Shown here piece after piece: positions 1-64,000 of a DNA stretch of 64,000 nt. Where the stretch lies: assembly GCF_000382705.1 (NCBI RefSeq), contig NZ_ARQE01000002.1, positions 372,001 through 436,000 on the forward strand, written 5' to 3'. The first letter of the stretch is position 1. Every line of letters starts with the position of its first letter. This DNA is from Aureimonas ureilytica DSM 18598 = NBRC 106430 (GTDB taxonomy: Bacteria; Pseudomonadota; Alphaproteobacteria; Rhizobiales; Rhizobiaceae). A program made the translations under genes and the position numbers. The notes beneath the pieces were generated by a model, which worked only from the letters and a program-made list of their open reading frames with translations, made no database searches and was not told the origin of the DNA.

Positions 1-580
1 CGTCGCATTCGCGCACGCCCGGCTCGATCACCTCGTAGGCCGCCGTGACGGCCGCCTCGGCGAGGCGCGCGCCGTTGCGCAGGTAGGCGATCTCCGGCGC
101 GGTCTTCACCGCGCGGATCCAGTTCACCAGGAGGTCGGCGTCTAGGATCGTCGCCTCCGGCAGGGCAGCAAGGAGGCGGGCATGGGCCTTGGGCGAGTAG
201 AAGTAGGCCTCGAGCTCGATGCCGATGCGCCGGCGGCCCCAGCCCTTCGCGACGATCCACTCGCCGATCCAGTCCATCGGGTGGCGGTCCGGCCGCTGCA
301 CCAGGGGTTCGGGATAGCCGACGACGTTCTCTGGACGCATCCAAGCGGTGAGGCGCCCGCCGGCCGCGTCCATGGCACGCCCGATCCAGACGGGCTCGGC
401 GTCCTCGGCCGGCACGAGGACGACCTGCGGCGTGTAGAAGGACCAGCCGTCATAGCCGGTGACGTAGTGCTGGTTCGCGATGTCGTTGAGGACGAGGAGC
501 TCGATGTCCCGGCGCGCCATTTCCTGCCGGATCGCCCGGAGGCGCCGCTGGTACTCGTCGGCGGCGAACGGAAGCTTCAT
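1..580 (-). CDS. doeA: Ectoine hydrolase / M24-family peptidase, N-terminal part (3' end outside window)
   Basis: Reading the minus strand from the ATG at 580 gives 193 residues with no stop before the window edge. The protein begins MKLPFAADEYQRRLRAIRQE and carries the creatinase-type N-terminal domain of M24 enzymes, including TGYDGWSFY and a RHPMDWIGEW segment. Both stretches are characteristic of DoeA/EutD, the cytoplasmic hydrolase that opens the ectoine ring to N-acetyl-diaminobutyrate. The C-terminal catalytic pita-bread domain lies outside the window, so metal ligands cannot be checked. Other M24 relatives (creatinase, Xaa-Pro peptidase) are possible, but the TGYDGWSFY block favours ectoine hydrolase. 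It is divergent from gdx. Confidence 0.72.
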   Translation of the reverse strand, partial: MKLPFAADEYQRRLRAIRQEMARRDIELLVLNDIANQHYVTGYDGWSFYTPQVVLVPAEDAEPVWIGRAMDAAGGRLTAWMRPENVVGYPEPLVQRPDRHPMDWIGEWIVAKGWGRRRIGIELEAYFYSPKAHARLLAALPEATILDADLLVNWIRAVKTAPEIAYLRNGARLAEAAVTAAYEVIEPGVRECD

Positions 581-755
581 GTTCTGATCCCTTCGGACAC
601 CCCACGGCGAAGGGCGTGCCCGGGTCTGGTGGTGATTCGTGCCAGCGAGCTTCACGCAAAACGGGAACGGGGTCCATGTCCCGTCAGGGAGAGATGCACA
701 TCGACGACGCCCTGCACCAGAGCCATTGAAGCCGGGCGGTCTCGGTCCCATGTCA

Positions 756-813
756 GGTGAAGAGGACGACCTCGCCACCATCCCCATCGAGCTGGGACGA
801 CCCGGCACAGGAG
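756..813 (+). promoter_or_regulatory. Guanidine-II (mini-ykkC) riboswitch and ribosome-binding site of gdx
   Basis: Two consecutive hairpins each present an ACGA tetraloop. The first spans 756-779 (stem GGTG..GAGG / CCTC..CACC with an internal mismatch, loop 766-769). The second spans 792-805 (stem CTGGG/CCCGG, loop 797-800). The Shine-Dalgarno AGGAG at 809-813 follows directly and precedes the ATG at 820. Twin stem-loops with ACGR loops immediately before a start codon are the defining layout of the guanidine-II riboswitch, where ligand binding docks the two loops and frees the ribosome-binding site. The downstream gene is the expected guanidinium exporter, which supports the call independently. 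Confidence 0.88.
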
Positions 814-819
814 TGATCT

Positions 820-1137
820 ATGGCTTGGCTCTACCTCGTTCTCGCGGGCATTTTCGAGATCGTCTGGGCGTTCTCGATGAAGCAGTCGGACGGCTTCTCG
901 AAGCTCACCCCCACCCTCGTGACCATCGCCTTCATGATCGTCAGCTTCGGCCTTTTGTCGGTCGCCATGCGGACGCTGCCGCTCGGAACAGCGTACGCGA
1001 TCTGGACGGGCATCGGCGCGCTCGGTGCGTTTGGCGTCGGCATCCTCGTTCTGGGCGAGCCGGCCACTGCCCTGCGCGTGGGAAGCGCCGCGCTCATCCT
1101 CGCCGGCATCGTCGGGCTGAAGCTCTCGACCCTTTGA
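820..1137 (+). CDS. gdx: Guanidinium exporter Gdx (SugE, SMR family)
   Basis: This 105-residue protein has four transmembrane helices, the standard small-multidrug-resistance size. The essential membrane glutamate is Glu13 in [12 protein letters not shown], and the KQSDGF loop plus the Trp next to the glutamate are typical of the Gdx/SugE branch rather than EmrE-type drug pumps. Gdx proteins exchange guanidinium for two protons in the inner membrane and act as antiparallel homodimers. The gene stands alone, preceded by a guanidine-II riboswitch with a good AGGAG site 6 nt before the ATG, so it should be induced by guanidine. A small hairpin at 1140-1157 may end the transcript. Confidence 0.93.
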
Positions 1138-1241
1138 CGCGATGCGGAGGCGCATCGGGACGGGGAACGCCGGAGACCGACGACTTGTCCTCAGGCATCC
1201 GGAAGGTTCGCCATGGTTGGTACGCGCGGAATCGACGCCGC

Positions 1242-1856
1242 TCAGGCCAACGGCGCTGCGATGAACTCCGGCGTTGCTTCGGCTCGTCCCGACAGCGAAT
1301 GGAGGGCCGGGTACCTGCCGGCCGGAAAGTCGCTGTCCAGGAATGTCCGGGCGAAGGCCCAGGCGACGGCTGCGGTGATGTCGGCCTGCATGGGGCGGTT
1401 TCCGAAGCGCCAGCCCGAACGGTTGGCAAACTCCGACTCGAGCACCTCGAGCGCCGAGCATAGCTGGCCTCGGACGCGGTCGATCCAAGGCTGGTGCTGC
1501 TTCTCGGGTGGACGCAGGCGCCGTTCGTAGACGAGCTGGACGCTCTTCTCGCATGCGGCGAGCGCCAGCCCCAGCAGGCGCTGGGATGCGAGGAACGCCT
1601 CCGGTTCCTCCGGCATCAGGCGCCTTTCGGCGGGCGCGATCCGCTCGAGGTAGTCGAGGATCAGCGTCGAGTCCTGAAGGACGGTCCCGTCGTCGGTGAC
1701 GAGCGTCGGCGCCTTCACGGCAGGATTGACGGCAGCGAACCTTTCGAAGTCGCCGAACACCGACCAGTTGTCGTGCTCGAAGGGCATCCCCATCGCGTGG
1801 ATGGAGATCGCGACACGGCGAACGTACGGGGAGTCGAGCATCCCGATGAGGCGCAA
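1242..1856 (-). CDS. Glutathione S-transferase family protein
   Basis: The product has 204 residues, a usual GST length. An N-terminal thioredoxin-like fold (about residues 1-80) starts with LIGMLDSPYVRRVAIS, where the SPYVRR turn carries the catalytic Ser/Tyr region, and DSTLILDYLE is the conserved glutathione-contact segment. An all-helical C-terminal domain follows. The start is TTG, chosen because AGGAGAAG lies just upstream on the coding strand. It is the last gene of a minus-strand run (argO, lysE-like, dapA-like, GST), 60 bp after the lyase gene. Substrate is unknown; glutathione-dependent detoxification or isomerisation are both possible. Confidence 0.85.
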   Translation of the reverse strand: MRLIGMLDSPYVRRVAISIHAMGMPFEHDNWSVFGDFERFAAVNPAVKAPTLVTDDGTVLQDSTLILDYLERIAPAERRLMPEEPEAFLASQRLLGLALAACEKSVQLVYERRLRPPEKQHQPWIDRVRGQLCSALEVLESEFANRSGWRFGNRPMQADITAAVAWAFARTFLDSDFPAGRYPALHSLSGRAEATPEFIAAPLA

Positions 1857-1916
1857 GGCACTTCTCCTATCCCACCAAGCTTTGTGGCCACGCGGCCGGA
1901 TGAAACGTCGGACCCG

Positions 1917-2816
1917 TCAGGATCGGCCTTCGAGTCCCGCGAGGGCGTCGGCGATCCTCTCCCTGGCCGCCGGCCCGAGCGGCTGTATCGGCAAGGGCGG
2001 CGCGACCGTCGCGATGCCGAGCGTCTCCAGGAGGACGTACATGACGCGGACGCTCCCGTGGGCCTTGAACGTGTCCCATAGCGGGGCCAGCGAAGCGTCG
2101 ATCCGGCGGGCCTCCACGGCGTCGCCCGTCCGGGCGGCACGGACGAGCTCCACCACCGGACGCGGCAACGTGCCGCCAAGGACGCTGTAGAAGGCGTCGG
2201 CGCCCGCGAGGAGCGCGTCCGCGGTCCCCCAGTCGCCGCTGTAGCCGATCGCGAGGTCGATCCGGCCGTGCAGGACCGACAGCTCGGCGGCGACGTCCCC
2301 GTCGGCGGGAAGCGGCATCTTGACCGCCCGAACCGTCGGAAGCCGGGACAGCCGTTCGAGGAGGTCGATGCCGAAGGTGAAGTGGGTGGTGCCGGGGTTG
2401 TTGTAGACGCAGAGCGGCAGGCCGGAGACGCCGGTCACCGCCCGGTAGTGCTCGAACGCCTCGTCCTGCGTCAGGGGCGTGTAGGACATCGGCGCCATCA
2501 GGAGCGCGTCCGCCCCCGCGACCTCGGCGTCCCGGGCGAGGGCCTGCGCCTCGTCGGTCCGGAGGGCGCCGATCCCGACGACCACGGGCACGCGGCCACG
2601 CGCGCATTCCACGGCCGCCCCCACCGCGCGGCGGCGTTCTTCCCGCGTGAGGTAGGCGTAGGTGCCCGTCGAGCCGAGGAGCCCGATCGAGTCGACGCCG
2701 GCTTCGCAGAGTCGCTCGACCAGGCGGGCCAGCGTCTCGCGATCGACGCGGCCGGCTTGGTCCGCAGGCGTGATCGGGAAGGCCGAGAGGCCGTGGAACG
2801 GTGATGGGTCCGGCAT
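1917..2816 (-). CDS. Dihydrodipicolinate synthase / N-acetylneuraminate lyase family aldolase
   Basis: The 299-residue product is a class I aldolase of the DapA/NanA superfamily with a single TIM barrel. GLLGSTGTYAYLT at about 46-58 is the pyruvate-binding GxxGE-like loop, although the usual glutamate is replaced. VYNNPGTT carries the catalytic Tyr138, and Lys166 in VRAVKMPLP is the expected Schiff-base lysine. Because the GTTGE motif is altered and neighbours are amino-acid exporters rather than lysine genes, this is probably not biosynthetic DapA but a catabolic lyase or dehydratase of unknown substrate. It lies 21 bp after the LysE-family gene. Confidence 0.82.
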   Translation of the reverse strand: MPDPSPFHGLSAFPITPADQAGRVDRETLARLVERLCEAGVDSIGLLGSTGTYAYLTREERRRAVGAAVECARGRVPVVVGIGALRTDEAQALARDAEVAGADALLMAPMSYTPLTQDEAFEHYRAVTGVSGLPLCVYNNPGTTHFTFGIDLLERLSRLPTVRAVKMPLPADGDVAAELSVLHGRIDLAIGYSGDWGTADALLAGADAFYSVLGGTLPRPVVELVRAARTGDAVEARRIDASLAPLWDTFKAHGSVRVMYVLLETLGIATVAPPLPIQPLGPAARERIADALAGLEGRS

Positions 2817-2837
2817 CGTGGTCTCCGTGCGGACGAA

Positions 2838-3458
2838 TTATCGGGAAAGGAGCAGGCGGATGCCGGCCCCGGCGAAGAAGAGGGCGAGCATGCCCTCGAA
2901 CCAGCGCCGGGCACGGGTGTAGGCCCGCACCATCGGGGCCGTCGAGAACAGGAGGGCGTAGCCCGCGAAGATCACCACGCCGAGAGCGACGCAGCCCGCC
3001 ACGGCGACCGCCACGGTGGCCGGGGTCGCGTCGGGGCTCACCCCCAGCGACATGATCGAGAGCCAGGCGAGAACGGCCTTCGGATTGCCGACATGCATCA
3101 GCACGCCGCGGCGGTAGCAGCTCCATGCATCCGGCGTGGTGTCCCCGGTCGCCACGATGCGCCCGTCGGGCGTGGCAGCCGACCGCGCGGCTTTCCACGC
3201 GAGCCACAGGAGGTAGAGCCCGCCGCCCACCCTCAGGACGGTCAGGGCGCTGGCATAGTTAGCGAGGAGGGTCGAGACGCCGGTGGCGGCAACCGTTCCC
3301 CACACCGTCGACATGGTGACGACGCCCGCCGCCATGGCGAGGGCGGCCGGGCGGCCGTGGCGCATGGCCGTGTTCATGATCGCCATGTTGCTCGGACCCG
3401 GGCTCGCGACGGCGACGACGTAGGCGGTGTAGACGAGCAGGAGGTCGTGGAGGTTCAT
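2838..3458 (-). CDS. LysE/RhtB-family amino-acid exporter
   Basis: This 206-residue membrane protein has six predicted helices. The family signature near the N-terminus is visible: YVVAVASPGPSNMAIM, the RhtB-type PGP motif after helix I. The C-terminus ends with the family-typical short amphipathic tail. RhtB-like proteins export threonine, homoserine or other neutral amino acids from the cytoplasm. It sits 7 bp downstream of argO and 21 bp upstream of the DapA-like gene, so it is translated from the same minus-strand transcript. Two LysE-superfamily exporters in tandem suggest coverage of different amino acids; the substrate cannot be read from the sequence. Confidence 0.88.
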   Translation of the reverse strand: MNLHDLLLVYTAYVVAVASPGPSNMAIMNTAMRHGRPAALAMAAGVVTMSTVWGTVAATGVSTLLANYASALTVLRVGGGLYLLWLAWKAARSAATPDGRIVATGDTTPDAWSCYRRGVLMHVGNPKAVLAWLSIMSLGVSPDATPATVAVAVAGCVALGVVIFAGYALLFSTAPMVRAYTRARRWFEGMLALFFAGAGIRLLLSR

Positions 3459-3465
3459 GGACGGA

Positions 3466-4095
3466 TCACCCGGCTTGGTTCAGGGCGCCCAGGAGGAGCG
3501 AGGCGGCCAGCGACAGCATCACGACGCCGACGACGGCGTCCAGGATGCGCCATGCGGCCGGCCGCGTGAAGACGGGCTGGAGGAGGCGGGCGCCGTAGCC
3601 GAGGGCGGCGAACCAGGTGAAGCTCGCCGATGCTGCACCGAGGACGAAGAAGGGTCGCAGGTCCTCCGGCTGCGCCGAACCTGCCGTTCCCATGAGCAGG
3701 ACCGTGTCGAGGTAGACGTGCGGGTTCAGGAAGGTGAACGCGGCGCCCGTCGCCATGGCGCGGCCGAGAGACAGGCCGCCGCCCGCCGCCGCCGTCATCG
3801 CCGAGGGCGAGGCCATGCGGCGGAACGCGGCGATTCCGTACCAGGCGAGGAACGCCGCCCCGCCCAGCGCCAGGACAGTCGTCAACTGCGGGGCCGCCGC
3901 CAGGAACGCGCCCATGCCGCCGACGCCGGCCAGGATCAACATGGCGTCGGAGAGGCCGAAGAAGAGCACGATCGGGCCGACATGCTCGCCCCGCAGCCCC
4001 TGTCGCAGGACGAAGAGGTTCTGGGCGCCGATGGCCATGATGAGGGCGGCCGACAGGGCGAAGCCCGACAGGAAGGCGGGGAGGAAAGTGGTCAT
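3466..4095 (-). CDS. argO: Arginine/lysine exporter ArgO (LysE family)
   Basis: The protein is 209 residues from the ATG at 4095; an upstream in-frame ATG at 4167 would add a non-conserved basic stretch and would abut argP. It begins MTTFLPAFLSGFALSAAL and contains MAIGAQNLFVLRQGL, the LysE/ArgO signature in helix I-II, with six membrane segments. ArgO exports arginine (and canavanine or lysine) and is normally switched on by the LysR-type regulator ArgP, which here is divergently encoded 74 bp away. That arrangement is the main evidence for ArgO rather than a generic LysE. It heads the four-gene minus-strand operon. Confidence 0.85.
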   Translation of the reverse strand: MTTFLPAFLSGFALSAALIMAIGAQNLFVLRQGLRGEHVGPIVLFFGLSDAMLILAGVGGMGAFLAAAPQLTTVLALGGAAFLAWYGIAAFRRMASPSAMTAAAGGGLSLGRAMATGAAFTFLNPHVYLDTVLLMGTAGSAQPEDLRPFFVLGAASASFTWFAALGYGARLLQPVFTRPAAWRILDAVVGVVMLSLAASLLLGALNQAG

Positions 4096-4169
4096 GGGCA
4101 CCGTGATGCCGCTTGTCTGCGGAGAAGTAAAACTTGTTCTTCTAAACCGCCTGAAGCATACCTTCATCC

Positions 4170-5060
4170 ATGCTGGACTACCCCGCTCTCCATGCCGTGG
4201 CCGCCGTGATCCGCGAGGGATCGTTCGAGCGCGCAGCGGCGGCGCTCGGCATCACGCCGTCGGCCATCTCGCAACGCGTCCGGGGTCTGGAGGAGCGGCT
4301 GGGCACCATCCTCGTCGTGCGCGGCCAGCCATGCCAGCCGACCGAGCTCGGCCGGACCCTTTGTGCCCATCTCGACCGGGTGAGGCTCATGGAGGCGGAA
4401 CTCGCGCCCGACCTTCCCCAGGGGATGGAGTCGGGACCGTCGCGCATCCCGCTGAAGGTAGCGGTGAACTCGGACAGTCTGGCGACCTGGTTTCCGGCGG
4501 CGGTGGCGGCGTTCGGGATCGAAACGGGCGTCCCGCTCGATCTGACGCTCGACGACGAGGCGCACACCGCAGATCGCCTGCGTTCGGGCGAGGTCCTCGC
4601 GGCCGTCACTGCCGACCCGCGCGCCGTGCAGGGGTGCCGGACGTTCCGGCTCGGTGCCTTGGGCTACGCGGCCTGCGCCAGCCCGGACTTCGCGACGCGC
4701 TTCTTCGAAGGGGGCATGACACCAGAGGCGCTGGGTGCGGCACCGTGCCTGCGGTTCGACCGTCGGGACGGGCTTCAGGTGCGCTGGGTCAGGGACACGT
4801 TCGGCGTCGAGTTTGACGCTCCGACCTACACCGTTGCGTCGACGCACGGATTCCTCGACTTGGCGATCGCCGGCCTCGCCTGGGGCATGCAACCGACAGC
4901 GTTGGCCGAACCTCACCTCGCGGCCGGACGGCTTGTCGAACTGGTCCCCGGTTCAAGGCTCGACGTCATCCTGCACTGGACGGTGGCCCGCCTGCCGGCC
5001 GCGTCGCTTGCGCTCCTGACCGAGGCAGTGCGTAAGGCCGCTTCGGCGACGTTGTCCTAA
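4170..5060 (+). CDS. argP: LysR-family regulator ArgP (IciA)
   Basis: The 296-residue product begins MLDYPALHAVAAVIREGSFE, the N-terminus typical of ArgP, followed by a winged helix-turn-helix (AAAALGITPSAISQRVRGLE, about residues 20-42) and a periplasmic-binding-like effector domain. ArgP senses arginine and lysine and activates argO; lysine or arginine binding decides whether RNA polymerase is released. The divergent ATG start at 4170 faces argO across a 74-bp gap (4096-4169), which must hold both promoters and the ArgP site. Downstream to 5255 there is only a short untranslated gap. Confidence 0.88.
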   Translation: MLDYPALHAVAAVIREGSFERAAAALGITPSAISQRVRGLEERLGTILVVRGQPCQPTELGRTLCAHLDRVRLMEAELAPDLPQGMESGPSRIPLKVAVNSDSLATWFPAAVAAFGIETGVPLDLTLDDEAHTADRLRSGEVLAAVTADPRAVQGCRTFRLGALGYAACASPDFATRFFEGGMTPEALGAAPCLRFDRRDGLQVRWVRDTFGVEFDAPTYTVASTHGFLDLAIAGLAWGMQPTALAEPHLAAGRLVELVPGSRLDVILHWTVARLPAASLALLTEAVRKAASATLS

Positions 5061-5255
5061 GGTGCGACGAACGGCTCCTTTGATAGAGCGTACCCCCATA
5101 GGAGACAGAGCGCTTTCCACCTGGCCGAGGCGATCGGAGCCGGGGAAGCTGGCGTCAAGAAGCGGTCCATCCGGTTTCGACCCCAACAAGCCGTTTGCGT
5201 CATCCTCAATCCTGCCCGAAAGTGGACGGTCATCCGTCGCATTCGTCTCGAATGC

Positions 5256-6146
5256 TCAAGCGGAACCCGCGGCTGATGCCAAGTGATGGACGAGGCTCAC
5301 GGCTAGGGGATCTAAGCCGTCTGTCGTTCGAGTGCAGAGAAGGAGGCGACGCGTCGCCCACGGGTCCGTCAGCCGCAGGCTGGCCACTGGCATGGAGCGC
5401 CGGGCTCGACGGGCGGCAAACTCGGGCATGACGGCGATCCCGGCCCCGTCGGCGACCATGCGGGCGACGCCGTCGAAGGTGCGAAGGAGCACGCGGGGAC
5501 GCAGACGCACGCCGATGCGCTCGGCCTGGTCCCGAAGCTGCACCTGGAGGGCGCCATCGAACCCGATCATCGGCTCCGCGGCGACCTCAGCGAACGCAAC
5601 GCGGCCGGCCCCGGCGAGCGAGTGATCGCGTGCCACCACGAGAACCAGCCGATCAATCGCGAACGGTGAGGTCTCCAGGCCGCTTGTGTCGACTGCATCC
5701 GACACGATTCCGATCTCGGCCAGCCCACCCGCCACTGCCTTCACGATGTCGGGGCTCGGGCGTTCCGCCAGGTCGATATCCGTCCCGGGGTGCCGAGCCA
5801 GAAAGGGACCGAGACGCTCCGGCAGCAGCCCGACGATCGCAGCCGAGTTCGCCAGCACGCGGACCGACCCCCTGAACCCCCTCGCATGGTCGGACAGCTC
5901 GGCCTGCATCGCGCCGACCTGCCGCAGGACGAGACGGGCATGGTGGGCGAGCGTGTCGCCCGCCCGAGTCGGTACGACGCCTCGCCGGTTGCGCAGGAGC
6001 AGAGGCACGCCGGACGCGACCTCCATGTCCCGCAGCCGTTCGCTGGCCGCCGCAAGCGACAGGTTCGCCGCGCCGGCTCCGTGCGTGATGCTGCCGGCAT
6101 CCACGACGGCAAGGAACAGGCGAAGGTCGGGCAGATCGAAGCGCAT
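5256..6146 (-). CDS. LysR-family transcriptional regulator
   Basis: The protein is 296 residues from the ATG at 6146 (MRFDLPDLRLFLAVVDAGSI); an upstream start at 6161 would add five residues. The helix-turn-helix is at about 15-60 (LSLAAASERLRDMEVASG), followed by a two-lobed effector domain whose first lobe reads GSVRVLANSAAIVGLLPE. The same ANxxxIVxxLPE pattern occurs in the LysR at 54821, so the two are of one subfamily. It is divergent from the TauE-like permease at 6243 with a 96-bp gap containing a palindrome, so it probably controls that operon and itself. Effector unknown. Confidence 0.88.
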   Translation of the reverse strand: MRFDLPDLRLFLAVVDAGSITHGAGAANLSLAAASERLRDMEVASGVPLLLRNRRGVVPTRAGDTLAHHARLVLRQVGAMQAELSDHARGFRGSVRVLANSAAIVGLLPERLGPFLARHPGTDIDLAERPSPDIVKAVAGGLAEIGIVSDAVDTSGLETSPFAIDRLVLVVARDHSLAGAGRVAFAEVAAEPMIGFDGALQVQLRDQAERIGVRLRPRVLLRTFDGVARMVADGAGIAVMPEFAARRARRSMPVASLRLTDPWATRRLLLCTRTTDGLDPLAVSLVHHLASAAGSA

Positions 6147-6171
6147 GACGCAACGTGGCACGGGCTGAGGT

Positions 6172-6186
6172 TTCGGAACAGCCGAA
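6172..6186. promoter_or_regulatory. Candidate LysR operator between the LysR gene and the TauE-like gene
   Basis: TTCGG-AACAG-CCGAA is a perfect 5-bp inverted repeat with a 5-bp spacer and lies in the 96-bp divergent gap. Its size and T-N11-A-like layout fit a LysR recognition site. Assignment rests on position and symmetry only. Confidence 0.45.
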
Positions 6187-6242
6187 GGGTGCTGCCGCCA
6201 CTTCCGAATTGCAAACGCGCGCCCGATCGGTGGAATGGCGGG

Positions 6243-6989
6243 ATGGAACAGAACCTTCCCCTTCTTGCCGCCATCACGGCGACCTTCTTCGCCGCCGGGA
6301 TCGTCAAGGGCGTCACCGGCATGGGACTGCCGACCGTCGCCATGGGCGTGCTCGGCGCCTTCCTGTCCCCGCTCGCTGCGGCTTCGCTGCTGCTTGCGCC
6401 CTCCTTCGTGACCAACGTCTGGCAGCTTCTGGCCGGCCCCCGCTTCGGGGCGCTGGTCCGCCGCCTCTGGCCGATGATGCTGACGATCGTCGTCGCGACG
6501 GTCCTCGGTTCGGCGCTGCTGACCGGAGGCGACACGCGGACCACGACGACGGCGCTCGGCGTCGCGCTCGTCGTCTACGCGGCCTACACGCTACTTGCCC
6601 GGCCGCTTCGTGTCCCCGAGCGGCTGGAGCGACTCGCCTCGCCCGTCGTCGGCTTCGTCACGGGGATCGTGACGGGGGGAACGGGGGTCTTCGTCATTCC
6701 CGCCGTTCCCTACCTTCAGTCCCTTGGGCTCGATAAGGACGATCTGGTTCAGGCGCTCGGCCTGTCCTTCACGGTCTCGACGATCGCCCTTGCCGTCGGC
6801 CTCGGCTGGAACGGCGGGATCGCGAGCGACGGCTGGCTTGCCTCCGTCCTCGCGGTCATTCCGGCCCTCATCGGGATGCAGGTCGGTCAGGTCATTCGAA
6901 CCCGGATCAGCCCGCTCGTCTTCCGCCGCGTGTTTCTGGTCTTCTTGCTCCTCCTTGGGCTGGAGATGGCATCACGGCCTCTGTTCTGA
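6243..6989 (+). CDS. Sulfite exporter TauE/SafE-family membrane protein
   Basis: The product is 248 residues starting MEQNLPLLAAITATFFAAG, with seven to eight membrane helices. Glycine-rich repeats such as FAAGIVKGVTGMGLPT in the first helix pair and a second GFVTGIVTGGTGVF in the middle show the two-fold internal symmetry of TauE/SafE proteins. Family members export sulfite, sulfoacetate or other organic anions, but few substrates are proven. The stop overlaps the next ATG by one base (TGATG at 6987-6991), so it is co-translated with the alpha/beta hydrolase. Control by the divergent LysR is likely. Confidence 0.87.
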   Translation: MEQNLPLLAAITATFFAAGIVKGVTGMGLPTVAMGVLGAFLSPLAAASLLLAPSFVTNVWQLLAGPRFGALVRRLWPMMLTIVVATVLGSALLTGGDTRTTTTALGVALVVYAAYTLLARPLRVPERLERLASPVVGFVTGIVTGGTGVFVIPAVPYLQSLGLDKDDLVQALGLSFTVSTIALAVGLGWNGGIASDGWLASVLAVIPALIGMQVGQVIRTRISPLVFRRVFLVFLLLLGLEMASRPLF

Positions 6990-7960
6990 TGGTGAGCGAC
7001 GCTTCCCCGACCGACGCGCCACGCGCGGTCGACGGCCCGCGCCGGATCGAGATGCGCTGCGAGGACGGCGTGTGTCTGGGCGGAGACCTCTGGACACCGA
7101 CGACAGGGCCGCTGATCGGACAGGTCATCGTCAACTGCGCGACAGGCGTCCTGTCGCGCTACTACCATCGATACGCCCGTTTCCTCGCCAGCCATGGCTT
7201 CGTCGTGCTGACCTACGACTACCGCGGCATCGGCCTGTCGCGTCCCGAACGCCTTCGCAGGTGCGGCTACAGATGGCGAGACTGGGGACAGAAGGACTTC
7301 GAAGCCGCGCTCGCGACGATGATTCAGGCGCATAGTGCGCTGCCGCTGGCCGTCGTCGGGCATAGCGTCGGCGGCTTTCTTCCCGGCCTCGCGAAGGGTG
7401 CCTCGCGCATCGACCGGATGCTCACGGTCGGCGCGCAGTACGCATGGCACGGCGACTACGCCCCCGCTCGGCGGCGGCGCTTGATCTGGAAGTGGCATGT
7501 CGTCATGCCCGCCCTCGCGGTCGCCTGCGGCTACTTCCCGGGGCGTCGTCTGGGCTGGCTGGAGGATCTGCCGAAGGGCGTCGCGCTCGAATGGGCCTGC
7601 CGGCGCGCTTCCTTTGAACGGAACCATCCCGTCGCGGAGCGGGAGCGCGTTCTGGCTGGCATGGAGGCCGTTAGGGCACCGATCCTCGCCGTCGTCATAT
7701 CGGACGACGAACTCGGAACGGTCGCGGCCGTCCATCGAACGCTCTCGTACTACGAGGGGGCGGACCGGACGATGGTGCTGCTGGACCCGTCCGACTTCGG
7801 TCGCGACGCCGTCGGGCACTTCGCCCTGTTCCACGATCGCTACGCCGACAGCTTCTGGCTGCGGTCTCTGGAATGGCTGCGGGACGGACGCAACCCCTGG
7901 CCTGAACACGTCGCCTTCGCCGTTCACAATGGCCGAAGACAGAGCGAGGCATCCCGTTGA
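6989..7960 (+). CDS. Alpha/beta-hydrolase family protein
   Basis: The 323-residue protein carries an alpha/beta-hydrolase core. The nucleophile elbow is GHSVGG with Ser126, the oxyanion strand [14 protein letters not shown] is at about 71-84, and a likely acid-His pair lies late in the chain (His near GHFALFHDR). It resembles the cytoplasmic serine-hydrolase group annotated as YheT/YbhE-like or predicted alpha/beta hydrolases with a C-terminal helical cap. It starts one base inside the TauE stop and its own stop overlaps a TTG start of a NUDIX fragment. Substrate is unknown; the transporter partner suggests an ester or amide of an organic acid. Confidence 0.83.
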
Positions 7961-8364
7961 GACCGACCGACCCCGAATGGCTGGAATGGGCACGCGAGTT
8001 GCAGGCACTGGCCCAGACCGGACTGACCTTCACCCGCGACCCTTACGACCGCGAGCGGTACGAACGGCTTCGGCACCTGTCGGCCCGCATGAGCGACGAC
8101 GAAGCCGCTGCTCTGACGGCAGCTTCGATCTCCCGATGGCGCGAAGCGGACCGTCGCCTCTCCACCCTTCTCGGTCCTTCGCTCATGTCCTCAGATGGGC
8201 TGCCATCGCGGTGGCAGCATGATCACGAGGATCAAAAAGACGATCGGTCCGAAAGTCACCAGGAAGTGCACCCATCGGGCGGTGCGGGTGATCAGCAGCA
8301 GACGCGAGCGACCGTGCTTCCGCGCCCAACGCTCGGTGAGGGCACAAACCAGCAAGCTCGGTAG
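7957..8364 (+). pseudogene. NUDIX hydrolase remnant: N-terminal helper domain only
   Basis: From a TTG at 7957 the first 60 codons read [20 protein letters not shown] and [20 protein letters not shown], a clear match to the N-terminal domain of NUDIX hydrolases acting on ADP-sugars or NADH-like substrates. No NUDIX box (GX5EX7REUXEEXGU) follows. After about residue 80 the reading frame becomes low-complexity and runs antisense through the membrane-protein gene at 8191-8565. The catalytic domain has therefore been lost, probably by a deletion that fused this stub to unrelated DNA. The TTG overlaps the preceding stop, so it may still be translated. Confidence 0.7.
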
Positions 8365-8565
8365 GTACAGAAGCGCCACGAGGAAGCCAACGAACCACCA
8401 CGTATCCTCGGCCTTCGCCCCGGGAGGAGGCTCACCGATGAGACCCGTCATCCACGCGAAGAAGGCGAACGGGTAGGCGAGGACCATGACGTAGGGAACG
8501 ACGTCTAGCGCTTCGACCAGGTTGCGCAAAACGTCCCGTGGTCGCCAGACGAACCGAGACAGCAC
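8191..8565 (-). CDS. Small integral membrane protein, unknown function
   Basis: The frame encodes 124 residues from a GTG at 8565, preceded by AGAAGGGG at a proper distance. Three hydrophobic segments are visible ([54 protein letters not shown]), separated by a basic cytoplasmic loop ([12 protein letters not shown]). The hydrophobic periodicity and codon pattern indicate a real gene rather than the antisense of the NUDIX stub. I do not recognise a family. It faces and overlaps the NUDIX fragment at its 3' end. Confidence 0.6.
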
Positions 8566-8944
8566 CGAAACCCCTTCTGACGAATGCGACGGCAGCTATA
8601 GCCTTTTGCCAGCGGAAGGGGGCGGTCGCCTTTCCACCTCTTCGAGTTAGTCAGCCCTGTGAAAGCGGATGCGCCTGCAAGCTCTCCATCGGCTTTCGAC
8701 CCACTATAGCCAACCGCTGCGCTCGGGAGCCATGCAGCTTGGCGGCGTTTGCGACCCAACGTCGGAATCTTCCGATGCGGTCCTAGGCTAGGCGGCATAC
8801 CACTCGAACGGCCTGACGCTCGGTCTGCTCCGACGAGGTTGCATCACGTCCACGTCGATGCGCGGTCGACCGAGCTCCCCGGGTTCCGCCGCGTCGCAGC
8901 GTGATCCGCGCCATCACGCGGCGACCTAGATCCACCGGGGGCCG
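8566..8944. other. Gap without a recognisable gene
   Basis: These 379 bp contain no supported reading frame, tRNA or strong hairpin. The base composition looks like its neighbours. The stretch lies between the three-helix membrane-protein gene and a dead GntR gene and is probably decayed coding DNA plus the promoter of the membrane protein. Confidence 0.5.
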
Positions 8945-9808
8945 TCAATCCGCCGAAGGACGGCCTGCCGGGACAGGCTCCAAGTGGGACCGCATGAGTT
9001 CACCCGCCCTCCTCCGATCGTCGTCCAGCAGGGCGTCGAGGATGCCCACGTGTTGCAGGCATCGGATCTCGTCCCGGCCCCGGTCCTCGCGGTGGCCACA
9101 GTCGGCCAGGCTACGCAGGCTGATGAGTCGCTGAAGGGTCTGCACGTAGAACCGATTGCCCGACATCGCCATGACCTTGACGTGGAAGTCTGTCAGGTTC
9201 GACGAGACTTCCGCGCGGTCCATGGTGATAAGGCCCCGGTCCAGGACGAGGCTGTGCCGCGCCCGACATGCGCGGAGGGTCGGTTTGTCCACCTTGAACC
9301 CCGCAGAGAGGATGCCCGCGGGTTCGATCGTTCTGTGCGCCTCGAGGATCTCGCGACAAGCCTCCGTCTTGTCCCCGATCGCTGCGAGGCTCCAGCCGCG
9401 CCCGGCGCGGCGTTCGGCCCAGCCCTCACGTTCCATGCGCCCGAGGACACGCAGCGCGAGAGGCTTGGTGACGCCGTAGCGGCGGACGATCTAACTGACC
9501 GTCGCCGTCTCACCCAGGCCACCGTCGAGACGGTCGTCGCCGATGGATCGGTAGATTTGCTCCTCCCGCCCCGGCTCAAGCGCGTCGGTCGCGGCGGCCA
9601 AGATATCCAGCACGAAGTAGCCGCGGTTGGGACGATGCTCAAGGACCCCGCCCCTGGCCAGTTCCTCGAGCGCGGACCTGATCGGACCGCGGCTCGTACC
9701 GAGCGATGCAAAAGCACTCTCCGGTACGTGCCGACCGGGTTCGGCCCTCCGATGCCGAAGGGTCGCTAGGATCCGCTTGCAAAGCTCCGACCGAAGCTCG
9801 TTTTCCAT
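8945..9808 (-). pseudogene. GntR-family regulator (FCD type) interrupted by an in-frame TAG
   Basis: From the ATG at 9808 the frame encodes a GntR winged helix (MENELRSELCKRILATL ... LGTSRGPIRSALEELARGG), then a linker ending GETATVS. A TAG follows at about 9491-9493, after which the same frame continues IVRRYGVTKPLALRVLGRME and an all-helical FCD ligand domain to 8945. The two halves are exactly in register, so the only lesion seen is the stop, most simply a CAG-to-TAG change. The segment around the stop itself looks like a second winged helix. A functional product would need suppression or restart at the ATG near 9436. Confidence 0.78.
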
Positions 9809-10058
9809 TTCTTCGTCCAGTTCGCATGAGTTGCGGCGGAACGGTTGCCGGGTAGGGCCAGAGTTGCCGACGCAGCCTTGGTAACATACTGCCAGGACGA
9901 ATTCCCGGCTGCGTCGTGGCACCGGGTAAGCATGCGATCAGAAGCGTACGACGTCACGACGGAACAAAACGGTCCCGCCAATCGGATGGCCTCGTCAGAC
10001 AGAAGACGGGTCCATCGGGAAGCGACCGGGGACGGCGCTCATCCCCGGTCCTGAATGC

Positions 10059-10541
10059 TCAGGCGGCCTTCTGCATGATCTTGGCCGCCAGCTTGTTGTG
10101 GGCTTCGTCCGCCTGCTTGGCCTCGTCGACCGACGTCTTCATGTCCTGCGCCAGTTGGGTCATGCCGACACGCGAGGCGTAGCTCGCCATCGTCCCGAAC
10201 GCGGCGATCCAGTAATGAAGCGCCATCTGGCCCGCAGCGATGATGCCGAGGTCGCGGGATTGGTCGTCCTCGGCTTTGGCCCGGATCTCCTTGCTGACGT
10301 CGTAGTGCGCCTGGAGGATCTGGTTCTCGATCCCCTCGATGCCGCCGATTTCGTCGATCGCCCGCTCCATGCGCCGCTTCCACTCCGTGGACGTCCGATT
10401 GCCCTCTTCGAGCGCGGCCTTGAGGTCCGGGTCACGGGCATCGCGCTGGATGTCCGCGGTGGCCTTCTCGGCGACCTTTCCCCCTGCCTTCATCGCGGCG
10501 AGACCCTGGGAGACGAGCGTCTTGATGGCTTGGTCCGACAT
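10059..10541 (-). CDS. Ferritin-like YciE/YciF family protein (DUF892)
   Basis: This 160-residue, fully helical protein starts at the ATG at 10541 behind AAAGGATT. It contains LVSQGLAAMKAGGKVAEKAT, an acidic HYDVSKEIRAKAEDD helix and LGIIAAGQMALHYWIAAFGTM, matching the four-helix DUF892 fold of YciE/YciF stress proteins. These are soluble, usually dimeric, with a ferritin-like bundle that can hold a di-metal centre, and are induced by osmotic or general stress. No neighbours appear functionally linked; it is flanked by two dead genes. Confidence 0.82.
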   Translation of the reverse strand: MSDQAIKTLVSQGLAAMKAGGKVAEKATADIQRDARDPDLKAALEEGNRTSTEWKRRMERAIDEIGGIEGIENQILQAHYDVSKEIRAKAEDDQSRDLGIIAAGQMALHYWIAAFGTMASYASRVGMTQLAQDMKTSVDEAKQADEAHNKLAAKIMQKAA

Positions 10542-10843
10542 GGTGAATCCTTTTGATGAGTCGTGGATACGACCGATCGAGGTCAAGCCCGTCGCTCCGG
10601 ATGCGTTCCGGAACAACTCGTCACCCGGCTCGCCATTCCGCTTGCCCTTTTCCAGGCTTCATTCGCTTGGTGACCTAGTCCACAAGGCGGGACCGGGTGA
10701 GACTGCCGAAGCCCGAACCCGTTGGCGACATGGTGACGCGGCAGACCGGGACAACAACCCCGGTGCCTCCGGCCGAGGCTCGGAGCACCGACGCGAACGA
10801 CGCTTCCAGACCTCCACGCCACTGGATCGACCGTTTGGAGCCG
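10542..10843. other. Gap without a recognisable gene
   Basis: About 300 bp upstream of the DUF892 gene. Apart from its ribosome-binding site and presumably its promoter, nothing coding or strongly structured is seen. Confidence 0.5.
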
Positions 10844-11641
10844 TCACTGTCGATCCACCATGCGCACGACGACCTTCCCCTTCGCGTGACCGCCTTCCAG
10901 ATGGGCAAAGGCATCCTCGATCGCATCGAACGGCAAGACGCGGTCGACAACGGGTTCGAGCCGACCGCCGTCGATCATTCGGGCAAGCTCGGAAAGCTCC
11001 GCACCGCTCGGATGCATGAAGAGGTAGCGGTAGCGCGCCCCGTGCCGCTTCGCTTCTCGGCGTATGCCGAAGCTCGCGAACCAGAACAACGTTGCCAGAA
11101 GCGCACCGCGGTCGAGGTCCTTCCGGGCTGTCGTCGGCTCCGGCAGTCCGGCGACGGAGACGACCGTTCCACCCGGCTTCACCACGCCGAACGAGCGCTC
11201 CAGCGTTTCGCCGCCGAGGAGGTCGAAGACGCCGTCCATCTGGCGGACGTGGTCCTCGAAGTGTTGCGTGGTGTAGTCGACGACGACGTCAGCTCCGAGA
11301 CGCTCGACCAGCGCGCGTCCGCGCGGCGAGGCCGTCGTCGTGACATGGGCGCCGAGTGCCTTGGCGATCTGGATGGCGAAGGTGCCGACTCCGCCCGCGC
11401 CGCCTGGGATGAACACCCGACTGCCGGACTTCAGCCCCAGTTCGTCGCGCAGCGCCTGAAGCGCCGTAAGCCCCGCCAGCGGCACGCCCGCCGCCGCATC
11501 GAAGTCGAGCGTTTCCGGCATCGTGGCTAGAAGCGTCTCCGGTACGACGCGCCGTGCCTCCCGCCCGACGGCCGACCGCTGCTCGAGTGTCGTTGGCTGG
11601 TCGCGCCCGGTCCGTCGTCCACGTTCACTCGATCCGGCCAT
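10844..11641 (-). pseudogene. NADP-dependent quinone/zinc-type oxidoreductase lacking its N-terminal domain
   Basis: The frame preserves the medium-chain dehydrogenase nucleotide-binding and C-terminal domains: DFDAAAGVPLAGLTALQAL, the dinucleotide loop FIPGGAGGVGTFAIQ, LGADVVVDYTTQHFEDHV, and an ending typical of NADPH:quinone reductases (AFAHLEGGHAKGKVVVRMVD). Intact relatives are about 310 residues, with a GroES-like domain of about 110 residues first. Here only a short unrelated leader precedes VVPETLLATMPE, and no GroES-like coding is found upstream in any frame. The gene is therefore 5'-deleted. Confidence 0.75.
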
Positions 11642-12010
11642 GTTCGCCCCCGTTCACCGCATGCTCCGGCGGGGGTGCGCAACCGACAACATGGCGACGG
11701 ACGAGGATGCTCGACGAAGTTTCCTCACGTGGCAACTCATCCCGAAGGAGGGTCCCCGACGGACGGCAGGCCGGACCCGTTCCGCTCCGAGGGGGCGCAC
11801 TCGTCAGCCCACCAGCACCTTCTCGATGCGCTCGCCCACCCAGCACATCATCGTCACCGGCATCCAGTTGCCGATCAGCTCGCGGCCGGCGCCCCAGCTT
11901 CCGGCCGCCTAGGCGCCCCTGCCGTGGCGCCGCGCTCCATCTTGCCCGCGCGGGAAACCACCACGGCGTCGCGGACCATCGGCAGGGCGCTTGTCCGCTG
12001 CGGGACGTGC
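11642..12010. other. Gene debris between truncated oxidoreductase and cupin gene
   Basis: No intact gene. On the minus strand a short frame (about 11808-11910) reads SWGAGRELIGNWMPVTMM and CWVGERIEKVLVG before a TGA, and looks like the C-terminal end of a lost protein. Its family was not recognised. The deletion that removed the oxidoreductase N-terminus probably also removed the rest of this gene. Confidence 0.4.
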
Positions 12011-12361
12011 TCAATAGATGGCATACACCTTCCGAACCGTCTCGAGCACGTCCCAGCGGCCGCTCCATCCGGGCGGGAGGATCACGAGATCTCCGCCGCC
12101 GATCTCGACGACCGCCCCGGTGGTGTCGTCCGTCAGGCGGGCGCGGCCGGACAGGATGTAGGTGAACTCGGTGTCCGGGCGGTTCACTACGGGCCAGCCG
12201 CCCGGCTGGCATTCCCAGACGCCCAGGTTGCCCGTGGCATCCGGTGCCAACGTCTCCACGGCGATCTGGGGGTCGCCGCTGTCGGCCCCCGCGCGCTGGC
12301 CCGCCGCCTTGAGGTCGGCGCTTGCGAGCGACGCCTTCTTGACGACTGTCATCGTGGTCAT
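12011..12361 (-). CDS. Cupin-domain protein (DUF861 / ethanolamine- or ureidoglycine-type)
   Basis: The 116-residue product is a single small cupin barrel. The motif ECQPGGWPVVNRPDTEFTYI resembles the cupin_3 subgroup (CxPGxxxxxRxxxEFxxILSG), followed by GRARLTDD and GGDLVILPPGWSGRWD, which carries the second cupin motif. Such proteins often follow amine or amino-acid oxidases as small accessory or sensor proteins. It starts 25 bp after the PuuB-like oxidase stop, so both are on one transcript. The metal-binding histidines of classical cupins are largely absent, so a ligand-binding rather than catalytic role is possible. Confidence 0.83.
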   Translation of the reverse strand: MTTMTVVKKASLASADLKAAGQRAGADSGDPQIAVETLAPDATGNLGVWECQPGGWPVVNRPDTEFTYILSGRARLTDDTTGAVVEIGGGDLVILPPGWSGRWDVLETVRKVYAIY

Positions 12362-12386
12362 GTCCGTCTCCTCGTGGTGTTCGCGC

Positions 12387-13772
12387 TCAGTGGGCGCCGG
12401 TCATCTTCTCGAGCAGGCCGGCGACCTTCGACGGCCTGTCGGTGAACCGCTCCTCCGCGTCGCCCGCAGCCGCGGCGGCGAGGCCGAGGTTCACGCCGAA
12501 CCAGCGGAACGGCTCGCGCTCCCAAGACGGCGAGCGGTGGTTTACGATGGGCAGGCGCTCAAGGGCATCGTCGCGCCGGAATATGAGGTTGCGCAGGATC
12601 CGCCCGGCAAGGTTGCTCGTCGCCACGCCGTCCCCGACGTAGTTCCCGGCCCATCCCATTCCCGTCTCGGGGTCGTAACCGATGGAGGGGCACCAGTCCC
12701 GGGCCACGCCGAGCGCGCCGCCCCAGCGATGTGTGACCCGTACGTCGGCAAGCTGCGGGAAGAATTCCGTCAGGGTTTGGAAAACCTTGTGGTGGACGGA
12801 GTCCTTCGTGTCGAAGCCCGGGGCGATCCGCGAGTTGAAGTGGTAGGGCGCACCCCGCCCGCCGAACACCAACCGCCCCTCCTCCGTCACCTGGGCGTAG
12901 ACACGGAGATGCCGCATGTCGTTGAAGGCCATGCGGTGGTCGAGGTTCAACGACGCCCGGAGGCCCGCATCGAGAGGCTCCGTCGCGAGGACCAACGAAT
13001 AGAGCGGGATGACGGCGCGGCGCGCGCCGGGCTGCTGCGACGAGTAAGCCTCCGTCGCGCGGATCACGGTCCGCGCCCGAACGCTGCCGTTCGGCGTGGT
13101 GACGGCACCCGGCGCAATGTCCGTCACCGGAGTTCCATGGTAGATCCGTGCGCCGAGGCTTTCCACGGTTTCCGCAAGGCCTCGCACCAGCTTGCCGGGA
13201 TGGATCGTCGCACAGTGGGGCGTGTACACCCCGCCGCGCACGTCGGTCGCGCCGACGCGTGTGACGGCCTCGTCGGCGCCGATGTAACGGACCTGGTCCG
13301 GCAACCCGAAGGCGACGCTGGAGCGGACTGCCGATTGCGCGCGCTCGGCCTGCGCCGCGCTCCGTGCCAGCGAGAGGAAGCCCTCCTTCGCGTAGTCGGC
13401 GTCGATGCCCTCCGCGGCCGTGACGCGCCCGATCTCGTCAACCGTCTCGTTCATGGCGGCCTGGAGGTCGAGGGCTGCGCCGCGGGAGGCGAACGACGCG
13501 ACCTTCTCGAGCGAGATCGGGAAGATGGCGGACGCCCACCCCCCGTTCCGTCCCGAGGCGCCGAAACCGACGTGCTCGCGGTCGAGGAGCACGACGCGCA
13601 GGGCGGGGTCGTCCTTCAGCAGGTAGTAGGCGGTCCAGAGCCCGGTGTAACCGGCTCCGACGATGGCGACATCGGCCTCGACCGCCCCCTCGAGTGCCGC
13701 GCGCTGTTTCGCCGGCGCTTGCCACAGCGGGCGGTTGGGCAACCTCGAAAGCTCCTCCATGGCCTGCATCAT
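12387..13772 (-). CDS. FAD-dependent amine oxidoreductase (gamma-glutamylputrescine oxidase-like)
   Basis: The product has 461 residues, the size of PuuB/OrdL oxidases. The ADP-binding motif AIVGAGYTGLWTAYYL is at about 36-52 and the family motif GFGASGRNGGWAS follows the second strand. The C-terminal FAD block reads GYDPETGMGWAGNYVGDG with later R/L residues for flavin binding. These enzymes oxidise gamma-glutamyl-putrescine or other secondary amines, releasing aldehyde and H2O2. It is divergent from the PucR regulator (gap 116 bp) and followed by the cupin; the GabP-like permease lies beyond PucR. Together these form an amine-use module. The substrate is not fixed by the sequence. Confidence 0.86.
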   Translation of the reverse strand: MMQAMEELSRLPNRPLWQAPAKQRAALEGAVEADVAIVGAGYTGLWTAYYLLKDDPALRVVLLDREHVGFGASGRNGGWASAIFPISLEKVASFASRGAALDLQAAMNETVDEIGRVTAAEGIDADYAKEGFLSLARSAAQAERAQSAVRSSVAFGLPDQVRYIGADEAVTRVGATDVRGGVYTPHCATIHPGKLVRGLAETVESLGARIYHGTPVTDIAPGAVTTPNGSVRARTVIRATEAYSSQQPGARRAVIPLYSLVLATEPLDAGLRASLNLDHRMAFNDMRHLRVYAQVTEEGRLVFGGRGAPYHFNSRIAPGFDTKDSVHHKVFQTLTEFFPQLADVRVTHRWGGALGVARDWCPSIGYDPETGMGWAGNYVGDGVATSNLAGRILRNLIFRRDDALERLPIVNHRSPSWEREPFRWFGVNLGLAAAAAGDAEERFTDRPSKVAGLLEKMTGAH

Positions 13773-13888
13773 TTCCTCCCTCGTCGTTGCCTCCAGGTAG
13801 CGGACGGCGGCGTGGGCGTTCCATCCTGAAGTTGTCGGACCACCCCGCCCGGACTATACGTTTGTCTAATCCAGCAACGGGAGCGGCC

Positions 13889-15325
13889 ATGATCAGCGTG
13901 AGCGAACTTGCGGCGGCGTCGTCGCTAGGCCTCCGGTTTCGCGCCGGGGCGTCGGGCGGCCACCGTCTTGTCACCTGGGCGCATGCAGTCGACCTGCCGG
14001 ATCCCTGGCGGTGGGTGTCGGCGGGGAACCTCGTCATGACGACGGGCGCCGGGATGCCTTCGGATCCCGACGAACAGGCGGCGTGGCTGGAGAGGCTCGC
14101 GAATACCAACGCCAGCGCCCTCGTCGTCGCCCGCAGCGAGGGATCCCCCGCCGTCACGGACGCGCTGCTCGCCATGGCCGACCGCCGGATGTTCCCCGTC
14201 CTCGAGGCGGACTTCGAGCTGGAGTTCGTCCGGCTCTCCCGCCGCGTGATCGAGAACGTGCTCCAGGGACAGAAAAACCGCTTCGAGGCGGGCGAGCGCC
14301 TCTTCCAGACCTACATCACGGCCTTGCGCGAGAGGCCCGACCTCCCGGGCCGCCTAGACTTCCTAGCCGCGAAACTCGGCGTGGGCCTCGAGATCCAGGA
14401 CAACGCGACGGGGATGACGGTGGCGGGCTCCGGGCGCCCGGCAGATCAGGCTCTCGCGAAGGAGCGCATCTGGTTCTCGGGACGCGCCAAGGCGTCGCTC
14501 GTGGTCACCCGCCCCGACACCGGCACGCTGCGCGACCCCATGCTCACGCATGCCCTTGTCGGGCTTCTGGGCATCGAGCTCGAGCGCGCGATGATCACCC
14601 GCGACGAGGAGCGACGTGACGGCGAGGCGCTGCTGCGAAGCCTGTGCGCGGGCGAGACGGACATCCCCGCAGCCCGGACGACCCTAGAACGGCGAGGCCT
14701 CCGTGGCCCGCTGTCGTGCCTCGTCGTATCGGCCGGCCGCGACGGCGACTGGACAACGGCGGACGTGCATCTCGCGCCGGGGCTGGAGCGTCCCGCTGCC
14801 CTGTTCCTGCAATCGGACACCCTGACGGTTCTCGTCCCCGACGGAGGCGACCACGCCGAACGCCTGTGCGGGTTCCTCGGCGCGGGGACGCATGTCGGGG
14901 TCAGCGACCCGGTCTCGCCCGTCGCGGGCATCGGCGAGGCGCTGAGGCAGGCAAGGCTTGCCCTGTCGTCGGCGCGCGAGAACGGCTCGGCCGTCGTCCG
15001 CTACGCCGACGTCGAGTTCAATCCCGCGACCGGGCTGAGGTCATTGGCGGATGCCCGCACGCTGTTCGCGAGGTACCTGTCGCCCCTCGCCGACCACGAC
15101 CGGAAGCACGGCGCCCAGCTCGTCGCCACGCTCACCGCCTTCCTCGACAACGACGCGAACTGGAAGGCGACCGCCGGGATCCTGGGCATCCACCGCCAAA
15201 CGCTGGTCTACCGCTTGAAGCAGGTCGAACAGCTCACCGGCCTGCGCCCGAACTCCACGCTCGGCATCGCGCGCTTCTGGTCCGCGATCGAGGCCAGCCG
15301 GACGCTCGGCCTTCAGGACACCTGA
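13889..15325 (+). CDS. PucR-family transcriptional regulator
   Basis: The protein is 478 residues from the ATG at 13889 (MISVSELAAASSLGLRFRAG). It has the PucR N-terminal domain (about 5-120), a central sensor region, and a C-terminal helix-turn-helix at about 420-475 with ANWKATAGILGIHRQTLVYR and LKQVEQLTGL, which is the PucR/CdaR HTH_30 signature. Members activate purine, amino-acid or amine catabolic genes on binding an intermediate. Its position between a divergent PuuB-like oxidase and a downstream permease argues that it regulates both. Confidence 0.9.
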   Translation: MISVSELAAASSLGLRFRAGASGGHRLVTWAHAVDLPDPWRWVSAGNLVMTTGAGMPSDPDEQAAWLERLANTNASALVVARSEGSPAVTDALLAMADRRMFPVLEADFELEFVRLSRRVIENVLQGQKNRFEAGERLFQTYITALRERPDLPGRLDFLAAKLGVGLEIQDNATGMTVAGSGRPADQALAKERIWFSGRAKASLVVTRPDTGTLRDPMLTHALVGLLGIELERAMITRDEERRDGEALLRSLCAGETDIPAARTTLERRGLRGPLSCLVVSAGRDGDWTTADVHLAPGLERPAALFLQSDTLTVLVPDGGDHAERLCGFLGAGTHVGVSDPVSPVAGIGEALRQARLALSSARENGSAVVRYADVEFNPATGLRSLADARTLFARYLSPLADHDRKHGAQLVATLTAFLDNDANWKATAGILGIHRQTLVYRLKQVEQLTGLRPNSTLGIARFWSAIEASRTLGLQDT

Positions 15326-15357
15326 GGGTTCAGACGATTGTATGATGCGGGTCGCGC

Positions 15358-15369
15358 GGTTGCGCAACC
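15358..15369. promoter_or_regulatory. Perfect 12-bp palindrome upstream of the permease gene
   Basis: GGTTGCGCAACC lies in the 116-bp gap between pucR-like and permease genes, 72 bp before the permease ATG. It may be an operator, possibly for the adjacent PucR protein. Only symmetry and location support this. Confidence 0.4.
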
Positions 15370-15441
15370 TTGCGGATGGTCCTGTCCGAACCCCGCTCCT
15401 ACCGTCCACGCCGACATCGGCATCCTCGGGAGGAGAACAGC

Positions 15442-16836
15442 ATGCCAACGCAGACCGAACACGACCCGCGGCTCAAACGCACCCTGAAAACCCGGCACAT
15501 CAGCATGCTGGCCCTGGGAGGGGTCATCGGGGCCGGCCTGTTCGTCGGTTCCAGCGCCGTGATCAACATGGCGGGCCCGGGCGCCTTCATCGTCTACGCC
15601 ATCACGGGCGTCATGGTCGCGCTCATCATGCGGATGCTCGGGGAGATGGCGGCCGCCCACCCGACGCCCGGTTCCTTCGTGGACTACGCGCGGATGGCCT
15701 ACGGCAAGCCCGCGGGGTTCGTGACCGGATGGCTCTACTGGTACTTCTGGGTGATCGTGGTCGGCTTCGAGGCGGTCGTCGGCGGGCAGATCATCAACGG
15801 CTGGCTTCCCGCCCTTCCGGTGTGGGCGATCGCGCTGGGCCTGATGGTGGCCATGACGGGACTGAACGTCCTGTCCGTGTCGTCGTTCGGCGAGGCGGAG
15901 TACTGGTTCGCGGGCATCAAGGTGGCGGCGATCGTGGCCTTCCTCGCCATCGCGGCGGCGTACGTCTTCCACCTCTGGCCCGGCTCGACCGCGTCGTTCT
16001 CGAACCTGACGGCGCACGGAGGGTTCCTCCCGAACGGCATCGCCACCCTGTTCACGGGCGTCGTCGTCGTGATCTTCTCCATGACCGGGGTCGAGGTCGC
16101 GACGATCGCGGCGGCCGAGTCCGAGGAGCCGGGACGCAACGTCCGGCGCGCCGTGAACACGGTCATGGTGCGCATCCTCGTCTTCTTCGTCCTGTCGACC
16201 TTCCTGATCGTCGTCGCCCAGCCCTGGACCGAACTCGTCCCCGGCAAGTCGCCCTTCGTCGCGACGCTGGACCGGATCGGGATCCCGGGCGCCGGGACGA
16301 TCCTCACGGCGGTCATCCTCGTGGCCGTCCTGTCGGTGCTGAACGCGGGCCTCTACACCTCGTCCCGCCTCCTGTTCGTCCTCAGCAACAACGACGAGGC
16401 TCCGCGGTGGATCTCGGCGGTCAACGACCGCGGGGTCCCCGTCCGCGGCGTCCTCGCGTCGACCGTCGTCGGCTACGCCTGCGTGGTCATCGCGGCCCTT
16501 TGGCCGGACACCGTGTTCATGTTCCTCCTCAACTCGTCGGGAGCGGTGTTCCTGTTCGTGTACCTGATGATCTGCGCGTCCCAGCTCAAGCTCCGCCCGC
16601 GTTGGGAACGGGAGGGAACGCTCCGGTTCCGCATGTGGGGCCACCCCTGGCTGCCGCTGCTGGTGACCGCGTCCATCATGGCCGTGCTCGCGAGCATGGC
16701 GTTCGACCCGAAGACCCAGGGCAGCCTTGCCCAGAGCGTCGTCGCGCTCCTCGTGTTCAGCCTCGCCTACGCCTGCGTGGCGTTCAAGCGATCCGGAAGG
16801 CGGGACGCGAACGAACTGGCCCTCAGGCGGTCCTGA
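15442..16836 (+). CDS. Amino-acid permease, APC superfamily (GABA permease GabP-like)
   Basis: The 464-residue protein starts at an ATG preceded by AGGAG at 15431-15435. It has about twelve membrane helices. The N-terminal RHISMLALGGVIGAGLFVGS is the AAT-family signature shared by GabP, ProY and AroP, and FSMTGVEVATIAAAESEEP is the conserved helix VI region. GabP-like carriers import gamma-aminobutyrate, proline or related amino acids with protons. It follows the PucR gene in the same direction and belongs with the oxidase/cupin module. Two strong stem-loops after the stop should end transcription. Confidence 0.88.
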   Translation: MPTQTEHDPRLKRTLKTRHISMLALGGVIGAGLFVGSSAVINMAGPGAFIVYAITGVMVALIMRMLGEMAAAHPTPGSFVDYARMAYGKPAGFVTGWLYWYFWVIVVGFEAVVGGQIINGWLPALPVWAIALGLMVAMTGLNVLSVSSFGEAEYWFAGIKVAAIVAFLAIAAAYVFHLWPGSTASFSNLTAHGGFLPNGIATLFTGVVVVIFSMTGVEVATIAAAESEEPGRNVRRAVNTVMVRILVFFVLSTFLIVVAQPWTELVPGKSPFVATLDRIGIPGAGTILTAVILVAVLSVLNAGLYTSSRLLFVLSNNDEAPRWISAVNDRGVPVRGVLASTVVGYACVVIAALWPDTVFMFLLNSSGAVFLFVYLMICASQLKLRPRWEREGTLRFRMWGHPWLPLLVTASIMAVLASMAFDPKTQGSLAQSVVALLVFSLAYACVAFKRSGRRDANELALRRS

Positions 16837-16847
16837 CCCGCCCCAGC

Positions 16848-16930
16848 GCGAAGGGGCGCCTCGCTCAACGGCTCGCTCGCCCCTTCGCCCCGTGCCCGGC
16901 AACGGGCGGCCCGACCTCGGCGGGCCGCCC
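16848..16930. terminator. Two consecutive stem-loops between convergent permease and LysR genes
   Basis: GCGAAGGGGCG (16848-16858) pairs with CGCCCCTTCGC (16878-16888), and GGGCGGCCC (16904-16912) pairs with GGGCCGCCC (16922-16930). Both stems are perfect. They lie between the ends of two convergent genes and probably act as a bidirectional terminator, although no long T-tract follows. Confidence 0.6.
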
Positions 16931-16954
16931 GGAACCGAAACGACCCTCCGGCGG

Positions 16955-17836
16955 CTACGGCAAGGATCGGGCGACCTGCTCGATGAACATGCGCACCTTG
17001 GGCGTCAGGTATTTGCGCGAGGGGTACAGCGCCACCACGGGAGCGGGCTCGGGTTCCTCGTCCACCAGGACCCGCCGCAGCCTTCCTGCGGCAACCGCAC
17101 CGCCCACCAGGAAGTCGGGCAACTGGCACAGTCCGAGACCGTCGCAGGCCGCTTGCGCCAGCGCTTCGCCGCTGTCGAATCGCACCCGGCCGCCCCCCGG
17201 GAGCGACACCTCGCGGCCCCCGCGGAAATGCCATGGCAGGGACCGACCGCGATGGACGTACTGCAAGCATGAATGGCGTTGCAGGCTGTCGACGTCGCCC
17301 GGCTCGCCATGTCGGGAAAGGTAGTCCGGCGACCCGCAGACACTGAGGCGGTATCGGGCGACGACGCGCGAGATGAGTTCGTCCTCGACGTCCCTTGCCC
17401 CGATCCGCAGCGCGAGGTCGTAGCCCTCGGCGAGGACGTCCGCCGCCCGGTCGCTGAAGCTCACTTCCGCCGCCACCTTCGGCCACCTTCGCAGGAAGTC
17501 GTTGAGGATCGGCAGGATCTTCGCCCGGCCGAAGCTGTCCGGCAGGGTCATGCGGAGGATGCCCTGCGGTTCGTCCCGGCGGCTGGCCAGATCGTCGACG
17601 GCGCCCTCGAGGTCCGCGATCGCTTGGCGGCACCGAACCCGGAAGGCATGCCCCTCGTCCGTGAGCGAGACGACCCTCGTCGTCCGCTGGAACAGCCGCG
17701 TCCCCGTCTCCGCCTCGAGTCGGCCGATCGCCTTGGCGACTGCCGAGCGGGTCAAGCCCAGTCTCGCAGCGGCCCGCGCGAAGCTCCCGGCGTCCGCAGC
17801 CGTGAGGAACACCCGGATGACGTTGAGATCGTCCAT
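16955..17836 (-). CDS. LysR-family transcriptional regulator
   Basis: The protein is 293 residues, of the CrgA/DsdC-like subgroup (MDDLNVIRVFLTAADAGSF, HTH AARLGLTRSAVAKAIGRLEA, then LSVCGSPDYLSRHGEP in the effector domain). The ATG at 17836 faces the SDR gene at 17940 across 103 bp that contain an inverted repeat. Regulators of this subgroup usually repress or activate the divergent gene, so the NAD-dependent epimerase-like enzyme is its likely target. Confidence 0.88.
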   Translation of the reverse strand: MDDLNVIRVFLTAADAGSFARAAARLGLTRSAVAKAIGRLEAETGTRLFQRTTRVVSLTDEGHAFRVRCRQAIADLEGAVDDLASRRDEPQGILRMTLPDSFGRAKILPILNDFLRRWPKVAAEVSFSDRAADVLAEGYDLALRIGARDVEDELISRVVARYRLSVCGSPDYLSRHGEPGDVDSLQRHSCLQYVHRGRSLPWHFRGGREVSLPGGGRVRFDSGEALAQAACDGLGLCQLPDFLVGGAVAAGRLRRVLVDEEPEPAPVVALYPSRKYLTPKVRMFIEQVARSLP

Positions 17837-17867
17837 GTCCCTCCACCGATGAACCCGCCGCGCCTTG

Positions 17868-17888
17868 TTGGTGAACCGCGTTCGCCAA
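17868..17888. promoter_or_regulatory. Candidate LysR operator in the LysR/SDR divergent gap
   Basis: TTGGTGAA (17868-17875) and TTCGCCAA (17881-17888) form an inverted repeat with one mismatch around CCGCG. A TATATAC-like -10 element at about 17899-17905 lies between it and the SDR start. Function is inferred from symmetry and place. Confidence 0.45.
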
Positions 17889-17939
17889 TGGCTGGATTAT
17901 ATACCGCATTGAAACATCCCGGACGAGGAAGGAATTCAC

Positions 17940-18914
17940 GTGATGGCCCACAAGACGGTGCTCGTGACCGGAGCGAACGGTTACATCGGGAACGCGGTGG
18001 CGAAGGCGTTCAGCCGCGCCGGCTGGAGGGTCTACGGGCTTGTCCGGCGCCCCGAGGCTGCCAACGACCTGGCCCGGCACGAGATCCATCCCGTCCTCGG
18101 ATCCCCCGACGAGCTGTCGTTCCTGGACCGGACGGACGGCGTGGCGTTCGACGTCGTCGTGTCGAACACCGAGGACCGCAAGGACCCGAGGGGCCACTTG
18201 GCGAAGGTTGGCGCCATGCTCGACACGATCATGCGCCGTAGCACGGACGCGGGGATCGGCAGGCCGCTGGCGATGTTCTCCAGCGGTTGCAAGGACTACG
18301 GCATGATGGGCGAGAAGCACGGCGACGCCGGACTTGCACCGCACACGGAAGCCAGCCCGCTGAACCCTCCCGCCGTGCTGGTGCCGAGATGCGAGTTCGG
18401 GGCGAGGTTGCTCGACAAGTCGCGGACGCCCTACGACGCGATCGTCCTGCGCCCGACCATCGTCTACGGCCTGTCTTCCAGCCACTACGGCTCGTTGTTC
18501 GACCTCGCCGCCAAAAGCGACGGCGTCCTCAGGCTCGTCGCCGATCCGGACGCCGTGATGCACTCCTGCCACGTCGAGGACTGCGCCGAGGCCTACGTGA
18601 GGCTCGCGGAGCATCCGGAGCGCGCAGCGGTCGCGAACCAGGCCTTCAACATCTCGAACACGCGGTACGAGACGGCGCGCGAGATCGGCGAGGGGCTGGC
18701 CCGCAGCTACGGGTTGTCGCTTGAGTTCGTCGCGCCTGAGGACGGCGCGGGCAGCGATTTCGACTCCGTGCACGGCCTTGCCAACTTCTGGCAGTGGGTC
18801 GGCTCGGAAAAGATCCGTGCCGCCGCCGGGTGGAAGGAGAAGCGCGCGGCCTTCGCGGATGGGATCGCGGAGTACCGCCTAGCCTACGAGGCGACCGTTG
18901 TCCCCGGGAACTAG
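17940..18914 (+). CDS. NAD-dependent epimerase/dehydratase (extended SDR)
   Basis: The 324-residue product begins with a Rossmann motif VLVTGANGYIGNAVAKAF (GxxGxxG) and has the SDR catalytic region with Ser at MFSSGCKDYGMMG and YxxxK replaced by a looser KDYG arrangement. The later segment IVLRPTIVYGLSSSHYG is typical of atypical/extended SDRs such as NmrA- or epimerase-type reductases. GTG 17940 and ATG 17943 are both possible starts behind GAGGAAGG. It is divergent from the LysR at 16955. Substrate is not known; nucleotide-sugar epimerase activity is not implied. Confidence 0.82.
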   Translation: MMAHKTVLVTGANGYIGNAVAKAFSRAGWRVYGLVRRPEAANDLARHEIHPVLGSPDELSFLDRTDGVAFDVVVSNTEDRKDPRGHLAKVGAMLDTIMRRSTDAGIGRPLAMFSSGCKDYGMMGEKHGDAGLAPHTEASPLNPPAVLVPRCEFGARLLDKSRTPYDAIVLRPTIVYGLSSSHYGSLFDLAAKSDGVLRLVADPDAVMHSCHVEDCAEAYVRLAEHPERAAVANQAFNISNTRYETAREIGEGLARSYGLSLEFVAPEDGAGSDFDSVHGLANFWQWVGSEKIRAAAGWKEKRAAFADGIAEYRLAYEATVVPGN

Positions 18915-19010
18915 GGCGCCGTCCCTGACCGCGCGATCGCACATGGGGCGGATCGCCGTACCGAACGATGACATGGGCGGTCGCATCGGAGCGGCGACGG
19001 GAGAAGGCGG

Positions 19011-20306
19011 ATGAAATCCATGGTGCGCCGCTTCGCGTCGGCCCGGCTGGCCACGTCGACATTCGCAGGCGCGGCGAGCGCCGGGGCTATGTCCGACGCC
19101 GGGGCCGTGGGGAAAAGTGCCGCCGACGCCGACGCGGCGGAGCGCTTCGCCCGCATCGACCGGGTCCTGCAAGCCTACGTCGACGAGGGCAGGATTGCCG
19201 GAGCGGTGTTGCAGGTCCTGCGAGACGGGCAAGAGGTGTATTCCGCGGCGGTCGGTTGGCGGGACAGGGAAGCGCGGGACCCGATCCGGAAGGACACCAT
19301 CTTCCGCATCGCCTCGCAGACAAAGGCGCTCACCAGCGTCGCCGCGATGATGCTTGTGGAAGAAGGCAAGCTGCTGCTCACCGATCCCGTCGGCAAGCAC
19401 CTTCCGGAATGGACGGCAACCTCCGTCGCCGTCCCCAGGCCAGACGGCGGATACGACGCGGTGCCCGCAGGGCGGGCGATCACCGTCCGCGACCTGATGA
19501 CCCACACGTCCGGCATCCCGTACGGCCTCGGCCCTGCGGAGAGGGCTTGGCGGGATGCTGGCCTGCGCGGCTGGTACTGGGCAGACCGCGACGAGCCCGT
19601 GTCCTCGGCGGTCGCGCGCATGGCGGCACTGCCCATGGCCGCGCAACCGGGCGAGCAGTTCGTGTACGGTTACGGCACGGACGTCCTCGGGGTGATCGTC
19701 GAGAAGCTGAGCGGCAAGAGCCTCAGCGCGTTCCTCGACGAGCGCCTGATCCACCCCCTGGGCATGGCGGACACGGCGTTCCACCTTCCGCCCGCCAAGG
19801 CCGCCCGCCTCGCCACCGTCTACTCCGCGGACGCCGAAGGCATCCGCCGCGCTCCCGAACCGGGAGAGTGGCGTGACGGCAGCTATGTCGGCCAGGGACG
19901 CTACGGGGACAGTCCCCCGGCTGCCCTTTCGGGGGGCGCGGGGCTGCTGTCGACGGCCGCGGACTACGGTCGCTTCCTCGAGATGCTCCGACGCGGTGGC
20001 GAACTCGACGGTCGGCGCTACCTGAGCCGGAAGTCCGTCGAGCTGATGGTGAGCGACCATCTGGCCGACGCAGCCTACCTGCCGGGAATGGGGTTCGGTC
20101 TCGGGTTCGAGATCCGTACCGACGTCGGCAAGGCGGGAGAGCCCGGGTCGAAGGGCGAGTACGGCTGGAGTGGGGCCTACCACAGCGTCTACTGGGTCGA
20201 TCCGGTCGAACGGCTTACGGTGGTCTACATGACCCAGCTCCTGCCCGCCGACGGGATCGACGACCACGGCAAGATCAGGGCGCTCGTCAACCAGGCACTG
20301 GACTGA
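19011..20306 (+). CDS. Serine hydrolase of the class C beta-lactamase / esterase family
   Basis: The 431-residue protein starts at an ATG with GGAGAAGG upstream. The N-terminus (MKSMVRRFASARLATSTFAG) resembles a weak export signal. The active-site SxxK is Ser102-Gln-Thr-Lys105 in FRIASQTKALTS, the second motif has Tyr near 219 (FVYGYGTDVLG), and the C-terminal third motif region reads YGWSGAYHSVYWVDP. This is the fold of beta-lactamase class C, EstB esterases and D-aminopeptidases. The aligned YxN asparagine is missing, which fits an esterase or transesterase more than a lactamase. It stands alone. Confidence 0.85.
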   Translation: MKSMVRRFASARLATSTFAGAASAGAMSDAGAVGKSAADADAAERFARIDRVLQAYVDEGRIAGAVLQVLRDGQEVYSAAVGWRDREARDPIRKDTIFRIASQTKALTSVAAMMLVEEGKLLLTDPVGKHLPEWTATSVAVPRPDGGYDAVPAGRAITVRDLMTHTSGIPYGLGPAERAWRDAGLRGWYWADRDEPVSSAVARMAALPMAAQPGEQFVYGYGTDVLGVIVEKLSGKSLSAFLDERLIHPLGMADTAFHLPPAKAARLATVYSADAEGIRRAPEPGEWRDGSYVGQGRYGDSPPAALSGGAGLLSTAADYGRFLEMLRRGGELDGRRYLSRKSVELMVSDHLADAAYLPGMGFGLGFEIRTDVGKAGEPGSKGEYGWSGAYHSVYWVDPVERLTVVYMTQLLPADGIDDHGKIRALVNQALD

Positions 20307-20395
20307 CGGTCCGCACGCCGTCTGCGGGCGATGCTCCGCCAACGGACCTTAGAACCCCGGCGTCGAGGTCCGGGATCGGCGCCTGGACCGCCGGG

Positions 20396-21280
20396 TCAGA
20401 GCGCCCCGGCGACGAAATCGACGAAGGCGCGTACCCGCGCGGGTGTGTTCGCCCCTCCCACGAACACCGCGTTGACCATCTGGACATCCACCGGGTTGAA
20501 CTCCTCGAGGATCGGGACGAGGCGGCCGTCAGCGAGTTCGTCGGCGAAGCTGAAGGTCGCCACCCGCGCGATGCCCATGCCCAGGACCGCAAGCTGGCCA
20601 AGGGTGTCCCCGTTGTTCGCCTCCACGTTGCCCTTGACCGGAACGGAGACGCTCTCCCCGTCCACGCGGAACCGCCACGCCGTCTCGGAGCGGTGGAAGT
20701 TGTGGTTCAGGCAGTTGTGGCGCAGTAGGTCCTCCGGCACCTGCGGCGTGCCGAAGCGCGACAGGTAGTCGGGCGAGGCGACCACCACGCTGTGGCTGTC
20801 CTCGAGTTTGCGGACGGTCAGGGAGCTGTCGGGCAGCGGCCCGAACCGGATGGCCACGTCCGCCTGCCCGGCCGCGACGTTCACGACGGTGTCCGTCAGG
20901 TCCAGTTCGACCAGGATGTGCGGATAGAGCTCCGAGAAGGGCTTCAGCAACGGCACGATCCGCAGGCGGCCGTGGGAAAGCGACGCGCTCACGCGCAGGC
21001 GTCCCCTCGGGGCCCCCTGGTCGGAGATGCGCTGCTCGGCGTCGTCGAGGTCCGCGAGGATGCGCCGCGCGGTCTGGAGGTACGCCTGCCCCTCCGCCGT
21101 CAACGCAAGCGCGCGCGTCGACCTGAGGAGCAGGCGGACGCCCAGCCGCAACTCGATCCTGTCAATCGCGCGGCTGACCGCCGACGGGCTGAGTTGCAGG
21201 CTCCGCGCGGCGGCGGAGAAGCTGCCGTGTTCCGCGACCGTCGCGAAGACCGCGAGCTCCCGGGCCCGGTCAGCGCCCAT
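20396..21280 (-). CDS. LysR-family transcriptional regulator
   Basis: The protein is 294 residues from the ATG at 21280 (MGADRARELAVFATVAEHGS); an in-frame start at 21352 would add an unlikely leader. The HTH reads AARSLQLSPSAVSRAIDRIE and the effector domain contains HSVVVASPDYLSRFGTP, both of the CrgA-like subgroup. It faces the MFS exporter at 21448 over a 167-bp gap and is the probable regulator of it and the esterase behind it. Confidence 0.87.
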   Translation of the reverse strand: MGADRARELAVFATVAEHGSFSAAARSLQLSPSAVSRAIDRIELRLGVRLLLRSTRALALTAEGQAYLQTARRILADLDDAEQRISDQGAPRGRLRVSASLSHGRLRIVPLLKPFSELYPHILVELDLTDTVVNVAAGQADVAIRFGPLPDSSLTVRKLEDSHSVVVASPDYLSRFGTPQVPEDLLRHNCLNHNFHRSETAWRFRVDGESVSVPVKGNVEANNGDTLGQLAVLGMGIARVATFSFADELADGRLVPILEEFNPVDVQMVNAVFVGGANTPARVRAFVDFVAGAL

Positions 21281-21447
21281 GTCCGCCTTTGTCTCCAACG
21301 CAAAGCTCCTCGTGCCGGGGCTCGGCTTATCCCGCCCGGCCGACAATGTCATCTACGGACTGTTCCCTCAACGCATCGATGGGTGAGGCCGCGCCGCCGT
21401 TGGCGAAGTCGTCGCGCGCCCGTCCGGACAGATCAAGGACCAGTCAG

Positions 21448-22608
21448 ATGAAGTCAAACCTGGGGCTGCTTGCCCTGGCGATCGGGGCCTTCGCGATCGG
21501 CGTAACCGAGTTCGCGCCGATGGGGCTGTTGCAGCTCATCGCCACCGACCTACAGGTATCCATCCCGCAAGCGGGACTGCTGGTCAGCGCCTACGCGCTC
21601 GGCGTCGTGGTCGGCGTCCCGATCATGATCCTCGCCACCGGGCGGATCCCCAAGCGGATGCTCCTGATCGGTCTCGCGGGCATCTTCACCGTCGGCAACC
21701 TCCTTTCCGCGCTGGCCGGCGGCTACGACATGCTCCTGTGGTCGCGCATCGTCACGTCCTTCAACCACGGCGCGTTCTTCGGGGTCGGATCGGTCGTCGC
21801 CGCCAGCCTCGTGCCCGAGCACAGGAAGGCCGCCGCGGTCGCCACGATGTTCTCCGGCCTCGCGATCGCCAACGTCGTCGGCGTCCCGCTCGCCTCGTGG
21901 GCGGGCGAGCATCTCGGCTGGCGCGCGTCCTTCTGGGGGATCACGGCGATCGGCGTCGTGACGATGATCGCGCTGCGCCTGACGCTCCCCTACCTTCCGG
22001 CCCCGAAGTCGGGCAACGTCGGCGCCGAGCTGCGGGTGCTTCGCCGCGGCAGCGTCCAGGTCGCCCTCCTCCTCACCGTCGTCGTGTCCAGCGCGCTGTT
22101 CACGGTGTTCACCTACATCGCCCCGATCCTGATCGAGGGCGCGGGCGCCTCGAACGCGTTCGTCACCGCGATGCTGGTCGTCTTCGGCGTGGGCCTGGCC
22201 ATCGGGAACTGGATCGGCGGCAAGTTCGCGGACCGCTCCATCGAGAACACGATGATCGTCACCCTGGCCGCCCTCACCGTGATCCTGACAGCCTTCGCGT
22301 TCGTTCTCTCCAACACCGCGCTCCTCGCCTGTCTGGTGTTCCTGTGGGGCGTCGCCAGCTTCGCCCTGGTGCCCGCTTTGCAGGTCCGCGTGATGGTCGC
22401 CGCCGGCGACGCGCCGAACCTCGCGTCCGCCGCCAACATCGGCGCATTCAACCTCGGCAACGCGATCGGGGCCGGCGTCGGCGGAGCGGTCGTCGCGGCC
22501 GGCTGGGGCTACACGGGCGTCATCCTGGCGGGAGCGGCAACCGCGCTGGTCGGCCTCGGCATCGTGCTCGCCGCCCGGGGCACGGAGGGACAGCGCGTGA
22601 CCGCGTAA
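21448..22608 (+). CDS. MFS efflux transporter (DHA1 family, AraJ/SotB/NepI-like)
   Basis: The 386-residue protein has twelve helices. Motif A-like VPIMILATGRIPKRMLLIG lies between helices II and III, and TEFAPMGLLQLIATDL in helix I is a hallmark of the AraJ/YdhP/SotB drug/sugar efflux group. The ATG at 21448 is preceded by an AAGGAC site. It is divergent from a LysR gene and ends 44 bp before a strong terminator. Substrates in this group include arabinose, purine ribonucleosides and small drugs; none is indicated here. Confidence 0.9.
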   Translation: MKSNLGLLALAIGAFAIGVTEFAPMGLLQLIATDLQVSIPQAGLLVSAYALGVVVGVPIMILATGRIPKRMLLIGLAGIFTVGNLLSALAGGYDMLLWSRIVTSFNHGAFFGVGSVVAASLVPEHRKAAAVATMFSGLAIANVVGVPLASWAGEHLGWRASFWGITAIGVVTMIALRLTLPYLPAPKSGNVGAELRVLRRGSVQVALLLTVVVSSALFTVFTYIAPILIEGAGASNAFVTAMLVVFGVGLAIGNWIGGKFADRSIENTMIVTLAALTVILTAFAFVLSNTALLACLVFLWGVASFALVPALQVRVMVAAGDAPNLASAANIGAFNLGNAIGAGVGGAVVAAGWGYTGVILAGAATALVGLGIVLAARGTEGQRVTA

Positions 22609-22652
22609 GGCGGCCGCCGCCAAGCCCCCCGAACCGACGCAGTTCCGTCTCC

Positions 22653-22676
22653 GGGCGCCCGCCGAAGCGGGCGCCC
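22653..22676 (+). terminator. Intrinsic-type terminator after the MFS gene
   Basis: GGGCGCCCGC and GCGGGCGCCC form a perfect 10-bp stem around a CGAA loop, followed by TT. It lies 44 bp after the MFS stop and 24 bp before the esterase start, so it may attenuate or separate the two genes. Confidence 0.7.
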
Positions 22677-22699
22677 TTCCCCGTCAAAGGATCAGATCC

Positions 22700-23734
22700 A
22701 TGAACACGCTCCATCTCGTCGCTCCCGCATACCGCGACCTCGCCGCGGCCATGCCCGCCTTCCACTACGACCCCGCATCGGTCGCCGACCTCCGGCTTGG
22801 CCTTCTCCAGGCTTTCGGCGGGGTCTACGGCTCCCCCGACGCCGTGCCGAAGGAGGAGGTCCACATCGGCCGTGCCGACGGTGGCCTGCCGCTCGCGTCG
22901 CTCCCCTACCCCCCCGTAGGCGGCGCTGTCCGCGGAGCCGTGCTGGAGGAAGTCCACGTCGACCCCGCCGACGACGGCCTGCCGCTCCGGGCGCTCCTCT
23001 ACCGTCCCGCGAGCGGCGCAGTCCGCGGGGCCGTCCTGCACGTGCACGGCGGCGGCTGGGTCGCCGGGAACGCCGACGCCTTCGCGGGTTTCTGCTCAGC
23101 CCTTGCCGACACCCATGGCCTCGTCGTCCTCTCGGTGGACTACCGCCTCGTTCCGGAGGCGAGCGGGAACGCCGCGCTCGACGACTGCTTCGCCGCGCTC
23201 GGCTGGCTGCGCGAGAGGGCCGGGTCTCTCGGTTTCGAGCCGGACAGCGTGGTCCTTTTGGGGGACAGCGCGGGCGGCAACCTTGCGGCGGGCACGGCCC
23301 TGCGCGCGAGGGACGCCGGGATCCCGATCAAGGCCCAGTTGCTGATCTACCCGGTGCTGGACGACCGGACGGGGACCGATGCCGCCGCCGTCCAGAACCC
23401 GGTCGCCGGCGAGTTCGGCGTAACGCGCTCGTACCTGCGCGAGATCTGGGACGCGAGGATGGAGGGCGTCTCGCTGGAGAAGCATGCCTACCTGGCCCCG
23501 GCACGGGCGGAAGACCTCGCCGGCCTGCCGCCCACGTTCCTGGCCGTCGGCAGCCTCGACATCCTGGTGGACGAGACGATCGACTACGCCGCCCGGCTCG
23601 GACGGGCCGGTGTGCCGTTCGAGCTCCATGTCTACGACGGCGTCTTCCACGGGTTCGACCTGTTCCCCGGTCCGGAGACCACGAGGTTCCGTGCCGACCT
23701 GGCGGCGGCCGTCGAAAGGCTGGCGACGACCTGA
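22700..23734 (+). CDS. Alpha/beta-hydrolase, hormone-sensitive-lipase (HSL) family esterase
   Basis: The 344-residue protein has the HSL oxyanion motif HVHGGGW (about 114-120) and nucleophile elbow GDSAGG with Ser190; the acid and His are expected in SLDILVDETIDYA and VFHGFDLF. Intact relatives run directly from a short N-terminal cap to the HGGG motif. Here residues 52-82 and 83-113 are near-copies of each other (EEVHIGRADGGLPL / EEVHVDPADDGLPL), so 31 residues have been duplicated in tandem just before the oxyanion hole. The core is intact and the enzyme may still work. It may be an MFS partner in a detoxification pair. Confidence 0.88.
   Translation: MNTLHLVAPAYRDLAAAMPAFHYDPASVADLRLGLLQAFGGVYGSPDAVPKEEVHIGRADGGLPLASLPYPPVGGAVRGAVLEEVHVDPADDGLPLRALLYRPASGAVRGAVLHVHGGGWVAGNADAFAGFCSALADTHGLVVLSVDYRLVPEASGNAALDDCFAALGWLRERAGSLGFEPDSVVLLGDSAGGNLAAGTALRARDAGIPIKAQLLIYPVLDDRTGTDAAAVQNPVAGEFGVTRSYLREIWDARMEGVSLEKHAYLAPARAEDLAGLPPTFLAVGSLDILVDETIDYAARLGRAGVPFELHVYDGVFHGFDLFPGPETTRFRADLAAAVERLATT
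22853..23038 (+). repeat. Tandem 93-bp duplication inside the esterase gene
   Basis: Copy 1 is 22853-22945 and copy 2 is 22946-23038. Both encode 31 residues ending AVRGAVL, and they differ at about eleven residues, so the duplication is in frame but diverged. A recent assembly artefact would give identical copies, which is not the case. Confidence 0.8.
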
Positions 23735-25025
23735 AACGGCTTCCCGGGGCGTGGCGCTCCGCAAGTTCGCGGACGCCTTGCCCCGGCCCGGACGGGTCCG
23801 GGCCGCAATCCGAGCGCACCGCCCGCACAAAGCCGAAACTTTCCCGTCTCCGTCCCGCCGAAGCCATCGAGACCATCGAGGTGACCGCGACCATCATGCA
23901 GGCCACCGTGACCATCGCCGCCGCGACGGAGAGCAAGGCCAGGGTCATGCTGGCGACGATGACGCCCACGGCGTTTGCGGTGCGCAGCAGCGCGAACGCC
24001 TCCGCCCGGCGACCCGGCGCAGCCAGTCCGTCCAGCGCCAGGGAGTAGTGTGTCGCGAGCGGTGCAAGGACCGAGCCGACCAGAACGGCCCCGGCCACCG
24101 TGCTCGCGACCGACGTGCCGAGCGCCGCTAGCACCGCCCCCAACGTCATCGTCGACAACTGTGCCACGACGGCTGTGGGCGACGCCCTTCGGTTGCGCAC
24201 GCTTGTCCAGGTCCCGCCCTCGACCGAGGCAACGCAGAGGGGAACGGTGAAGAGGATGGCAAGCGCGGGCTCGTGACCGAACCGCAGGGCAAGGGCCACG
24301 GCGCCGATCTCGACCGCGGCCACGGCAGCCCCGCCGGCCGCAGCGCAGGCCAGCCAGAGGAGGATCGCCGGGCTGACCAAGGATCCGGCGGCATGCGGCA
24401 CGCCTTCGGCTGGCGCGGCGTCGACGTCCGGCACCAGCAACGCAGGTGCCGCACCGATCAGCGCCATCGCGAGGACGGCCACGACCGGCGACAGGCTGCC
24501 GATCCCCGAGGCGGCGACCGGGGCGAGGACAAAGCACAGCTCGTTGAGCGTCGCAGAGATGCCGAGGGCCCGGGGCATTCCGCCGTCGTCCACGAGGCGG
24601 TTGAGAACGGCGCGGAGGTAACCGTGCGCGGCGCCGTTGACCGCTCCCGCCAAGGCTGCGACGGCGACGAGCCAGGGGAAGGCAGCTTCGAAAGTTGCGA
24701 GCAGCGCCACCGCGACGAGGGCCAGGGTTCGGCAGCCGAGGAGGATCCGAAGGAAGCGGGACGGCGGCAGGTTCCGACCGAGACGGGTGATCGGTACGGC
24801 CCCCGCCACCTGCGCCAGCGTCATGGCGAGGATCATGGCGGCACCGCCGCCGACATCCCCGGTCATCGCCAGGGCGAGCAGGGAGAACGCGATCGGCGCC
24901 GCAGCCTGTGGCAGGTTCAGGGTGGCGGCGGAACCGTACCATCGAAGCAGCCGCGCCCGGTCCGGGTCGCCCTCGCCCGACGGATCGTCGCCCGGACGGG
25001 CTTCGGTGGCGCAGGCATCAGCCAT
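23328..25025 (-). CDS. MFS transporter with a runaway C-terminus antisense to the esterase gene
   Basis: From the ATG at 25025 (MADACATEARPGDDPSGEGD) the first 390 or so residues form a normal twelve-helix MFS protein with a long loop after helix VI (LLVPDVDAAPAEGVPHAAGS). Beyond about residue 400 the frame loses hydrophobic pattern, becomes Arg/Pro/Ser-rich, and does not stop until 23328, overlapping the convergent esterase by 407 bp. Homologous proteins end soon after the last helix, so a stop codon was probably lost or shifted near 23.8 kb. The transport domain itself looks intact. Confidence 0.72.
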   Translation of the reverse strand: MADACATEARPGDDPSGEGDPDRARLLRWYGSAATLNLPQAAAPIAFSLLALAMTGDVGGGAAMILAMTLAQVAGAVPITRLGRNLPPSRFLRILLGCRTLALVAVALLATFEAAFPWLVAVAALAGAVNGAAHGYLRAVLNRLVDDGGMPRALGISATLNELCFVLAPVAASGIGSLSPVVAVLAMALIGAAPALLVPDVDAAPAEGVPHAAGSLVSPAILLWLACAAAGGAAVAAVEIGAVALALRFGHEPALAILFTVPLCVASVEGGTWTSVRNRRASPTAVVAQLSTMTLGAVLAALGTSVASTVAGAVLVGSVLAPLATHYSLALDGLAAPGRRAEAFALLRTANAVGVIVASMTLALLSVAAAMVTVACMMVAVTSMVSMASAGRRRESFGFVRAVRSDCGPDPSGPGQGVRELAERHAPGSRFRSSPAFRRPPPGRHGTSWSPDRGTGRTRGRRRRRHGARTAHRPVRAGRRSRSSRPPGCRGCRRPGTWAAGRRGLPPVPGPGRHASPARRPPSSRPRSRAGTSALRRTRRRPGSGRRRHRSPSGRPAPGRSATGP

Positions 25026-25343
25026 GGCACACCACCCGCGGCGTTTCCGTGTCGTCCCGGGCATTGCTGGTGTCGGCGGCCGGAACATGGTCCGACGGAC
25101 GAAAGCCCATGCGAATCCTTTTCGACGCGGCGCTCATGGGTACCGTTCCTGCGATGCGTCGAGACGCAGAGTCTCGGGAGGAGGCGATGCGAACCCTCGC
25201 CTCGACGTCTCGGGTCGGCGCCCCACCTTGCCAGAAGCCGCATCGATATACGGAAACCGGCGCTGTCGGAACGGTCCCCGTTGCCTGCGTCAGCAGTCCT
25301 CTGCCGCCGTTTTCCGAGGACGCGAAGGATGGTGCCTCGGCGC
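25026..25343. other. Gap between the MFS gene and alanine dehydrogenase
   Basis: This 318-bp stretch contains no supported gene. CGAGAC-GCAGA-GTCTCG (about 25159-25175) is a small hairpin that could serve the end of the long minus-strand operon arriving from the right. The MFS promoter must also lie here. Confidence 0.45.
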
Positions 25344-26453
25344 CTACAGCAAGCTGTCGGCCTCGACGCTCTCCATGCCGTGCGCCTCCGCGACCGGGGC
25401 GCAGGTGACCTTCCCTTCGCATACGTTGAGACCGTTGCGCAGGTGCGGGTCGTCGCGCAGGGCCTGATTCCATCCCTTGTCGGCGAGCGCGACGATGAAC
25501 GGCAGCGTCACGTTGCCGAGGGCGAAGGTGGAGGTGCGGGCCACCGCGCCCGGCATGTTGGCCACACAGTAGTGGACGACGCCGTCGACGACGTAGGTCG
25601 GATCGGCATGGGTCGTGGCGCGCGAGGTCTCGACACAGCCGCCCTGGTCGATGGCGACGTCGACGATGACGCTGCCGGGCTTCATGCCCCTCACCATTTC
25701 CCTGGTGACGAGCTTCGGCGCCGCCGCGCCGGGGATCAGCACCGTACCGATCACGAGGTCGGCCTCGCGGACGAGTTCCTCGATCGCCGAGCGGGTCGAG
25801 AACTGCGTGCGGATGGACGCGCCGAACTGCGTCGACAGCCGTTTCAGCGTTTCCGGCGAGCGGTCGACCACGGTGACGTGGGCGCCCATGCCGACGGCGA
25901 TGGTGGCGGCATGCGTGCCGGACACGCCGCCGCCGAGCACGACGACGTTGGCGGCGGGAACGCCGGGAACGCCGCCGAGAAGGACGCCGCGGCCTCCCTG
26001 TGCCTTCTCCAGCGAATGCGCGCCGACCTGCGGCGCGAGCCGCCCGGCGACCTCGGACATCGGGACCAGCAGCGGCAACGAGCCGGCCGCCGAGGTCACG
26101 GTCTCGTAGGCGATGCAGACCGCGCCCGAGGCGATCAGGTCATTCGTCTGCTCGAGGTCGGGCGCGAGGTGCAGGTAGGTGAACAGGATCTGCCCGGGCC
26201 GAAGGCGCTTGCGCTCCTCCGCCAGCGGCTCCTTGACCTTCACGACCATGTCGGCGGCGAACACCTCGTCGAGGCTGGTGGCGACGGTCGCCACTGCCGC
26301 GCGGTAGTCGTCGTCCCCGAGACCGATTCCGGCCCCCGCCCCGCTCTCGACGACCACCTCGTGAGCGCGGTGTACGAGCTCGGCCACCGCTCCGGGCGTC
26401 ATGCCGACGCGGAACTCGTTGTTCTTGATCTCTTTCGGCACCCCGACGCGCAT
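25344..26453 (-). CDS. ald: Alanine dehydrogenase
   Basis: The 369-residue protein (ATG 26453, GGAGGAA upstream) matches bacterial Ald in length and motifs: MRVGVPKEIKNNEFRVGMTP at the N-terminus, catalytic Lys74 in VVKVKEPLAEE, His95 in LFTYLHLAPD, and the NAD motif VVLGGGVSGTHAATIAVGMG. Ald interconverts alanine and pyruvate plus ammonium with NAD in the cytoplasm. It is the last gene of the minus-strand catabolic operon, 70 bp after the aminotransferase. The natural role is to turn the alanine made by that aminotransferase back to pyruvate, releasing the substrate nitrogen as ammonium. Confidence 0.95.
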   Translation of the reverse strand: MRVGVPKEIKNNEFRVGMTPGAVAELVHRAHEVVVESGAGAGIGLGDDDYRAAVATVATSLDEVFAADMVVKVKEPLAEERKRLRPGQILFTYLHLAPDLEQTNDLIASGAVCIAYETVTSAAGSLPLLVPMSEVAGRLAPQVGAHSLEKAQGGRGVLLGGVPGVPAANVVVLGGGVSGTHAATIAVGMGAHVTVVDRSPETLKRLSTQFGASIRTQFSTRSAIEELVREADLVIGTVLIPGAAAPKLVTREMVRGMKPGSVIVDVAIDQGGCVETSRATTHADPTYVVDGVVHYCVANMPGAVARTSTFALGNVTLPFIVALADKGWNQALRDDPHLRNGLNVCEGKVTCAPVAEAHGMESVEADSLL

Positions 26454-26523
26454 GCGCTTCCTCCCGGTGGTCGCGGCTCCGGACCCGCGGGTGCGGGCCC
26501 GGTCGGTTCGGCGGCAGCGGCCC

Positions 26524-27849
26524 TTAGGCCGCCGCGGCGATGGACCTTCCCAGGACCTCGACGATCTGGCCGATCTGCCCCCGCTCGATGACGAGCGGCG
26601 GGGACAGGGCAATGATGTCGCCCGTCGTGCGGATGAGAAGACCCTTCTCGAAGCAGTCGACGAACACGTCGTAGGCGCGCGCGCCAACCGCGCCGTCGCG
26701 TGACTCCAGCTCGATGCCTGCGATGAGACCGATCGTGCGGATGTCGGTGACGTGGGGCAGGCCCTTCAGCGAGTGCATCGCCGCGTCCCATTCCGCCTGG
26801 ATCTCCTTCGGGCGCGCGAACAGTCCCTCGCTCTCGTAGATGTCGAGCGTCGCGATGCCGGCCGCGCAGGCCGCCGGGTGGCCGGAATAGGTATAGCCGT
26901 GGAACAGCTCGATCGCGCCCTCCGGGCCCTGCATCAGGGCATCGTGCACCTTGCGGTTGGCGAAGACCGCACCCATCGGCAGCACGCCGTTGGTGAGGCC
27001 CTTGGCGGTGGTGAAGAGGTCGGGGACGACGCCGAAGTGGTCCGTGGCGAACGGCGAGCCCAGGCGCCCGAACCCGGTGATGACCTCGTCGAAGATGAGG
27101 AGGATGCCGTGCTTGTCGCAGATCGAGCGCAGGCGTTCGAGGTACCCCTTCGGCGGCGGCAGGACGCCCGTCGAGCCGGCGACGGGCTCGACGATGCAGG
27201 CCGCGATCGTCTCTGCGCCGTGCAGGGCGACGAGGCGCTCCAGGTCGTCGGCAAGCTCGGCCCCGTGTTCCGGCTGACCCTTCACGTAGCCGTTCCGGAC
27301 GGGGTCGAAGGTGTGGCGCAGGTGGTCGGTGCCGGGGAGCTGCGGGAAGACGCGTCGGTTGTTCACGAGGCCGCCGACCGAGATGCCGCCGAAACCGACG
27401 CCGTGGTAGCCGCGCTCGCGCCCGATCAGGCGCGTCCGGGTCCCCTGCCCGATGGCGCGCTGGTAGGCGATCGCGATCTTCAGGGCGGTGTCGACGGACT
27501 CCGACCCCGATCCCGTGAAGAAGATGCGGTCGAGCTTGCCACCCTCAGGGCCCGGGGCGATCTTGGCGAGGCGCTCGGCGAACTCGAAGGCGATGGTGTG
27601 GCCCATCTGGAAGGACGGGGCGTAGTCCAGCGTCATGAGCTGGCGCTCGACGGCTTCCGCGATCTGGCGGCGGCCATGCCCGGCGTTCACGCACCAGAGG
27701 CCCGCGGTCCCGTCGAGGACCGTCCGGCCGTCGTCGGTGGTGTAGTGCATGCCGTGCGCGCCGACGAAAAGGCGGGGTGCCTTCTTGAACTGGCGGTTGG
27801 CGGTGAAGGGCATCCAGTAGCTCTCGAGGGACGGCTGGTTGGGGCGCAT
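26524..27849 (-). CDS. Omega-amino acid:pyruvate aminotransferase (class III)
   Basis: The 441-residue product begins MRPNQPSLESYWMPFTANRQ, the N-terminus typical of beta-alanine:pyruvate aminotransferases. PLP-site features are FTGSGSESVDTALKIA, the Asp in LLIFDEVITGFGRLG and the Schiff-base lysine in FTTAKGLTNGVLPMG. These enzymes pass the amino group of beta-alanine, taurine or similar omega-amines to pyruvate, giving alanine and a semialdehyde. It sits between the demethylase genes (26 bp gap) and alanine dehydrogenase, which would close the pyruvate/alanine cycle. The exact donor amine is not determined. Confidence 0.9.
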   Translation of the reverse strand: MRPNQPSLESYWMPFTANRQFKKAPRLFVGAHGMHYTTDDGRTVLDGTAGLWCVNAGHGRRQIAEAVERQLMTLDYAPSFQMGHTIAFEFAERLAKIAPGPEGGKLDRIFFTGSGSESVDTALKIAIAYQRAIGQGTRTRLIGRERGYHGVGFGGISVGGLVNNRRVFPQLPGTDHLRHTFDPVRNGYVKGQPEHGAELADDLERLVALHGAETIAACIVEPVAGSTGVLPPPKGYLERLRSICDKHGILLIFDEVITGFGRLGSPFATDHFGVVPDLFTTAKGLTNGVLPMGAVFANRKVHDALMQGPEGAIELFHGYTYSGHPAACAAGIATLDIYESEGLFARPKEIQAEWDAAMHSLKGLPHVTDIRTIGLIAGIELESRDGAVGARAYDVFVDCFEKGLLIRTTGDIIALSPPLVIERGQIGQIVEVLGRSIAAAA

Positions 27850-27875
27850 GGGATGTGTCCTGGAGTTGGAGCCGG

Positions 27876-30320
27876 TCAGGCGAGGATGCGGGACGAGGTC
27901 GGGTCGTACATCGGCTTCAGCGACGCCTCCGCCGGGACGCGGACGCCCGCGATCTCGATCTCGTAGGTCGACGCGAGGAGTTCCTCCTCGTCCTGGTTCT
28001 CGCAGGGGACGTAGCCCATGCCGATCGCGCCGCCGAGGTGGTGGCCGTAGTTGCCGGACGTGACGATCGAGACGATCCGCCCGTCGCGTACCACGGCCTC
28101 GTTGTGGAAGAGCAGCGGCTCGGGGTCCTTCAGGCGGAACTGGACGAGGCGCCGCTTCAGCCCCGCCTCGCGCTTGCGCAGCACCGCGTCCCGCCCGATG
28201 AAGTCGCCCTTCTTCGTCTTGACCGCGAAGCCGAGGCCCGCCTCGAGGACATGGTCCTCATCCGTGATGTCGTGCCCGAAGTGGCGGTAGGCCTTCTCGA
28301 TGCGGCAACTGTCGAGCGTGTGGATGCCGCAGAGCTTCAGGTCGAACTCGCGGCCGGCCTCCCGGATCGCCTCGAAGGCGTGGGCCGCCTGGTCGCTCGG
28401 CACGTAAAGTTCCCAGCCCAGCTCGCCCACGTAGCTGATGCGGTGGGCCCGGGCGAGGCCCATGCCCAGCTCGATCTCGCGGGCGGTGCCGAAAGGGAAC
28501 GCCTCGTGCGACAGGTCGTCCGGCGTGACGCGCGACAGCAGCTCGCGCGAGCGCGGACCCTGCACCACGAGCACGGCCTCGCCCGCGCTGACATCCGTGA
28601 GAACGGCGAATTCGTCGCGAAGCTGCTTGCGGAGCCACGAGAGGTCGCGGGTGAAGGTCGCGACCGGGACGACCAGCAGGTAGGCCGTCTCGGACAGGCG
28701 CGTCACCGTGAGGTCGCTCTCGATGCCGCCCCGCTCGTTCAGCATCTGGGTGTAGACGATGCGGCCGGCCTTCACGTCGACGTCGTTGGCGCAGACGCGC
28801 TGGAGGAAGCGGCAGGCGTCACGCCCCTCGACGCGGATCTTGCCGAAGGAGGACATGTCGAAGAAGCCGACGTTCTCGCGGACGGCCTTGTGCTCGGCCG
28901 CCTGGTTGCCGAACCAGTTCTGCCGCTTCCAGGAGTAGCGGTACTCGTGCTCCTGGCCTTGCGTCGCGAACCAGTTCGGCCGCTCGAAGCCCGCGACCTC
29001 GCCGAAGACGGCGCCCTCGTCCCTCAGGACGGCGTGCAGCGGGGAACGGCGCACCCCGCGGGACGTCGCCATCTGACGGTAGGGGAAGTGGTCGGCATAG
29101 AGGAGGCCGAGCGTCTCGGACACGCGCTCGCGCAGGTAGCTGCGGTTCTTCTGGAAGGAATGGGCGCGGCGGATGTCGACCTCCCAGAGGTCGAAGGGCG
29201 GCTCGCCGTCGTTCATCCACTGGGCGAGCGCCATGCCGGCGCCGCCCGACGAGACGATGCCGATCGAGTTGTACCCCGCGGCCACCCAGTAGCCCTTCAG
29301 CTCCGGCGCCTCGCCGAGGTAGTAGCGGTCGTCGGGCGTGAAGCTCTCCGGGCCGTTGAAGAACGTGTGGATGCCTGCCGTCTCCAGCATGGGCATCCGG
29401 TTGATCGCCTTCTCGAGGATCGGCTCGAAGTGGTCGAAGTCGTCCGGCAACTGGTCGAAGCAGAAGTCCTCCCGGATGCCGTTCATGCCCCAGGGCTTCG
29501 CCTTCGGCTCGAACGCGCCGAGAAGCATCTTGCCCGCGTCCTCCTTGTAGTAGGCGCACTCGTCGGGGACGCGCAGGACGGGCAAGCGCTGGAGGTCGGG
29601 GATCGCCTCGGTGACGATGTAGAAGTGCTCGCAGGCGTGGAGAGGCAGCGTCACGCCCGACCGGGCGGCGAAGTCGCGTCCCCACATGCCGCCGCAGTTG
29701 ACGACCATGTCAGTCTCGATCGTGCCTGACTCGTTGCCGTCGGTCCACGAGACGCCCGACACCCGCCCGTCGCGCTGGAGGACTTCCGTCACCTTCACGT
29801 CCTCGACGATCTGGGCCCCGCGCTGTCGGGCGCCCTTGGCAAGCGCCATGGCGATGTTGGCGGGGTCGCACTGGCCGTCGAGGGGAAGGTGCACCGCGCC
29901 GACGACGTCGCCGATGTTGAGGTGCGGGTACATCGCCTTGGCTTCCTCCGGCGAGATCTCCGCGACGTCGACGCCGAAGGCGCGGGCGAGCGTCGCCTGG
30001 CGGTAGATCTCCTCCCGGCGCTCCGGCGTCAGGGCGACCGTGATCGAGCCGCACTGGCGCATGCCCGTCGCGACGCCGGTCTCCTCCTCGAGACGGACGT
30101 AGAGGTCCGCGGAGTACTTGGCGAGGCGCGTCATGTTCTGCGAGGCGCGGAGCTGGCCGATGAGGCCGGCCGCGTGCCACGTCGTGCCGGAGGTCAGCTT
30201 CTTGCGCTCGAGGAGGACGATGTCGGTCCAGCCGAGCTTGGCGAGGTGGTAGGCCACGGAGCAGCCGGACACGCCGCCGCCGACGATGACGACGCGGGCC
30301 TTAGCAGGAAGGTTGGTCAT
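27876..30320 (-). CDS. FAD- and folate-dependent demethylase, dimethylglycine/sarcosine dehydrogenase-like (second of pair)
   Basis: The product is 814 residues, the length of mitochondrial DMGDH. An N-terminal DAO-type FAD domain starts VVIVGGGVSGCSVAYHLAKL. LTSGTTWHAAGLIG contains the His that holds FAD covalently in DMGDH. A linker domain is followed by a C-terminal GcvT-like tetrahydrofolate domain (about 430-800) with SYVGELGWELYVPSDQ. Such proteins oxidise N-methyl groups, pass electrons to ETF and load the carbon on tetrahydrofolate as 5,10-methylene-THF. The ATG overlaps the preceding paralogue by 4 bp (ATGA at 30317-30320). Its homology to that paralogue suggests sequential demethylations of one molecule. 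Confidence 0.9.
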   Translation of the reverse strand: MTNLPAKARVVIVGGGVSGCSVAYHLAKLGWTDIVLLERKKLTSGTTWHAAGLIGQLRASQNMTRLAKYSADLYVRLEEETGVATGMRQCGSITVALTPERREEIYRQATLARAFGVDVAEISPEEAKAMYPHLNIGDVVGAVHLPLDGQCDPANIAMALAKGARQRGAQIVEDVKVTEVLQRDGRVSGVSWTDGNESGTIETDMVVNCGGMWGRDFAARSGVTLPLHACEHFYIVTEAIPDLQRLPVLRVPDECAYYKEDAGKMLLGAFEPKAKPWGMNGIREDFCFDQLPDDFDHFEPILEKAINRMPMLETAGIHTFFNGPESFTPDDRYYLGEAPELKGYWVAAGYNSIGIVSSGGAGMALAQWMNDGEPPFDLWEVDIRRAHSFQKNRSYLRERVSETLGLLYADHFPYRQMATSRGVRRSPLHAVLRDEGAVFGEVAGFERPNWFATQGQEHEYRYSWKRQNWFGNQAAEHKAVRENVGFFDMSSFGKIRVEGRDACRFLQRVCANDVDVKAGRIVYTQMLNERGGIESDLTVTRLSETAYLLVVPVATFTRDLSWLRKQLRDEFAVLTDVSAGEAVLVVQGPRSRELLSRVTPDDLSHEAFPFGTAREIELGMGLARAHRISYVGELGWELYVPSDQAAHAFEAIREAGREFDLKLCGIHTLDSCRIEKAYRHFGHDITDEDHVLEAGLGFAVKTKKGDFIGRDAVLRKREAGLKRRLVQFRLKDPEPLLFHNEAVVRDGRIVSIVTSGNYGHHLGGAIGMGYVPCENQDEEELLASTYEIEIAGVRVPAEASLKPMYDPTSSRILA

Positions 30321-32773
30321 GCGCGCATTCTTTCGTTGTTCGGGTCCCAGAGGGCCTGGTCTGCGGCGACGGTCGCCCGGAAGGGCGTCCCGAAAATCTC
30401 CACCTCGACGACGGTGCCGGGTTCGGTCAGGTCGGCCCGGAGCATGGCGAGGGCGATGGAACGGTCCGTGCGGTAGCCGTAGGCCCCGGACGTCGTCTCT
30501 CCGACGATCTCCCCGCCGTGGCGGACCGTCGACATGTACGGGGCGTCGTATTCCCCCGGCTCGAGCACCAGCGTGGCGAAGCGCCGGGCCACCCCGCGCT
30601 CCCGCTCGCCGAGCAGCGCCTCCCGCCCGAGGAAGTCCGGCTTGTCCCATTTGACGAAGCGCTCGAGACCGCCCTGGAGGACGCTGTAGTCCGTCGAGAG
30701 GTCGGCCTTCCACGCTCGGTAGCCCTTCTCGAGGCGGAGGGAGTCGAGGGCGAACATGCCGAAGGGCTTGAGCCCGTGCGGCTGCCCGGCATTCCAGACG
30801 GCGTCGAAGATCGCGGCCGTGTCCCCGACCTCGCTGTGGATCTCCCAGCCGAGTTCCCCGGCGAAGGACACGCGGACGAGGCGGCAGGGGCGTCCCGAGA
30901 TCCGGGCCTCCTGGTGCGACAGCCACCCGCGGGACAGGTCGGCGCCCTCGACCACCGACGCGAGGATCTCCCTCGAGCTGGGTCCGGTCAGGATCTGGCA
31001 GGTGAACCTCTCGGACACGTCCTCGAGGCGAAGCGAGCCGTCGGCCGACAGGTGGCGGACCAACCAGTCGCGGTCATGCCACTGCGCGACGGCCGCGGTC
31101 ACCAGCAAGAAGGCGTCGTCGGCAAGGGCGAGGACCGACATCTCCGTGACGATGCGCCCGCCCTCGTCGGCGAAGTAGGCGAGGCCGAGCCTGCCTGGCT
31201 TGGGGACGGCGCCGGTCGTCATGCGCGCCAGCCAGTCGCGCGCACCCGCCCCCTCCAGCGTGAAGCGCGAGAAGCCCGGCAGGTCGAGGATGCCCGCGGC
31301 GTCGCGGACGGCGAGGCACTCCTCGCGCACCCGCCGCTCCCACGGGCCGTCGCGGCGGTAGGTCAGCGTCGACTCCTCGGAGGTGTCGTCGCCCGGGGCG
31401 GCGTACCAGTTCGCGCGCTCCCAGCCGTTGTACGGACCGAACTGGCCGCCGAGGGCCTTCATCCGGTCGTGCAGCGGGGAGTGACGGCGGCCGCGTCCGG
31501 CGGGCCAGACGTGACGCGGGAAGTGGATGGCGTACTCGTGCCCGTAGACCTCCATGCCCTTGGCGACGCAGTGGTCGTCATCGGTGTAGGCGGTGAAGCG
31601 GCGCGGGTCGCAGGACCACATGTCCCACTCGGTGCGCCCCTCCGTAACCCACTCGGCGAGCACCTTCCCGGCGCCGCCCCCTTGCGCTATGCCGAAGGTA
31701 AAGACGCAGGCCTCGAAGGCGTTCGGGACGCCCGGCATCGGCCCGATCAGCGGATTGCCGTCGGGCGCGTACGGAATGGGTCCGTTGATGACCTTCTGGA
31801 GGCCGGCCGTGCCAAGGATCGGCACGCGCTCCATGGCGTCGTTGAGATGCCATTCCAGGCGCTCGAGGTCGTCGGGGTAGAGCTGGAACGAGAAGTCCGC
31901 CGGCATCGGGTCGTCGGGTGTCGTCCAGTGGGCCCGGCAGTTCCCCTCGTACGGGCCGAGGTTCATGCCGTTCTTCTCCTGCCGGAGGTAGTAGGAGCTG
32001 TCGACGTCGCGCAGCAGCGGCAGCTTGTGCCCCTGCTCGCGAGTCCAGGCGGCGATCTCCGGGATCTCGTCGAACAGAATGTACTGGTGGCTCATGACCG
32101 TCATGGGCACGTCACGGCCGAACATGCGCCCGACCTCGCGCGCGCGGTAGCGAGACGCGTTCACGACGAACTCGCATCGGATCTCGCCCGACCCCGTCTC
32201 GACGACCCATTCGCCGCGCTCCCGGCGGGCGCCGGTCACCGGACAGAAGCGGACGATCCTCGCGCCCATGTCCCGCGCGCCCTTGGCGAGCGCCTGTGTC
32301 ACCTGCGCGGGGTCGATGTCCCCGTCGTTGGGATCGTAGAGGACACCTTTGAGGTCATGGGTTTCGAGGAACGGGTAGAGCCGCTTCAGCTCGTCGGTGC
32401 CGAGCACCTCCATGGCCATGCCCTGGTGGCGGCCCATGCCCTTGGCGCGGCGGAACTCGAGCATCCGCTCGTCCGTGTGGCCGAGGCGGAGCGACCCAGT
32501 GACGTGGTAGTTGATGGGGTAGTCGACTTCGGCGCCAAGCCGCTTGTAGAGTTCGGTCGAGTAACGCTGCATGTTCATCAGCGACCACGACCCAGAGAAG
32601 GTCGGACAGTTCCCGGCCGCGTGCCAGGTCGAGCCGGACGTCAGCTCGTTCTTTTCGAGGAGGACGCAGTCGGTCCAGCTTGCCTTCGCGAGATGGTAGA
32701 GGGACGAGACCCCCACGATGCCGCCGCCGATGATCACGACGCGCGCCCTTGTCGGTAGTTCGGCCAAGTTCAT
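30317..32773 (-). CDS. FAD- and folate-dependent demethylase, dimethylglycine dehydrogenase-like (first of pair)
   Basis: The 818-residue product starts at the ATG at 32773 behind GGGAGGC. It carries the FAD motif VVIIGGGIVGVSSLYHLAKA, the covalent-flavin His in LTSGSTWHAAGNCP and a C-terminal GcvT folate domain with VSFAGELGWEIHSEVG. The His motif diverges after WHAAG (NCPTFSG instead of LIGQLRA), so substrate pocket or order of action may differ from the downstream paralogue. It lies 47 bp after etfA and overlaps the next gene by 4 bp, ensuring equal translation of both demethylases. Glycine, beta-alanine or proline betaine derivatives are all possible substrates. Confidence 0.9.
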   Translation of the reverse strand: MNLAELPTRARVVIIGGGIVGVSSLYHLAKASWTDCVLLEKNELTSGSTWHAAGNCPTFSGSWSLMNMQRYSTELYKRLGAEVDYPINYHVTGSLRLGHTDERMLEFRRAKGMGRHQGMAMEVLGTDELKRLYPFLETHDLKGVLYDPNDGDIDPAQVTQALAKGARDMGARIVRFCPVTGARRERGEWVVETGSGEIRCEFVVNASRYRAREVGRMFGRDVPMTVMSHQYILFDEIPEIAAWTREQGHKLPLLRDVDSSYYLRQEKNGMNLGPYEGNCRAHWTTPDDPMPADFSFQLYPDDLERLEWHLNDAMERVPILGTAGLQKVINGPIPYAPDGNPLIGPMPGVPNAFEACVFTFGIAQGGGAGKVLAEWVTEGRTEWDMWSCDPRRFTAYTDDDHCVAKGMEVYGHEYAIHFPRHVWPAGRGRRHSPLHDRMKALGGQFGPYNGWERANWYAAPGDDTSEESTLTYRRDGPWERRVREECLAVRDAAGILDLPGFSRFTLEGAGARDWLARMTTGAVPKPGRLGLAYFADEGGRIVTEMSVLALADDAFLLVTAAVAQWHDRDWLVRHLSADGSLRLEDVSERFTCQILTGPSSREILASVVEGADLSRGWLSHQEARISGRPCRLVRVSFAGELGWEIHSEVGDTAAIFDAVWNAGQPHGLKPFGMFALDSLRLEKGYRAWKADLSTDYSVLQGGLERFVKWDKPDFLGREALLGERERGVARRFATLVLEPGEYDAPYMSTVRHGGEIVGETTSGAYGYRTDRSIALAMLRADLTEPGTVVEVEIFGTPFRATVAADQALWDPNNERMRA

Positions 32774-32820
32774 GCCTCCCGGTTCGTTCCTCGGTCCGTC
32801 GACGCCGTCGCCCCGTGCGG

Positions 32821-33750
32821 TCAGAGCTTCCGGGCGAGTTCGGGCAGCGCCTCGAAGATGTCCGCGACGAGTCCGTAGTCGGCGACCTGGAAGATCGGCG
32901 CGTCGGCGTCCTTGTTGATGGCGACGATGACCTTGGAGTCCTTCATGCCCGCGAGGTGCTGGATCGCTCCCGAGATGCCGCACGCGACGTAGAGGTCGGG
33001 TGCAACCACCTTGCCCGTCTGGCCGACTTGGAGGTCGTTGGCGGCGTATCCGGCGTCGACCGCGGCCCGGCTGGCCCCGACGGCGGCGCCGAGTTTTTCC
33101 GCAAGCGGCACCACCAGCTCGTCGAACCGCTCGGCCGAGCCCAGCGCGCGGCCGCCGGACACGACGACGCGCGCCGACGCGAGGTCGGGACGGTCGGACG
33201 ACGACAGGGCTTCCGAGACGAAGCGCGACAGGCCCGGGCCACCCTCTCCGGCCAGGACCTCGACGGGGGCCGAACCGCCCTCGCCCGTCGCGGCGAAGGA
33301 AGCGGTCCGAACCGTGACGACGCGCCGGGGGCCGGTTGCCCGAACCGTCTGGATGGCGTTGCCCGCGTAGATGGGACGCTTGAAGGTGTCGGGGGAGACC
33401 ACGTCGACGACCTCGGAGACCTGGGCGACGTCGAGCAGCGCGGCGACGCGCGGCAGGACGCTCTTGCCCGTCGACGTGGCGGCCGCCATGACCGTCACGT
33501 AGGCCGGCGCGAGGCGGACGACAAGCGCGGCGGTGGGCTCGGCGAGCTGTCCGGCGTTTGCCGCGTCGTCAGCGAGCAGCACCTTGGCGACGCCCGACAG
33601 GCGTGCGGCCGCGTCGGCGACGGCGCGCGCGCCGTTGCCCGCGACGAGGACGTGGACGTCCTCCCCGATCGCAAGGGCGGCCGACAGCGCCTTGGCGGTC
33701 TGCTCGGACAGGGTTGCGTTGTCGTGGTCGGCGAGAAGCAGGGTCGTCAT
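32821..33750 (-). CDS. etfA: Electron-transfer flavoprotein alpha subunit
   Basis: The 309-residue product ends with the FAD-binding domain of ETF alpha: [38 protein letters not shown] and [20 protein letters not shown], closing with [20 protein letters not shown]. With EtfB it forms a soluble heterodimer holding FAD and AMP that carries electrons from the two demethylases to ETF:quinone oxidoreductase. The ATG at 33750 is 22 bp after etfB. Its location directly upstream of the demethylase genes suggests a dedicated, substrate-specific ETF copy in addition to a housekeeping pair elsewhere. Confidence 0.95.
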
Positions 33751-33772
33751 CGTTCCGTTCCTTTCCGGCCGT

Positions 33773-34519
33773 TCAAAGGACGCCGTCGGCCTTGAGCCGT
33801 TCGACGAGCTCGTCGACCGACGCGACGCGGACGCCGGCCGAGCGGGCACCGGGCTCCTCCGTCCGCAGGACCTCGAGCATCGGTGCGGTCGACACGCCGT
33901 AGTCGGCGGGGGAGCGTGTCTCGAGCGGCTTCTTCTTGGCCTTCATGATGTTCGGCAGGGACGCGTAGCGCGGCTCGTTGAGCCGGAGGTCGGTCGTCAC
34001 CACCGCAGGCAGCGTCAGCTCGACCGTCTGCGACCCTCCGTCCACCTCCCGCGTCACCATTGCCTTGCCGTCGGCGACTTCCACCTTGGAGGCGAAGGTG
34101 CCCTGCGCCCATCCGAGCAGGGCGGCGAGCATCTGGCCCGTCTGGTTGCTGTCGTCGTCGATGGCCTGCTTGCCCACGATGACGAGGCCGGCCGCCTCTG
34201 CCTCGACGACGCCCTTCACGATCTTGGCGACGGCGAGCGGCTCGACCGGGTCGTCGGTCTGAACGAGAATTGCACGGTCCGCGCCCATGGCGAGCGCGGT
34301 CCGCAGCGTCTCCTCGGACTTCGCGGGTCCGACGGAGACGACGACCACCTCGGAGGCGATCCCCTTCTCCTTGAGCCGGATGGCCTCCTCGACGGAGATC
34401 TCGTCGAAGGGGTTCATCGACATCTTCACGTTGGCGAGGTCGACGCCGGAGCCGTCCGGCTTCACGCGGACCTTGACGTTGTAGTCGATGACGCGCTTGG
34501 CGGTTACGAGCACTTTCAT
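33773..34519 (-). CDS. etfB: Electron-transfer flavoprotein beta subunit
   Basis: The 248-residue protein begins [20 protein letters not shown] and has the AMP-binding core ([20 protein letters not shown]) and the conserved [18 protein letters not shown] segment near the C-terminus, the ETF-beta recognition loop region. It pairs with EtfA encoded next. It starts 16 bp after the PotC-like permease stop, joining the transporter and catabolic parts of the operon. Confidence 0.95.
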
Positions 34520-34535
34520 GGCTGCATGTTCCTTG

Positions 34536-35366
34536 TCAGGCGTCGGTCGGGGCTTTGGCGAGCCGCTGCTGACGCGCCTGGAGGGCGTTGGCCGTCAGCA
34601 TCAGGGCCGCGGCGAAGACGATGAGCAGGGTGGCGACCGCCGTGATGCTCGGGCTGATCTGCTCGCGCAGGCCCGTCCACATCTGGCGGGGCAGCGTGCG
34701 CTGGTCCGGCCCGGACACGAACAGGGCCACCACGACGTCGTCGAACGACGTGACGAACGCGAAGATCGCGCCGGACACGATGCCGGGCATGATGACCGGC
34801 AGGGTCACGAGGCGGAAAGCGGTGACCGGGGACGCGCCAAGGCTTGCGGCGGCCCGCGTGAGGCGGTGGTCGTACCCGGCGAGCGTCGCGGCCACCGTGA
34901 TGGTGACGAACGGCGCACCGAGCGCCGTGTGCGCGAGGACGAGGCCGGTCAGCGTGTTGAGGAGGCCGATCCCGGCGTAGAGGTAGAAGATGCCGACCGC
35001 CGCCACGACGACCGGAATGACGATCGGCGACACGATCACCGCGGCGATGAGCTTGCGCCCGGGGCACTCGGGGCGCGTCAGGCCGAGGGCGGCCATCGTG
35101 CCGAGAGCGGTCGCGAGGACGGTCGAGCAGATCGCCACGACGAAGCTGTTGCCCGCAGCGAGCTGCCACACGGGCGAGGAGAATACCTCCCGGTACCATT
35201 GTAGGGACAGCCCCGGCATCGGGTAGGTGAAGAACGGCTCGGAGTTGAAGGACAGCGGGACGATGGCGAGGATCGGCGCCATCAGGAAGGCGAGGACGGC
35301 CGCCGAGTAAGCCCGCAGCACCTTGCGAGCGACGGGGGTGGGCGTCCGGGTGAGTTTCGCGCTCAT
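34536..35366 (-). CDS. ABC transporter permease, PotC-like (polyamine/opine/betaine type)
   Basis: The 276-residue inner-membrane protein has six helices. The start [20 protein letters not shown] overlaps the PotB-like gene by 4 bp. The EAA loop that contacts the ATPase reads [20 protein letters not shown] (about 180-200), and [16 protein letters not shown] is the PotC-type signature. With PotB, PotD and PotA homologues it forms a complete import complex for small cationic or zwitterionic organic nitrogen compounds. Confidence 0.9.
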
Positions 35367-36652
35367 CGGGCCGCCTCCTTCTGCCGGGCGGCGAAGGCGA
35401 CGACGAGCGCCACGTAGAACACGGCGACGATGGAGAGCAGGACGACGGAGAGCGCGGCCGCCATGCCCCAGTTCGACTGGTTCACGAAGTAGGCGATGAA
35501 CGAGCTGAGCATCTGGTCGGTCGGGCCGCCGACGAGAGCCGGGGTGATGTAGTAGCCGAGCGCCAAAATGAAGACGAGGAGCCCGCCGGCCGCCACGCCC
35601 GGCAGGGTGAGCGGCAGGTAGACGTGGACGAAGTTCCGCAGCGGGGCCGCCCCGAGCGACGACGCCGCGCGCCAGTAGGCCGGGGAGATGCCCTTCATGA
35701 CGGCATGGATGGGCAGGACGACGAACGGCAGGAGGATGTGGGTCATCGCGATCAGCACGCCGAGACGGTTGTGGACGAGTTCGAGGGGTTCGGAGACGAC
35801 GCCCAGCCAGCGAAGGGCGGAGTTCACGACGCCGTTGCTCTGGAGGAGCACGAGCCAGGCGGTCGTGCGGACGAGGAGCGATGTCCAAAATGGCAGGAGC
35901 ACGAGCATCATCAGCCACCGCGCGTCGCGCTCGGACGAGGACGCCAGCATGTACGCCAGCGGATAGCCGATCAGCAGGCACAGGACGGTCACGGACGCGC
36001 TGGTCGCCAGGGTCCGGAGGATGACGGCGACGTAGACCGCGTCGTCTTTCGCCGCGCCGATCGACCCGTCCTCGCCGCGCGTCAGGTCGAGCGCCTTCAG
36101 GAGGTAGTAGTCCGTCAGCGACGACGACGAGCGCCGGATGAGGTCCCACGTGGCGGACTCGCCCCACCGTTCGTCGATCGACACGAGCTGCGCCCGGGCC
36201 GTCTCCGGCTGGACCTCGTCGATGTCGCGCATCGTGCGGTTCAGCAGCGTTCGGAACCCCGGCGCGACGTAGTTCAGTCGCTTGGCAACCTCCGCGACGT
36301 CCTCCTTCGGCCTGTCGCGCAGGTCGGTCGCGAGGGCGGCGAAGACCGTGTCCTGCGGCAGCTCCCCGGCCTTCGACCCGGCCAGCGCCTCCACGGTCTC
36401 CGGCAGGACGGAGGCGACCTGCCGGTTGTCGGCAGACTGGAACAGGAGGAGGCCGATCGGCAGGATGAATGTGACGAACAGGAACAGGAGGAGCGGCGCG
36501 ACGAGCCCGAACGCGGCGAGGCGGCTGCGCCGCGACGAGCGCGCGAGCCGGCGTCGCAGGTCCGAATCCGGCGCTCCGTCGCGGACGGCGGCATCGCGGC
36601 CGCCGGACGCGGCCCGGGTGACTGTTGCTTCCATCGGGAGTGCGCTCCTCAT
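35363..36652 (-). CDS. ABC transporter permease, PotB-like, with a large N-terminal periplasmic insertion
   Basis: At 429 residues this is about 140 longer than ordinary PotB proteins. Helix I (LAAFGLVAPLLLFLFVTFIL) is followed by a hydrophilic block of about 120 residues (from DNRQVASVLPETVEALAG to ALDLTRGEDGSIG) rich in Asp, Glu and Arg, before the remaining helices. The EAA loop is AASSLGAAPLRNFVHVYLPL. The insertion should lie on the periplasmic side and might contact the binding protein. Similar long PotB-like permeases occur in proteobacterial opine/polyamine-type systems. It overlaps the PotC-like gene by 4 bp. Confidence 0.88.
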   Translation of the reverse strand: MRSALPMEATVTRAASGGRDAAVRDGAPDSDLRRRLARSSRRSRLAAFGLVAPLLLFLFVTFILPIGLLLFQSADNRQVASVLPETVEALAGSKAGELPQDTVFAALATDLRDRPKEDVAEVAKRLNYVAPGFRTLLNRTMRDIDEVQPETARAQLVSIDERWGESATWDLIRRSSSSLTDYYLLKALDLTRGEDGSIGAAKDDAVYVAVILRTLATSASVTVLCLLIGYPLAYMLASSSERDARWLMMLVLLPFWTSLLVRTTAWLVLLQSNGVVNSALRWLGVVSEPLELVHNRLGVLIAMTHILLPFVVLPIHAVMKGISPAYWRAASSLGAAPLRNFVHVYLPLTLPGVAAGGLLVFILALGYYITPALVGGPTDQMLSSFIAYFVNQSNWGMAAALSVVLLSIVAVFYVALVVAFAARQKEAAR

Positions 36653-36722
36653 CTTCGGGCTCCTGTCGATCCGCCGGGCGATCGCCGTTCCGGCGGATCG
36701 GGTTGCTGGTGGTCGGACCCCG

Positions 36723-37808
36723 CTACTTGGCGAGCCAGGTGTTGAAGCGCTCGGTCAGCTCCTCGTCGTGGTCGGCCCAGAACTCGGCGGAGAGCGAGAA
36801 GGAGTTCTTCGCGTTCTCGGGAGCCGTCGGCAGGTTCGGCAGGATGTCGGCGGGCACCATCTTCGCGGCGTCGACGTTCGAGGGGCCGTACGGGATGTAC
36901 TTCGTCTGCTCGGCGAGCTGCTCGGGCTTGCTGGCGAAGGCCACGAACTGCTTGGCGAGGTCCTCGTGCTTGGCGCCCTTCGGGATCGCCCACATGTCCC
37001 AGTCGAGCCCGGCGCCGTCCCACACGATCCGGAACGGCTTCCCGTTCTGCTTCACCGCGTCGTAGATCCGGCCGTTGTAGGAGGTGGTGATCGCCACCTC
37101 GCCGTCGGCGAGGAGCTGGGGCGGCTGGGCGCCCGCGCCCCACCAGACCTTCACGTCCGGCTTGATGGTGTCGAGCTTGGCGAAGGCGCGGTCGACACCC
37201 TCCTTCGTCTCGAGCACGTCGTAGACCTCGGCGGGCTTCACGCCGTCGGCGATGAGCGCGAGTTCAAGCGTGGACTTCGGCGACTTGCGCATCGAGCGCG
37301 CGCCTGCGAACTTCTGGACGTCGAAGAAGTCGGCGGCCGTCTGCGGCCCGCCGTTCGGGAACTTCGTCTCGTCGTAGGCGATCACGTAGGCGAAGGCGAC
37401 GTTGCCGACGGCGCAGTCGAGAGCGGCGCCCGGCAGGAACTTGTCGCGGCCCCCGAGGGAGTCGTAGTCGATCTCCTGGAGCCAGCCCTCGTCGCAGCCT
37501 TGCAGGGCATGGCCCGGCTCGACGTCGACCACGTCCCACGTGACGTTGTCCGTCTCCACCATGCCCTTGAGCTTGGCGGTCTCCCCGCTCCACTCGTCGG
37601 TGAGGATCTTGGCGCCGGTCTCCTTCATGAACGGCTGGAAGAACGCCTTGTCCTGGCTCGCCTGGTACGCCCCGCCCCAGGAGGCGATGTTCAGGCTCTC
37701 CTGCGCGCTGGCGCCGCCCGCGAGGAGGACGAGCGACGCGCCGCACAGCCCAAGGGACCGGACGATGCGACGGAGGGAGGCATGCTGATGCGTCGGGCTC
37801 ATTTCCAT
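36723..37808 (-). CDS. Periplasmic substrate-binding protein, PotD-like (family 1 extracellular solute-binding)
   Basis: The 361-residue product has a Sec signal peptide (LRRIVRSLGLCGASLVLLAG, cleavage after ASA at about 36), then the mature start QESLNIASWGGAYQASQ. Aromatic residues in SWGGAY, WWGAGAQ and WDGAGLDWDMW are placed as in spermidine/putrescine and betaine-type binding proteins, where they form a cage round a positively charged amine. This suits a methylated amine ligand. It is 46 bp after the ATPase gene and 70 bp before the PotB-like gene. Confidence 0.9.
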   Translation of the reverse strand: MEMSPTHQHASLRRIVRSLGLCGASLVLLAGGASAQESLNIASWGGAYQASQDKAFFQPFMKETGAKILTDEWSGETAKLKGMVETDNVTWDVVDVEPGHALQGCDEGWLQEIDYDSLGGRDKFLPGAALDCAVGNVAFAYVIAYDETKFPNGGPQTAADFFDVQKFAGARSMRKSPKSTLELALIADGVKPAEVYDVLETKEGVDRAFAKLDTIKPDVKVWWGAGAQPPQLLADGEVAITTSYNGRIYDAVKQNGKPFRIVWDGAGLDWDMWAIPKGAKHEDLAKQFVAFASKPEQLAEQTKYIPYGPSNVDAAKMVPADILPNLPTAPENAKNSFSLSAEFWADHDEELTERFNTWLAK

Positions 37809-37854
37809 TCTCCTGTTTTCCGTTCGGTTGCTGGATGCGCGCCGGGAGGAAGGG

Positions 37855-38976
37855 TCAGTTGTCCAGGAGGGCGCGGCAGTCGCGGGTGTTCCAGCCGATC
37901 GAGACCCGCTGGCCGGGCGAAAAGTTCGACGGCGATCCGACGCTGCTGGGAAGCTTGACCTCGACGCTCTCGCTTCCGAGGGCCGCCACGCGGACGCGGA
38001 TGTGATCGCCGAGGTAGATGACCTCGCGGACGGTTGCGTCGGCCGACGCGTCCGTCGCCGGGGTCGCGGAGATCGTCAGGCGCTCCGGGCGGATCGAGAG
38101 GGTGGTCGCGGCGCCCTTGGCGAGTCCCGGCACCGCGGACGCGCGGACGACTTCCGCACTGTTGCCGACCCGCACCGTGCAGGATCCGGCGTCGAGGTCG
38201 ACCACCTGCCCGCGGATGGCGTTGTTGTCGCCGATGAAGCGGGCGACGAAGGGGTTCGATGGACGCTCGTAGATCTCGGTCGCCGTGCCGAGCTGCTGCA
38301 CGCGCCCGTCGTTGAAGACGGCGATGCGGTCGGACATCGTCAGCGCCTCGCCCTGGTCGTGCGTGACATAGACGATCGTCACGCCGAGGCGCTCGTGCAG
38401 GTGTTTGAGCTCGATCTGCATGTGCTCGCGCAACTGCTTGTCGAGTGCCCCGAGCGGCTCGTCCATGAGGACCAGCGACGGCTCGAAGACGAGGGCCCGG
38501 GCGAGCGCGATGCGCTGCTGCTGGCCGCCTGAGAGCTGGGCGGGCCGCCGGTCGGCGAACTTGCCCATCTGGACCATGTCGAGCGCCTTGGCGACGCGCG
38601 CCGCCTTGTCCGGGGCGCCAAGTCCCCGCATCCGCAGGGGGAAGCCGACGTTCTCGGCGACGCTCATGTGCGGGAAGAGGGCGTAGTTCTGGAAGACGAC
38701 GCCGATGCCCCGCTTGTGCGGCGGCAGCCGCTCGATCGGGCGGCCGTCGAGGAGGATCGTGCCCGCCGTCGGCGTCTCGAACCCCGCCAGCATCATCAGG
38801 CATGTCGTCTTGCCGGAGCCGGACGGCCCGAGCATCGTCAGGAACTCGCCGCGCCGGATGTCGAGGTCGAGCCGCTTCACGACGATGCTGACGCCGTCGT
38901 AGGTCTTCTCGACGCCCTCGAACCGCACGAGGGCATCCCCCTGCTCCAGACGCGGCTTCGCATGCGGATCCGCCAT
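37855..38976 (-). CDS. ABC transporter ATP-binding protein, PotA-like
   Basis: The 373-residue ATPase from the ATG at 38976 has Walker [10 protein letters not shown]-loop [17 protein letters not shown], signature [15 protein letters not shown], Walker [13 protein letters not shown] and H-loop [10 protein letters not shown], followed by a C-terminal TOBE regulatory domain (about 270-373). It heads the minus-strand catabolic operon, facing the XRE-cupin regulator over a 364-bp gap with an AT-rich operator-like region. It energises the PotB/PotC-like permeases encoded downstream. Confidence 0.93.
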
Positions 38977-39164
38977 GACGGACGACCTCCTGTCGCTGTC
39001 CGCCGGCTCGGGGACGGGCGCACGGCTCCGGCGCGGTCGCCGCGGCGACCCCGGTGGATCCCTTGCCGTCCGCACGGGGCGGAGCTTCGATTGCTAGAAA
39101 CTTCCCTCCCCCGGCCGACGAACGTCTCCCGCATCGGCTGGGTGGATTTCACAGGCTCGCTGCA

Positions 39165-39240
39165 CTTGCGGACCAATGCATTCCATACAAAAAATCATTT
39201 TACAAGCATGAAAAAATGATGCCTAATTTTCACGCATCGC
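39165..39240. promoter_or_regulatory. AT-rich divergent control region with nested inverted repeats
   Basis: The 364-bp gap (38977-39340) between the importer operon and the XRE-cupin gene contains the most AT-rich patch of this region. AATGCATT (39175-39182) is a perfect palindrome. ATCATTTT (39194-39201) and AAAATGAT (39213-39220) form an inverted repeat with an 11-bp spacer, with GCAT..ATGC nested in it. These are good candidates for the binding site of the adjacent regulator and for the two divergent promoters. The rest of the gap shows nothing else. Confidence 0.55.
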
Positions 39241-39340
39241 AGCATCGCGTTTGGCGGCGCGACGATCTTCATGCAAGCAACGGAGGCTCGGATGAGCTAA
39301 CGTCGGACCTTCCCGCCGGAGCACCCTCGAAGGATACGCA

Positions 39341-39955
39341 ATGCCCTCCCTCAGCATCCGCCGCGCATCGAACACGACCGAGGCCGACCTGTCCGAACTG
39401 GACGAGGCCGCCATCGGCGGGCAGATCCGCGAGCTCCGGAAGGTGAAGGGGATGACGTTGCAACAGGTCGCCGAGGTCGCGGACGTCTCAGTGGGCTATC
39501 TCAGCCAGATCGAGCGCAACCAGAGCAAGCTGCCGATCGGGGTCCTCAAGCGGATCAGCAACGCGCTTGGGATCCAGATGAGCTGGTTCTTCCATGCCGC
39601 TCCCGACGTCCCGGCGGACGAACGCGACTGGATCGTGCGCGCCCACAACCGCCGCAAGTTCTCCTTCACGGGCATCGGCATCCTCGAGGAACTCCTGACG
39701 CCCAACCTCAGCGGCCCGCTCGAGCTTCTGATGAGCACGATCGAGCCGGGCGCGGACAGCGGCGACTACAGCCACGACGGGGCGGAGGCCGGCCTCGTCG
39801 TCTCGGGGCGGCTCGACCTCTGGATCGCGGGGCGGTTCTTCCAGCTTGAGGAGGGAGACAGCTTCTCCTTCAAGAGCACCGAGATCCATCGCTGTGCGAA
39901 CTCGGGCGACGTCCCGACCAAGGTCGTCTGGGTGATCACCCCGCCCCACTACTGA
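39341..39955 (+). CDS. XRE-family regulator with C-terminal cupin sensor
   Basis: The 204-residue protein has a helix-turn-helix at about 28-80 ([20 protein letters not shown] then [14 protein letters not shown]) and a cupin_2 domain at about 125-200 ([40 protein letters not shown]). Cupin-XRE regulators such as PuuR and related proteins control amine and amino-acid catabolism and sense the substrate or a product in the cupin. Divergent to the importer operon and upstream of purU and folD, it is the likely local regulator of both arms. Confidence 0.9.
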
Positions 39956-39961
39956 TCGGCG

Positions 39962-39985
39962 GCGCCCCGCGCGGGCGCGGCTTTT
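39962..39985 (+). terminator. Intrinsic terminator after the XRE-cupin gene
   Basis: GCGCCC (39962-39967) and GGGCGC (39973-39978) flank CGCGC and are followed by GGCTTTT, a short stem with T-tract. It separates the regulator from purU. Confidence 0.6.
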
Positions 39986-40072
39986 CCCTACTTGAGACCA
40001 CGACCGCCCCACCGTCGACGACGGCCGGGGAACGACCTCCCTTGCCCTGCGCCTATTTCAGGAGACGCCACC

Positions 40073-40924
40073 GTGCCCCAAAGGTTCATCCTCAACCTTG
40101 CGTGCGAAGACCGTCCCGGCATCGTCGCCGGCGTGACCACCGAACTTGCCGCGGTCGGCGCGAACATCGTGGAGTCGGGTCAGTTCTGGGACACCCTGAC
40201 GAACCGCTTCCTCATGCGTATCGCCTTCGCGGCGCCGGACGGCCTGACGAAGGACGCCGTCGAGCGTGCGCTGAAGCCCGCCGTCGACCGCTTCGGCCTC
40301 AAGGCGACGCTGACCGAGTCCGCCAGGAGGCCGCGGATCGTCATCATGGTCTCGAGGTTCGACCATGCCATGCTGCACCTCCTGTACCAGATCCGCGTCG
40401 GCTGGCTCGACGCCGAGGTGGCAGCAATCGTGTCGAACCACGAGGACAGCCGGAGGACCGCCGAACTGGAGGGCATTCCCTTCCACTGCTGGAAGGTCGA
40501 CAAGTCCAACAAGGCGGAGCAGGAGGAGCGCCTGCTGGAGCTCGTGCGCGAGACCGGCGCCGACCTCGTCGTACTGGCCCGCTACATGCAGGTGCTCTCG
40601 GACAACCTCTCCAAGCGCCTGTTCGGCAAAGCCATCAACATCCACCATTCCTTCCTGCCGAGCTTCAAGGGCGCCAAGCCCTACCACCAGGCACACGAGC
40701 GCGGCGTCAAGCTCATCGGCGCGACAGCCCACTACGTGACGAGCGACCTCGACGAGGGGCCGATCATCGAGCAGGAGACGGAGCGGGTGAACCACTCGAT
40801 GACGGGCGACGACCTCGTCGCGACGGGCCGCGACGTCGAGAGCCGCGTCCTTGCCCGCGCGGTGAAGAGCCACCTCGAGGGCCGGGTCATGCTGAACGGG
40901 CACAAGACGGTCGTGTTCGCGTGA
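40073..40924 (+). CDS. purU: Formyltetrahydrofolate deformylase
   Basis: The 283-residue product starts with GTG at 40073, chosen because AGGAG lies at 40060-40064. An N-terminal ACT domain (about 1-85, [20 protein letters not shown]) precedes a formyltransferase-like domain with [20 protein letters not shown], which holds the catalytic Asn/His, and [18 protein letters not shown] with the Asp. PurU hydrolyses 10-formyl-THF to formate and THF. Beside folD and opposite folate-linked demethylases, its role is to recycle THF and dispose of methyl-derived carbon. The stop overlaps the folD GTG start. Confidence 0.94.
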
Positions 40925-41886
40925 GCGCGCTGCATGAGCCCGCCGCCCGCAGCACGGCACGGGTGATCGACGGCAAGGCGACGGCTTCCCGCGTCCTGGA
41001 ATGGGTGACCGCGAGGGCCTCCGAACTCGAACGAGCTGGGACGCGTCCGGGCATTGCGGTGGTGATTGTGGGCGACGACCCAGCGAGCAAGGTCTACGTC
41101 GCGTCGAAGGCGCGCGCGGCCGAGGCATGCGGCTTTCATTCGGTGACGCACCGCTTGCCGGACCAAACGGCGCAGGCAGACCTCCTGGCGCTCGTCATGC
41201 GGCTGAACGGCGACCCGGCGATCCATGGCATCCTGGTCCAGCTCCCGTTGCCGGGGCACCTCGACGCCGCGGCGGTCATCGGCGCGGTCTCGCCCGCCAA
41301 GGACGTCGACGGGTTCCATGCCTTGAACGCCGGGCGGCTCTGGAGCGGGGGCCTGAGCGACGCCTTCGTGCCATGCACGCCCGCAGGAGCGATGCTGCTT
41401 GTCGAGCAGGTCCACGGACGCGACCTCTCCGGGCTCGAGGCGGTGGTTGTCGGACGCTCGAACATCGTCGGCAAGCCCATGGCCGCCCTGCTCCTTGCGG
41501 CGAACGCCACCGTCGCGGTCGCCCACAGCCGCACGCGGGACCTGCGCGACGTGTGCCGCCGCGCGGACATCCTCGTCGCGGCGGTCGGGCGTCCCGGGCT
41601 GATAGGAGGCGACTGGATCAAGCCCGGTGCGACCGTCATCGACATCGGCATCAACCGCGTCCCGGCGCCGGAACTCGGCGAGGGACGGTCGAGGTTGGTC
41701 GGCGACGTGGATTACCCGGCGACCCTTGGCGTGGCGGGCGCGGTGACCCCCGTGCCCGGCGGCGTCGGACCGATGACGATCGCGATGCTGATGGCGAACA
41801 CCCTGTCCTCGGCGGCGCGCACCGCGGGCATGCCCTCCTCGCCTTTCGTGGCAGGTGCCGATGCCCAGCGGAACGAAGGATGGTAG
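40921..41886 (+). CDS. folD: Methylene-THF dehydrogenase / methenyl-THF cyclohydrolase
   Basis: The 321-residue product begins at GTG 40921, overlapping the purU stop (GTGA). Catalytic Tyr59 and Lys63 lie in [15 protein letters not shown], the substrate loop is [13 protein letters not shown] and the NADP region is [32 protein letters not shown] closes the family pattern. FolD oxidises 5,10-methylene-THF to 10-formyl-THF, which PurU then cleaves. The pair therefore converts the methyl groups removed by the demethylases to formate. It is about 25 residues longer than housekeeping FolD at its C-terminus. Confidence 0.95.
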
Positions 41887-42028
41887 CGGAATCCGCAGGC
41901 TCGGGATCCGGCTTGCATTGCCCGGAAAGCTTAACCAGAGCCTTCCCCGTCCTCGACGCCGGGGCTGAGCGAGCCCATGGTCAGCGGCTGCCGTGGTTGG
42001 CCCTGGTCCGTGGCGAGGCACTCGCGCG

Positions 42029-42783
42029 CCTAACGGGCTGGCGGATCTTGTCGACCTGTCAGCACATGCGGAGAAAGTCGCTGAACGGCTCCGGAAGCGT
42101 AGCGTCAGGGAGCTGGCTGAGGCACGCGGCGCCTTTGCAGAATGATACGGTGAAGTCGGGAAAGATCTCGAAGCGATCGTCGCGAAGTCTCCTGCGATGG
42201 CTCGATGGAAGGCTTGCCGCCTCTCGCCCAGCCAGACGCCGCGGACGGGCTGGCGCGAAATGCGGAGCACTACACCGGCTTGATAGCGTCGGCGCTCGGG
42301 TCGGCGCGCGAGATCCTCGGAGTGGAGGTCGATCCCTCCAGCGAGGCCGACCGCAACAGCCTGGAGCGCGATATCGCGCCGGCCACCGAGCATGTCTTGC
42401 GGATCAAGAATCTGCCCTTAATTCGACGGCTGGCGAAGCTTTCCGTCGATGGAGACGACCGGCGCGAGACCCTAACCTCGCTCGTGGAAATTGATAGGCA
42501 GGCTTCGATCCTCAGCGAGATGCCGAGCATACCGGACCGCGCGCGCTGGCTCCGGCTTTACTCCCGCGTGTCCTCGTGGATGCGCGTGCACGACCACGAA
42601 GGCGACACGTGCCCCGTATGCGCGCGTTCGCTGGAGGGACGACTGATCCGATCAGCGGAAGTGCTGTCGGGGATGCCCTCGCGGAGGCCTACCGCGACGG
42701 GAGCCTCACTCCGTCTTGCGCTGTTCCTTCGCAACGCGCTTCCGCTCCGCCTCGGCCACTCGAACCTCTTCCCAGGCACGTGA
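42029..42783 (+). pseudogene. Relic of an SMC/Rad50-like ATPase with a CPxC zinc-hook motif
   Basis: Three coherent pieces lie in different frames. From 42029, GLADLVDLSAHAEKVAERLR and RELAEARGAFAE reach an in-frame TGA at 42143. From about 42205 another frame gives ARNAEHYTGLIASALGSARE and DTCPVCARSLEG, the latter a CxxC zinc-hook-like motif. From about 42640 the third frame continues TDPISGSAVGDALAEAYRDG. At least two frameshifts and one stop are needed to join them. No Walker motifs are visible, so only the coiled-coil/hook part of a larger AAA-type ATPase survives. The exact family is not identified. Confidence 0.55.
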
Positions 42784-43032
42784 ACTCTCGGCCTGCAACT
42801 GCGGGGTCCTGCGGATCCCAGCGCCATCTCCTTGACCCTCGGCTAGGAACATGATGCCGAAGTTTTCGAGCGCACGGGTTACAGCCCGGTAGTTCTCGAC
42901 CGAGATGCTCAGGTCGCCCGCCTCGATCTTCCACAGTGTCTTGGGTGCGATGCCGGCCTTCTCGGCCAGTTTGGCTTGGGACATGCCCAGCAGGGCGCGT
43001 GCGGCTCGTATGAGGTCGGGATCGGCGGGCAT
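42706..43032 (-). CDS. XRE-type helix-turn-helix DNA-binding protein
   Basis: The 108-residue protein starts MPADPDLIRAARALLGMSQA and has the HTH KLAEKAGIAPKTLWKIEAGD at about 20-45, then a charged helical tail (AWEEVRVAEAERKRVAKEQR). Single-domain regulators of this kind are common on mobile islands and often repress their own gene. A perfect inverted repeat lies 38 bp upstream of the start. An in-frame start at 43068 would cover part of the AT-rich promoter and is less likely. Confidence 0.8.
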   Translation of the reverse strand: MPADPDLIRAARALLGMSQAKLAEKAGIAPKTLWKIEAGDLSISVENYRAVTRALENFGIMFLAEGQGDGAGIRRTPQLQAESSRAWEEVRVAEAERKRVAKEQRKTE

Positions 43033-43069
43033 AACCCAAGATCCGATCACGCGCGAGCGTGTCAACAAT

Positions 43070-43132
43070 TACGATATTTTCGTACTTCCGGGATTAATGT
43101 TCGTATGATAGACCAATTTCATCGTAACGATG
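43070..43132. promoter_or_regulatory. Two palindromes in the XRE promoter region
   Basis: TACGA-TATTT-TCGTA (43070-43084) and CATCGT-A-ACGATG (43120-43132) are perfect inverted repeats sharing a TCGT/ACGA core. They lie in an AT-rich patch upstream of the XRE gene and are probable operators. The rest of the gap to 43377 shows no gene. Confidence 0.5.
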
Positions 43133-43377
43133 GTTGCTGCTCGAGGCGCCTTCCGCACGAATCACTGTCGGTGCCTGAAAAGGCCGCCGGCCCCGCGCAT
43201 GCCTGAAGGACCGCTCGCACCCTCCACGCCTGGAGGCTCCTCGCGCGCGATCCTTCGTTCGTAACGAGTGCGTCCATGTGTCGAGCCCGCCGCTACCATG
43301 CGTGCCCAGATTCCACGGGGCAACTCCGCCCACGCACCAAGCCTGCCTCATCCACGCTAGCCAGGGGTCTCGACCTC

Positions 43378-44049
43378 ATGTCGCAAGAGAGCATCGGCAC
43401 CGAGACGCGTGCCTTGGCATCTAGGCTGCCGGACACGGCACTCTCGCCGACGTCGGCGGCACTTCGGGAGCGCATCCTCCACGGCTACCTGCTGCCCACA
43501 GCGGAGCAATTGCTCTACGGCCTGCCCTTCATGGGCGGAGACGTGGGACGCGACATGAGGACGTTCGCCGGGACCTTGCTCCGCGAGATCGACGCCAAGG
43601 ATCCATCCGGGACGCATGCCGAGCTCAGGTCCGCGTGCAGAGCGATGCTGGAGAGCGAATCCTTGGAGGCAGCGCAGGCGACGGCGGAGGCCCTGCGGGA
43701 TCCGGAACTCGACCTGGGCGGCTGGTCGCTCGACGCGCGCAGCGGCAAGCTGAGGTGCTGGCTCTACTCGGTCCACCTCGGCGATAAGCATTCGATCATC
43801 CCGGTCGCTGTCACCGCCACAGCCATGGCCTACCAGCAGGACTGGTCGGCAGCCGAGGATCCCGGCGCGCTCGTCTGGCGGGCGCTCGGCTGGCTCACGC
43901 TCTATGCCGGTGACATCCCCGAGCTGTTCCACGACGCCGCGCCCTTCGCCGACATCGAGAGCGTCTCGGATCGGATAGCCTCCATCTCGGAGGAGTACCG
44001 CAGCCGCGTGTCGGCGAGCATGCCGCATGCCGGCGCTGCGGCCGCCTGA
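43378..44049 (+). CDS. Helical protein of unknown function
   Basis: The 223-residue product (MSQESIGTETRALASRLPDT) is soluble and largely helical. AELRSACRAMLESESLEAAQ and VWRALGWLTLYAGDIPELFH look like packed amphipathic helices, and the C-terminus is alanine-rich. I recognise no family or catalytic motif. It is the first of four or five same-direction genes running to the AAA+ ATPase and zinc-ribbon protein at 46.6 kb. Hydrophobic pattern and codon use support it as real. The neighbours suggest an accessory role in an uncharacterised ATPase system. Confidence 0.65.
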   Translation: MSQESIGTETRALASRLPDTALSPTSAALRERILHGYLLPTAEQLLYGLPFMGGDVGRDMRTFAGTLLREIDAKDPSGTHAELRSACRAMLESESLEAAQATAEALRDPELDLGGWSLDARSGKLRCWLYSVHLGDKHSIIPVAVTATAMAYQQDWSAAEDPGALVWRALGWLTLYAGDIPELFHDAAPFADIESVSDRIASISEEYRSRVSASMPHAGAAAA

Positions 44050-44169
44050 GCCACCTAGACGCCCTGGACGCTTGCGGCCTGACCGCGGTCGGAGCCAACC
44101 CTCCGCAGATCCGCTGCCCGATTCCTGCTGCCTGCGCGCCGCTCCGCGGCAGCCAACGCCAAGCATGTC

Positions 44170-44505
44170 ATGACCATCATCATCCAACCCTCCGGCCAAG
44201 CTCTCTACCATAGTGAGCACCTCGAACGCCTGAAGGCACTCGTCGCGGACATCGAGTCCTTGCAGGTCGGCGGCGACTCGGCACGCCTCGCCGAGAAAGG
44301 TGCCGTCCACCTCCACGACTGGTCCCCGTCGGCGCGGCTCGTTCCGTGTCTGCGCGGCACCATGAAAGGTCACAGGTCCGTCCGTGACGGTCGACTCGGC
44401 GAAGCGTCCGACCTGTGGGTTTGGGCGTCTGACCACGGCGTCGCTCGAACGCTTTCGCGCTGGTACACGCTCGGCCCCCACGCCATACGAGGCGGCTGGC
44501 ATTGA
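44170..44505 (+). CDS. Small hypothetical protein
   Basis: 111 residues starting MTIIIQPSGQALYHSEHLER. The first 40 residues alternate in a plausible alpha/beta pattern, but the second half (MKGHRSVRDGRLGEASDLWV) is less convincing. No family recognised. A 120-bp gap to the previous gene and a 208-bp gap to the next leave its membership of the cluster open. Confidence 0.35.
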   Translation: MTIIIQPSGQALYHSEHLERLKALVADIESLQVGGDSARLAEKGAVHLHDWSPSARLVPCLRGTMKGHRSVRDGRLGEASDLWVWASDHGVARTLSRWYTLGPHAIRGGWH

Positions 44506-44713
44506 GGACGGCGTCGTCCCCGCCTCCCGGAGAGACGAACTCCCCTTCCCTTGCCCGCCGACCGTGTTCCCGCCCGTAGCGGTCCGATGCCGCCATACCA
44601 GCCCGTAGCCCGTTAACGCCACGGCTGGGGTGCGACATTCCTAACGTCCGCGCAACGCCCGATGATCCGACGCCCGGCACCTCCGCGCCGCGGCCTGAAC
44701 TCCCGAGAGCACC

Positions 44714-45523
44714 ATGACCGCACTCACCGACGAGGAGGCCGCGCGCCTGCGCGAGCGCCATCCCCTCCACGTTCTGATGTCATGCAGACCCGCTGCCCTC
44801 AAGGAGCGCGTGCGCGGCTTGCGGGACGAACAGGTCGACGGCCGTATCCGCCTCCTCATCGACAGCGTCGTCAACGCGGCGTCGGCTGAACACATGCACC
44901 TCGTCGACATGCCGCTCGCCGAGTTGCTGGAGAGCGCCGACGAGACCCTGAAGTGGACGGTGCTCGCCTTTCTTGCCGCCTGGAGGCACCGCCCGGCGCA
45001 GCTCGAGCTGTCAGCCCGGTGCGCGGCCGAAGCCTACCTGATGGTGGCCCTCCACGACACAGTCAGGGGTCGCACCCTCGAAAAGCCAGACGACATCCGG
45101 CTTGTCAGCCGCGCGGTCAACGACGCCGAGTGGATGGTCGGCCACGCGGTCGGCTGGGGCGCTCTCGCCAACGGCGTCGCCAGCGAGAACCGCTTGGGGA
45201 CAGTTGGCCTGACGGAGCACCCCAGGGAGCTCGGCCTCGAGGTCGTCGCCGCCCTTTGGTCGGCCATTGACTCCCATGCCCGCGAGATCGGCTACCAGGA
45301 GGGCTACGCCGCGGGCTACGGGCTCACGCGACACCACGGCGCCGAGGCTCGGAAGGTCTCGAGCCGGACAGGCGTGTCCGAGCGCCCGCAAGCGGCGTCG
45401 AACGTCGTGGTCGTCCCCATGCCCAGCTCTCGCGCGAGTTGCGCAAGGAGTCGGGTGTCGGGGACATCATCGGCGTCGCGCTTCCCCTGTTGCCCGCTCG
45501 AGGCCTTGTCGAGGCGCGCATGA
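44714..45523 (+). CDS. Helical protein of unknown function upstream of an AAA+ ATPase
   Basis: 269 residues from the ATG at 44714 (MTALTDEEAARLRERHPLHV). Up to about residue 215 it is a well-formed helical protein (LKWTVLAFLAAWRHRPAQLE, DHAREIGYQEGYAAGYGLTR). The last 50 residues are Ser/Arg-rich and overlap the ATPase in another frame. The stop TGA at 45521-45523 overlaps an ATG at 45520 inside the ATPase frame, a typical coupling signal. Like the 223-residue protein before it, it matches nothing I can name; the two share a similar helical make-up but no clear sequence identity. Confidence 0.65.
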   Translation: MTALTDEEAARLRERHPLHVLMSCRPAALKERVRGLRDEQVDGRIRLLIDSVVNAASAEHMHLVDMPLAELLESADETLKWTVLAFLAAWRHRPAQLELSARCAAEAYLMVALHDTVRGRTLEKPDDIRLVSRAVNDAEWMVGHAVGWGALANGVASENRLGTVGLTEHPRELGLEVVAALWSAIDSHAREIGYQEGYAAGYGLTRHHGAEARKVSSRTGVSERPQAASNVVVVPMPSSRASCARSRVSGTSSASRFPCCPLEALSRRA

Positions 45524-46248
45524 AGCTGCTCGAAGAGCATCCGCACGCCGCGGCCGTCATCGATCGGATGCTCGGCGACCTCGCCGAGGGACATTCCGTC
45601 CGCATCCGCCCTGTCATCCTCGTCGGCCCCCCGGGTGCGGGCAAGTCCCGCCTCTGCCGAGACGTCCTCGACGCGCTGGGCATTCCGTTCGCCCCGATCG
45701 ACGCCGGCACCACGATGGACCACGGCCTGACGGGCTCGGCTAGGCGGTGGCACGGGGCGCACCCGTCCGTCCCGCTCCGGCTGTTCGCCCAGCACAAGGT
45801 GGCCAACCCGGGCATCCTGGTCGACGAGCTCGAAAAAGCAGGTCGCTCCTCGGCGGGGGCTATCCACGACCCGATGCTCTCGCTCCTCGAGCCGCTATCG
45901 GCCCGGAGCTGGCGGGACCACTTCCTCGACGCCGAGCTCGACGCCTCGCACCTCGTCTGGCTTTGCACGGCGAACTCGACCGCCGGGATCCCAGGCCCGC
46001 TCCTCAACCGTTTGCGGGTCCTGAGGGTGCCCCTGCCCGCCGCGGCGCACGTCCCGGCGCTCGCGGACCGGATCCGGCGCGACCTCCTGCGCGAGCGAAG
46101 CCTCGACCCCGGCATGGAGCCGCCGCTCGACGCCGAGGAGATCGAGGCGCTCGTCGCCGCCTTCGGCCGGGAGGGGAGCCTGCGGGACCTCAGGCGGTAC
46201 GTAGAAGCACTGCTCGACGCGCGGGCGTCGATGGCCAAGCGGAACTGA
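45439..46248 (+). CDS. AAA+ ATPase
   Basis: Up to 269 residues from a TTG at 45439, or 242 from the ATG at 45520 that overlaps the upstream stop by ATGA. Walker A is GPPGAGKS, Walker B ILVDELEKAG, sensor 1 VWLCTANST, and an arginine-finger-like LLNRLRVLRVP follows. A Lon/MoxR-like small helical domain ends the protein (EIEALVAAFGREGSLRDLRR). It lacks a protease domain, so it is a free AAA+ remodelling ATPase, perhaps acting with the helical proteins encoded upstream. The longer start includes LRKESGVGDIIGVALPLLPA, which reads like conserved sequence and may favour it. Confidence 0.8.
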   Translation: MRKESGVGDIIGVALPLLPARGLVEARMKLLEEHPHAAAVIDRMLGDLAEGHSVRIRPVILVGPPGAGKSRLCRDVLDALGIPFAPIDAGTTMDHGLTGSARRWHGAHPSVPLRLFAQHKVANPGILVDELEKAGRSSAGAIHDPMLSLLEPLSARSWRDHFLDAELDASHLVWLCTANSTAGIPGPLLNRLRVLRVPLPAAAHVPALADRIRRDLLRERSLDPGMEPPLDAEEIEALVAAFGREGSLRDLRRYVEALLDARASMAKRN

Positions 46249-46261
46249 AGGGGACGCGACG

Positions 46262-46621
46262 ATGGAGATGGACGAATCCGACTGGCGCCGCCATCTCGGC
46301 CGCCGTTGGGCCGAGCAATTCGGCGGGCGGCCCTTCGGCTTCACCGTCGGCGACGGCTGGGATCACCTCTTGGCGGAAGTGTTCCGGCGCGTCGACGCGG
46401 TGCTCGAGGACGACGAGCGGGACAGTTTCGCCTGGTCCGACATCAAGGAGAAGTGGGGGGTCCTGCGCATGACCCACAACGGCGGCGACCACATCGACGA
46501 GGTCGTGGACTGGGCGGAGGCGGCGTCCAAGCGCATCTGCGACCGATGCGGCGGGTCGGGGCGCCTGCGAAGCGAGGGCGGACACTGGCGGACCCGATGC
46601 GATGTCTGCGACGGCCTCTGA
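46262..46621 (+). CDS. Small zinc-ribbon-type protein, unknown function
   Basis: 119 residues (MEMDESDWRRHLGRRWAEQF). The N-terminal half is helical; the C-terminus has CDRCGGSGR and RTRCDVCDG, four cysteines as two CxxC pairs that should bind zinc. The central IKEKWGVLRMTHNGGDHIDE is strongly patterned. Proteins of this form are known as conserved hypotheticals near mobile DNA; no function is established to my knowledge. It starts 13 bp after the ATPase stop and so belongs to its transcript. Confidence 0.75.
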   Translation: MEMDESDWRRHLGRRWAEQFGGRPFGFTVGDGWDHLLAEVFRRVDAVLEDDERDSFAWSDIKEKWGVLRMTHNGGDHIDEVVDWAEAASKRICDRCGGSGRLRSEGGHWRTRCDVCDGL

Positions 46622-46642
46622 AGGGTAGATGTCGCTTCATTC

Positions 46643-47140
46643 GCTACTGCTGCCTGTCGCAGGTTTGACAGCCGCGTCCGAAAGCCGACGTATCCCGTTT
46701 CAGCATCCCATGGACCGTTCATGGATGCTCGCAAGTTGGAGAACCACACGAAATCGAAGCTTGCGAAGGCATGGCCGAGCATCAATCGCTTCAGCTCGGC
46801 AATGGTCGAGCCACCCCAGTAGATTTCATTGAGAAGAGTAAACCCGATTGAGATGTCTTCCGGCTGATCCGGCGCTGCGTAGTAGCGCGAGCAGCCAATA
46901 ATTCGGCTGTCCTTTCGGTCCATGATCGGCAGGGTCGTGCCACTGTCCAGGAGGAAACGGGAAATAGGGCTCAAACACTTCGCGCTTATGCCGATTTTTC
47001 GCTGGATGACCTGCCCACGTTTCGGGATCGCTCGCGGCTCCGTAAAGGCCTTGAAGATCATCGAGCTTCACAGGGCGAAACAGCAGGCCGTCGCCGGCGA
47101 GCGTCGGCTGTGAATCGAAGGCTGAGGGCTGACGGATCAT
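46643..47140 (-). pseudogene. GNAT acetyltransferase, frameshifted
   Basis: From the ATG at 47140, LFRPVKLDDLQGLYGAASDP and REVFEPYFPF give the start of a GNAT fold. The frame then shifts by one at about 46960, where the second frame carries LLDSGTTLPIMDRKDSRIIG, YYAAPDQPEDISIGFTLLNE and LMLGHAFASFDFVWF. The C-terminus appears shifted again near 46730. The parts match the N-acetyltransferase order for small-molecule or amino-acid acetylation, but no intact protein is possible. Confidence 0.7.
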
Positions 47141-47410
47141 CTTGCATCCTTTGGCGGCGCTGTCTGCTTCGCGCGACGTCTATGAAAAAGCGGATCGACA
47201 GCATTTCACCCATCCAAGACGTACGACCTGTATCTCCGATCTTCCGAAAACGCACGATGGGCGACACGGGTTGGACATTCAGGTCGCGATCGCCGTCCGC
47301 CCGATCTCGGCCACGATCACCTTGGGAGCGGCTGGGAACTGAACCGCGCCTGCTCCACGCCGTAGACGAAGACGGTCGGCATTCGATGCTCCCTAAGGTC
47401 ATTCAGGTCA

Positions 47411-47551
47411 GTGACCTCCCGCTCGGCCGTCACGACGCTGACCGTCTGGGGCGAGTTCGCCAGCGCCGTCTGCTGGCCCCTCTCCGCCTTCTCGTTCGAG
47501 CAAGTGGGCTGGCGTGGCGCCTACCTAACCGAAGTCTCGCCGCACGGCTGA
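47411..47551 (+). pseudogene. Fragment of an MFS transporter
   Basis: About 46 codons read SAVTTLTVWGEFASAVCWPL and FEQVGWRGAYLTEV before a TGA. The GxFAS..WPL and GWRGAYL blocks are typical of MFS helices IV-V. No other part of the transporter is seen within the flanking 300 bp on either side. The surrounding 46.6-47.85 kb holds no intact gene. Confidence 0.45.
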
Positions 47552-47850
47552 CGTCCCAAGTTGCGCAGAGACCGGGTGAAGCCACGAGGTTATGTCTCCG
47601 TCGCCGGCAGACCCATGTTCCGGCGCCCCATCGGTTCGCCAGAACGGCTATATCCCGTTTCCCTGTTCGATCGGAACAGGTCAGCACCGGATCACGAAAA
47701 CACCGCTCCGACGCTCCAATGCTCCGGTGTTATGTTGTTCTTTTATTTGAAGAAATTTGCGTCAATCCTTAGATTCTGTGTGAGGTAGATTTTGAATGTT
47801 TGTCATGCTCGGCCCGTTGGCACCAAAAGTTCTCTGAGACAGGGCACGAC

Positions 47851-49233
47851 ATGGACGAGAATGTGGACGACGCCCGTCTTCCTGACGGGACTGCATTGAG
47901 AGTAGGCGTCGGCAAAAGCCGCTGGAGATCCTTCCAACCCGATGTCGAAGGGTTGGAGACGGCCGGATACGCAAGCATTGCGGGGTGCTGGGCGCTCTTC
48001 CAGCCGGACGGCAACCCGGCGCGCATCCAGAACACGTACTTGCGGGAGCGCTTCACGGGAGATTGGGCACCACGCTTTCCCGGCCGCGACGCGCCGCTGG
48101 AAGTGAGCGGGTGGTCGGTGTCAACTTCGAAGGGCGCCGCCGACAGATTGGGCAACTTCTTCAACTGGATGGATGCCGCAGGCTATGACTGGCGCACCAT
48201 CGCGTACGCTGCGTTGCTCCAATACCAGGCCGACATGGTCAAAGGGCTTTGGGTGAAGTCGAGACCGTTCGACGGCGGCCCTGACGACGGTGCGGTTCCC
48301 GTTCCGCTGACGAACAACGTGTCGAACCACCGGACCGACGAGGCAACGTTCTTCCTGCTATGGGCGGCCGAGACGGGCCACCGCGGGCCCTTCGACGTTC
48401 CTGCGAGACTTGTGAAGTTGCGGCGGAGGGGCGGTGTCGAGCGGCCGACTTGGATCCGCTCGCGCAGGCTGAAGCCAAATCCCAGCAACTTCAAGCTGAA
48501 GCAGGTACCGACCGTTCAGCAGGTGCAGCTCTGGGAGGATGCCGTCCGAAGAGACAAGGGGCGGGCCAAGGCCCTCAATTGCAGGTTCATCGTCAGGACC
48601 GCGGTTCGTCTTGAAGAGGGCACGTCGGTGAGGGTCGGGCAATGGCCGTCGTTGGTGGCGTTGGATGAGCGGGCAGCTTTGGGATACGACTCGATCCCGC
48701 TGCTGCTGTCCGTCACGAAGGGTGGGACACCACGCTACATCGACGTGCCACTCGACCTCGCCGTGGAGGTCCGGAACTACATCGACACATCCCGCCTCGT
48801 CGCGCAGTTGCGCTTTATGAAGCGCGAGAAGAAGGACGCGTCCGATCTTCTCTTCCTGTCGGACGCGCGAGGATTTGAAGGCACGCCGATCCGCAGGCAA
48901 TCAGTGTACCGTTGCTTCAAGAAGAAGGTCGCGGGCGGCCCCAAGGATTGGCACCCCCACATGGCCCGCCACTTCTACGCGTGCCAGCACATCCTAAACG
49001 CGGTGCGCACGGACGCCGAAATCCTCGGGCAAGATGTCGCTTTGCTGGGCGTCGATTGGGTGGCCGCGAGGGCGGGATACCACCTTGAGCTGCTGCGCCA
49101 ACAACTCGGCCACCAGGAGGCCTCCACGACCAAGATCTATCTTAGGTGGCTCCTGACAGCACTAGGCCTTGCTGTTGTCACTTCCTTCTGGATGCGCAAG
49201 CTCGACGCGGGAGGCGACCTTGACGCGGTTTGA
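47851..49233 (+). CDS. ginA: Tyrosine recombinase GinA
   Basis: 460 residues from the ATG at 47851 (MDENVDDARLPDGTALRVGV); a longer start at 47800 is possible. An N-terminal SAM-like core-binding domain (TSKGAADRLGNFFNWMDAAG) precedes a catalytic domain. Residues visible are Arg near 253 (TAVRLEEG), Lys near 290 (SVTKGGTPRY), His370-x-x-Arg373 (HPHMARHFYA), His near 421 (LGHQEAS) and nucleophile Tyr near 430 (TKIYLRWL). All active-site positions are therefore present. It overlaps ginB by 14 bp. An AT-rich leader upstream supplies the promoter. Confidence 0.85.
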   Translation: MDENVDDARLPDGTALRVGVGKSRWRSFQPDVEGLETAGYASIAGCWALFQPDGNPARIQNTYLRERFTGDWAPRFPGRDAPLEVSGWSVSTSKGAADRLGNFFNWMDAAGYDWRTIAYAALLQYQADMVKGLWVKSRPFDGGPDDGAVPVPLTNNVSNHRTDEATFFLLWAAETGHRGPFDVPARLVKLRRRGGVERPTWIRSRRLKPNPSNFKLKQVPTVQQVQLWEDAVRRDKGRAKALNCRFIVRTAVRLEEGTSVRVGQWPSLVALDERAALGYDSIPLLLSVTKGGTPRYIDVPLDLAVEVRNYIDTSRLVAQLRFMKREKKDASDLLFLSDARGFEGTPIRRQSVYRCFKKKVAGGPKDWHPHMARHFYACQHILNAVRTDAEILGQDVALLGVDWVAARAGYHLELLRQQLGHQEASTTKIYLRWLLTALGLAVVTSFWMRKLDAGGDLDAV

Positions 49234-51238
49234 CCCCGAAGGTGCGGACGACCGGCCGGACCAGCGGAGACTCGCAACGTGGGTCCGACCGAGCGACGGT
49301 TCCGCACCATACGAAGCCGACTTCTCGACGTTCTTCCTTCCATACCAATCGGCGCGCCTCTCAGGCCTAGCGCTGAGGCATTGGGGCGGCGACTTCTCGG
49401 TGAGGGAGCAGTTGGCAGGCGAATTCATGGAACACGTATTGAGCGAGGCGCCCTCAGAGGACGCGTTTGCTTCGATCGCATCTGCGACCCGAATCTTCAG
49501 TCGATACCTCGACAACATCGATCCGGACCGGAAGGTGGGCGGCGTCGCCGACATCAATGAGGTCCACGGGATGCAGTTCCGGCAGTGGCTTTCGGATAGG
49601 GGTTACGCCGGGGGGGGAGGCACAGTTTACCAGCGCGTCGCGCAGATGATCAATCGGGTGAGGCAGAACGCCTCCCTTCCCGCGCTCGCCTGGCCACCCC
49701 GGGATCGTGGAGAGAGCGAGCTCGGCGGCGCGGACTTCGACGAGCAGGGCATCATCCGGCTGACCCATGCTCTGAGGCATGAGATCAGGCAGGTGAAGGG
49801 AATGTTTCGGGAGGGAGAGGAGCTGGCCGCGCGTGGTTGCGACCCAAGAGTGCCAGACGACGCCACGGAGCGGCGTGAACTCTGGATTAGACGGGATTGC
49901 CACGCACATTTGATTCTGAAGCTGTCGAAGACATTCCTTCCTGACAAGGACGCAATCCTGAAGGAGGATGCGGTCAACCTCATCCAGCCCGCCGATCGAA
50001 GATCCAGATCGCCCGACGGGCCATTGTACCTAGCGCCGGGAATGACCCAGCGCGGCAGCCGCGGGGTGGTCGGGAAGTTGCGGTGGGCGCATCCGAGCGC
50101 TCACGACACCGCGCTCTTTCTTTGGCTGTTCCTCCTTGCGACAGGGTGGAACCTCTCGACTGCCCTCGGCGTCGACGTCTCGTCTGAGGAGGGCTGGGCG
50201 GAGCCGCACCCCACAAATCCGCTCTACATGGTCATTCACGCGTGGAAGAAACGCTCCAACGCGCACGTATTCGCGGTGTCTTTGGAGAAGCCAGAGTTCC
50301 ACCCATACCGGATAGTCAAGTACATGTGCGCGCGAACGGCGGTCATGCGCGCGACGGTGCTGCGAAACCTTGAGGCCGCCAGACGGAATTTCGAGCGGAA
50401 CCCGTCAATGGAGCTCGAGCGAGAAATCGCGGAGTTGGAACGCGTCTCGCGGAGCCCATGGCTGTACCACTCCATCGACAAAGTTGGTCGCGTGAGCGCT
50501 TTCGACGTGAGCGAAGCCTTCCACCTCAACCAGATCGCCCAGAGCACCATCGCGCGCCACGGGTTGGAAGATTCCCATCCGTCCCTTCTCGAGCTGACGA
50601 CCAGCATCGGCCGCGATGCCTGGATCGGGCACGCCTACGTGTCGAGCGGTTACCAGAGCCTGATCGCGCAGATGGCCGCGCAGCACAGCAACCGGCGTAG
50701 CCTTCGCCACTACCTTCGCAACAAGGTGCTTCGCAGGCGAAGCTTTACCACTGTGATGCGGGTCCAGGACCACGCGCTCTCAGACATTTACGACGGACGT
50801 CCGCTCGATCCCACGCGTCTACGCATCCTTGTGACGCACGGCCACATCACCGTCGAACAGGAGGCAAGGCTCATCGACGTAAGGATGCGGACGCGGCTCG
50901 GCATGGCCTGCCTCTCGCCGCGAAACCCGCCGCCGCACATCGCGCCCGACCATGAAAAGGGCAGCTTGTGCACCCAACAGCGATGCACGGGATGCGAACA
51001 CGGCGTTGTGTTCGAGGAGAGCCTAACTCCGCTCGCGAGGGCCTTGGCGGAGCTCCACTGGATCAAGAGATCTATCCCTCTCGAGTCGTGGCTAGGCTCG
51101 TCCTTCGAGACGGAGGAGGTCTCCATCAGCGAAACACTCGCCCTCTTCAACACCGATACGGTCAGGGCGATCCACGACGCTTGGTTGGACGAACTCAGGA
51201 ACGGCAAGAGGCTGCCTCATGACGCGTACCCCGCATAG
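49220..51238 (+). CDS. ginB: Large recombinase GinB
   Basis: 672 residues from TTG 49220, chosen because GGGAGG at 49209-49214 is well placed. Tyrosine-recombinase features are reduced but present in the C-terminal half: Arg near 465 (IGRDAWIGHAYVSSG) and the H-x9-Y box QHSNRRSLRHYLRN (His near 489, Tyr near 498). The HxxR histidine is not seen, so catalysis may depend on partners. A cysteine cluster CTQQRCTGC at about 584-592 suggests a zinc site. It overlaps ginA by 14 bp and ginC by 20 bp. Confidence 0.8.
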   Translation: MTRFDPEGADDRPDQRRLATWVRPSDGSAPYEADFSTFFLPYQSARLSGLALRHWGGDFSVREQLAGEFMEHVLSEAPSEDAFASIASATRIFSRYLDNIDPDRKVGGVADINEVHGMQFRQWLSDRGYAGGGGTVYQRVAQMINRVRQNASLPALAWPPRDRGESELGGADFDEQGIIRLTHALRHEIRQVKGMFREGEELAARGCDPRVPDDATERRELWIRRDCHAHLILKLSKTFLPDKDAILKEDAVNLIQPADRRSRSPDGPLYLAPGMTQRGSRGVVGKLRWAHPSAHDTALFLWLFLLATGWNLSTALGVDVSSEEGWAEPHPTNPLYMVIHAWKKRSNAHVFAVSLEKPEFHPYRIVKYMCARTAVMRATVLRNLEAARRNFERNPSMELEREIAELERVSRSPWLYHSIDKVGRVSAFDVSEAFHLNQIAQSTIARHGLEDSHPSLLELTTSIGRDAWIGHAYVSSGYQSLIAQMAAQHSNRRSLRHYLRNKVLRRRSFTTVMRVQDHALSDIYDGRPLDPTRLRILVTHGHITVEQEARLIDVRMRTRLGMACLSPRNPPPHIAPDHEKGSLCTQQRCTGCEHGVVFEESLTPLARALAELHWIKRSIPLESWLGSSFETEEVSISETLALFNTDTVRAIHDAWLDELRNGKRLPHDAYPA

Positions 51239-53294
51239 CGGTAGGCCCGTGTCGCCGACGAATGTTGAGCCGACGTGGCAGGCGGATCTCGTCATGCGGG
51301 TGGGCGAATTCAGTTCCCTGGCGCGGATGCCCTGGCGGGAGTTGGCGAGGGTCGAATTATTTCCGGGCGTCGCCCTTGGAAGTGCGACGGTCGTGGTTCC
51401 CGAGAGATACCTGCCGTCAGGCCCGTTGAGACGCAGTTCCGCTCGAACGCTCGACGCCACTTGCGGGGGCAAGATCGTTCACGCTGACACGTCCGCCCGG
51501 GCGGCACGGCTCGCCGAGGGGGTGGGCCGGCTTCTCCTCGCACTGGCGCTTCCGTCGGCGGTACAGAAGCGCGGCCGGGTTCTGACCGCCTCCTCCTTCT
51601 TGTCGTACAGCCGCACGTGTCTAACGGCGGTCAAGTGGATTATCGAGAACGCCCCGTCCTCGGACGGGTCGTTATGGGCGCACCTCGACGCTCGCGACTT
51701 GCGTCTGCTCGTGTCCAACTTCGCGTCAAGCGAGGCGCGAAGCGACTTCTTCATACTTCTTGAGCGATTTCGGGAGGCGCACAAGCGCGGGATCTTAAAC
51801 GACTTCCTGGTCTCGCCGCTTCCCGAGCCTGCTTCACGAAATCCGCCTCTCGAGGCGACATACAAGGAAAGGCCGCCGCGTGCGGCCGCGTCTGGCAAGG
51901 TCGCGGCCAGGCTGGAACGGGACGGAAGGCATTTCCCCGATGCCTACGTGGACGCGATCATCTCCCGGGCGCTATACTTTTCGAACCAACTCGCCCCTGC
52001 CGTGCTCGATTGCTGGGTGCTGGTCCGGGACGCTGGCACACGTTGGAAGGATCGATCCGGCGGCACGTCCAACTCGCTATGCATCGCCGAGCGCAAGGCC
52101 CTCATCGCGAGGTTCGCGTGGCGTGACGCCGACGGCAATGTGATCGCCGCCCTTCCCTTCCCCGTTTGGCAGAAGATTGAGGGGAAGTTTTGCCTGTCGA
52201 ACAGATGGCCACCTGAAGACGCACGGTCGTTTCGGCTCGTCGTGCGGGTCATCCAAGTATGCAACTACGCGCTTGTGGCCTTCTGCACGGGCATGCGTAA
52301 CAGCGAGATTGCGTCGGCCGAGGATCAACGCGGCGAGAGTCTCGAGGCATGTCTCTTCGAGGCTAAGACTTCGAAGTACGTCGACGCGATCGCCGGACGG
52401 AGCCGGGATTGGCCGATCCATCCGCTGGCCGCGCAGGCGCTACGTGTTCAGCAGAGGCTCGCGGAAACCTTTCGTCCCGAGGGGGCCAAGCACCTATGGG
52501 TCCACCTGAAAGACACGGGCGACGGCGACGCGGGCTCACCGCTTCTGAATTTCACTGAGCCGATGGTGCAGGTCACTGAGCATCTCGGCCTGAAAGAACT
52601 GGCGGGTGACCGTCGCCCCCACATGCACAGGTGGCGCCATACGATAGCGCGGCTCGTGGCCCTGGCGTGCGCGGAGGCACCGCAGATCCTCCTCGACCTG
52701 CTCGGCCACGCCGACTTCGAGCAGGTCATGGTCTACATGCTGTCCGATCCGGACATCGCCGCCGAAGCTACAAGGGTCGCGCGCGAAGCCAGGATCGTCC
52801 TTGCGGAAGAGGCGATCGGCGAAGTCCTTGAAGGCTTGGCGGGTGGAAACGCCGCGGCGCCCATGAAGCAAGGTTTGGCAAACCTGAGGATGAGGCGCGG
52901 GGCCGAGACGTTCGGATCGGACTCAATGAGGGAACTGGCGGAAGTCCTCACCTTCGGCGGCAAGACCTGGAACCTCGTCAGGCCCGGCGTCCTGTGCACG
53001 AAGGCACTCGGTGAGTACGGCCCCTGCACGAAGGGCTACGGCAACGCGGATCCGGGAAGTTGTCGCACAGGATGCGATCACCGTCTCGAGACAGCTCGGG
53101 CGCGCTCGCATGCGGCAGGAGCCCTGGAGCAACTCCTGGAGGAGTTGGCGGCTGCCGAAGCGGAGGGGGCGACGATGCTCGTCGCGAACTTCGAGGGGCA
53201 GATCCTGGCGCAACTGAGGAGGTGGGACGACCTTCGGCGCCAACTCGTCGAAACTGATGCTGCGGCAAGAAGAATCTGGGAGCGGGCGCAGTGA
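51219..53294 (+). CDS. ginC: Large tyrosine recombinase GinC
   Basis: 691 residues. The catalytic domain is well conserved: Arg near 360 in FCTGMRNSEIAS, Lys near 384 (FEAKTSKY), HRWRH at about 470-474, His near 496 (LLGHADFEQ) and Tyr near 505 (VMVYML). After it come about 110 residues and a cysteine-rich tail (LCTKALGEYGPCTKGYGNAD, then SCRTGCDH) that should bind zinc. The N-terminal 300 residues are a specific DNA-binding region without clear relatives. It overlaps both neighbours (20 bp with ginB, 4 bp with ginD). Confidence 0.87.
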   Translation: MTRTPHSGRPVSPTNVEPTWQADLVMRVGEFSSLARMPWRELARVELFPGVALGSATVVVPERYLPSGPLRRSSARTLDATCGGKIVHADTSARAARLAEGVGRLLLALALPSAVQKRGRVLTASSFLSYSRTCLTAVKWIIENAPSSDGSLWAHLDARDLRLLVSNFASSEARSDFFILLERFREAHKRGILNDFLVSPLPEPASRNPPLEATYKERPPRAAASGKVAARLERDGRHFPDAYVDAIISRALYFSNQLAPAVLDCWVLVRDAGTRWKDRSGGTSNSLCIAERKALIARFAWRDADGNVIAALPFPVWQKIEGKFCLSNRWPPEDARSFRLVVRVIQVCNYALVAFCTGMRNSEIASAEDQRGESLEACLFEAKTSKYVDAIAGRSRDWPIHPLAAQALRVQQRLAETFRPEGAKHLWVHLKDTGDGDAGSPLLNFTEPMVQVTEHLGLKELAGDRRPHMHRWRHTIARLVALACAEAPQILLDLLGHADFEQVMVYMLSDPDIAAEATRVAREARIVLAEEAIGEVLEGLAGGNAAAPMKQGLANLRMRRGAETFGSDSMRELAEVLTFGGKTWNLVRPGVLCTKALGEYGPCTKGYGNADPGSCRTGCDHRLETARARSHAAGALEQLLEELAAAEAEGATMLVANFEGQILAQLRRWDDLRRQLVETDAAARRIWERAQ

Positions 53295-53818
53295 ACGACA
53301 GGATATTCAAGACCGCTCCCCGACGTCAATTAAAATCCCCTCAAGTACCGAAAAGTCCCTCTAAGATCTACGTCCCCATTGCCCCGGCTCACCTCACCGC
53401 TGGCGAAAGACTGATGTGGGCGATGGAGACAATCCTCTCGGAATGCCATGCGAAGGGCAAATATCCCTACGCCGAGACCGTTGTCATCCAGGAGGTTCTT
53501 CGGCGGGCTGATCTCTCCCCACAGTACCTAGAGAAGGCGCGAAGGAAAGAGCTGAAGCAGGTCGTGAAGGATTTCCTGAACGAGAACCAGGACGCATTTC
53601 GTTCACGTTCCTACAGAACCGTTCGAAAACCGGAAGCCCCGCATTCCGGCAACCGTGTAGAGAGCGCCGAGTTGCGCCGCATCCGCGATTGTCTGGTCCT
53701 GCTGGAGCTCGAGCTGGATACGGCGACCAAGCTTCTCGCTCGAGAGCGAGCCGTGACGGCGCAGTTGAATGCCACTATCGACCAGCTTCGAGGCGGGTCG
53801 GAAGACAAGCAAATCTGA
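53291..53818 (+). CDS. ginD: Small accessory protein GinD
   Basis: 175 residues from a GTG at 53291 that overlaps the ginC stop (GTGA). The N-terminus is basic (FKTAPRRQLKSPQVPKSPSK), followed by a helical segment (LTAGERLMWAMETILSECHA) and a C-terminal heptad-like coiled coil (IRDCLVLLELELDTATKLLA). This fits the small helical fourth protein of GInt islands and is similar in placing to TnpC of Tn554. It probably dimerises and assists the recombinases at the att site. Confidence 0.75.
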   Translation: MNDRIFKTAPRRQLKSPQVPKSPSKIYVPIAPAHLTAGERLMWAMETILSECHAKGKYPYAETVVIQEVLRRADLSPQYLEKARRKELKQVVKDFLNENQDAFRSRSYRTVRKPEAPHSGNRVESAELRRIRDCLVLLELELDTATKLLARERAVTAQLNATIDQLRGGSEDKQI

Positions 53819-53841
53819 GACGCGAATCCAGGGTCCCACGC

Positions 53842-54496
53842 ATGCCCAGATGCGGCACGCCCAGCATGGCGGATGTCGATCAGCCGCGCCTGTCGTCCAG
53901 CCTGACCCTCACGGAGGCAGCCGCGATCATCGGCGTCGCCCCCAGGTCACTGAGGAACATCTTGACCGAGGAAGGCGGCATCCGGCCTCGGAAGCGGAGA
54001 GGGTCGCCGATCTGGTTTCCTCGGACGGAGGTCGACCGCATAGCCGCCGCCTTCCCCGAAGTCCATGCCGTTCGAAGCCGTAGTTACGCACCTCGGCATC
54101 GGGGTTAGAGCGGTCAGGGCCATACGCGAGGCCGATCTCCTTCCGGTCTGGGTTCGTGGGGGTTGTTCGAACAGGCACCAATACCTGTTCGTGAAACCCG
54201 ACGTCGACCGCTGGGTGAAGTCGGTCGTCGGTAATCCTGTCGATGTGAAAGCGCTGGCGCCGTGAGAATCGACGATCGCCGACGTCAACCACCGCATGCA
54301 GATGCCATTTTAGCGGCTGGTCGAAAGGATCACCAAGGGCGAGATCGCTGTTCGGGGGCGCTTGGCGAACACCTTAGTTTCGGGAGGTGTGGTCGTGCAA
54401 AGATCGGAGCTTCTCGCAGTTATGGATGTCGGCGTGAGTCAGGAAGTCGCTTCTTGCGAGAATGAGGATCCGCAGGGAAAATTGTTGCTCCTCTGA
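53842..54496 (+). pseudogene. Decayed helix-turn-helix protein gene (TniQ-C-like repeats)
   Basis: From the ATG at 53842 an 88-codon frame gives SLTLTEAAAIIGVAPRSLRN and IWFPRTEVDRIAAAF, an excisionase/MerR-like HTH. A second frame from 54065 repeats the theme (AVVTHLGIGVRAVRAIREAD, YLFVKPDVDRWV) and stops at 54265, then continues after two in-frame stops with RLVERITKGEIAVRGRLANT and VVVQRSELLAVMDV. Three similar HTH-plus-linker units in a row resemble the C-terminus of TniQ-type proteins. One frameshift and two stops imply a dead gene, although the first 88 codons could still be expressed. Confidence 0.5.
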
Positions 54497-54820
54497 CCGC
54501 TCAACCCAAAAAACCACGGCCTGCCACGACGCGCCAGGAACAATCTGAGGAACAATAAAGCCGATTACCCAATCCCTGCATGGACTTGATGGTCAGAGTG
54601 GATGTAGAACTGCGGCAGCACGTCGGGCTGCAGCTGATACACAGGGGGCATCGAGCATCGGCAGCGCCTCCAGTTTGCAGGCGCTGCTTCGCCTCAAGGC
54701 GTGAGACACACGTCACACAAAACACCAAAGGCCTTGGACAGACGACATCTGGCCGGGCCTTTTGGCGTAAACGCCCTCGCAGCCCCAATCCGCCGGCCCG
54801 GCCCGACACGCGGTTGTCTC
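54497..54820. other. Gap with AT-richer DNA and hairpins before the LysR gene
   Basis: No supported gene. The first half is noticeably richer in A+T than its surroundings. A short minus-strand frame (about 54565-54650) reads MPPVYQLQPDVLPQFYIHSD before a TAA and may be the 3' end of a lost gene. At 54722-54767 CACCAAAGGCC and GGCCTTTTGGCG form an imperfect stem, and GGCGT-AA-ACGCC a small hairpin. This could be an island end or only a promoter region for LysR. Confidence 0.4.
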
Positions 54821-55753
54821 ATGCTTCCATCCTCCCTCGTGCGCCGCATCGATCTCGTCACGCTGCAGCTCTTCGTCACCGTGTGCGAGGAGGAGCATCT
54901 GACGCGGGGGGCCGAGCGGGCCGGTATCGCGCCTTCGGCGCTGTCGAAGCGCCTCGCCGAACTGGAGACGACGCTCGGCACCGAGCTGTTTCATCGCCAT
55001 GCGCGCGGGATGACGCCGACCGCGTCGGGCGACACGCTTCTGCGCCATGCGCGCTCGATCCTGCGGGCGGTGGACACGATGGGTGCGGCGCTTGCCGATC
55101 ATGCGCAGGGGCTGCTCGGCCATGTGCGCATTCTCGCCAACATCTCGTCGATCGTGGAATTCCTGCCCGAGGACCTCTCGGACTTCTACCGCGCCAACGG
55201 CCGCGTTCGCATTGAGCTGGAAGAGCGCACGAGCTATGCCGTGGTGAAGGGCATCGAGGAGGGCGTCGGCGATATCGGCCTGTGCGTCTCGACGGTGGAC
55301 AGCCGCGACCTCGCCGCCGCGCCCTACCGGCGCGACCGGCTGGTGCTCGCCGTGCGGCGCGACCATCCGCTCGCGAGCCGCGAGCGCATCGGGTTTCTGG
55401 ATACGCTCGACTACGAGCATATCGGCCTGCACCAGGACAGCGCCATCTATCGCCGCTCGGCGGTCGAGGCCGCCCATGCCGCGCGCGACGTGAAGCTGCG
55501 CATTCATGTGCCGGGCTTCGACGCGGTGCTGCGCATGGTGGAAAGCGGGCTCGGCGTCGGTCTCATTCCCGACCGGGCCTTCGCGGTCGTCGCGCGCGGC
55601 ATGGACCTCGTGGCCGTTCCCCTCACCGATCCTTGGGCGCATCGCGAGTTGAAGCTCGTTTCTCGCGATCCCGCTTCGCTGCCGCAGGCGACGCGTCTCC
55701 TACGCGAGCATCTCCTACGATCTGGCAATTCGCCGTCCGCGAACGAGGCTTGA
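54821..55753 (+). CDS. LysR-family transcriptional regulator
   Basis: 310 residues from the ATG at 54821 (MLPSSLVRRIDLVTLQLFVT). The HTH is RAGIAPSALSKRLAELETTL and the effector domain opens HVRILANISSIVEFLPEDLS, close in pattern to the LysR at 5256. It lies 76 bp upstream of and co-directional with the CoA-transferase gene and probably regulates that operon. A start at 54701 would add 40 residues without similarity to LysR proteins. Confidence 0.88.
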   Translation: MLPSSLVRRIDLVTLQLFVTVCEEEHLTRGAERAGIAPSALSKRLAELETTLGTELFHRHARGMTPTASGDTLLRHARSILRAVDTMGAALADHAQGLLGHVRILANISSIVEFLPEDLSDFYRANGRVRIELEERTSYAVVKGIEEGVGDIGLCVSTVDSRDLAAAPYRRDRLVLAVRRDHPLASRERIGFLDTLDYEHIGLHQDSAIYRRSAVEAAHAARDVKLRIHVPGFDAVLRMVESGLGVGLIPDRAFAVVARGMDLVAVPLTDPWAHRELKLVSRDPASLPQATRLLREHLLRSGNSPSANEA

Positions 55754-55829
55754 CCGGAGACGATTGGACCCGCCCCCGGCCTCGCGCCGACAATCGCCGC
55801 AAAGACGTGACGCGCGACGGGAGGCGGGC

Positions 55830-57071
55830 ATGGACACCTGGAAGGATACGACGGCGACGGGTGGCAGCGGCCCGCTCGCCGGCCTGCGCATTCTCGAACT
55901 CGGGCATTTCGTGGCCGCCCCTTTCGCCACGCGGCTTCTGGCCGATCTCGGCGCCGATGTCGTGAAGATCGAGCCGCCGGGCGGCGACCCGGTGCGGCAA
56001 TGGGGCGAACAGGCCAATGGCCATTCGCCCTGGTGGTCCATGCATGCGCGCAACAAGCGCTGCCTGTCGCTCGATCTCAAGCACCCGCGCGCCCGCGAAA
56101 TCGTGCTGCGCCTTGCGGGCCGCGCCGACGCACTGATCGAGAATTTTCGCCCGGGCCAGCTCGACAAGCTGGGCCTTGGCGAGGCGGCACTGCGCGAGGC
56201 GCGGCCGAACCTCGTGATCGCGCGCATTTCCGGCTTCGGCCAGGACGGTCCCTATCGCGATCGCGCCTCCTTTGGCGTGATCGGCGAGGCGATGGGGGGC
56301 CTGCGCTATCTCACCAACCACCCGCCGGAAGAAACCGACCTGCCGCCCTCGCGCGTCGGCATTTCCATCGGCGATTCCATCGCCGGGCTTTATGCCGCGT
56401 TCGGCGTCATGTCCGCTCTCTGGCAGCGCGACCGCTCGGGCGGTGCCGCCAAGCCCTTCACGCTCGACGTCGCGCTGACCGAGGCCATGCTGTCCATGAT
56501 GGAGGGCACGCTGCCCGAATACGGCGTGTTCGGCACGGTCCGCCAGCCGCAGGGCTCGCGCATCAAGACCGCCGCACCGACCAATGCCTATCCGACGCGC
56601 GACGGAAAATGGCTGCTGATCGCGGCCAATTCCGATCCGCTCTTTCGCCGCCTCGCCCGGGTGATCGGGCGGCCGGAACTCGCCGACGATCCGGACTTTT
56701 CCGCCAATCCCGGCCGCCTGCGCCATGTGGAGCGGCTGGATGCGATCATCGCGGACTGGTCGCGCGGCCATGACGCGGCTGAGGTCGACCGCATCCTCAC
56801 CGAAGCGGACATTCCCTCGACCCTCTGCTTCAGCGCCGCCGACATCGCCGCCGACGCGCAATATCAGGCGCGCGGCATGGTGCGCGAACTGGAGGACCCG
56901 CTGATCGGCCGCGTGCTTCATGCCGGCGTCGTGCCGCATGTGCCGCAAGCGCCCGGCGACATCCGCTGGACGGGCCCCGCCGTCGGCGCCCATACCGACG
57001 AAGTCCTGAACGAAGCCGGCTTCGACGCCGACGAAATCCAAACGCTGCGCCAGGAAGGAGTCGTGCGATGA
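55830..57071 (+). CDS. CaiB/BaiF family CoA-transferase (family III)
   Basis: 413 residues from the ATG at 55830, with a GGGAGG-like site upstream. Family III hallmarks are LAGLRILELGHFVAAPFATR, GADVVKIEPPGGDPVR, RNKRCLSLDLKHP and the catalytic aspartate, probably Asp182 in GISIGDSIAGLYAA. These enzymes move CoA from a donor such as succinyl- or acetyl-CoA to an organic acid. The 4-bp ATGA overlap with an HMG-CoA lyase gene argues that the acid is 3-hydroxy-3-methylglutarate or a close analogue that the lyase then cleaves. Confidence 0.9.
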   Translation: MDTWKDTTATGGSGPLAGLRILELGHFVAAPFATRLLADLGADVVKIEPPGGDPVRQWGEQANGHSPWWSMHARNKRCLSLDLKHPRAREIVLRLAGRADALIENFRPGQLDKLGLGEAALREARPNLVIARISGFGQDGPYRDRASFGVIGEAMGGLRYLTNHPPEETDLPPSRVGISIGDSIAGLYAAFGVMSALWQRDRSGGAAKPFTLDVALTEAMLSMMEGTLPEYGVFGTVRQPQGSRIKTAAPTNAYPTRDGKWLLIAANSDPLFRRLARVIGRPELADDPDFSANPGRLRHVERLDAIIADWSRGHDAAEVDRILTEADIPSTLCFSAADIAADAQYQARGMVRELEDPLIGRVLHAGVVPHVPQAPGDIRWTGPAVGAHTDEVLNEAGFDADEIQTLRQEGVVR

Positions 57072-57997
57072 CCCCGCTCGATCGCCGCACCGAAGTCGAA
57101 ATCGTGGAGGTCGCTCCGCGCGACGGTTTCCAGCCGATCGGCCCGTTCATCCCGACCGCGACCAAGGTGGAGTTCGTCCGCCGGCTCCACGCGGCGGGGC
57201 TGCGCCGGATCGAGATCGGCTCCTTCGTCAGCGCCTCGGCCGTGTCGCAGATGGCCGATACGCCGGATGTGCTCGACGCCGTTCGCGACGTGCCCGGTCT
57301 CCTGTCGCAGCTCCTCGTGCCGACGGAGAAGCGCGGCGCGGACGCGCTCGCCGCCCGCGCGCCGATGGTGGCCTACGTCCTGTCGGTGTCGGACGCCCAC
57401 AACCGAAACAATGTGCGCCGCACGCCCGCCGAATCGGCTGCGGATTACGAGCGCTTCGCCGCGCGCGTGCCGGCCGACATTCCTCTGCGCCTCAGCCTTG
57501 CGACCTCGTTCGACTGTCCCTTTTCGGGCCGCGTCGAGACGGCGGAGGTCCTGGCGCTGCTCGACCGCCTCGTTCCCATCCGGCCGGAGGCCGAGATCTG
57601 TCTCTGCGACACGACGGGCCGCGCGGTGCCGGACCAGATGCGCCGCCTGTTCGGCGAGGCCATGGCGCGCTTTCCCGAGGTTCGGCACTGGGCCATGCAC
57701 GGGCACGACACCTATGGGCTCGGCCTCGCCAATGTCTTCGCCGCCTTCGAGGAGGGCGTGCGCGTGTTCGACGCGGCGGCCGGGGGGCTCGGCGGTTGCC
57801 CCTTCGCGCCGGGCGCGACCGGCAATGTCGCGACCGAGGACGTCGTCTGGATGTTCGAGCGGATGGGCATCGCCACCGGCGTCGATATCGAGGCGCTGCG
57901 CCGGATCGCGGAGGACGCGGCGGCGCTGCCCGGCGCGCAGTCGGGCGGACGGGTGCGCGCTGCCCTGCGTTCTCGGCCGGAACTCTGCGCCGCCTAA
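57068..57997 (+). CDS. Hydroxymethylglutaryl-CoA lyase-family protein (paralogue 1)
   Basis: 309 residues (MTPLDRRTEVEIVEVAPRDG). The DRE-TIM fold is shown by APRDGFQ, with the metal-binding HGHDTYGLG and the catalytic-Cys loop GGLGGCPFAPGATGNVATED. HMG-CoA lyase splits HMG-CoA to acetyl-CoA and acetoacetate. It differs from the second copy at 61713 (DGFQ instead of DGLQ, different N-terminus), so it may use a related 3-hydroxy-3-alkyl acyl-CoA. It overlaps the CoA-transferase by 4 bp and precedes the ABC importer genes. Confidence 0.9.
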   Translation: MTPLDRRTEVEIVEVAPRDGFQPIGPFIPTATKVEFVRRLHAAGLRRIEIGSFVSASAVSQMADTPDVLDAVRDVPGLLSQLLVPTEKRGADALAARAPMVAYVLSVSDAHNRNNVRRTPAESAADYERFAARVPADIPLRLSLATSFDCPFSGRVETAEVLALLDRLVPIRPEAEICLCDTTGRAVPDQMRRLFGEAMARFPEVRHWAMHGHDTYGLGLANVFAAFEEGVRVFDAAAGGLGGCPFAPGATGNVATEDVVWMFERMGIATGVDIEALRRIAEDAAALPGAQSGGRVRAALRSRPELCAA

Positions 57998-58137
57998 CCG
58001 TTCGCCGTTGGGAAACGCTCGTTTCGGCCTAACGCATGTTCCAGCGGCGCACGGTTCATCTAATCTGCGAATCCAACGACGTCGGGGAGGACGGCGATGA
58101 TAGAATTGAAGGCGCGACGCGCCGGGATCGTGGCGCC

Positions 58138-58998
58138 ATGCTGAGCGCCGTGCAAACCATACGAAAGCCGACGATGGACGCTGCCCCCGCTGGTGCGCAG
58201 GCCATCGGCCTGTCGCAGGTCGAGATCGCCTTTCGCCTCGCCAATGGCGGCCGCTTCGAGGCCGTGGCGCCGACCGATCTCGTGGTGCGCGAAGGCGAGT
58301 TCGTGGCCGTGGTCGGCCCGACGGGCTGCGGAAAGTCCACGCTTCTGAACGCCGCTGCGGGCCTCCTGAAGCCCTCGGACGGCACGGTGCGCATCTTCGG
58401 CGAAGAGCTGACCGGCCTCAACACCAAGGCCGGCTACCTCTTCCAGCAGGATTCGCTGATGCCCTGGAAGACGGTGCTCGACAATGTGTCGATCCCGCTG
58501 ACCATCGCGGGCACGCCGAAGCGCGAGGCGCAGGACCGCGCCCGCGAATGGCTGGCCCGCGTCGGCCTGTCCGCCTTCGCCGATCGCTATCCGCACATGC
58601 TGTCGGGCGGCCAGCGCAAGCGCGTCGGCCTTGCGCAGGTTCTCATCCGCAATCCACGCATTCTCCTGATGGACGAGCCCTTCGGCCCGCTCGACGCGCA
58701 GACCCGCGTCATCATGGGCGGCCTGCTCCTCGACCTCTGGTCGACCGAGAAGAAGGCCGTGATGTTCGTCACGCACGATCTGGAAGAGGCCATCGCGTTG
58801 TCCGACCGCGTCGTCATCATGTCGGCCGGGCCCCGCGCGCGCATCATCGGCGACTACGAGATCCCGATCGCCCGCCCGCGCGAGATCGCCGACGTGCGGC
58901 TCGACCCGCTCTTCCACGACATCCATCGCGAGATCTGGAACGCCCTCAAGGAAGAGGTCGTGAAGGGCTATCGCCAGACCAACGGACTGCCAGCATGA
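58138..58998 (+). CDS. ABC transporter ATP-binding protein (SsuB/TauB/NrtD type)
   Basis: 286 residues from the ATG at 58138; upstream (58036) and downstream (58174) starts are also possible. Walker A is GPTGCGKS, Q-loop FQQDSLMPWK, signature LSGGQRKRVGLAQVL, Walker B ILLMDEPFGPLD and H-loop MFVTHDLEEA. This is the nitrate/sulfonate/taurine importer class. The stop overlaps the permease ATG by 4 bp. The 140-bp gap from HMG-CoA lyase leaves room for its own ribosome site but not clearly a terminator. Confidence 0.92.
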   Translation: MLSAVQTIRKPTMDAAPAGAQAIGLSQVEIAFRLANGGRFEAVAPTDLVVREGEFVAVVGPTGCGKSTLLNAAAGLLKPSDGTVRIFGEELTGLNTKAGYLFQQDSLMPWKTVLDNVSIPLTIAGTPKREAQDRAREWLARVGLSAFADRYPHMLSGGQRKRVGLAQVLIRNPRILLMDEPFGPLDAQTRVIMGGLLLDLWSTEKKAVMFVTHDLEEAIALSDRVVIMSAGPRARIIGDYEIPIARPREIADVRLDPLFHDIHREIWNALKEEVVKGYRQTNGLPA

Positions 58999-59783
58999 CG
59001 AGGCCGGTTCTCATCCTTCTTCAGGTCTCGGTCGCCGTCGTCGGCCTCGTGATCTGGCACCTCTTCACCGCGACCCACCTTTTCGGCAATCCGGCCAACG
59101 CCAAGTTCTTCTTCGCGACGCCCATCGATGTCGGCGCGCGGATCGTGGAATGGTTCGTGTCCGGCTCGATCTGGTACCACCTCTACATCACCCTCGCCGA
59201 ATCCACCCTCGCCTTCGTGATCGGCTCGCTCGGCGGCGTCGCCATCGGCTTCTGGTTCGCCCGCAAGCCGCTGCTCGCCATGGTCTTCGATCCCTATGTG
59301 AAGGCCGCCAACGCCCTGCCGCGCGTGGTGCTCGCGCCGATCTTCGCGCTGTGGCTGGGCCTCGGCATCTGGTCCAAGGTCGCGCTCGGCGTCACGCTCG
59401 TCTTCTTCATCGTGTTCTTCAACGTCTATCAGGGTGTGAAGGAGGTGAACCAGACGGTGCTCTCCAACGCGCGGATGCTCGGCATGAGCGAGCGCCAGTT
59501 GCTGCGCCACGTGTATCTGCCCTCGGCTCTGAGCTGGATGTTCTCTTCGCTGCACACGGCGGTCGGCTTCGCCGTCGTCGGCGCCGTGGTCGGCGAATAT
59601 CTCGGCTCCTCGGCGGGGCTTGGCTATCTCATCCAGCAGGCCGAGGGCGTGTTCGACGTCACGGGCGTCTTTGCCGGCATGTTCGTTCTGATGGGCTTCG
59701 TGCTCGTGATCGACTGGCTGGTGACTCTCGTGGAAGAACGCCTTCTCGTCTGGCGTCCGCAGGCGCAGGTCGCCACGGCCTGA
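58995..59783 (+). CDS. ABC transporter permease (SsuC/TauC type)
   Basis: 262 residues with six helices (MTRPVLILLQVSVAVVGLVI at the start). The cytoplasmic EAA loop is ARMLGMSERQLLRHVYLPSA, and GAVVGEYLGSSAGLGYLI is the family-typical helix V-VI stretch. It partners with the ATPase and the Tat-exported binding protein. The ATG is inside the ATPase stop (ATGA, 58995-58998), so production is coupled. Confidence 0.92.
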   Translation: MTRPVLILLQVSVAVVGLVIWHLFTATHLFGNPANAKFFFATPIDVGARIVEWFVSGSIWYHLYITLAESTLAFVIGSLGGVAIGFWFARKPLLAMVFDPYVKAANALPRVVLAPIFALWLGLGIWSKVALGVTLVFFIVFFNVYQGVKEVNQTVLSNARMLGMSERQLLRHVYLPSALSWMFSSLHTAVGFAVVGAVVGEYLGSSAGLGYLIQQAEGVFDVTGVFAGMFVLMGFVLVIDWLVTLVEERLLVWRPQAQVATA

Positions 59784-59826
59784 ACCGACAACCTCACCGA
59801 AAACGGCCTTGGGAGGGGCTGAACCG

Positions 59827-60864
59827 ATGAACCGCAGAGACTTTCTTCTCACCGGCGCGGGCGCGCTCGCCTTCGCAGCCCTGTCCGCCCGCCTGCCGGC
59901 TTTCGCGCAGGACCCAGGCGCCAAGATCGAGAAGCCCTCGCTGACGCTCGGCGTCGGCGGCAAGCCGCTCCTCTACTACCTGCCACTGACCATTGCCGAG
60001 CGGCGCGGCTACTTCACGGAGGAAGGGCTCACCGTCGCGATCAACGATTTCGGCGGCGGCGCCAAGTCGCTGCAGGCCCTCGTCGGCGGCTCGGTCGACG
60101 TCGTGACCGGCGCTTACGAGCACACGCTGCGCATGCAGCATCGCGGCCAGGACATCCGGGCCGTCGCCGATCTCGGCCGCTTCCCCGGCATCACCATCGC
60201 CGTGCGCAAGGAACTGGCCGGCGAGATCAAGTCGATCGCAGACCTCAAGGGCCGCACGATGGGCGTGACGGCGCCCGGCTCCTCCACCGCCCTCATGCTG
60301 CAATATGCGCTGGTGAAGGCCGGCCTGCAGCCGACCGACGTGTCTCTCGTCGGCATCGGCGGCGGCACGAGCGCGGTCGCGGCGGTGAAGCGCGGCGAGA
60401 TCGCGGGCCTGTCGCATCTCGACCCCGTGACCTCGCGTCTCGAAGTCGACGGCGACATCGTGCCGCTCATCGACACGCGCACGGAAGAAGGCACGCGCCA
60501 GCTCTTCGGCGGCACCAACCCGGCCGCCACCGTCTATCTGCGCCATGATTTCGTGGAGGCCAATCCGGTCACGACGCAGCGCATCGTCAACGCCTTCCTG
60601 AAGTCGCTCGCCTGGCTCCAGACCGCGACGCCCGACGAGGTCGCCGACAGCGTGCCCGAGGACTATCATTTCGGCGATCGCGAGTTCTACAAGACCGCCT
60701 TCGAGAAGGCCCGGCCGATGTATTCGCCCGATGGCGTGATCACCGAGGACGGGTTCCAGTCCATGCTCTCGATGCTGAAAACGCTGGAGCCGGCCGAGTT
60801 CGGCAATGCCGAGATCGCCTTCGCACAGACCTTCGACGACCGCTTCGTCAAGGCCAAGAGCTGA
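59827..60864 (+). CDS. ABC substrate-binding protein (NMT1/SsuA type) with a twin-arginine signal
   Basis: 345 residues from the ATG at 59827. The N-terminus MNRRDFLLTGAGALAFAALS is a twin-arginine signal, cleaved after AFA at about 27. The mature protein has the NMT1/THI5-like fold, with LPLTIAERRGYFTEEGL, GGSVDVVTGAYEHTL and LKGRTMGVTAPGSSTA. Relatives bind sulfonates, nitrate, pyrimidines or small carboxylates. Tat export suggests folding before export. It ends six bases before a strong bidirectional terminator. Confidence 0.92.
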   Translation: MNRRDFLLTGAGALAFAALSARLPAFAQDPGAKIEKPSLTLGVGGKPLLYYLPLTIAERRGYFTEEGLTVAINDFGGGAKSLQALVGGSVDVVTGAYEHTLRMQHRGQDIRAVADLGRFPGITIAVRKELAGEIKSIADLKGRTMGVTAPGSSTALMLQYALVKAGLQPTDVSLVGIGGGTSAVAAVKRGEIAGLSHLDPVTSRLEVDGDIVPLIDTRTEEGTRQLFGGTNPAATVYLRHDFVEANPVTTQRIVNAFLKSLAWLQTATPDEVADSVPEDYHFGDREFYKTAFEKARPMYSPDGVITEDGFQSMLSMLKTLEPAEFGNAEIAFAQTFDDRFVKAKS

Positions 60865-60869
60865 TATCA

Positions 60870-60903
60870 GGCGGGAGCGGAGAGGACATTCCCCGCTCCC
60901 GCC
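60870..60903. terminator. Bidirectional terminator between the importer and the Liu operon
   Basis: GGCGGGAGCGG (60870-60880) pairs perfectly with CCGCTCCCGCC (60893-60903) around a 12-nt loop. It is the only structure in the 54-bp space between convergent genes and should stop both transcripts. Confidence 0.75.
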
Positions 60904-60918
60904 GATCGCTTTGAGACC

Positions 60919-61716
60919 TCAGCGATCCGACGGCGGCGCCCAGGGCGGCGGGCGCTTTTCAAGAAAGGCGGCAATGCCCTCGCGCGCCTCGTCGGTCTCC
61001 CAGGCATCCGCGAGCACCGTGATCGTCGCCTCGATCACGGCCTCGTCGATTGGGGGGCCGAGCCGTCGCGCCAGCGCCTTGGCGCGGGCCACAGCCCCCG
61101 GCGCCGTCGAGAGATAGGGCTCGACCTCCGCCGCCACAGCCGCCTCCAGCCCGCCCGGCTCGACCGCACGCGCGATAAGGCCGAGGCGCTCGGCTTCCTC
61201 CGCACCGAAAATCCGCGATGACATGAAGACCCGCCGCGCCGTGCCTTCGCCGAGCCGCGCCAGGACATAGGGGCCGATCGTCGCCGGAATCAGGCCGAGC
61301 CGCGTTTCCGTGAAGCCGAAGCGCGTTCCCGTCTCGGCGAGCGCCACGTCGCAGACCGAGGCAAGCCCCGCGCCGCCGCCGAGCGCCGCGCCCCGGATCG
61401 CGGCGATCAAGGGCGCGCGAAGCGCGTTCAGGACGCCGAACATGCGCGCGAGCTTCCGGGCCTCGCTCATGCGCGTCGCGCGGTCCCCCTCGACCTGCGC
61501 CTTCATCCAGTCGAGATCGCCGCCGGCGCAGAAAACCGACCCTTCGCCGGTGAGGATCACGGCGCGAAGCGTGGCGTCCGCGTCGAGTTGCGCGGCGAGG
61601 TCCGTGAGGTCCGCGATCATCGCCGCCGACAGGGCGTTGCGCTTGTCCGGCCGGTTCAACGTCACCGTAGCGACGCCGCGCGCGTCCTTGACCACGCGAA
61701 GGGTTTCGAAGCTCAT
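60919..61716 (-). CDS. liuC: Enoyl-CoA hydratase/isomerase, probable methylglutaconyl-CoA hydratase
   Basis: 265 residues from the ATG at 61716. Crotonase features are VATVTLNRPDKRNALSAAMI, the oxyanion loop FCAGGDLDWMK and AAIRGAALGGGAGLASVCDV. In the GFTETRLGLIPATIGPYVLA helix one of the two catalytic glutamates is at the ET position. The order methylcrotonyl-CoA carboxylase alpha, HMG-CoA lyase, hydratase on one strand with 4- and 8-bp overlaps is that of Liu operons for leucine and isovalerate breakdown, which makes methylglutaconyl-CoA hydration the likely role. Confidence 0.88.
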   Translation of the reverse strand: MSFETLRVVKDARGVATVTLNRPDKRNALSAAMIADLTDLAAQLDADATLRAVILTGEGSVFCAGGDLDWMKAQVEGDRATRMSEARKLARMFGVLNALRAPLIAAIRGAALGGGAGLASVCDVALAETGTRFGFTETRLGLIPATIGPYVLARLGEGTARRVFMSSRIFGAEEAERLGLIARAVEPGGLEAAVAAEVEPYLSTAPGAVARAKALARRLGPPIDEAVIEATITVLADAWETDEAREGIAAFLEKRPPPWAPPSDR

Positions 61717-62573
61717 CGAGCGGGGCTCCTCAAGGTTCTGGCATAGCTCGCGGCCGTTGCCAGGCGGCCGGGGTCCACGCCCGTCTCGAAACCCAGCGCC
61801 GTCAGACGTTCGCACACCGCCTCGGTCGCGACATTGCCCTTGGCGCCCGGCGCATAGGGGCAGCCGCCGAGACCGGCCACCGAGGCGTCGAACCGGCGCA
61901 GGCCGTGGCTCAACGCGGTTTCCATGTTCGCGAGAGCCTGCCCGTCCGTGTCGTGGAAATGACCGGCGAGTTGTTCGGCCGGCAGATCGCGCAAGAGACA
62001 GCGCAGAAGGGCGTCCACCTTTTCCGGCGTCGCGCGGCCCAGAGTGTCGCCGAGGCTGACCTCGTAGCAGCCGAGTTGCAGAAGGCTCGCGGCAATATCC
62101 CGCACTGCGTCCGGCGCCACCGGCCCGTCATAGGGGCAATCCGTGATGCAGGACACATAGGCCCGCACGGAAACGCCCGCTTGGCCGGCCGCCACCACGA
62201 CGGGCGCAAACCGCTCCAGGCTTTCGGCGATCGTGCAGTTGAGATTGGCGCGCGAGAACCCTTCCGAGGCGGAGGCGAAGACGGCGACTTCGTCCGCGCG
62301 GCTGGCGAGCGCCCCTTCCAGCCCGCGCGAATTGGGCGTCAGCACGGTATAGCAGACGCCCGGCGCGCGGCGGATGCCGGCCATCACCTCGGCGGCGTCG
62401 CCCATCTGCGGCACCCAACGCGGGCTGACGAAGCTCGTCGCCTCGATCCGGCGAAGCCCGGTCGCGGAAAGAAGGTCGATGAGATGGATCTTCTCGGCGG
62501 TCGCGATCGGCTGGCGTTCGTTCTGCAGTCCGTCGCGCGGGCCGACCTCGGTGATCTCCACCCGCTCATGCAT
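61713..62573 (-). CDS. liuE: Hydroxymethylglutaryl-CoA lyase (paralogue 2, Liu pathway)
   Basis: 286 residues (MHERVEITEVGPRDGLQNER). VGPRDGLQNE, the metal-binding HFHDTDGQALANM and catalytic Cys in GLGGCPYAPGAKGNVATEAV match authentic HMG-CoA lyase. It performs the last step of leucine degradation. It overlaps the carboxylase alpha gene by 8 bp and the hydratase gene by 4 bp. A second lyase copy lies 3.7 kb away on the other strand. Confidence 0.94.
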   Translation of the reverse strand: MHERVEITEVGPRDGLQNERQPIATAEKIHLIDLLSATGLRRIEATSFVSPRWVPQMGDAAEVMAGIRRAPGVCYTVLTPNSRGLEGALASRADEVAVFASASEGFSRANLNCTIAESLERFAPVVVAAGQAGVSVRAYVSCITDCPYDGPVAPDAVRDIAASLLQLGCYEVSLGDTLGRATPEKVDALLRCLLRDLPAEQLAGHFHDTDGQALANMETALSHGLRRFDASVAGLGGCPYAPGAKGNVATEAVCERLTALGFETGVDPGRLATAASYARTLRSPAR

Positions 62574-64000
62574 CGGCGGCCTCTTCCAGCGTCGCCAGAA
62601 CGTCGCCGTCGCCGACCTGCCCGCCTTCGGCAACCAGAAGCTCGGCGATCACGCCATCGCGCGGTGCCAGAAGGGTGTTCTCCATCTTCATGGCTTCCAG
62701 CACCAGCACCGGATCGCCGGCCGAGACCGGATCGCCCGCCCGCACCATGAGCCGCGTGACGAGGCCCGGCATGGGCGCGACGATCGCATCGCCCCCGCCC
62801 GCGACGCTCGAAGCGCGGTCCAGCGGGTCCACCAGCGAGAAGCTGACGGAGCGGCCCGGCTCGAAGAGGGTCGCCTTTCCATCGCGAAGCGCGACCTCGA
62901 TCCGACGGCTATGGCCGCCCCGTTCCACCAGAACCGCATCGCCGTCGCGTCGGATCGCAAGCGCGGTCCCATCGGCGAGACGCAAGGTGGTGCCGTCGAG
63001 TTCGGCCGAAACGCTTAGCCGTTCCGCGCCCTGCAACAGCGTCATGTCGAGCCGCGCCGGCCCCCAGGTGCGAAAGCCGCGAAGCTGGCTCCAGGGGTCG
63101 GCCTCTTCGGGCGGATCGAGAAGGCCGGCGAGCGCCATGGCGGCGACATAGGGCGCGTCTGGCGAGATGTCGGGCTCCTGTGCGAGCGCTTGGGCGTTGC
63201 GGGCGATCAGCCCCGTATCGACCTGCCCCGCCACGAAATCGGCTTGGCGCGCGAGGCGCGCGAGAAAGCCGACATTCGTCACCGTGCCGCCGACGCGGAT
63301 CTGGTCCAGGGCGTCGGCGAGCTGCGCCAGCGCCCGGGGGCGGTCCGCGTCGTGGACGATCACCTTCGCGATCATCGGATCGTACCAGGGCGTGATCTCG
63401 TCGCCTTCCTCGACGCCGCTATCGATGCGCAAGGGGCCGGGCGCGAAGCGCTGCGCGGGCGGAAATTGCAGATGCTCCAGCCGGCCGGTCGCCGGCAGGA
63501 AGCCCTTGGCGACATCCTCGGCATAGAGCCGGGCTTCCACCGCATGGCCCGTGATCCGCAGATCGCCCTGCGCGAAGGGCAACGGCTCGCCGGCGGCGAC
63601 GCGCAACTGCAGCTCCACGAAGTCGAGCCCCGTAATCGCCTCCGAGACGGGATGTTCGACCTGCAGCCGTGTGTTCATCTCCATGAACCAGAAACCGTCC
63701 AGCCGCAGCCCTTGGCTTCCATCGGCGATGAACTCCACCGTGCCCGCGCCGCGATAGCCGATCGCGCGCGCCGCTTCCACGGCGGCGCGGCCCATGGCCT
63801 CGCGCACCTCTTCGGTCATGCCGGGCGCGGGCGCTTCCTCGATCACCTTCTGATGGCGGCGCTGAAGCGAGCAGTCCCGCTCGAACAGATGGACGACCCC
63901 GCCCTGCCCATCGGCGAAGACCTGCATTTCCACATGGCGCGGCGCGGTGACGTAGCGCTCGATCAGAACGGCCGGATCGCCGAAGCTCGCCTGCCCCTCG
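62566..64000 (-). CDS. liuD: Methylcrotonyl-CoA carboxylase biotin-carrying alpha subunit (5' end outside window)
   Basis: The minus-strand frame is open from the window edge (EGQASFGDPAVLIERYVTAP) to 62566, giving 478 codons including the stop. The C-terminal half of biotin carboxylase is present (RHVEMQVFADGQGGVVHLFE, FMEMNTRLQVEHPVSE with the catalytic Glu-Asn-Arg), then a linker and a C-terminal biotinyl domain with the biotin lysine in VLEAMKMENTLLAPRDG. Biotin-carboxylase subunits for propionyl- and methylcrotonyl-CoA look alike; the Liu neighbours favour the latter. The beta subunit liuB is expected outside the window. Confidence 0.9.
   Translation of the reverse strand, partial: EGQASFGDPAVLIERYVTAPRHVEMQVFADGQGGVVHLFERDCSLQRRHQKVIEEAPAPGMTEEVREAMGRAAVEAARAIGYRGAGTVEFIADGSQGLRLDGFWFMEMNTRLQVEHPVSEAITGLDFVELQLRVAAGEPLPFAQGDLRITGHAVEARLYAEDVAKGFLPATGRLEHLQFPPAQRFAPGPLRIDSGVEEGDEITPWYDPMIAKVIVHDADRPRALAQLADALDQIRVGGTVTNVGFLARLARQADFVAGQVDTGLIARNAQALAQEPDISPDAPYVAAMALAGLLDPPEEADPWSQLRGFRTWGPARLDMTLLQGAERLSVSAELDGTTLRLADGTALAIRRDGDAVLVERGGHSRRIEVALRDGKATLFEPGRSVSFSLVDPLDRASSVAGGGDAIVAPMPGLVTRLMVRAGDPVSAGDPVLVLEAMKMENTLLAPRDGVIAELLVAEGGQVGDGDVLATLEEAADA

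Follow-up and report, generated by a model that had tools for sequence, protein, structure and literature searches.

Within the window, by which we mean the whole 64,000-nucleotide stretch of Aureimonas ureilytica DNA that was analyzed, a minus-strand run extends from position 25344 to ~39075 (13.7 kb) and encodes a PotABCD-type importer, an ETF, two FAD/GcvT demethylases (DM1 and DM2), an omega-aminotransferase (AptA), and an alanine dehydrogenase (Ald). A divergent plus-strand arm carries genes for an XRE-cupin regulator, PurU, and FolD (Table 1). All genes named in an earlier sequence-only reading were recovered with family support, those for PotB, PotC, PotD, and XRE scoring below the cut-offs of named equivalogs. 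The DM1 and DM2 reading frames share an ATGA overlap, and neither Rieske GbcAB nor MttB was found among the ORFs of the locus.

Table 1. Genes of the locus, with positions in the window and family support
Product	Position	Strand	Family match (bits, cut-off) and remarks
Ald, alanine dehydrogenase, 369 aa	25344..26453	-	TIGR00518, 517 bits (cut-off 391.9); ORF extends to 26687
AptA-type class III omega-aminotransferase, 441 aa	26524..27849	-	NF052567, 709.5 bits (cut-off 500)
DM1, FAD/GcvT demethylase, MABO lineage, 814 aa	27876..30320	-	DAO, FAO_M, GCV_T, GCV_T_C
DM2, FAD/GcvT demethylase, DMGDH lineage, 818 aa	30317..32773	-	DAO, FAO_M, GCV_T, GCV_T_C
EtfA, ETF alpha subunit	32821..33771	-	PF00766, PF01012; start approximate, ORF to 33849
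EtfB, ETF beta subunit	33773..34519	-	PF01012
PotC-like permease	34536..35366	-	NF007047, 176 bits, below cut-off 326; start approximate, ORF to 36167
PotB-like permease, N-terminal extension	35363..36652	-	NF007963, 176 bits, below cut-off 489
PotD-like substrate-binding protein, 361 aa	36723..37808	-	PF13416; below cut-off of named equivalog
PotA-like ATPase	37855..39075	-	TIGR01187, 377.5 bits (cut-off 355.6); start approximate
XRE-cupin regulator, PuuR-like	39341..39955	+	NF007408, 62 bits, below cut-off 211
PurU, formyl-THF deformylase	39992..40924	+	TIGR00655, 326.5 bits (cut-off 286)
FolD, methylene-THF dehydrogenase/cyclohydrolase	40954..41886	+	NF010785, 458 bits (cut-off 396)

The arrangement FolD-PurU-XRE < > PotA-PotD-PotB-PotC-EtfB-EtfA-DM2-DM1-AptA was found again in five loci (L006, L090, L091, L094, and L097), all plasmid-borne, from Rhizobium, Agrobacterium, and Sinorhizobium. 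Because the gene order recurs in this way, the grouping exceeds chance. Identities to the other full loci were 76 to 79% for PotC and 75 to 78% for XRE, and AptA is present in all six full loci, including the window, although its gene is broken in L091. In the five other loci, a gene for ETF-QO adjoins folD, which fits dehydrogenases rather than oxidases. The neighborhood search suggested in the sequence-only reading recovered the set of demethylases, ETF, and AptA, but not ald: this gene lies in the window locus, no match to it was found in any other locus compared, including the five full ones, and among these loci it is private to the window genome. No description of the operon was found in the literature searched, in which subscription papers were thinly represented.

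DM1 is closer to MABO of plasmid pAO1 (42% identity, 625 bits) than to DM2 (34%, 396 bits) or DMGDH; the match of DM2 to MABO is 32% (357 bits). In a tree of 29 proteins, none of them a sarcosine dehydrogenase (SARDH), MABO and all DM1-type proteins formed one split and DM2-type proteins with rat DMGDH a separate one, each with an ultrafast bootstrap (UFBoot) value of 100. By this placement, DM1 belongs with MABO rather than with DMGDH/DMGO. The WHAAG motif and the positions of the His/Tyr dyad are kept in DM1, DM2, and MABO. DM2 has the sequence features of DMGDH, namely, the domain order DAO-FAO_M-GCV_T-GCV_T_C, the motif, the dyad, and the tree grouping, and it matches the rat DMGDH structure 4pab at 566 bits; DM1 has those of the MABO type, grouping with MABO and being linked to purU and folD.

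On pAO1 of Paenarthrobacter nicotinovorans, the MABO gene is likewise flanked by purU and folD. There, a DAO-GcvT demethylase of the DM1 clade reportedly converts N-methyl-GABA to GABA and methylene-THF (PMC6214936), and the methyl carbon passes from THF to FolD and PurU. The PurU and FolD proteins of the window are 49% and 42% identical to those of pAO1. The purU-mabO-folD genes use the same FolD/PurU logic and are a described precedent for the chemistry, one that was missed in the sequence-only reading, whose author knew of no described route. MABO is the only N-methyl-GABA demethylase known to us. The window locus differs in having a DMGDH-type partner, an ETF, an ABC importer, and AptA, none of which adjoins the MABO gene; in addition, the pAO1 regulator PmfR is of another family than XRE-cupin, and MABO is an oxidase (PMC6122326). 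Mammalian DMGDH resembles DM2 in domain order, the WHAAG motif, THF as methyl acceptor, and ETF as electron acceptor, but it is a lone enzyme acting on dimethylglycine, and DM1 falls outside its lineage. The locus resembles a known step of nicotine breakdown to which a further demethylase and a dedicated importer have been added.

The substrate-binding protein and the aminotransferase both have relatives that handle omega-amino acids. The best solved relatives of PotD are the Pf622 GABA sensors 9d57 and 6dgv, and PotD is 36 to 40% identical to proven GABA binders. Five of the eight residues that contact GABA in Pf622 are identical in PotD (W, F, R, D, and Y); of the others, W202 is conservatively replaced by Y, and the positions of T13 and F100 are changed. 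PotD belongs to the substrate-binding protein family of Pf622 and Atu4243 (Gts); the GABA-site Arg and Asp are retained in it, and it differs from them at the W202, T13, and F100 positions. Among the related substrate-binding proteins, 8jv1 to 8jv4 score level with Atu4243, and a literature search for their ligand found none. Among solved structures, AptA comes closest to 4uhm, 4b98, and 3a8u, which are beta-alanine/omega-amino acid:pyruvate transaminases, a family from which the window enzyme is set apart by its operon with demethylases. It is 80 to 84% identical to AptA proteins encoded outside such loci, compared with 76 to 77% for the intact AptA of the full loci; in five outside regions that were examined, aptA is divergent from a cupin gene (four regions) or a helix-turn-helix gene (one region), and demethylase genes are absent.

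Elsewhere in the window genome, contig C6 carries soxB, soxA, and genes for a GbcA-like Rieske protein, a GbcB-like reductase, and a GbdR-like regulator, and Dgc-like genes are present as well. With its own glycine-betaine set in place, the genome does not need the locus for glycine betaine. The sequence-only reading had argued from the lack of sarcosine oxidase, Rieske demethylase, and glycine cleavage genes that the final product was probably not glycine. The first two are indeed missing from the window, but the Sox and Rieske genes on C6 undercut the inference, and we rejected their absence from the window as evidence; the lack of glycine cleavage holds genome-wide, where neither gcvP nor a free full-length GCV_T protein was found.

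We consider an N-methylated C3-C4 omega-amino acid the most likely substrate, with 4-(dimethylamino)butyrate or N-methyl-GABA as the first candidate and the beta-alanine homologue next. That the operon degrades dimethyl- or methyl-GABA (or the corresponding beta-alanines) to the omega-amino acid and on to its semialdehyde has, in our estimate, a probability of about 0.5; every step is deduced from sequence, by way of gene content, conserved order, phylogenetic placement, and pocket residues. PotABCD would import the zwitterion, DM2 would remove the first methyl group from the tertiary amine, and DM1 would remove the second from the secondary amine to leave the primary omega-amino acid. In both reactions, THF would accept the methyl carbon and the ETF encoded in the operon the electrons; FolD and PurU would then convert the methylene-THF to formate and regenerate THF. 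AptA would then convert the omega-amino acid and pyruvate to the semialdehyde and alanine, and the semialdehyde would be oxidized by an aldehyde dehydrogenase encoded outside the locus. MmsA, which acts on malonate semialdehyde, is present in the window genome. In this genome only, Ald would return alanine to pyruvate with release of ammonium, and the XRE-cupin protein may control both arms. From the pathway first read off the sequence, the two-step demethylation to THF and ETF, the disposal of the methyl carbon through FolD and PurU, and the omega-aminotransferase step are retained, given the grouping of DM1 with MABO, the GABA-like pocket, and the separate betaine route; the argument from absent genes, taurine as product, and the ald linkage are not. 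The lack of conservation of ald, the limited identity of PotD to proven GABA binders, the broken aptA of L091, and the closer similarity of the window AptA to enzymes encoded outside such loci count against the omega-amino acid reading.

4-Dimethylaminobutyrate is a real microbial product: Eubacterium limosum forms it from gamma-butyrobetaine by means of an MttB-family enzyme (PMC8604678), and the same paper describes its further fate in the gut as unknown. "Methylaminobutyric acid" is listed among the metabolites of a Mesorhizobium (PMC3875568), but the entry was set aside because its database number is ambiguous on the compound.

At well under even odds, the locus may instead serve dimethylglycine and sarcosine catabolism, with DM2 as DMGDH, DM1 as a sarcosine dehydrogenase, an importer for either of these compounds or a similar one, and AptA and Ald in a side reaction or acting on another substrate. 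DMGDH is the best solved relative of both enzymes, and PMC6122326 describes MABO as similar to sarcosine dehydrogenase and as demethylating sarcosine too. Near-orthologous DM2-DM1 pairs (72 to 77% and 77 to 83% identical to the window DM2 and DM1, respectively) are also widespread in rhizobia in other company. At an identity of at least 60%, importer, ETF, AptA, PurU, and FolD were found in none of 80 pair loci with flanks of up to 10 kb on each side. The pair is adjoined by soxB/soxA and a class I aminotransferase gene in 33 of these loci, by GbcA-like Rieske genes in 22, and by MttB-family genes in 16; two representatives each of soxA and soxB scored above cut-off. Only 3 plus 5 positions, conservative ones, set the full-locus enzymes as a group apart from those of other pairs, so that with almost no clade-specific residues no re-specialization is visible. 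Moreover, L005, where DM1, ETF, XRE, purU, and folD lie next to a Rieske gene, a short MttB-family ORF, and ABC transport genes for glycine betaine, encodes a DM1 that falls inside the clade of the full loci. Against this stand the grouping of DM1 with MABO rather than DMGDH, the GbcA/GbcB-, Dgc-, and Sox-like genes already present in the window genome, and the conserved AptA, which would be left unexplained. In addition, the Rieske representative (268 bits; cut-off 670 for glycine-betaine monooxygenase) and the MttB representative (336 bits; cut-off 525 for trimethylamine methyltransferase) scored below cut-off, so that these neighbors may act on other substrates.

As a rather unlikely extension of the omega-amino acid reading, DM2 and DM1 might form a general dimethyl-then-monomethyl series, in which case the operon would be a complete aerobic route from 4-dimethylaminobutyrate or dimethyl-beta-alanine into central metabolism. 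The relatives with Rieske or MttB genes would then be entire betaine pathways, one of which, from a marine bacterium (L096), would act on taurine betaine. Assignment to omega-amino acids provides a testable function for a widespread rhizobial demethylase pair whose members are mostly annotated as FAD-dependent oxidoreductase, ties the pair to the N-methyl-GABA demethylase MABO, and suggests that plant surroundings offer methylated omega-amino acids as nutrients. Should DM1 and DM2 act on omega-compounds, a large group of proteins would be misannotated as dimethylglycine or sarcosine dehydrogenases.

Another N-methylated amine handled by the same enzymology, such as a polyamine fragment, a guanidino-derived acid, or an N-methyl alpha-amino acid, is an improbable substrate, as the AptA family and the MABO lineage favor omega-amino acids. 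It would accord with the position of a class I aminotransferase gene: of 37 relatives that have one, 36 carry it between DM2 and DM1, and for the 37th the stretch analyzed does not include DM1. It would also accord with the neighbors of PotD homologues, which in two loci (~52 to 54% identity) are arginase-family enzymes together with DAO oxidases, and are MocR-, DAO-, and RidA-type genes for the closer homologues outside full loci (66 to 67%). Identification of these closer homologues (L196 and L197, on Rhizobium leguminosarum and R. indicum plasmids) as Gts was dropped; the Gts-like binding protein in L196 belongs to a neighboring system and is 85% identical to Atu4243 and 35% to PotD.

Degradation of methylated taurine or taurine betaine via taurine to sulfoacetaldehyde is very improbable. 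Taurine, one of the product types considered in the sequence-only reading, was rejected because Xsc matches in the window genome reach at most 269 bits (cut-off 676); in addition, no MttB was found there. In L093 and L096, xsc does have more distant DM2/DM1 homologues in its vicinity, accompanied in L096 by genes for MttB and a class III aminotransferase; the xsc neighbors in L093 (choline dehydrogenase-like, TRAP, and IclR) look like an isethionate set that would not be part of the demethylase unit.

The minus-strand run reads, in order of transcription, PotA, PotD, PotB and PotC (a PotABCD-type importer), EtfB, EtfA, the FAD/GcvT demethylases DM2 and DM1, the omega-aminotransferase AptA and the alanine dehydrogenase Ald, with XRE-cupin, PurU and FolD genes in the opposite direction, so the gene content given by the sequence-only reading was borne out. 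An ATGA overlap joins the DM2 and DM1 genes, and both proteins have the domain order DAO-FAO_M-GCV_T-GCV_T_C. Neither tRNAs (ARAGORN) nor Rfam families at gathering scores were detected in the window.

Features of the window, its genome (contig C6) and related plasmid loci
Feature	Location	Position (strand)	Score (cut-off)	Remark
PotA-to-Ald run	window	25344-39075 (-)		
DM1	window	27876-30320 (-)		
DM2	window	30317-32773 (-)		
DAO-to-permease group	window	12387-16836		
Integrase region	window	47800-53294		
Glycine-betaine locus (L098)	C6	85001-104000		Pseudomonas-type; contains the C6 genes listed below
SoxB	C6		715 (529)	
SoxA	C6		1433 (1164)	
GbcA-like	C6		446 (670)	
GbcB-like	C6		370 (500)	
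GbdR-like	C6		317 (480)	
Oxidored_FMN protein, then iron-sulfur protein	C6			read by eye as DgcA- and DgcB-like
Full locus L006	R. ruizarguesonis plasmid			
Full locus L090	A. vitis plasmid			
Full locus L091	A. tumefaciens H25/79 plasmid			AptA broken
Full locus L094	S. fredii NGR234 plasmid			
Full locus L097	R. leguminosarum plasmid			
Shortened set (L005)	A. tumefaciens 1D1609 plasmid	9378-16448		
MttB/DM2/DM1/xsc stretch (L096)	Alisedimentitalea scapharcae plasmid	10488-25313		

The locus is a genuine catabolic module that has been conserved and that lies on plasmids in five relatives. The order FolD-PurU-XRE, divergent from PotA-PotD-PotB-PotC-EtfB-EtfA-DM2-DM1-AptA, recurred in five fetched loci, each with an ETF-QO gene next to folD; ETF-QO is absent from the window. 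Of the set named for a neighbourhood search by the sequence-only reading, Ald had no match in the other loci compared, these five included, and AptA is broken in L091. In plasmid searches, an identity of at least 60% was reached by 15 of 984 matching records for DM2 and by 33 of 1293 for DM1; record CP050557 had matches to PotD, DM2, DM1 and AptA, the last three in pieces. The importer of the locus is rare. At E<=1e-150, PotD was found in 4 of 394 sampled genomes of the window's family (its own and three at 65 to 69%) and, among the matches listed, in none of 7 same-genus genomes. PotD homologues at E<=1e-80 occurred in 117 of 397 genomes of the order sample, the window's own counted; besides that one, only two exceeded 60% identity (G281 and G087), and the stretches read around them held no DM1 or DM2. 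The two remaining homologues at 65%, from the family sample, are those of G850 and G1104. DM1 homologues at E<=1e-250 were present in 96 of 385 genomes of the class sample, again counting the window's own. The shortened set of L005, FolD-PurU-XRE and EtfB-EtfA-DM1 only, adjoins glycine-betaine transport and Rieske genes.

The best solved relatives of PotD were the GABA sensors 9d57 and 6dgv, followed by 8jv1, 6hly and 4eq7. GABA contacts given in a passage of PMC12999171 are W9, T13, F100, Y102 (engineered from F), W202, R205, D228 and Y264; PotD has W44, Y48, V137, F139, Y244, R247, D271 and, at the last site, Tyr, so that five contacts are the same, one is replaced conservatively and two differ. 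All 19 sequences compared keep the Arg, and the Asp is Asn in four homologues at 64 to 67%. From this comparison of contact residues, the predicted site fits a zwitterionic omega-amino acid, short of proof. PotD homologues at about 52 to 54% adjoin arginase-family enzymes in two examined loci.

MABO, the 4-methylaminobutanoate oxidase of pAO1, strongly prefers N-methyl-GABA. A DAO-GcvT-type gene of pAO1 (NZ_CP089294), annotated as FAD-dependent oxidoreductase and lying between purU and folD, was taken as MABO from its position in the operon that PMC6214936 describes; according to that paper, MABO forms GABA and methylene-THF from N-methyl-GABA, and its operon also contains folD and purU. Identity to MABO is 42% for DM1 (625 bits) and 32% for DM2 (357 bits), and DM1 and DM2 share 34% (396 bits). 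A 29-protein tree built with IQ-TREE, in which rat DMGDH and A. globiformis DMGO were included, had one split uniting MABO with all 16 DM1-type proteins and a second uniting the 10 DM2-type proteins with DMGDH (UFBoot 100 for both). By this placement DM1 is MABO-like; because the tree held no sarcosine dehydrogenase sequences, DM1 could also be of that kind. DM1, DM2 and MABO have a common WHAAG motif. His225 and Tyr259 of chain 1pj5, which we take to be the His/Tyr dyad of this family, have His and Tyr as their counterparts in DM1, and the same columns hold His and Tyr in DM2 and MABO. According to a passage of PMC5082570, the bacterial oxidase and human DMGDH have a His/Tyr dyad in common.

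We infer that the substrate of the module is a methylated omega-amino acid. The sequence-only reading had argued for such a substrate from the lack of sarcosine oxidase, glycine cleavage, serine hydroxymethyltransferase and Rieske betaine demethylase genes; the idea is plausible, on better evidence than was then offered, and the pAO1 precedent must be added to its claim that no such route had been described. Compared with the pAO1 system, the module combines MABO-type chemistry with a DMGDH-type enzyme, ETF, an importer and an omega-aminotransferase. A passage of PMC8604678 describes MtyB, an MttB-family enzyme of Eubacterium limosum, as performing a single demethylation of gamma-butyrobetaine to 4-dimethylaminobutyrate, and calls the further gut fate of this product unknown. 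The DM2-DM1-AptA chain would be an aerobic route for 4-dimethylaminobutyrate.

A competing explanation, that DM2 and DM1 are dimethylglycine/sarcosine enzymes, draws mainly on how widespread the pair is and on full-locus enzymes with no visible substrate change. A DM2 scan of genome contigs confirmed 594 loci, of which the best 80 (L010-L089) were read over at most 10 kb on each side, some ended by contig ends. At an identity of at least 60%, DM1 was present in 75 of these 80, XRE in 2, and PotABCD, EtfAB, AptA, PurU, FolD and Ald in none; identities to the window enzymes were 72 to 77% (DM2) and 77 to 83% (DM1). A class I aminotransferase gene occurred in 37 of the 80, mostly Mesorhizobium (e.g. 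L030, L053), and sat between DM2 and DM1 in all 36 with DM1 in the stretch; soxA and soxB were found in 33 of the 37, and the two representatives tested of each were over cut-off. Among the same 80, a GbcA-like Rieske gene was seen in 22, an MttB-family gene in 16 (both in 4) and a LysR gene in 30, and 5 had none of the aminotransferase, Rieske, MttB or LysR labels. The Rieske and MttB representatives scored 268 and 336 bits, below the named-family cut-offs of 670 and 525. In a DM2 tree of 88 sequences, the six full loci, the window among them, form a clade of exactly six (support 0.998); in a tree of 114 DM1 sequences, the clade that descends from their common ancestor also takes in L022 and L005 and thus has eight leaves (support 0.991). 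Only 3 positions in DM2 (79 others) and 5 in DM1 (71 others), all conservative, were fixed in the six and different from the residue kept by 90% of the others, so the full-locus enzymes give no sign of a changed substrate. On the same evidence, the pair may instead act on omega-compounds everywhere. Overall, we consider dimethylglycine/sarcosine enzymes a serious yet rather unlikely reading.

The window's genome (5.09 Mb, 99.98% complete) likely has a separate glycine-betaine route on C6, judging from the C6 genes in the table, which would make the demethylase locus redundant for glycine betaine. Its four GCV_T matches are DM1, DM2, SoxA on C6 and a short 31-bit match on contig C2; the L098 locus lies in a genome without a gcvP match or a free gcvT. 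MttB was not found in this genome, the best Xsc match reached 269 bits (cut-off 676), and MmsA, at 647, exceeded its cut-off of 448.5.

AptA of the window passes its family cut-off and was probably recruited into the operon, because the plasmid records closest to it (12, at 80 to 84%) are not those of full loci and the other AptA regions examined lack annotated demethylases. Intact AptA of the other full loci is 76 to 77% identical to it, and in the five AptA regions examined (75 to 83%) a cupin or helix-turn-helix gene is divergent from AptA, with no neighbouring gene annotated as a demethylase.

A single stretch of L096 combines an MttB-family gene, DM2- and DM1-like demethylases, DAO, xsc and a TRAP transporter, with a class III aminotransferase nearby. 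It looks like a taurine-betaine route; no description of taurine betaine together with demethylation was found in the literature searched. Within the window, about 9 kb from the locus, lie a DAO oxidoreductase (TIGR03329, 236 bits, below the cut-off of 633), a PmfR-like activator (28% identical to pAO1 PmfR) and a GABA-permease-like gene (469 bits, below 678). The integrase region, where two large ORFs that lack a Pfam match come after a gene of the phage-integrase family, has a lower GC content (0.63-0.66) and is possibly a mobile element beside the demethylase locus.
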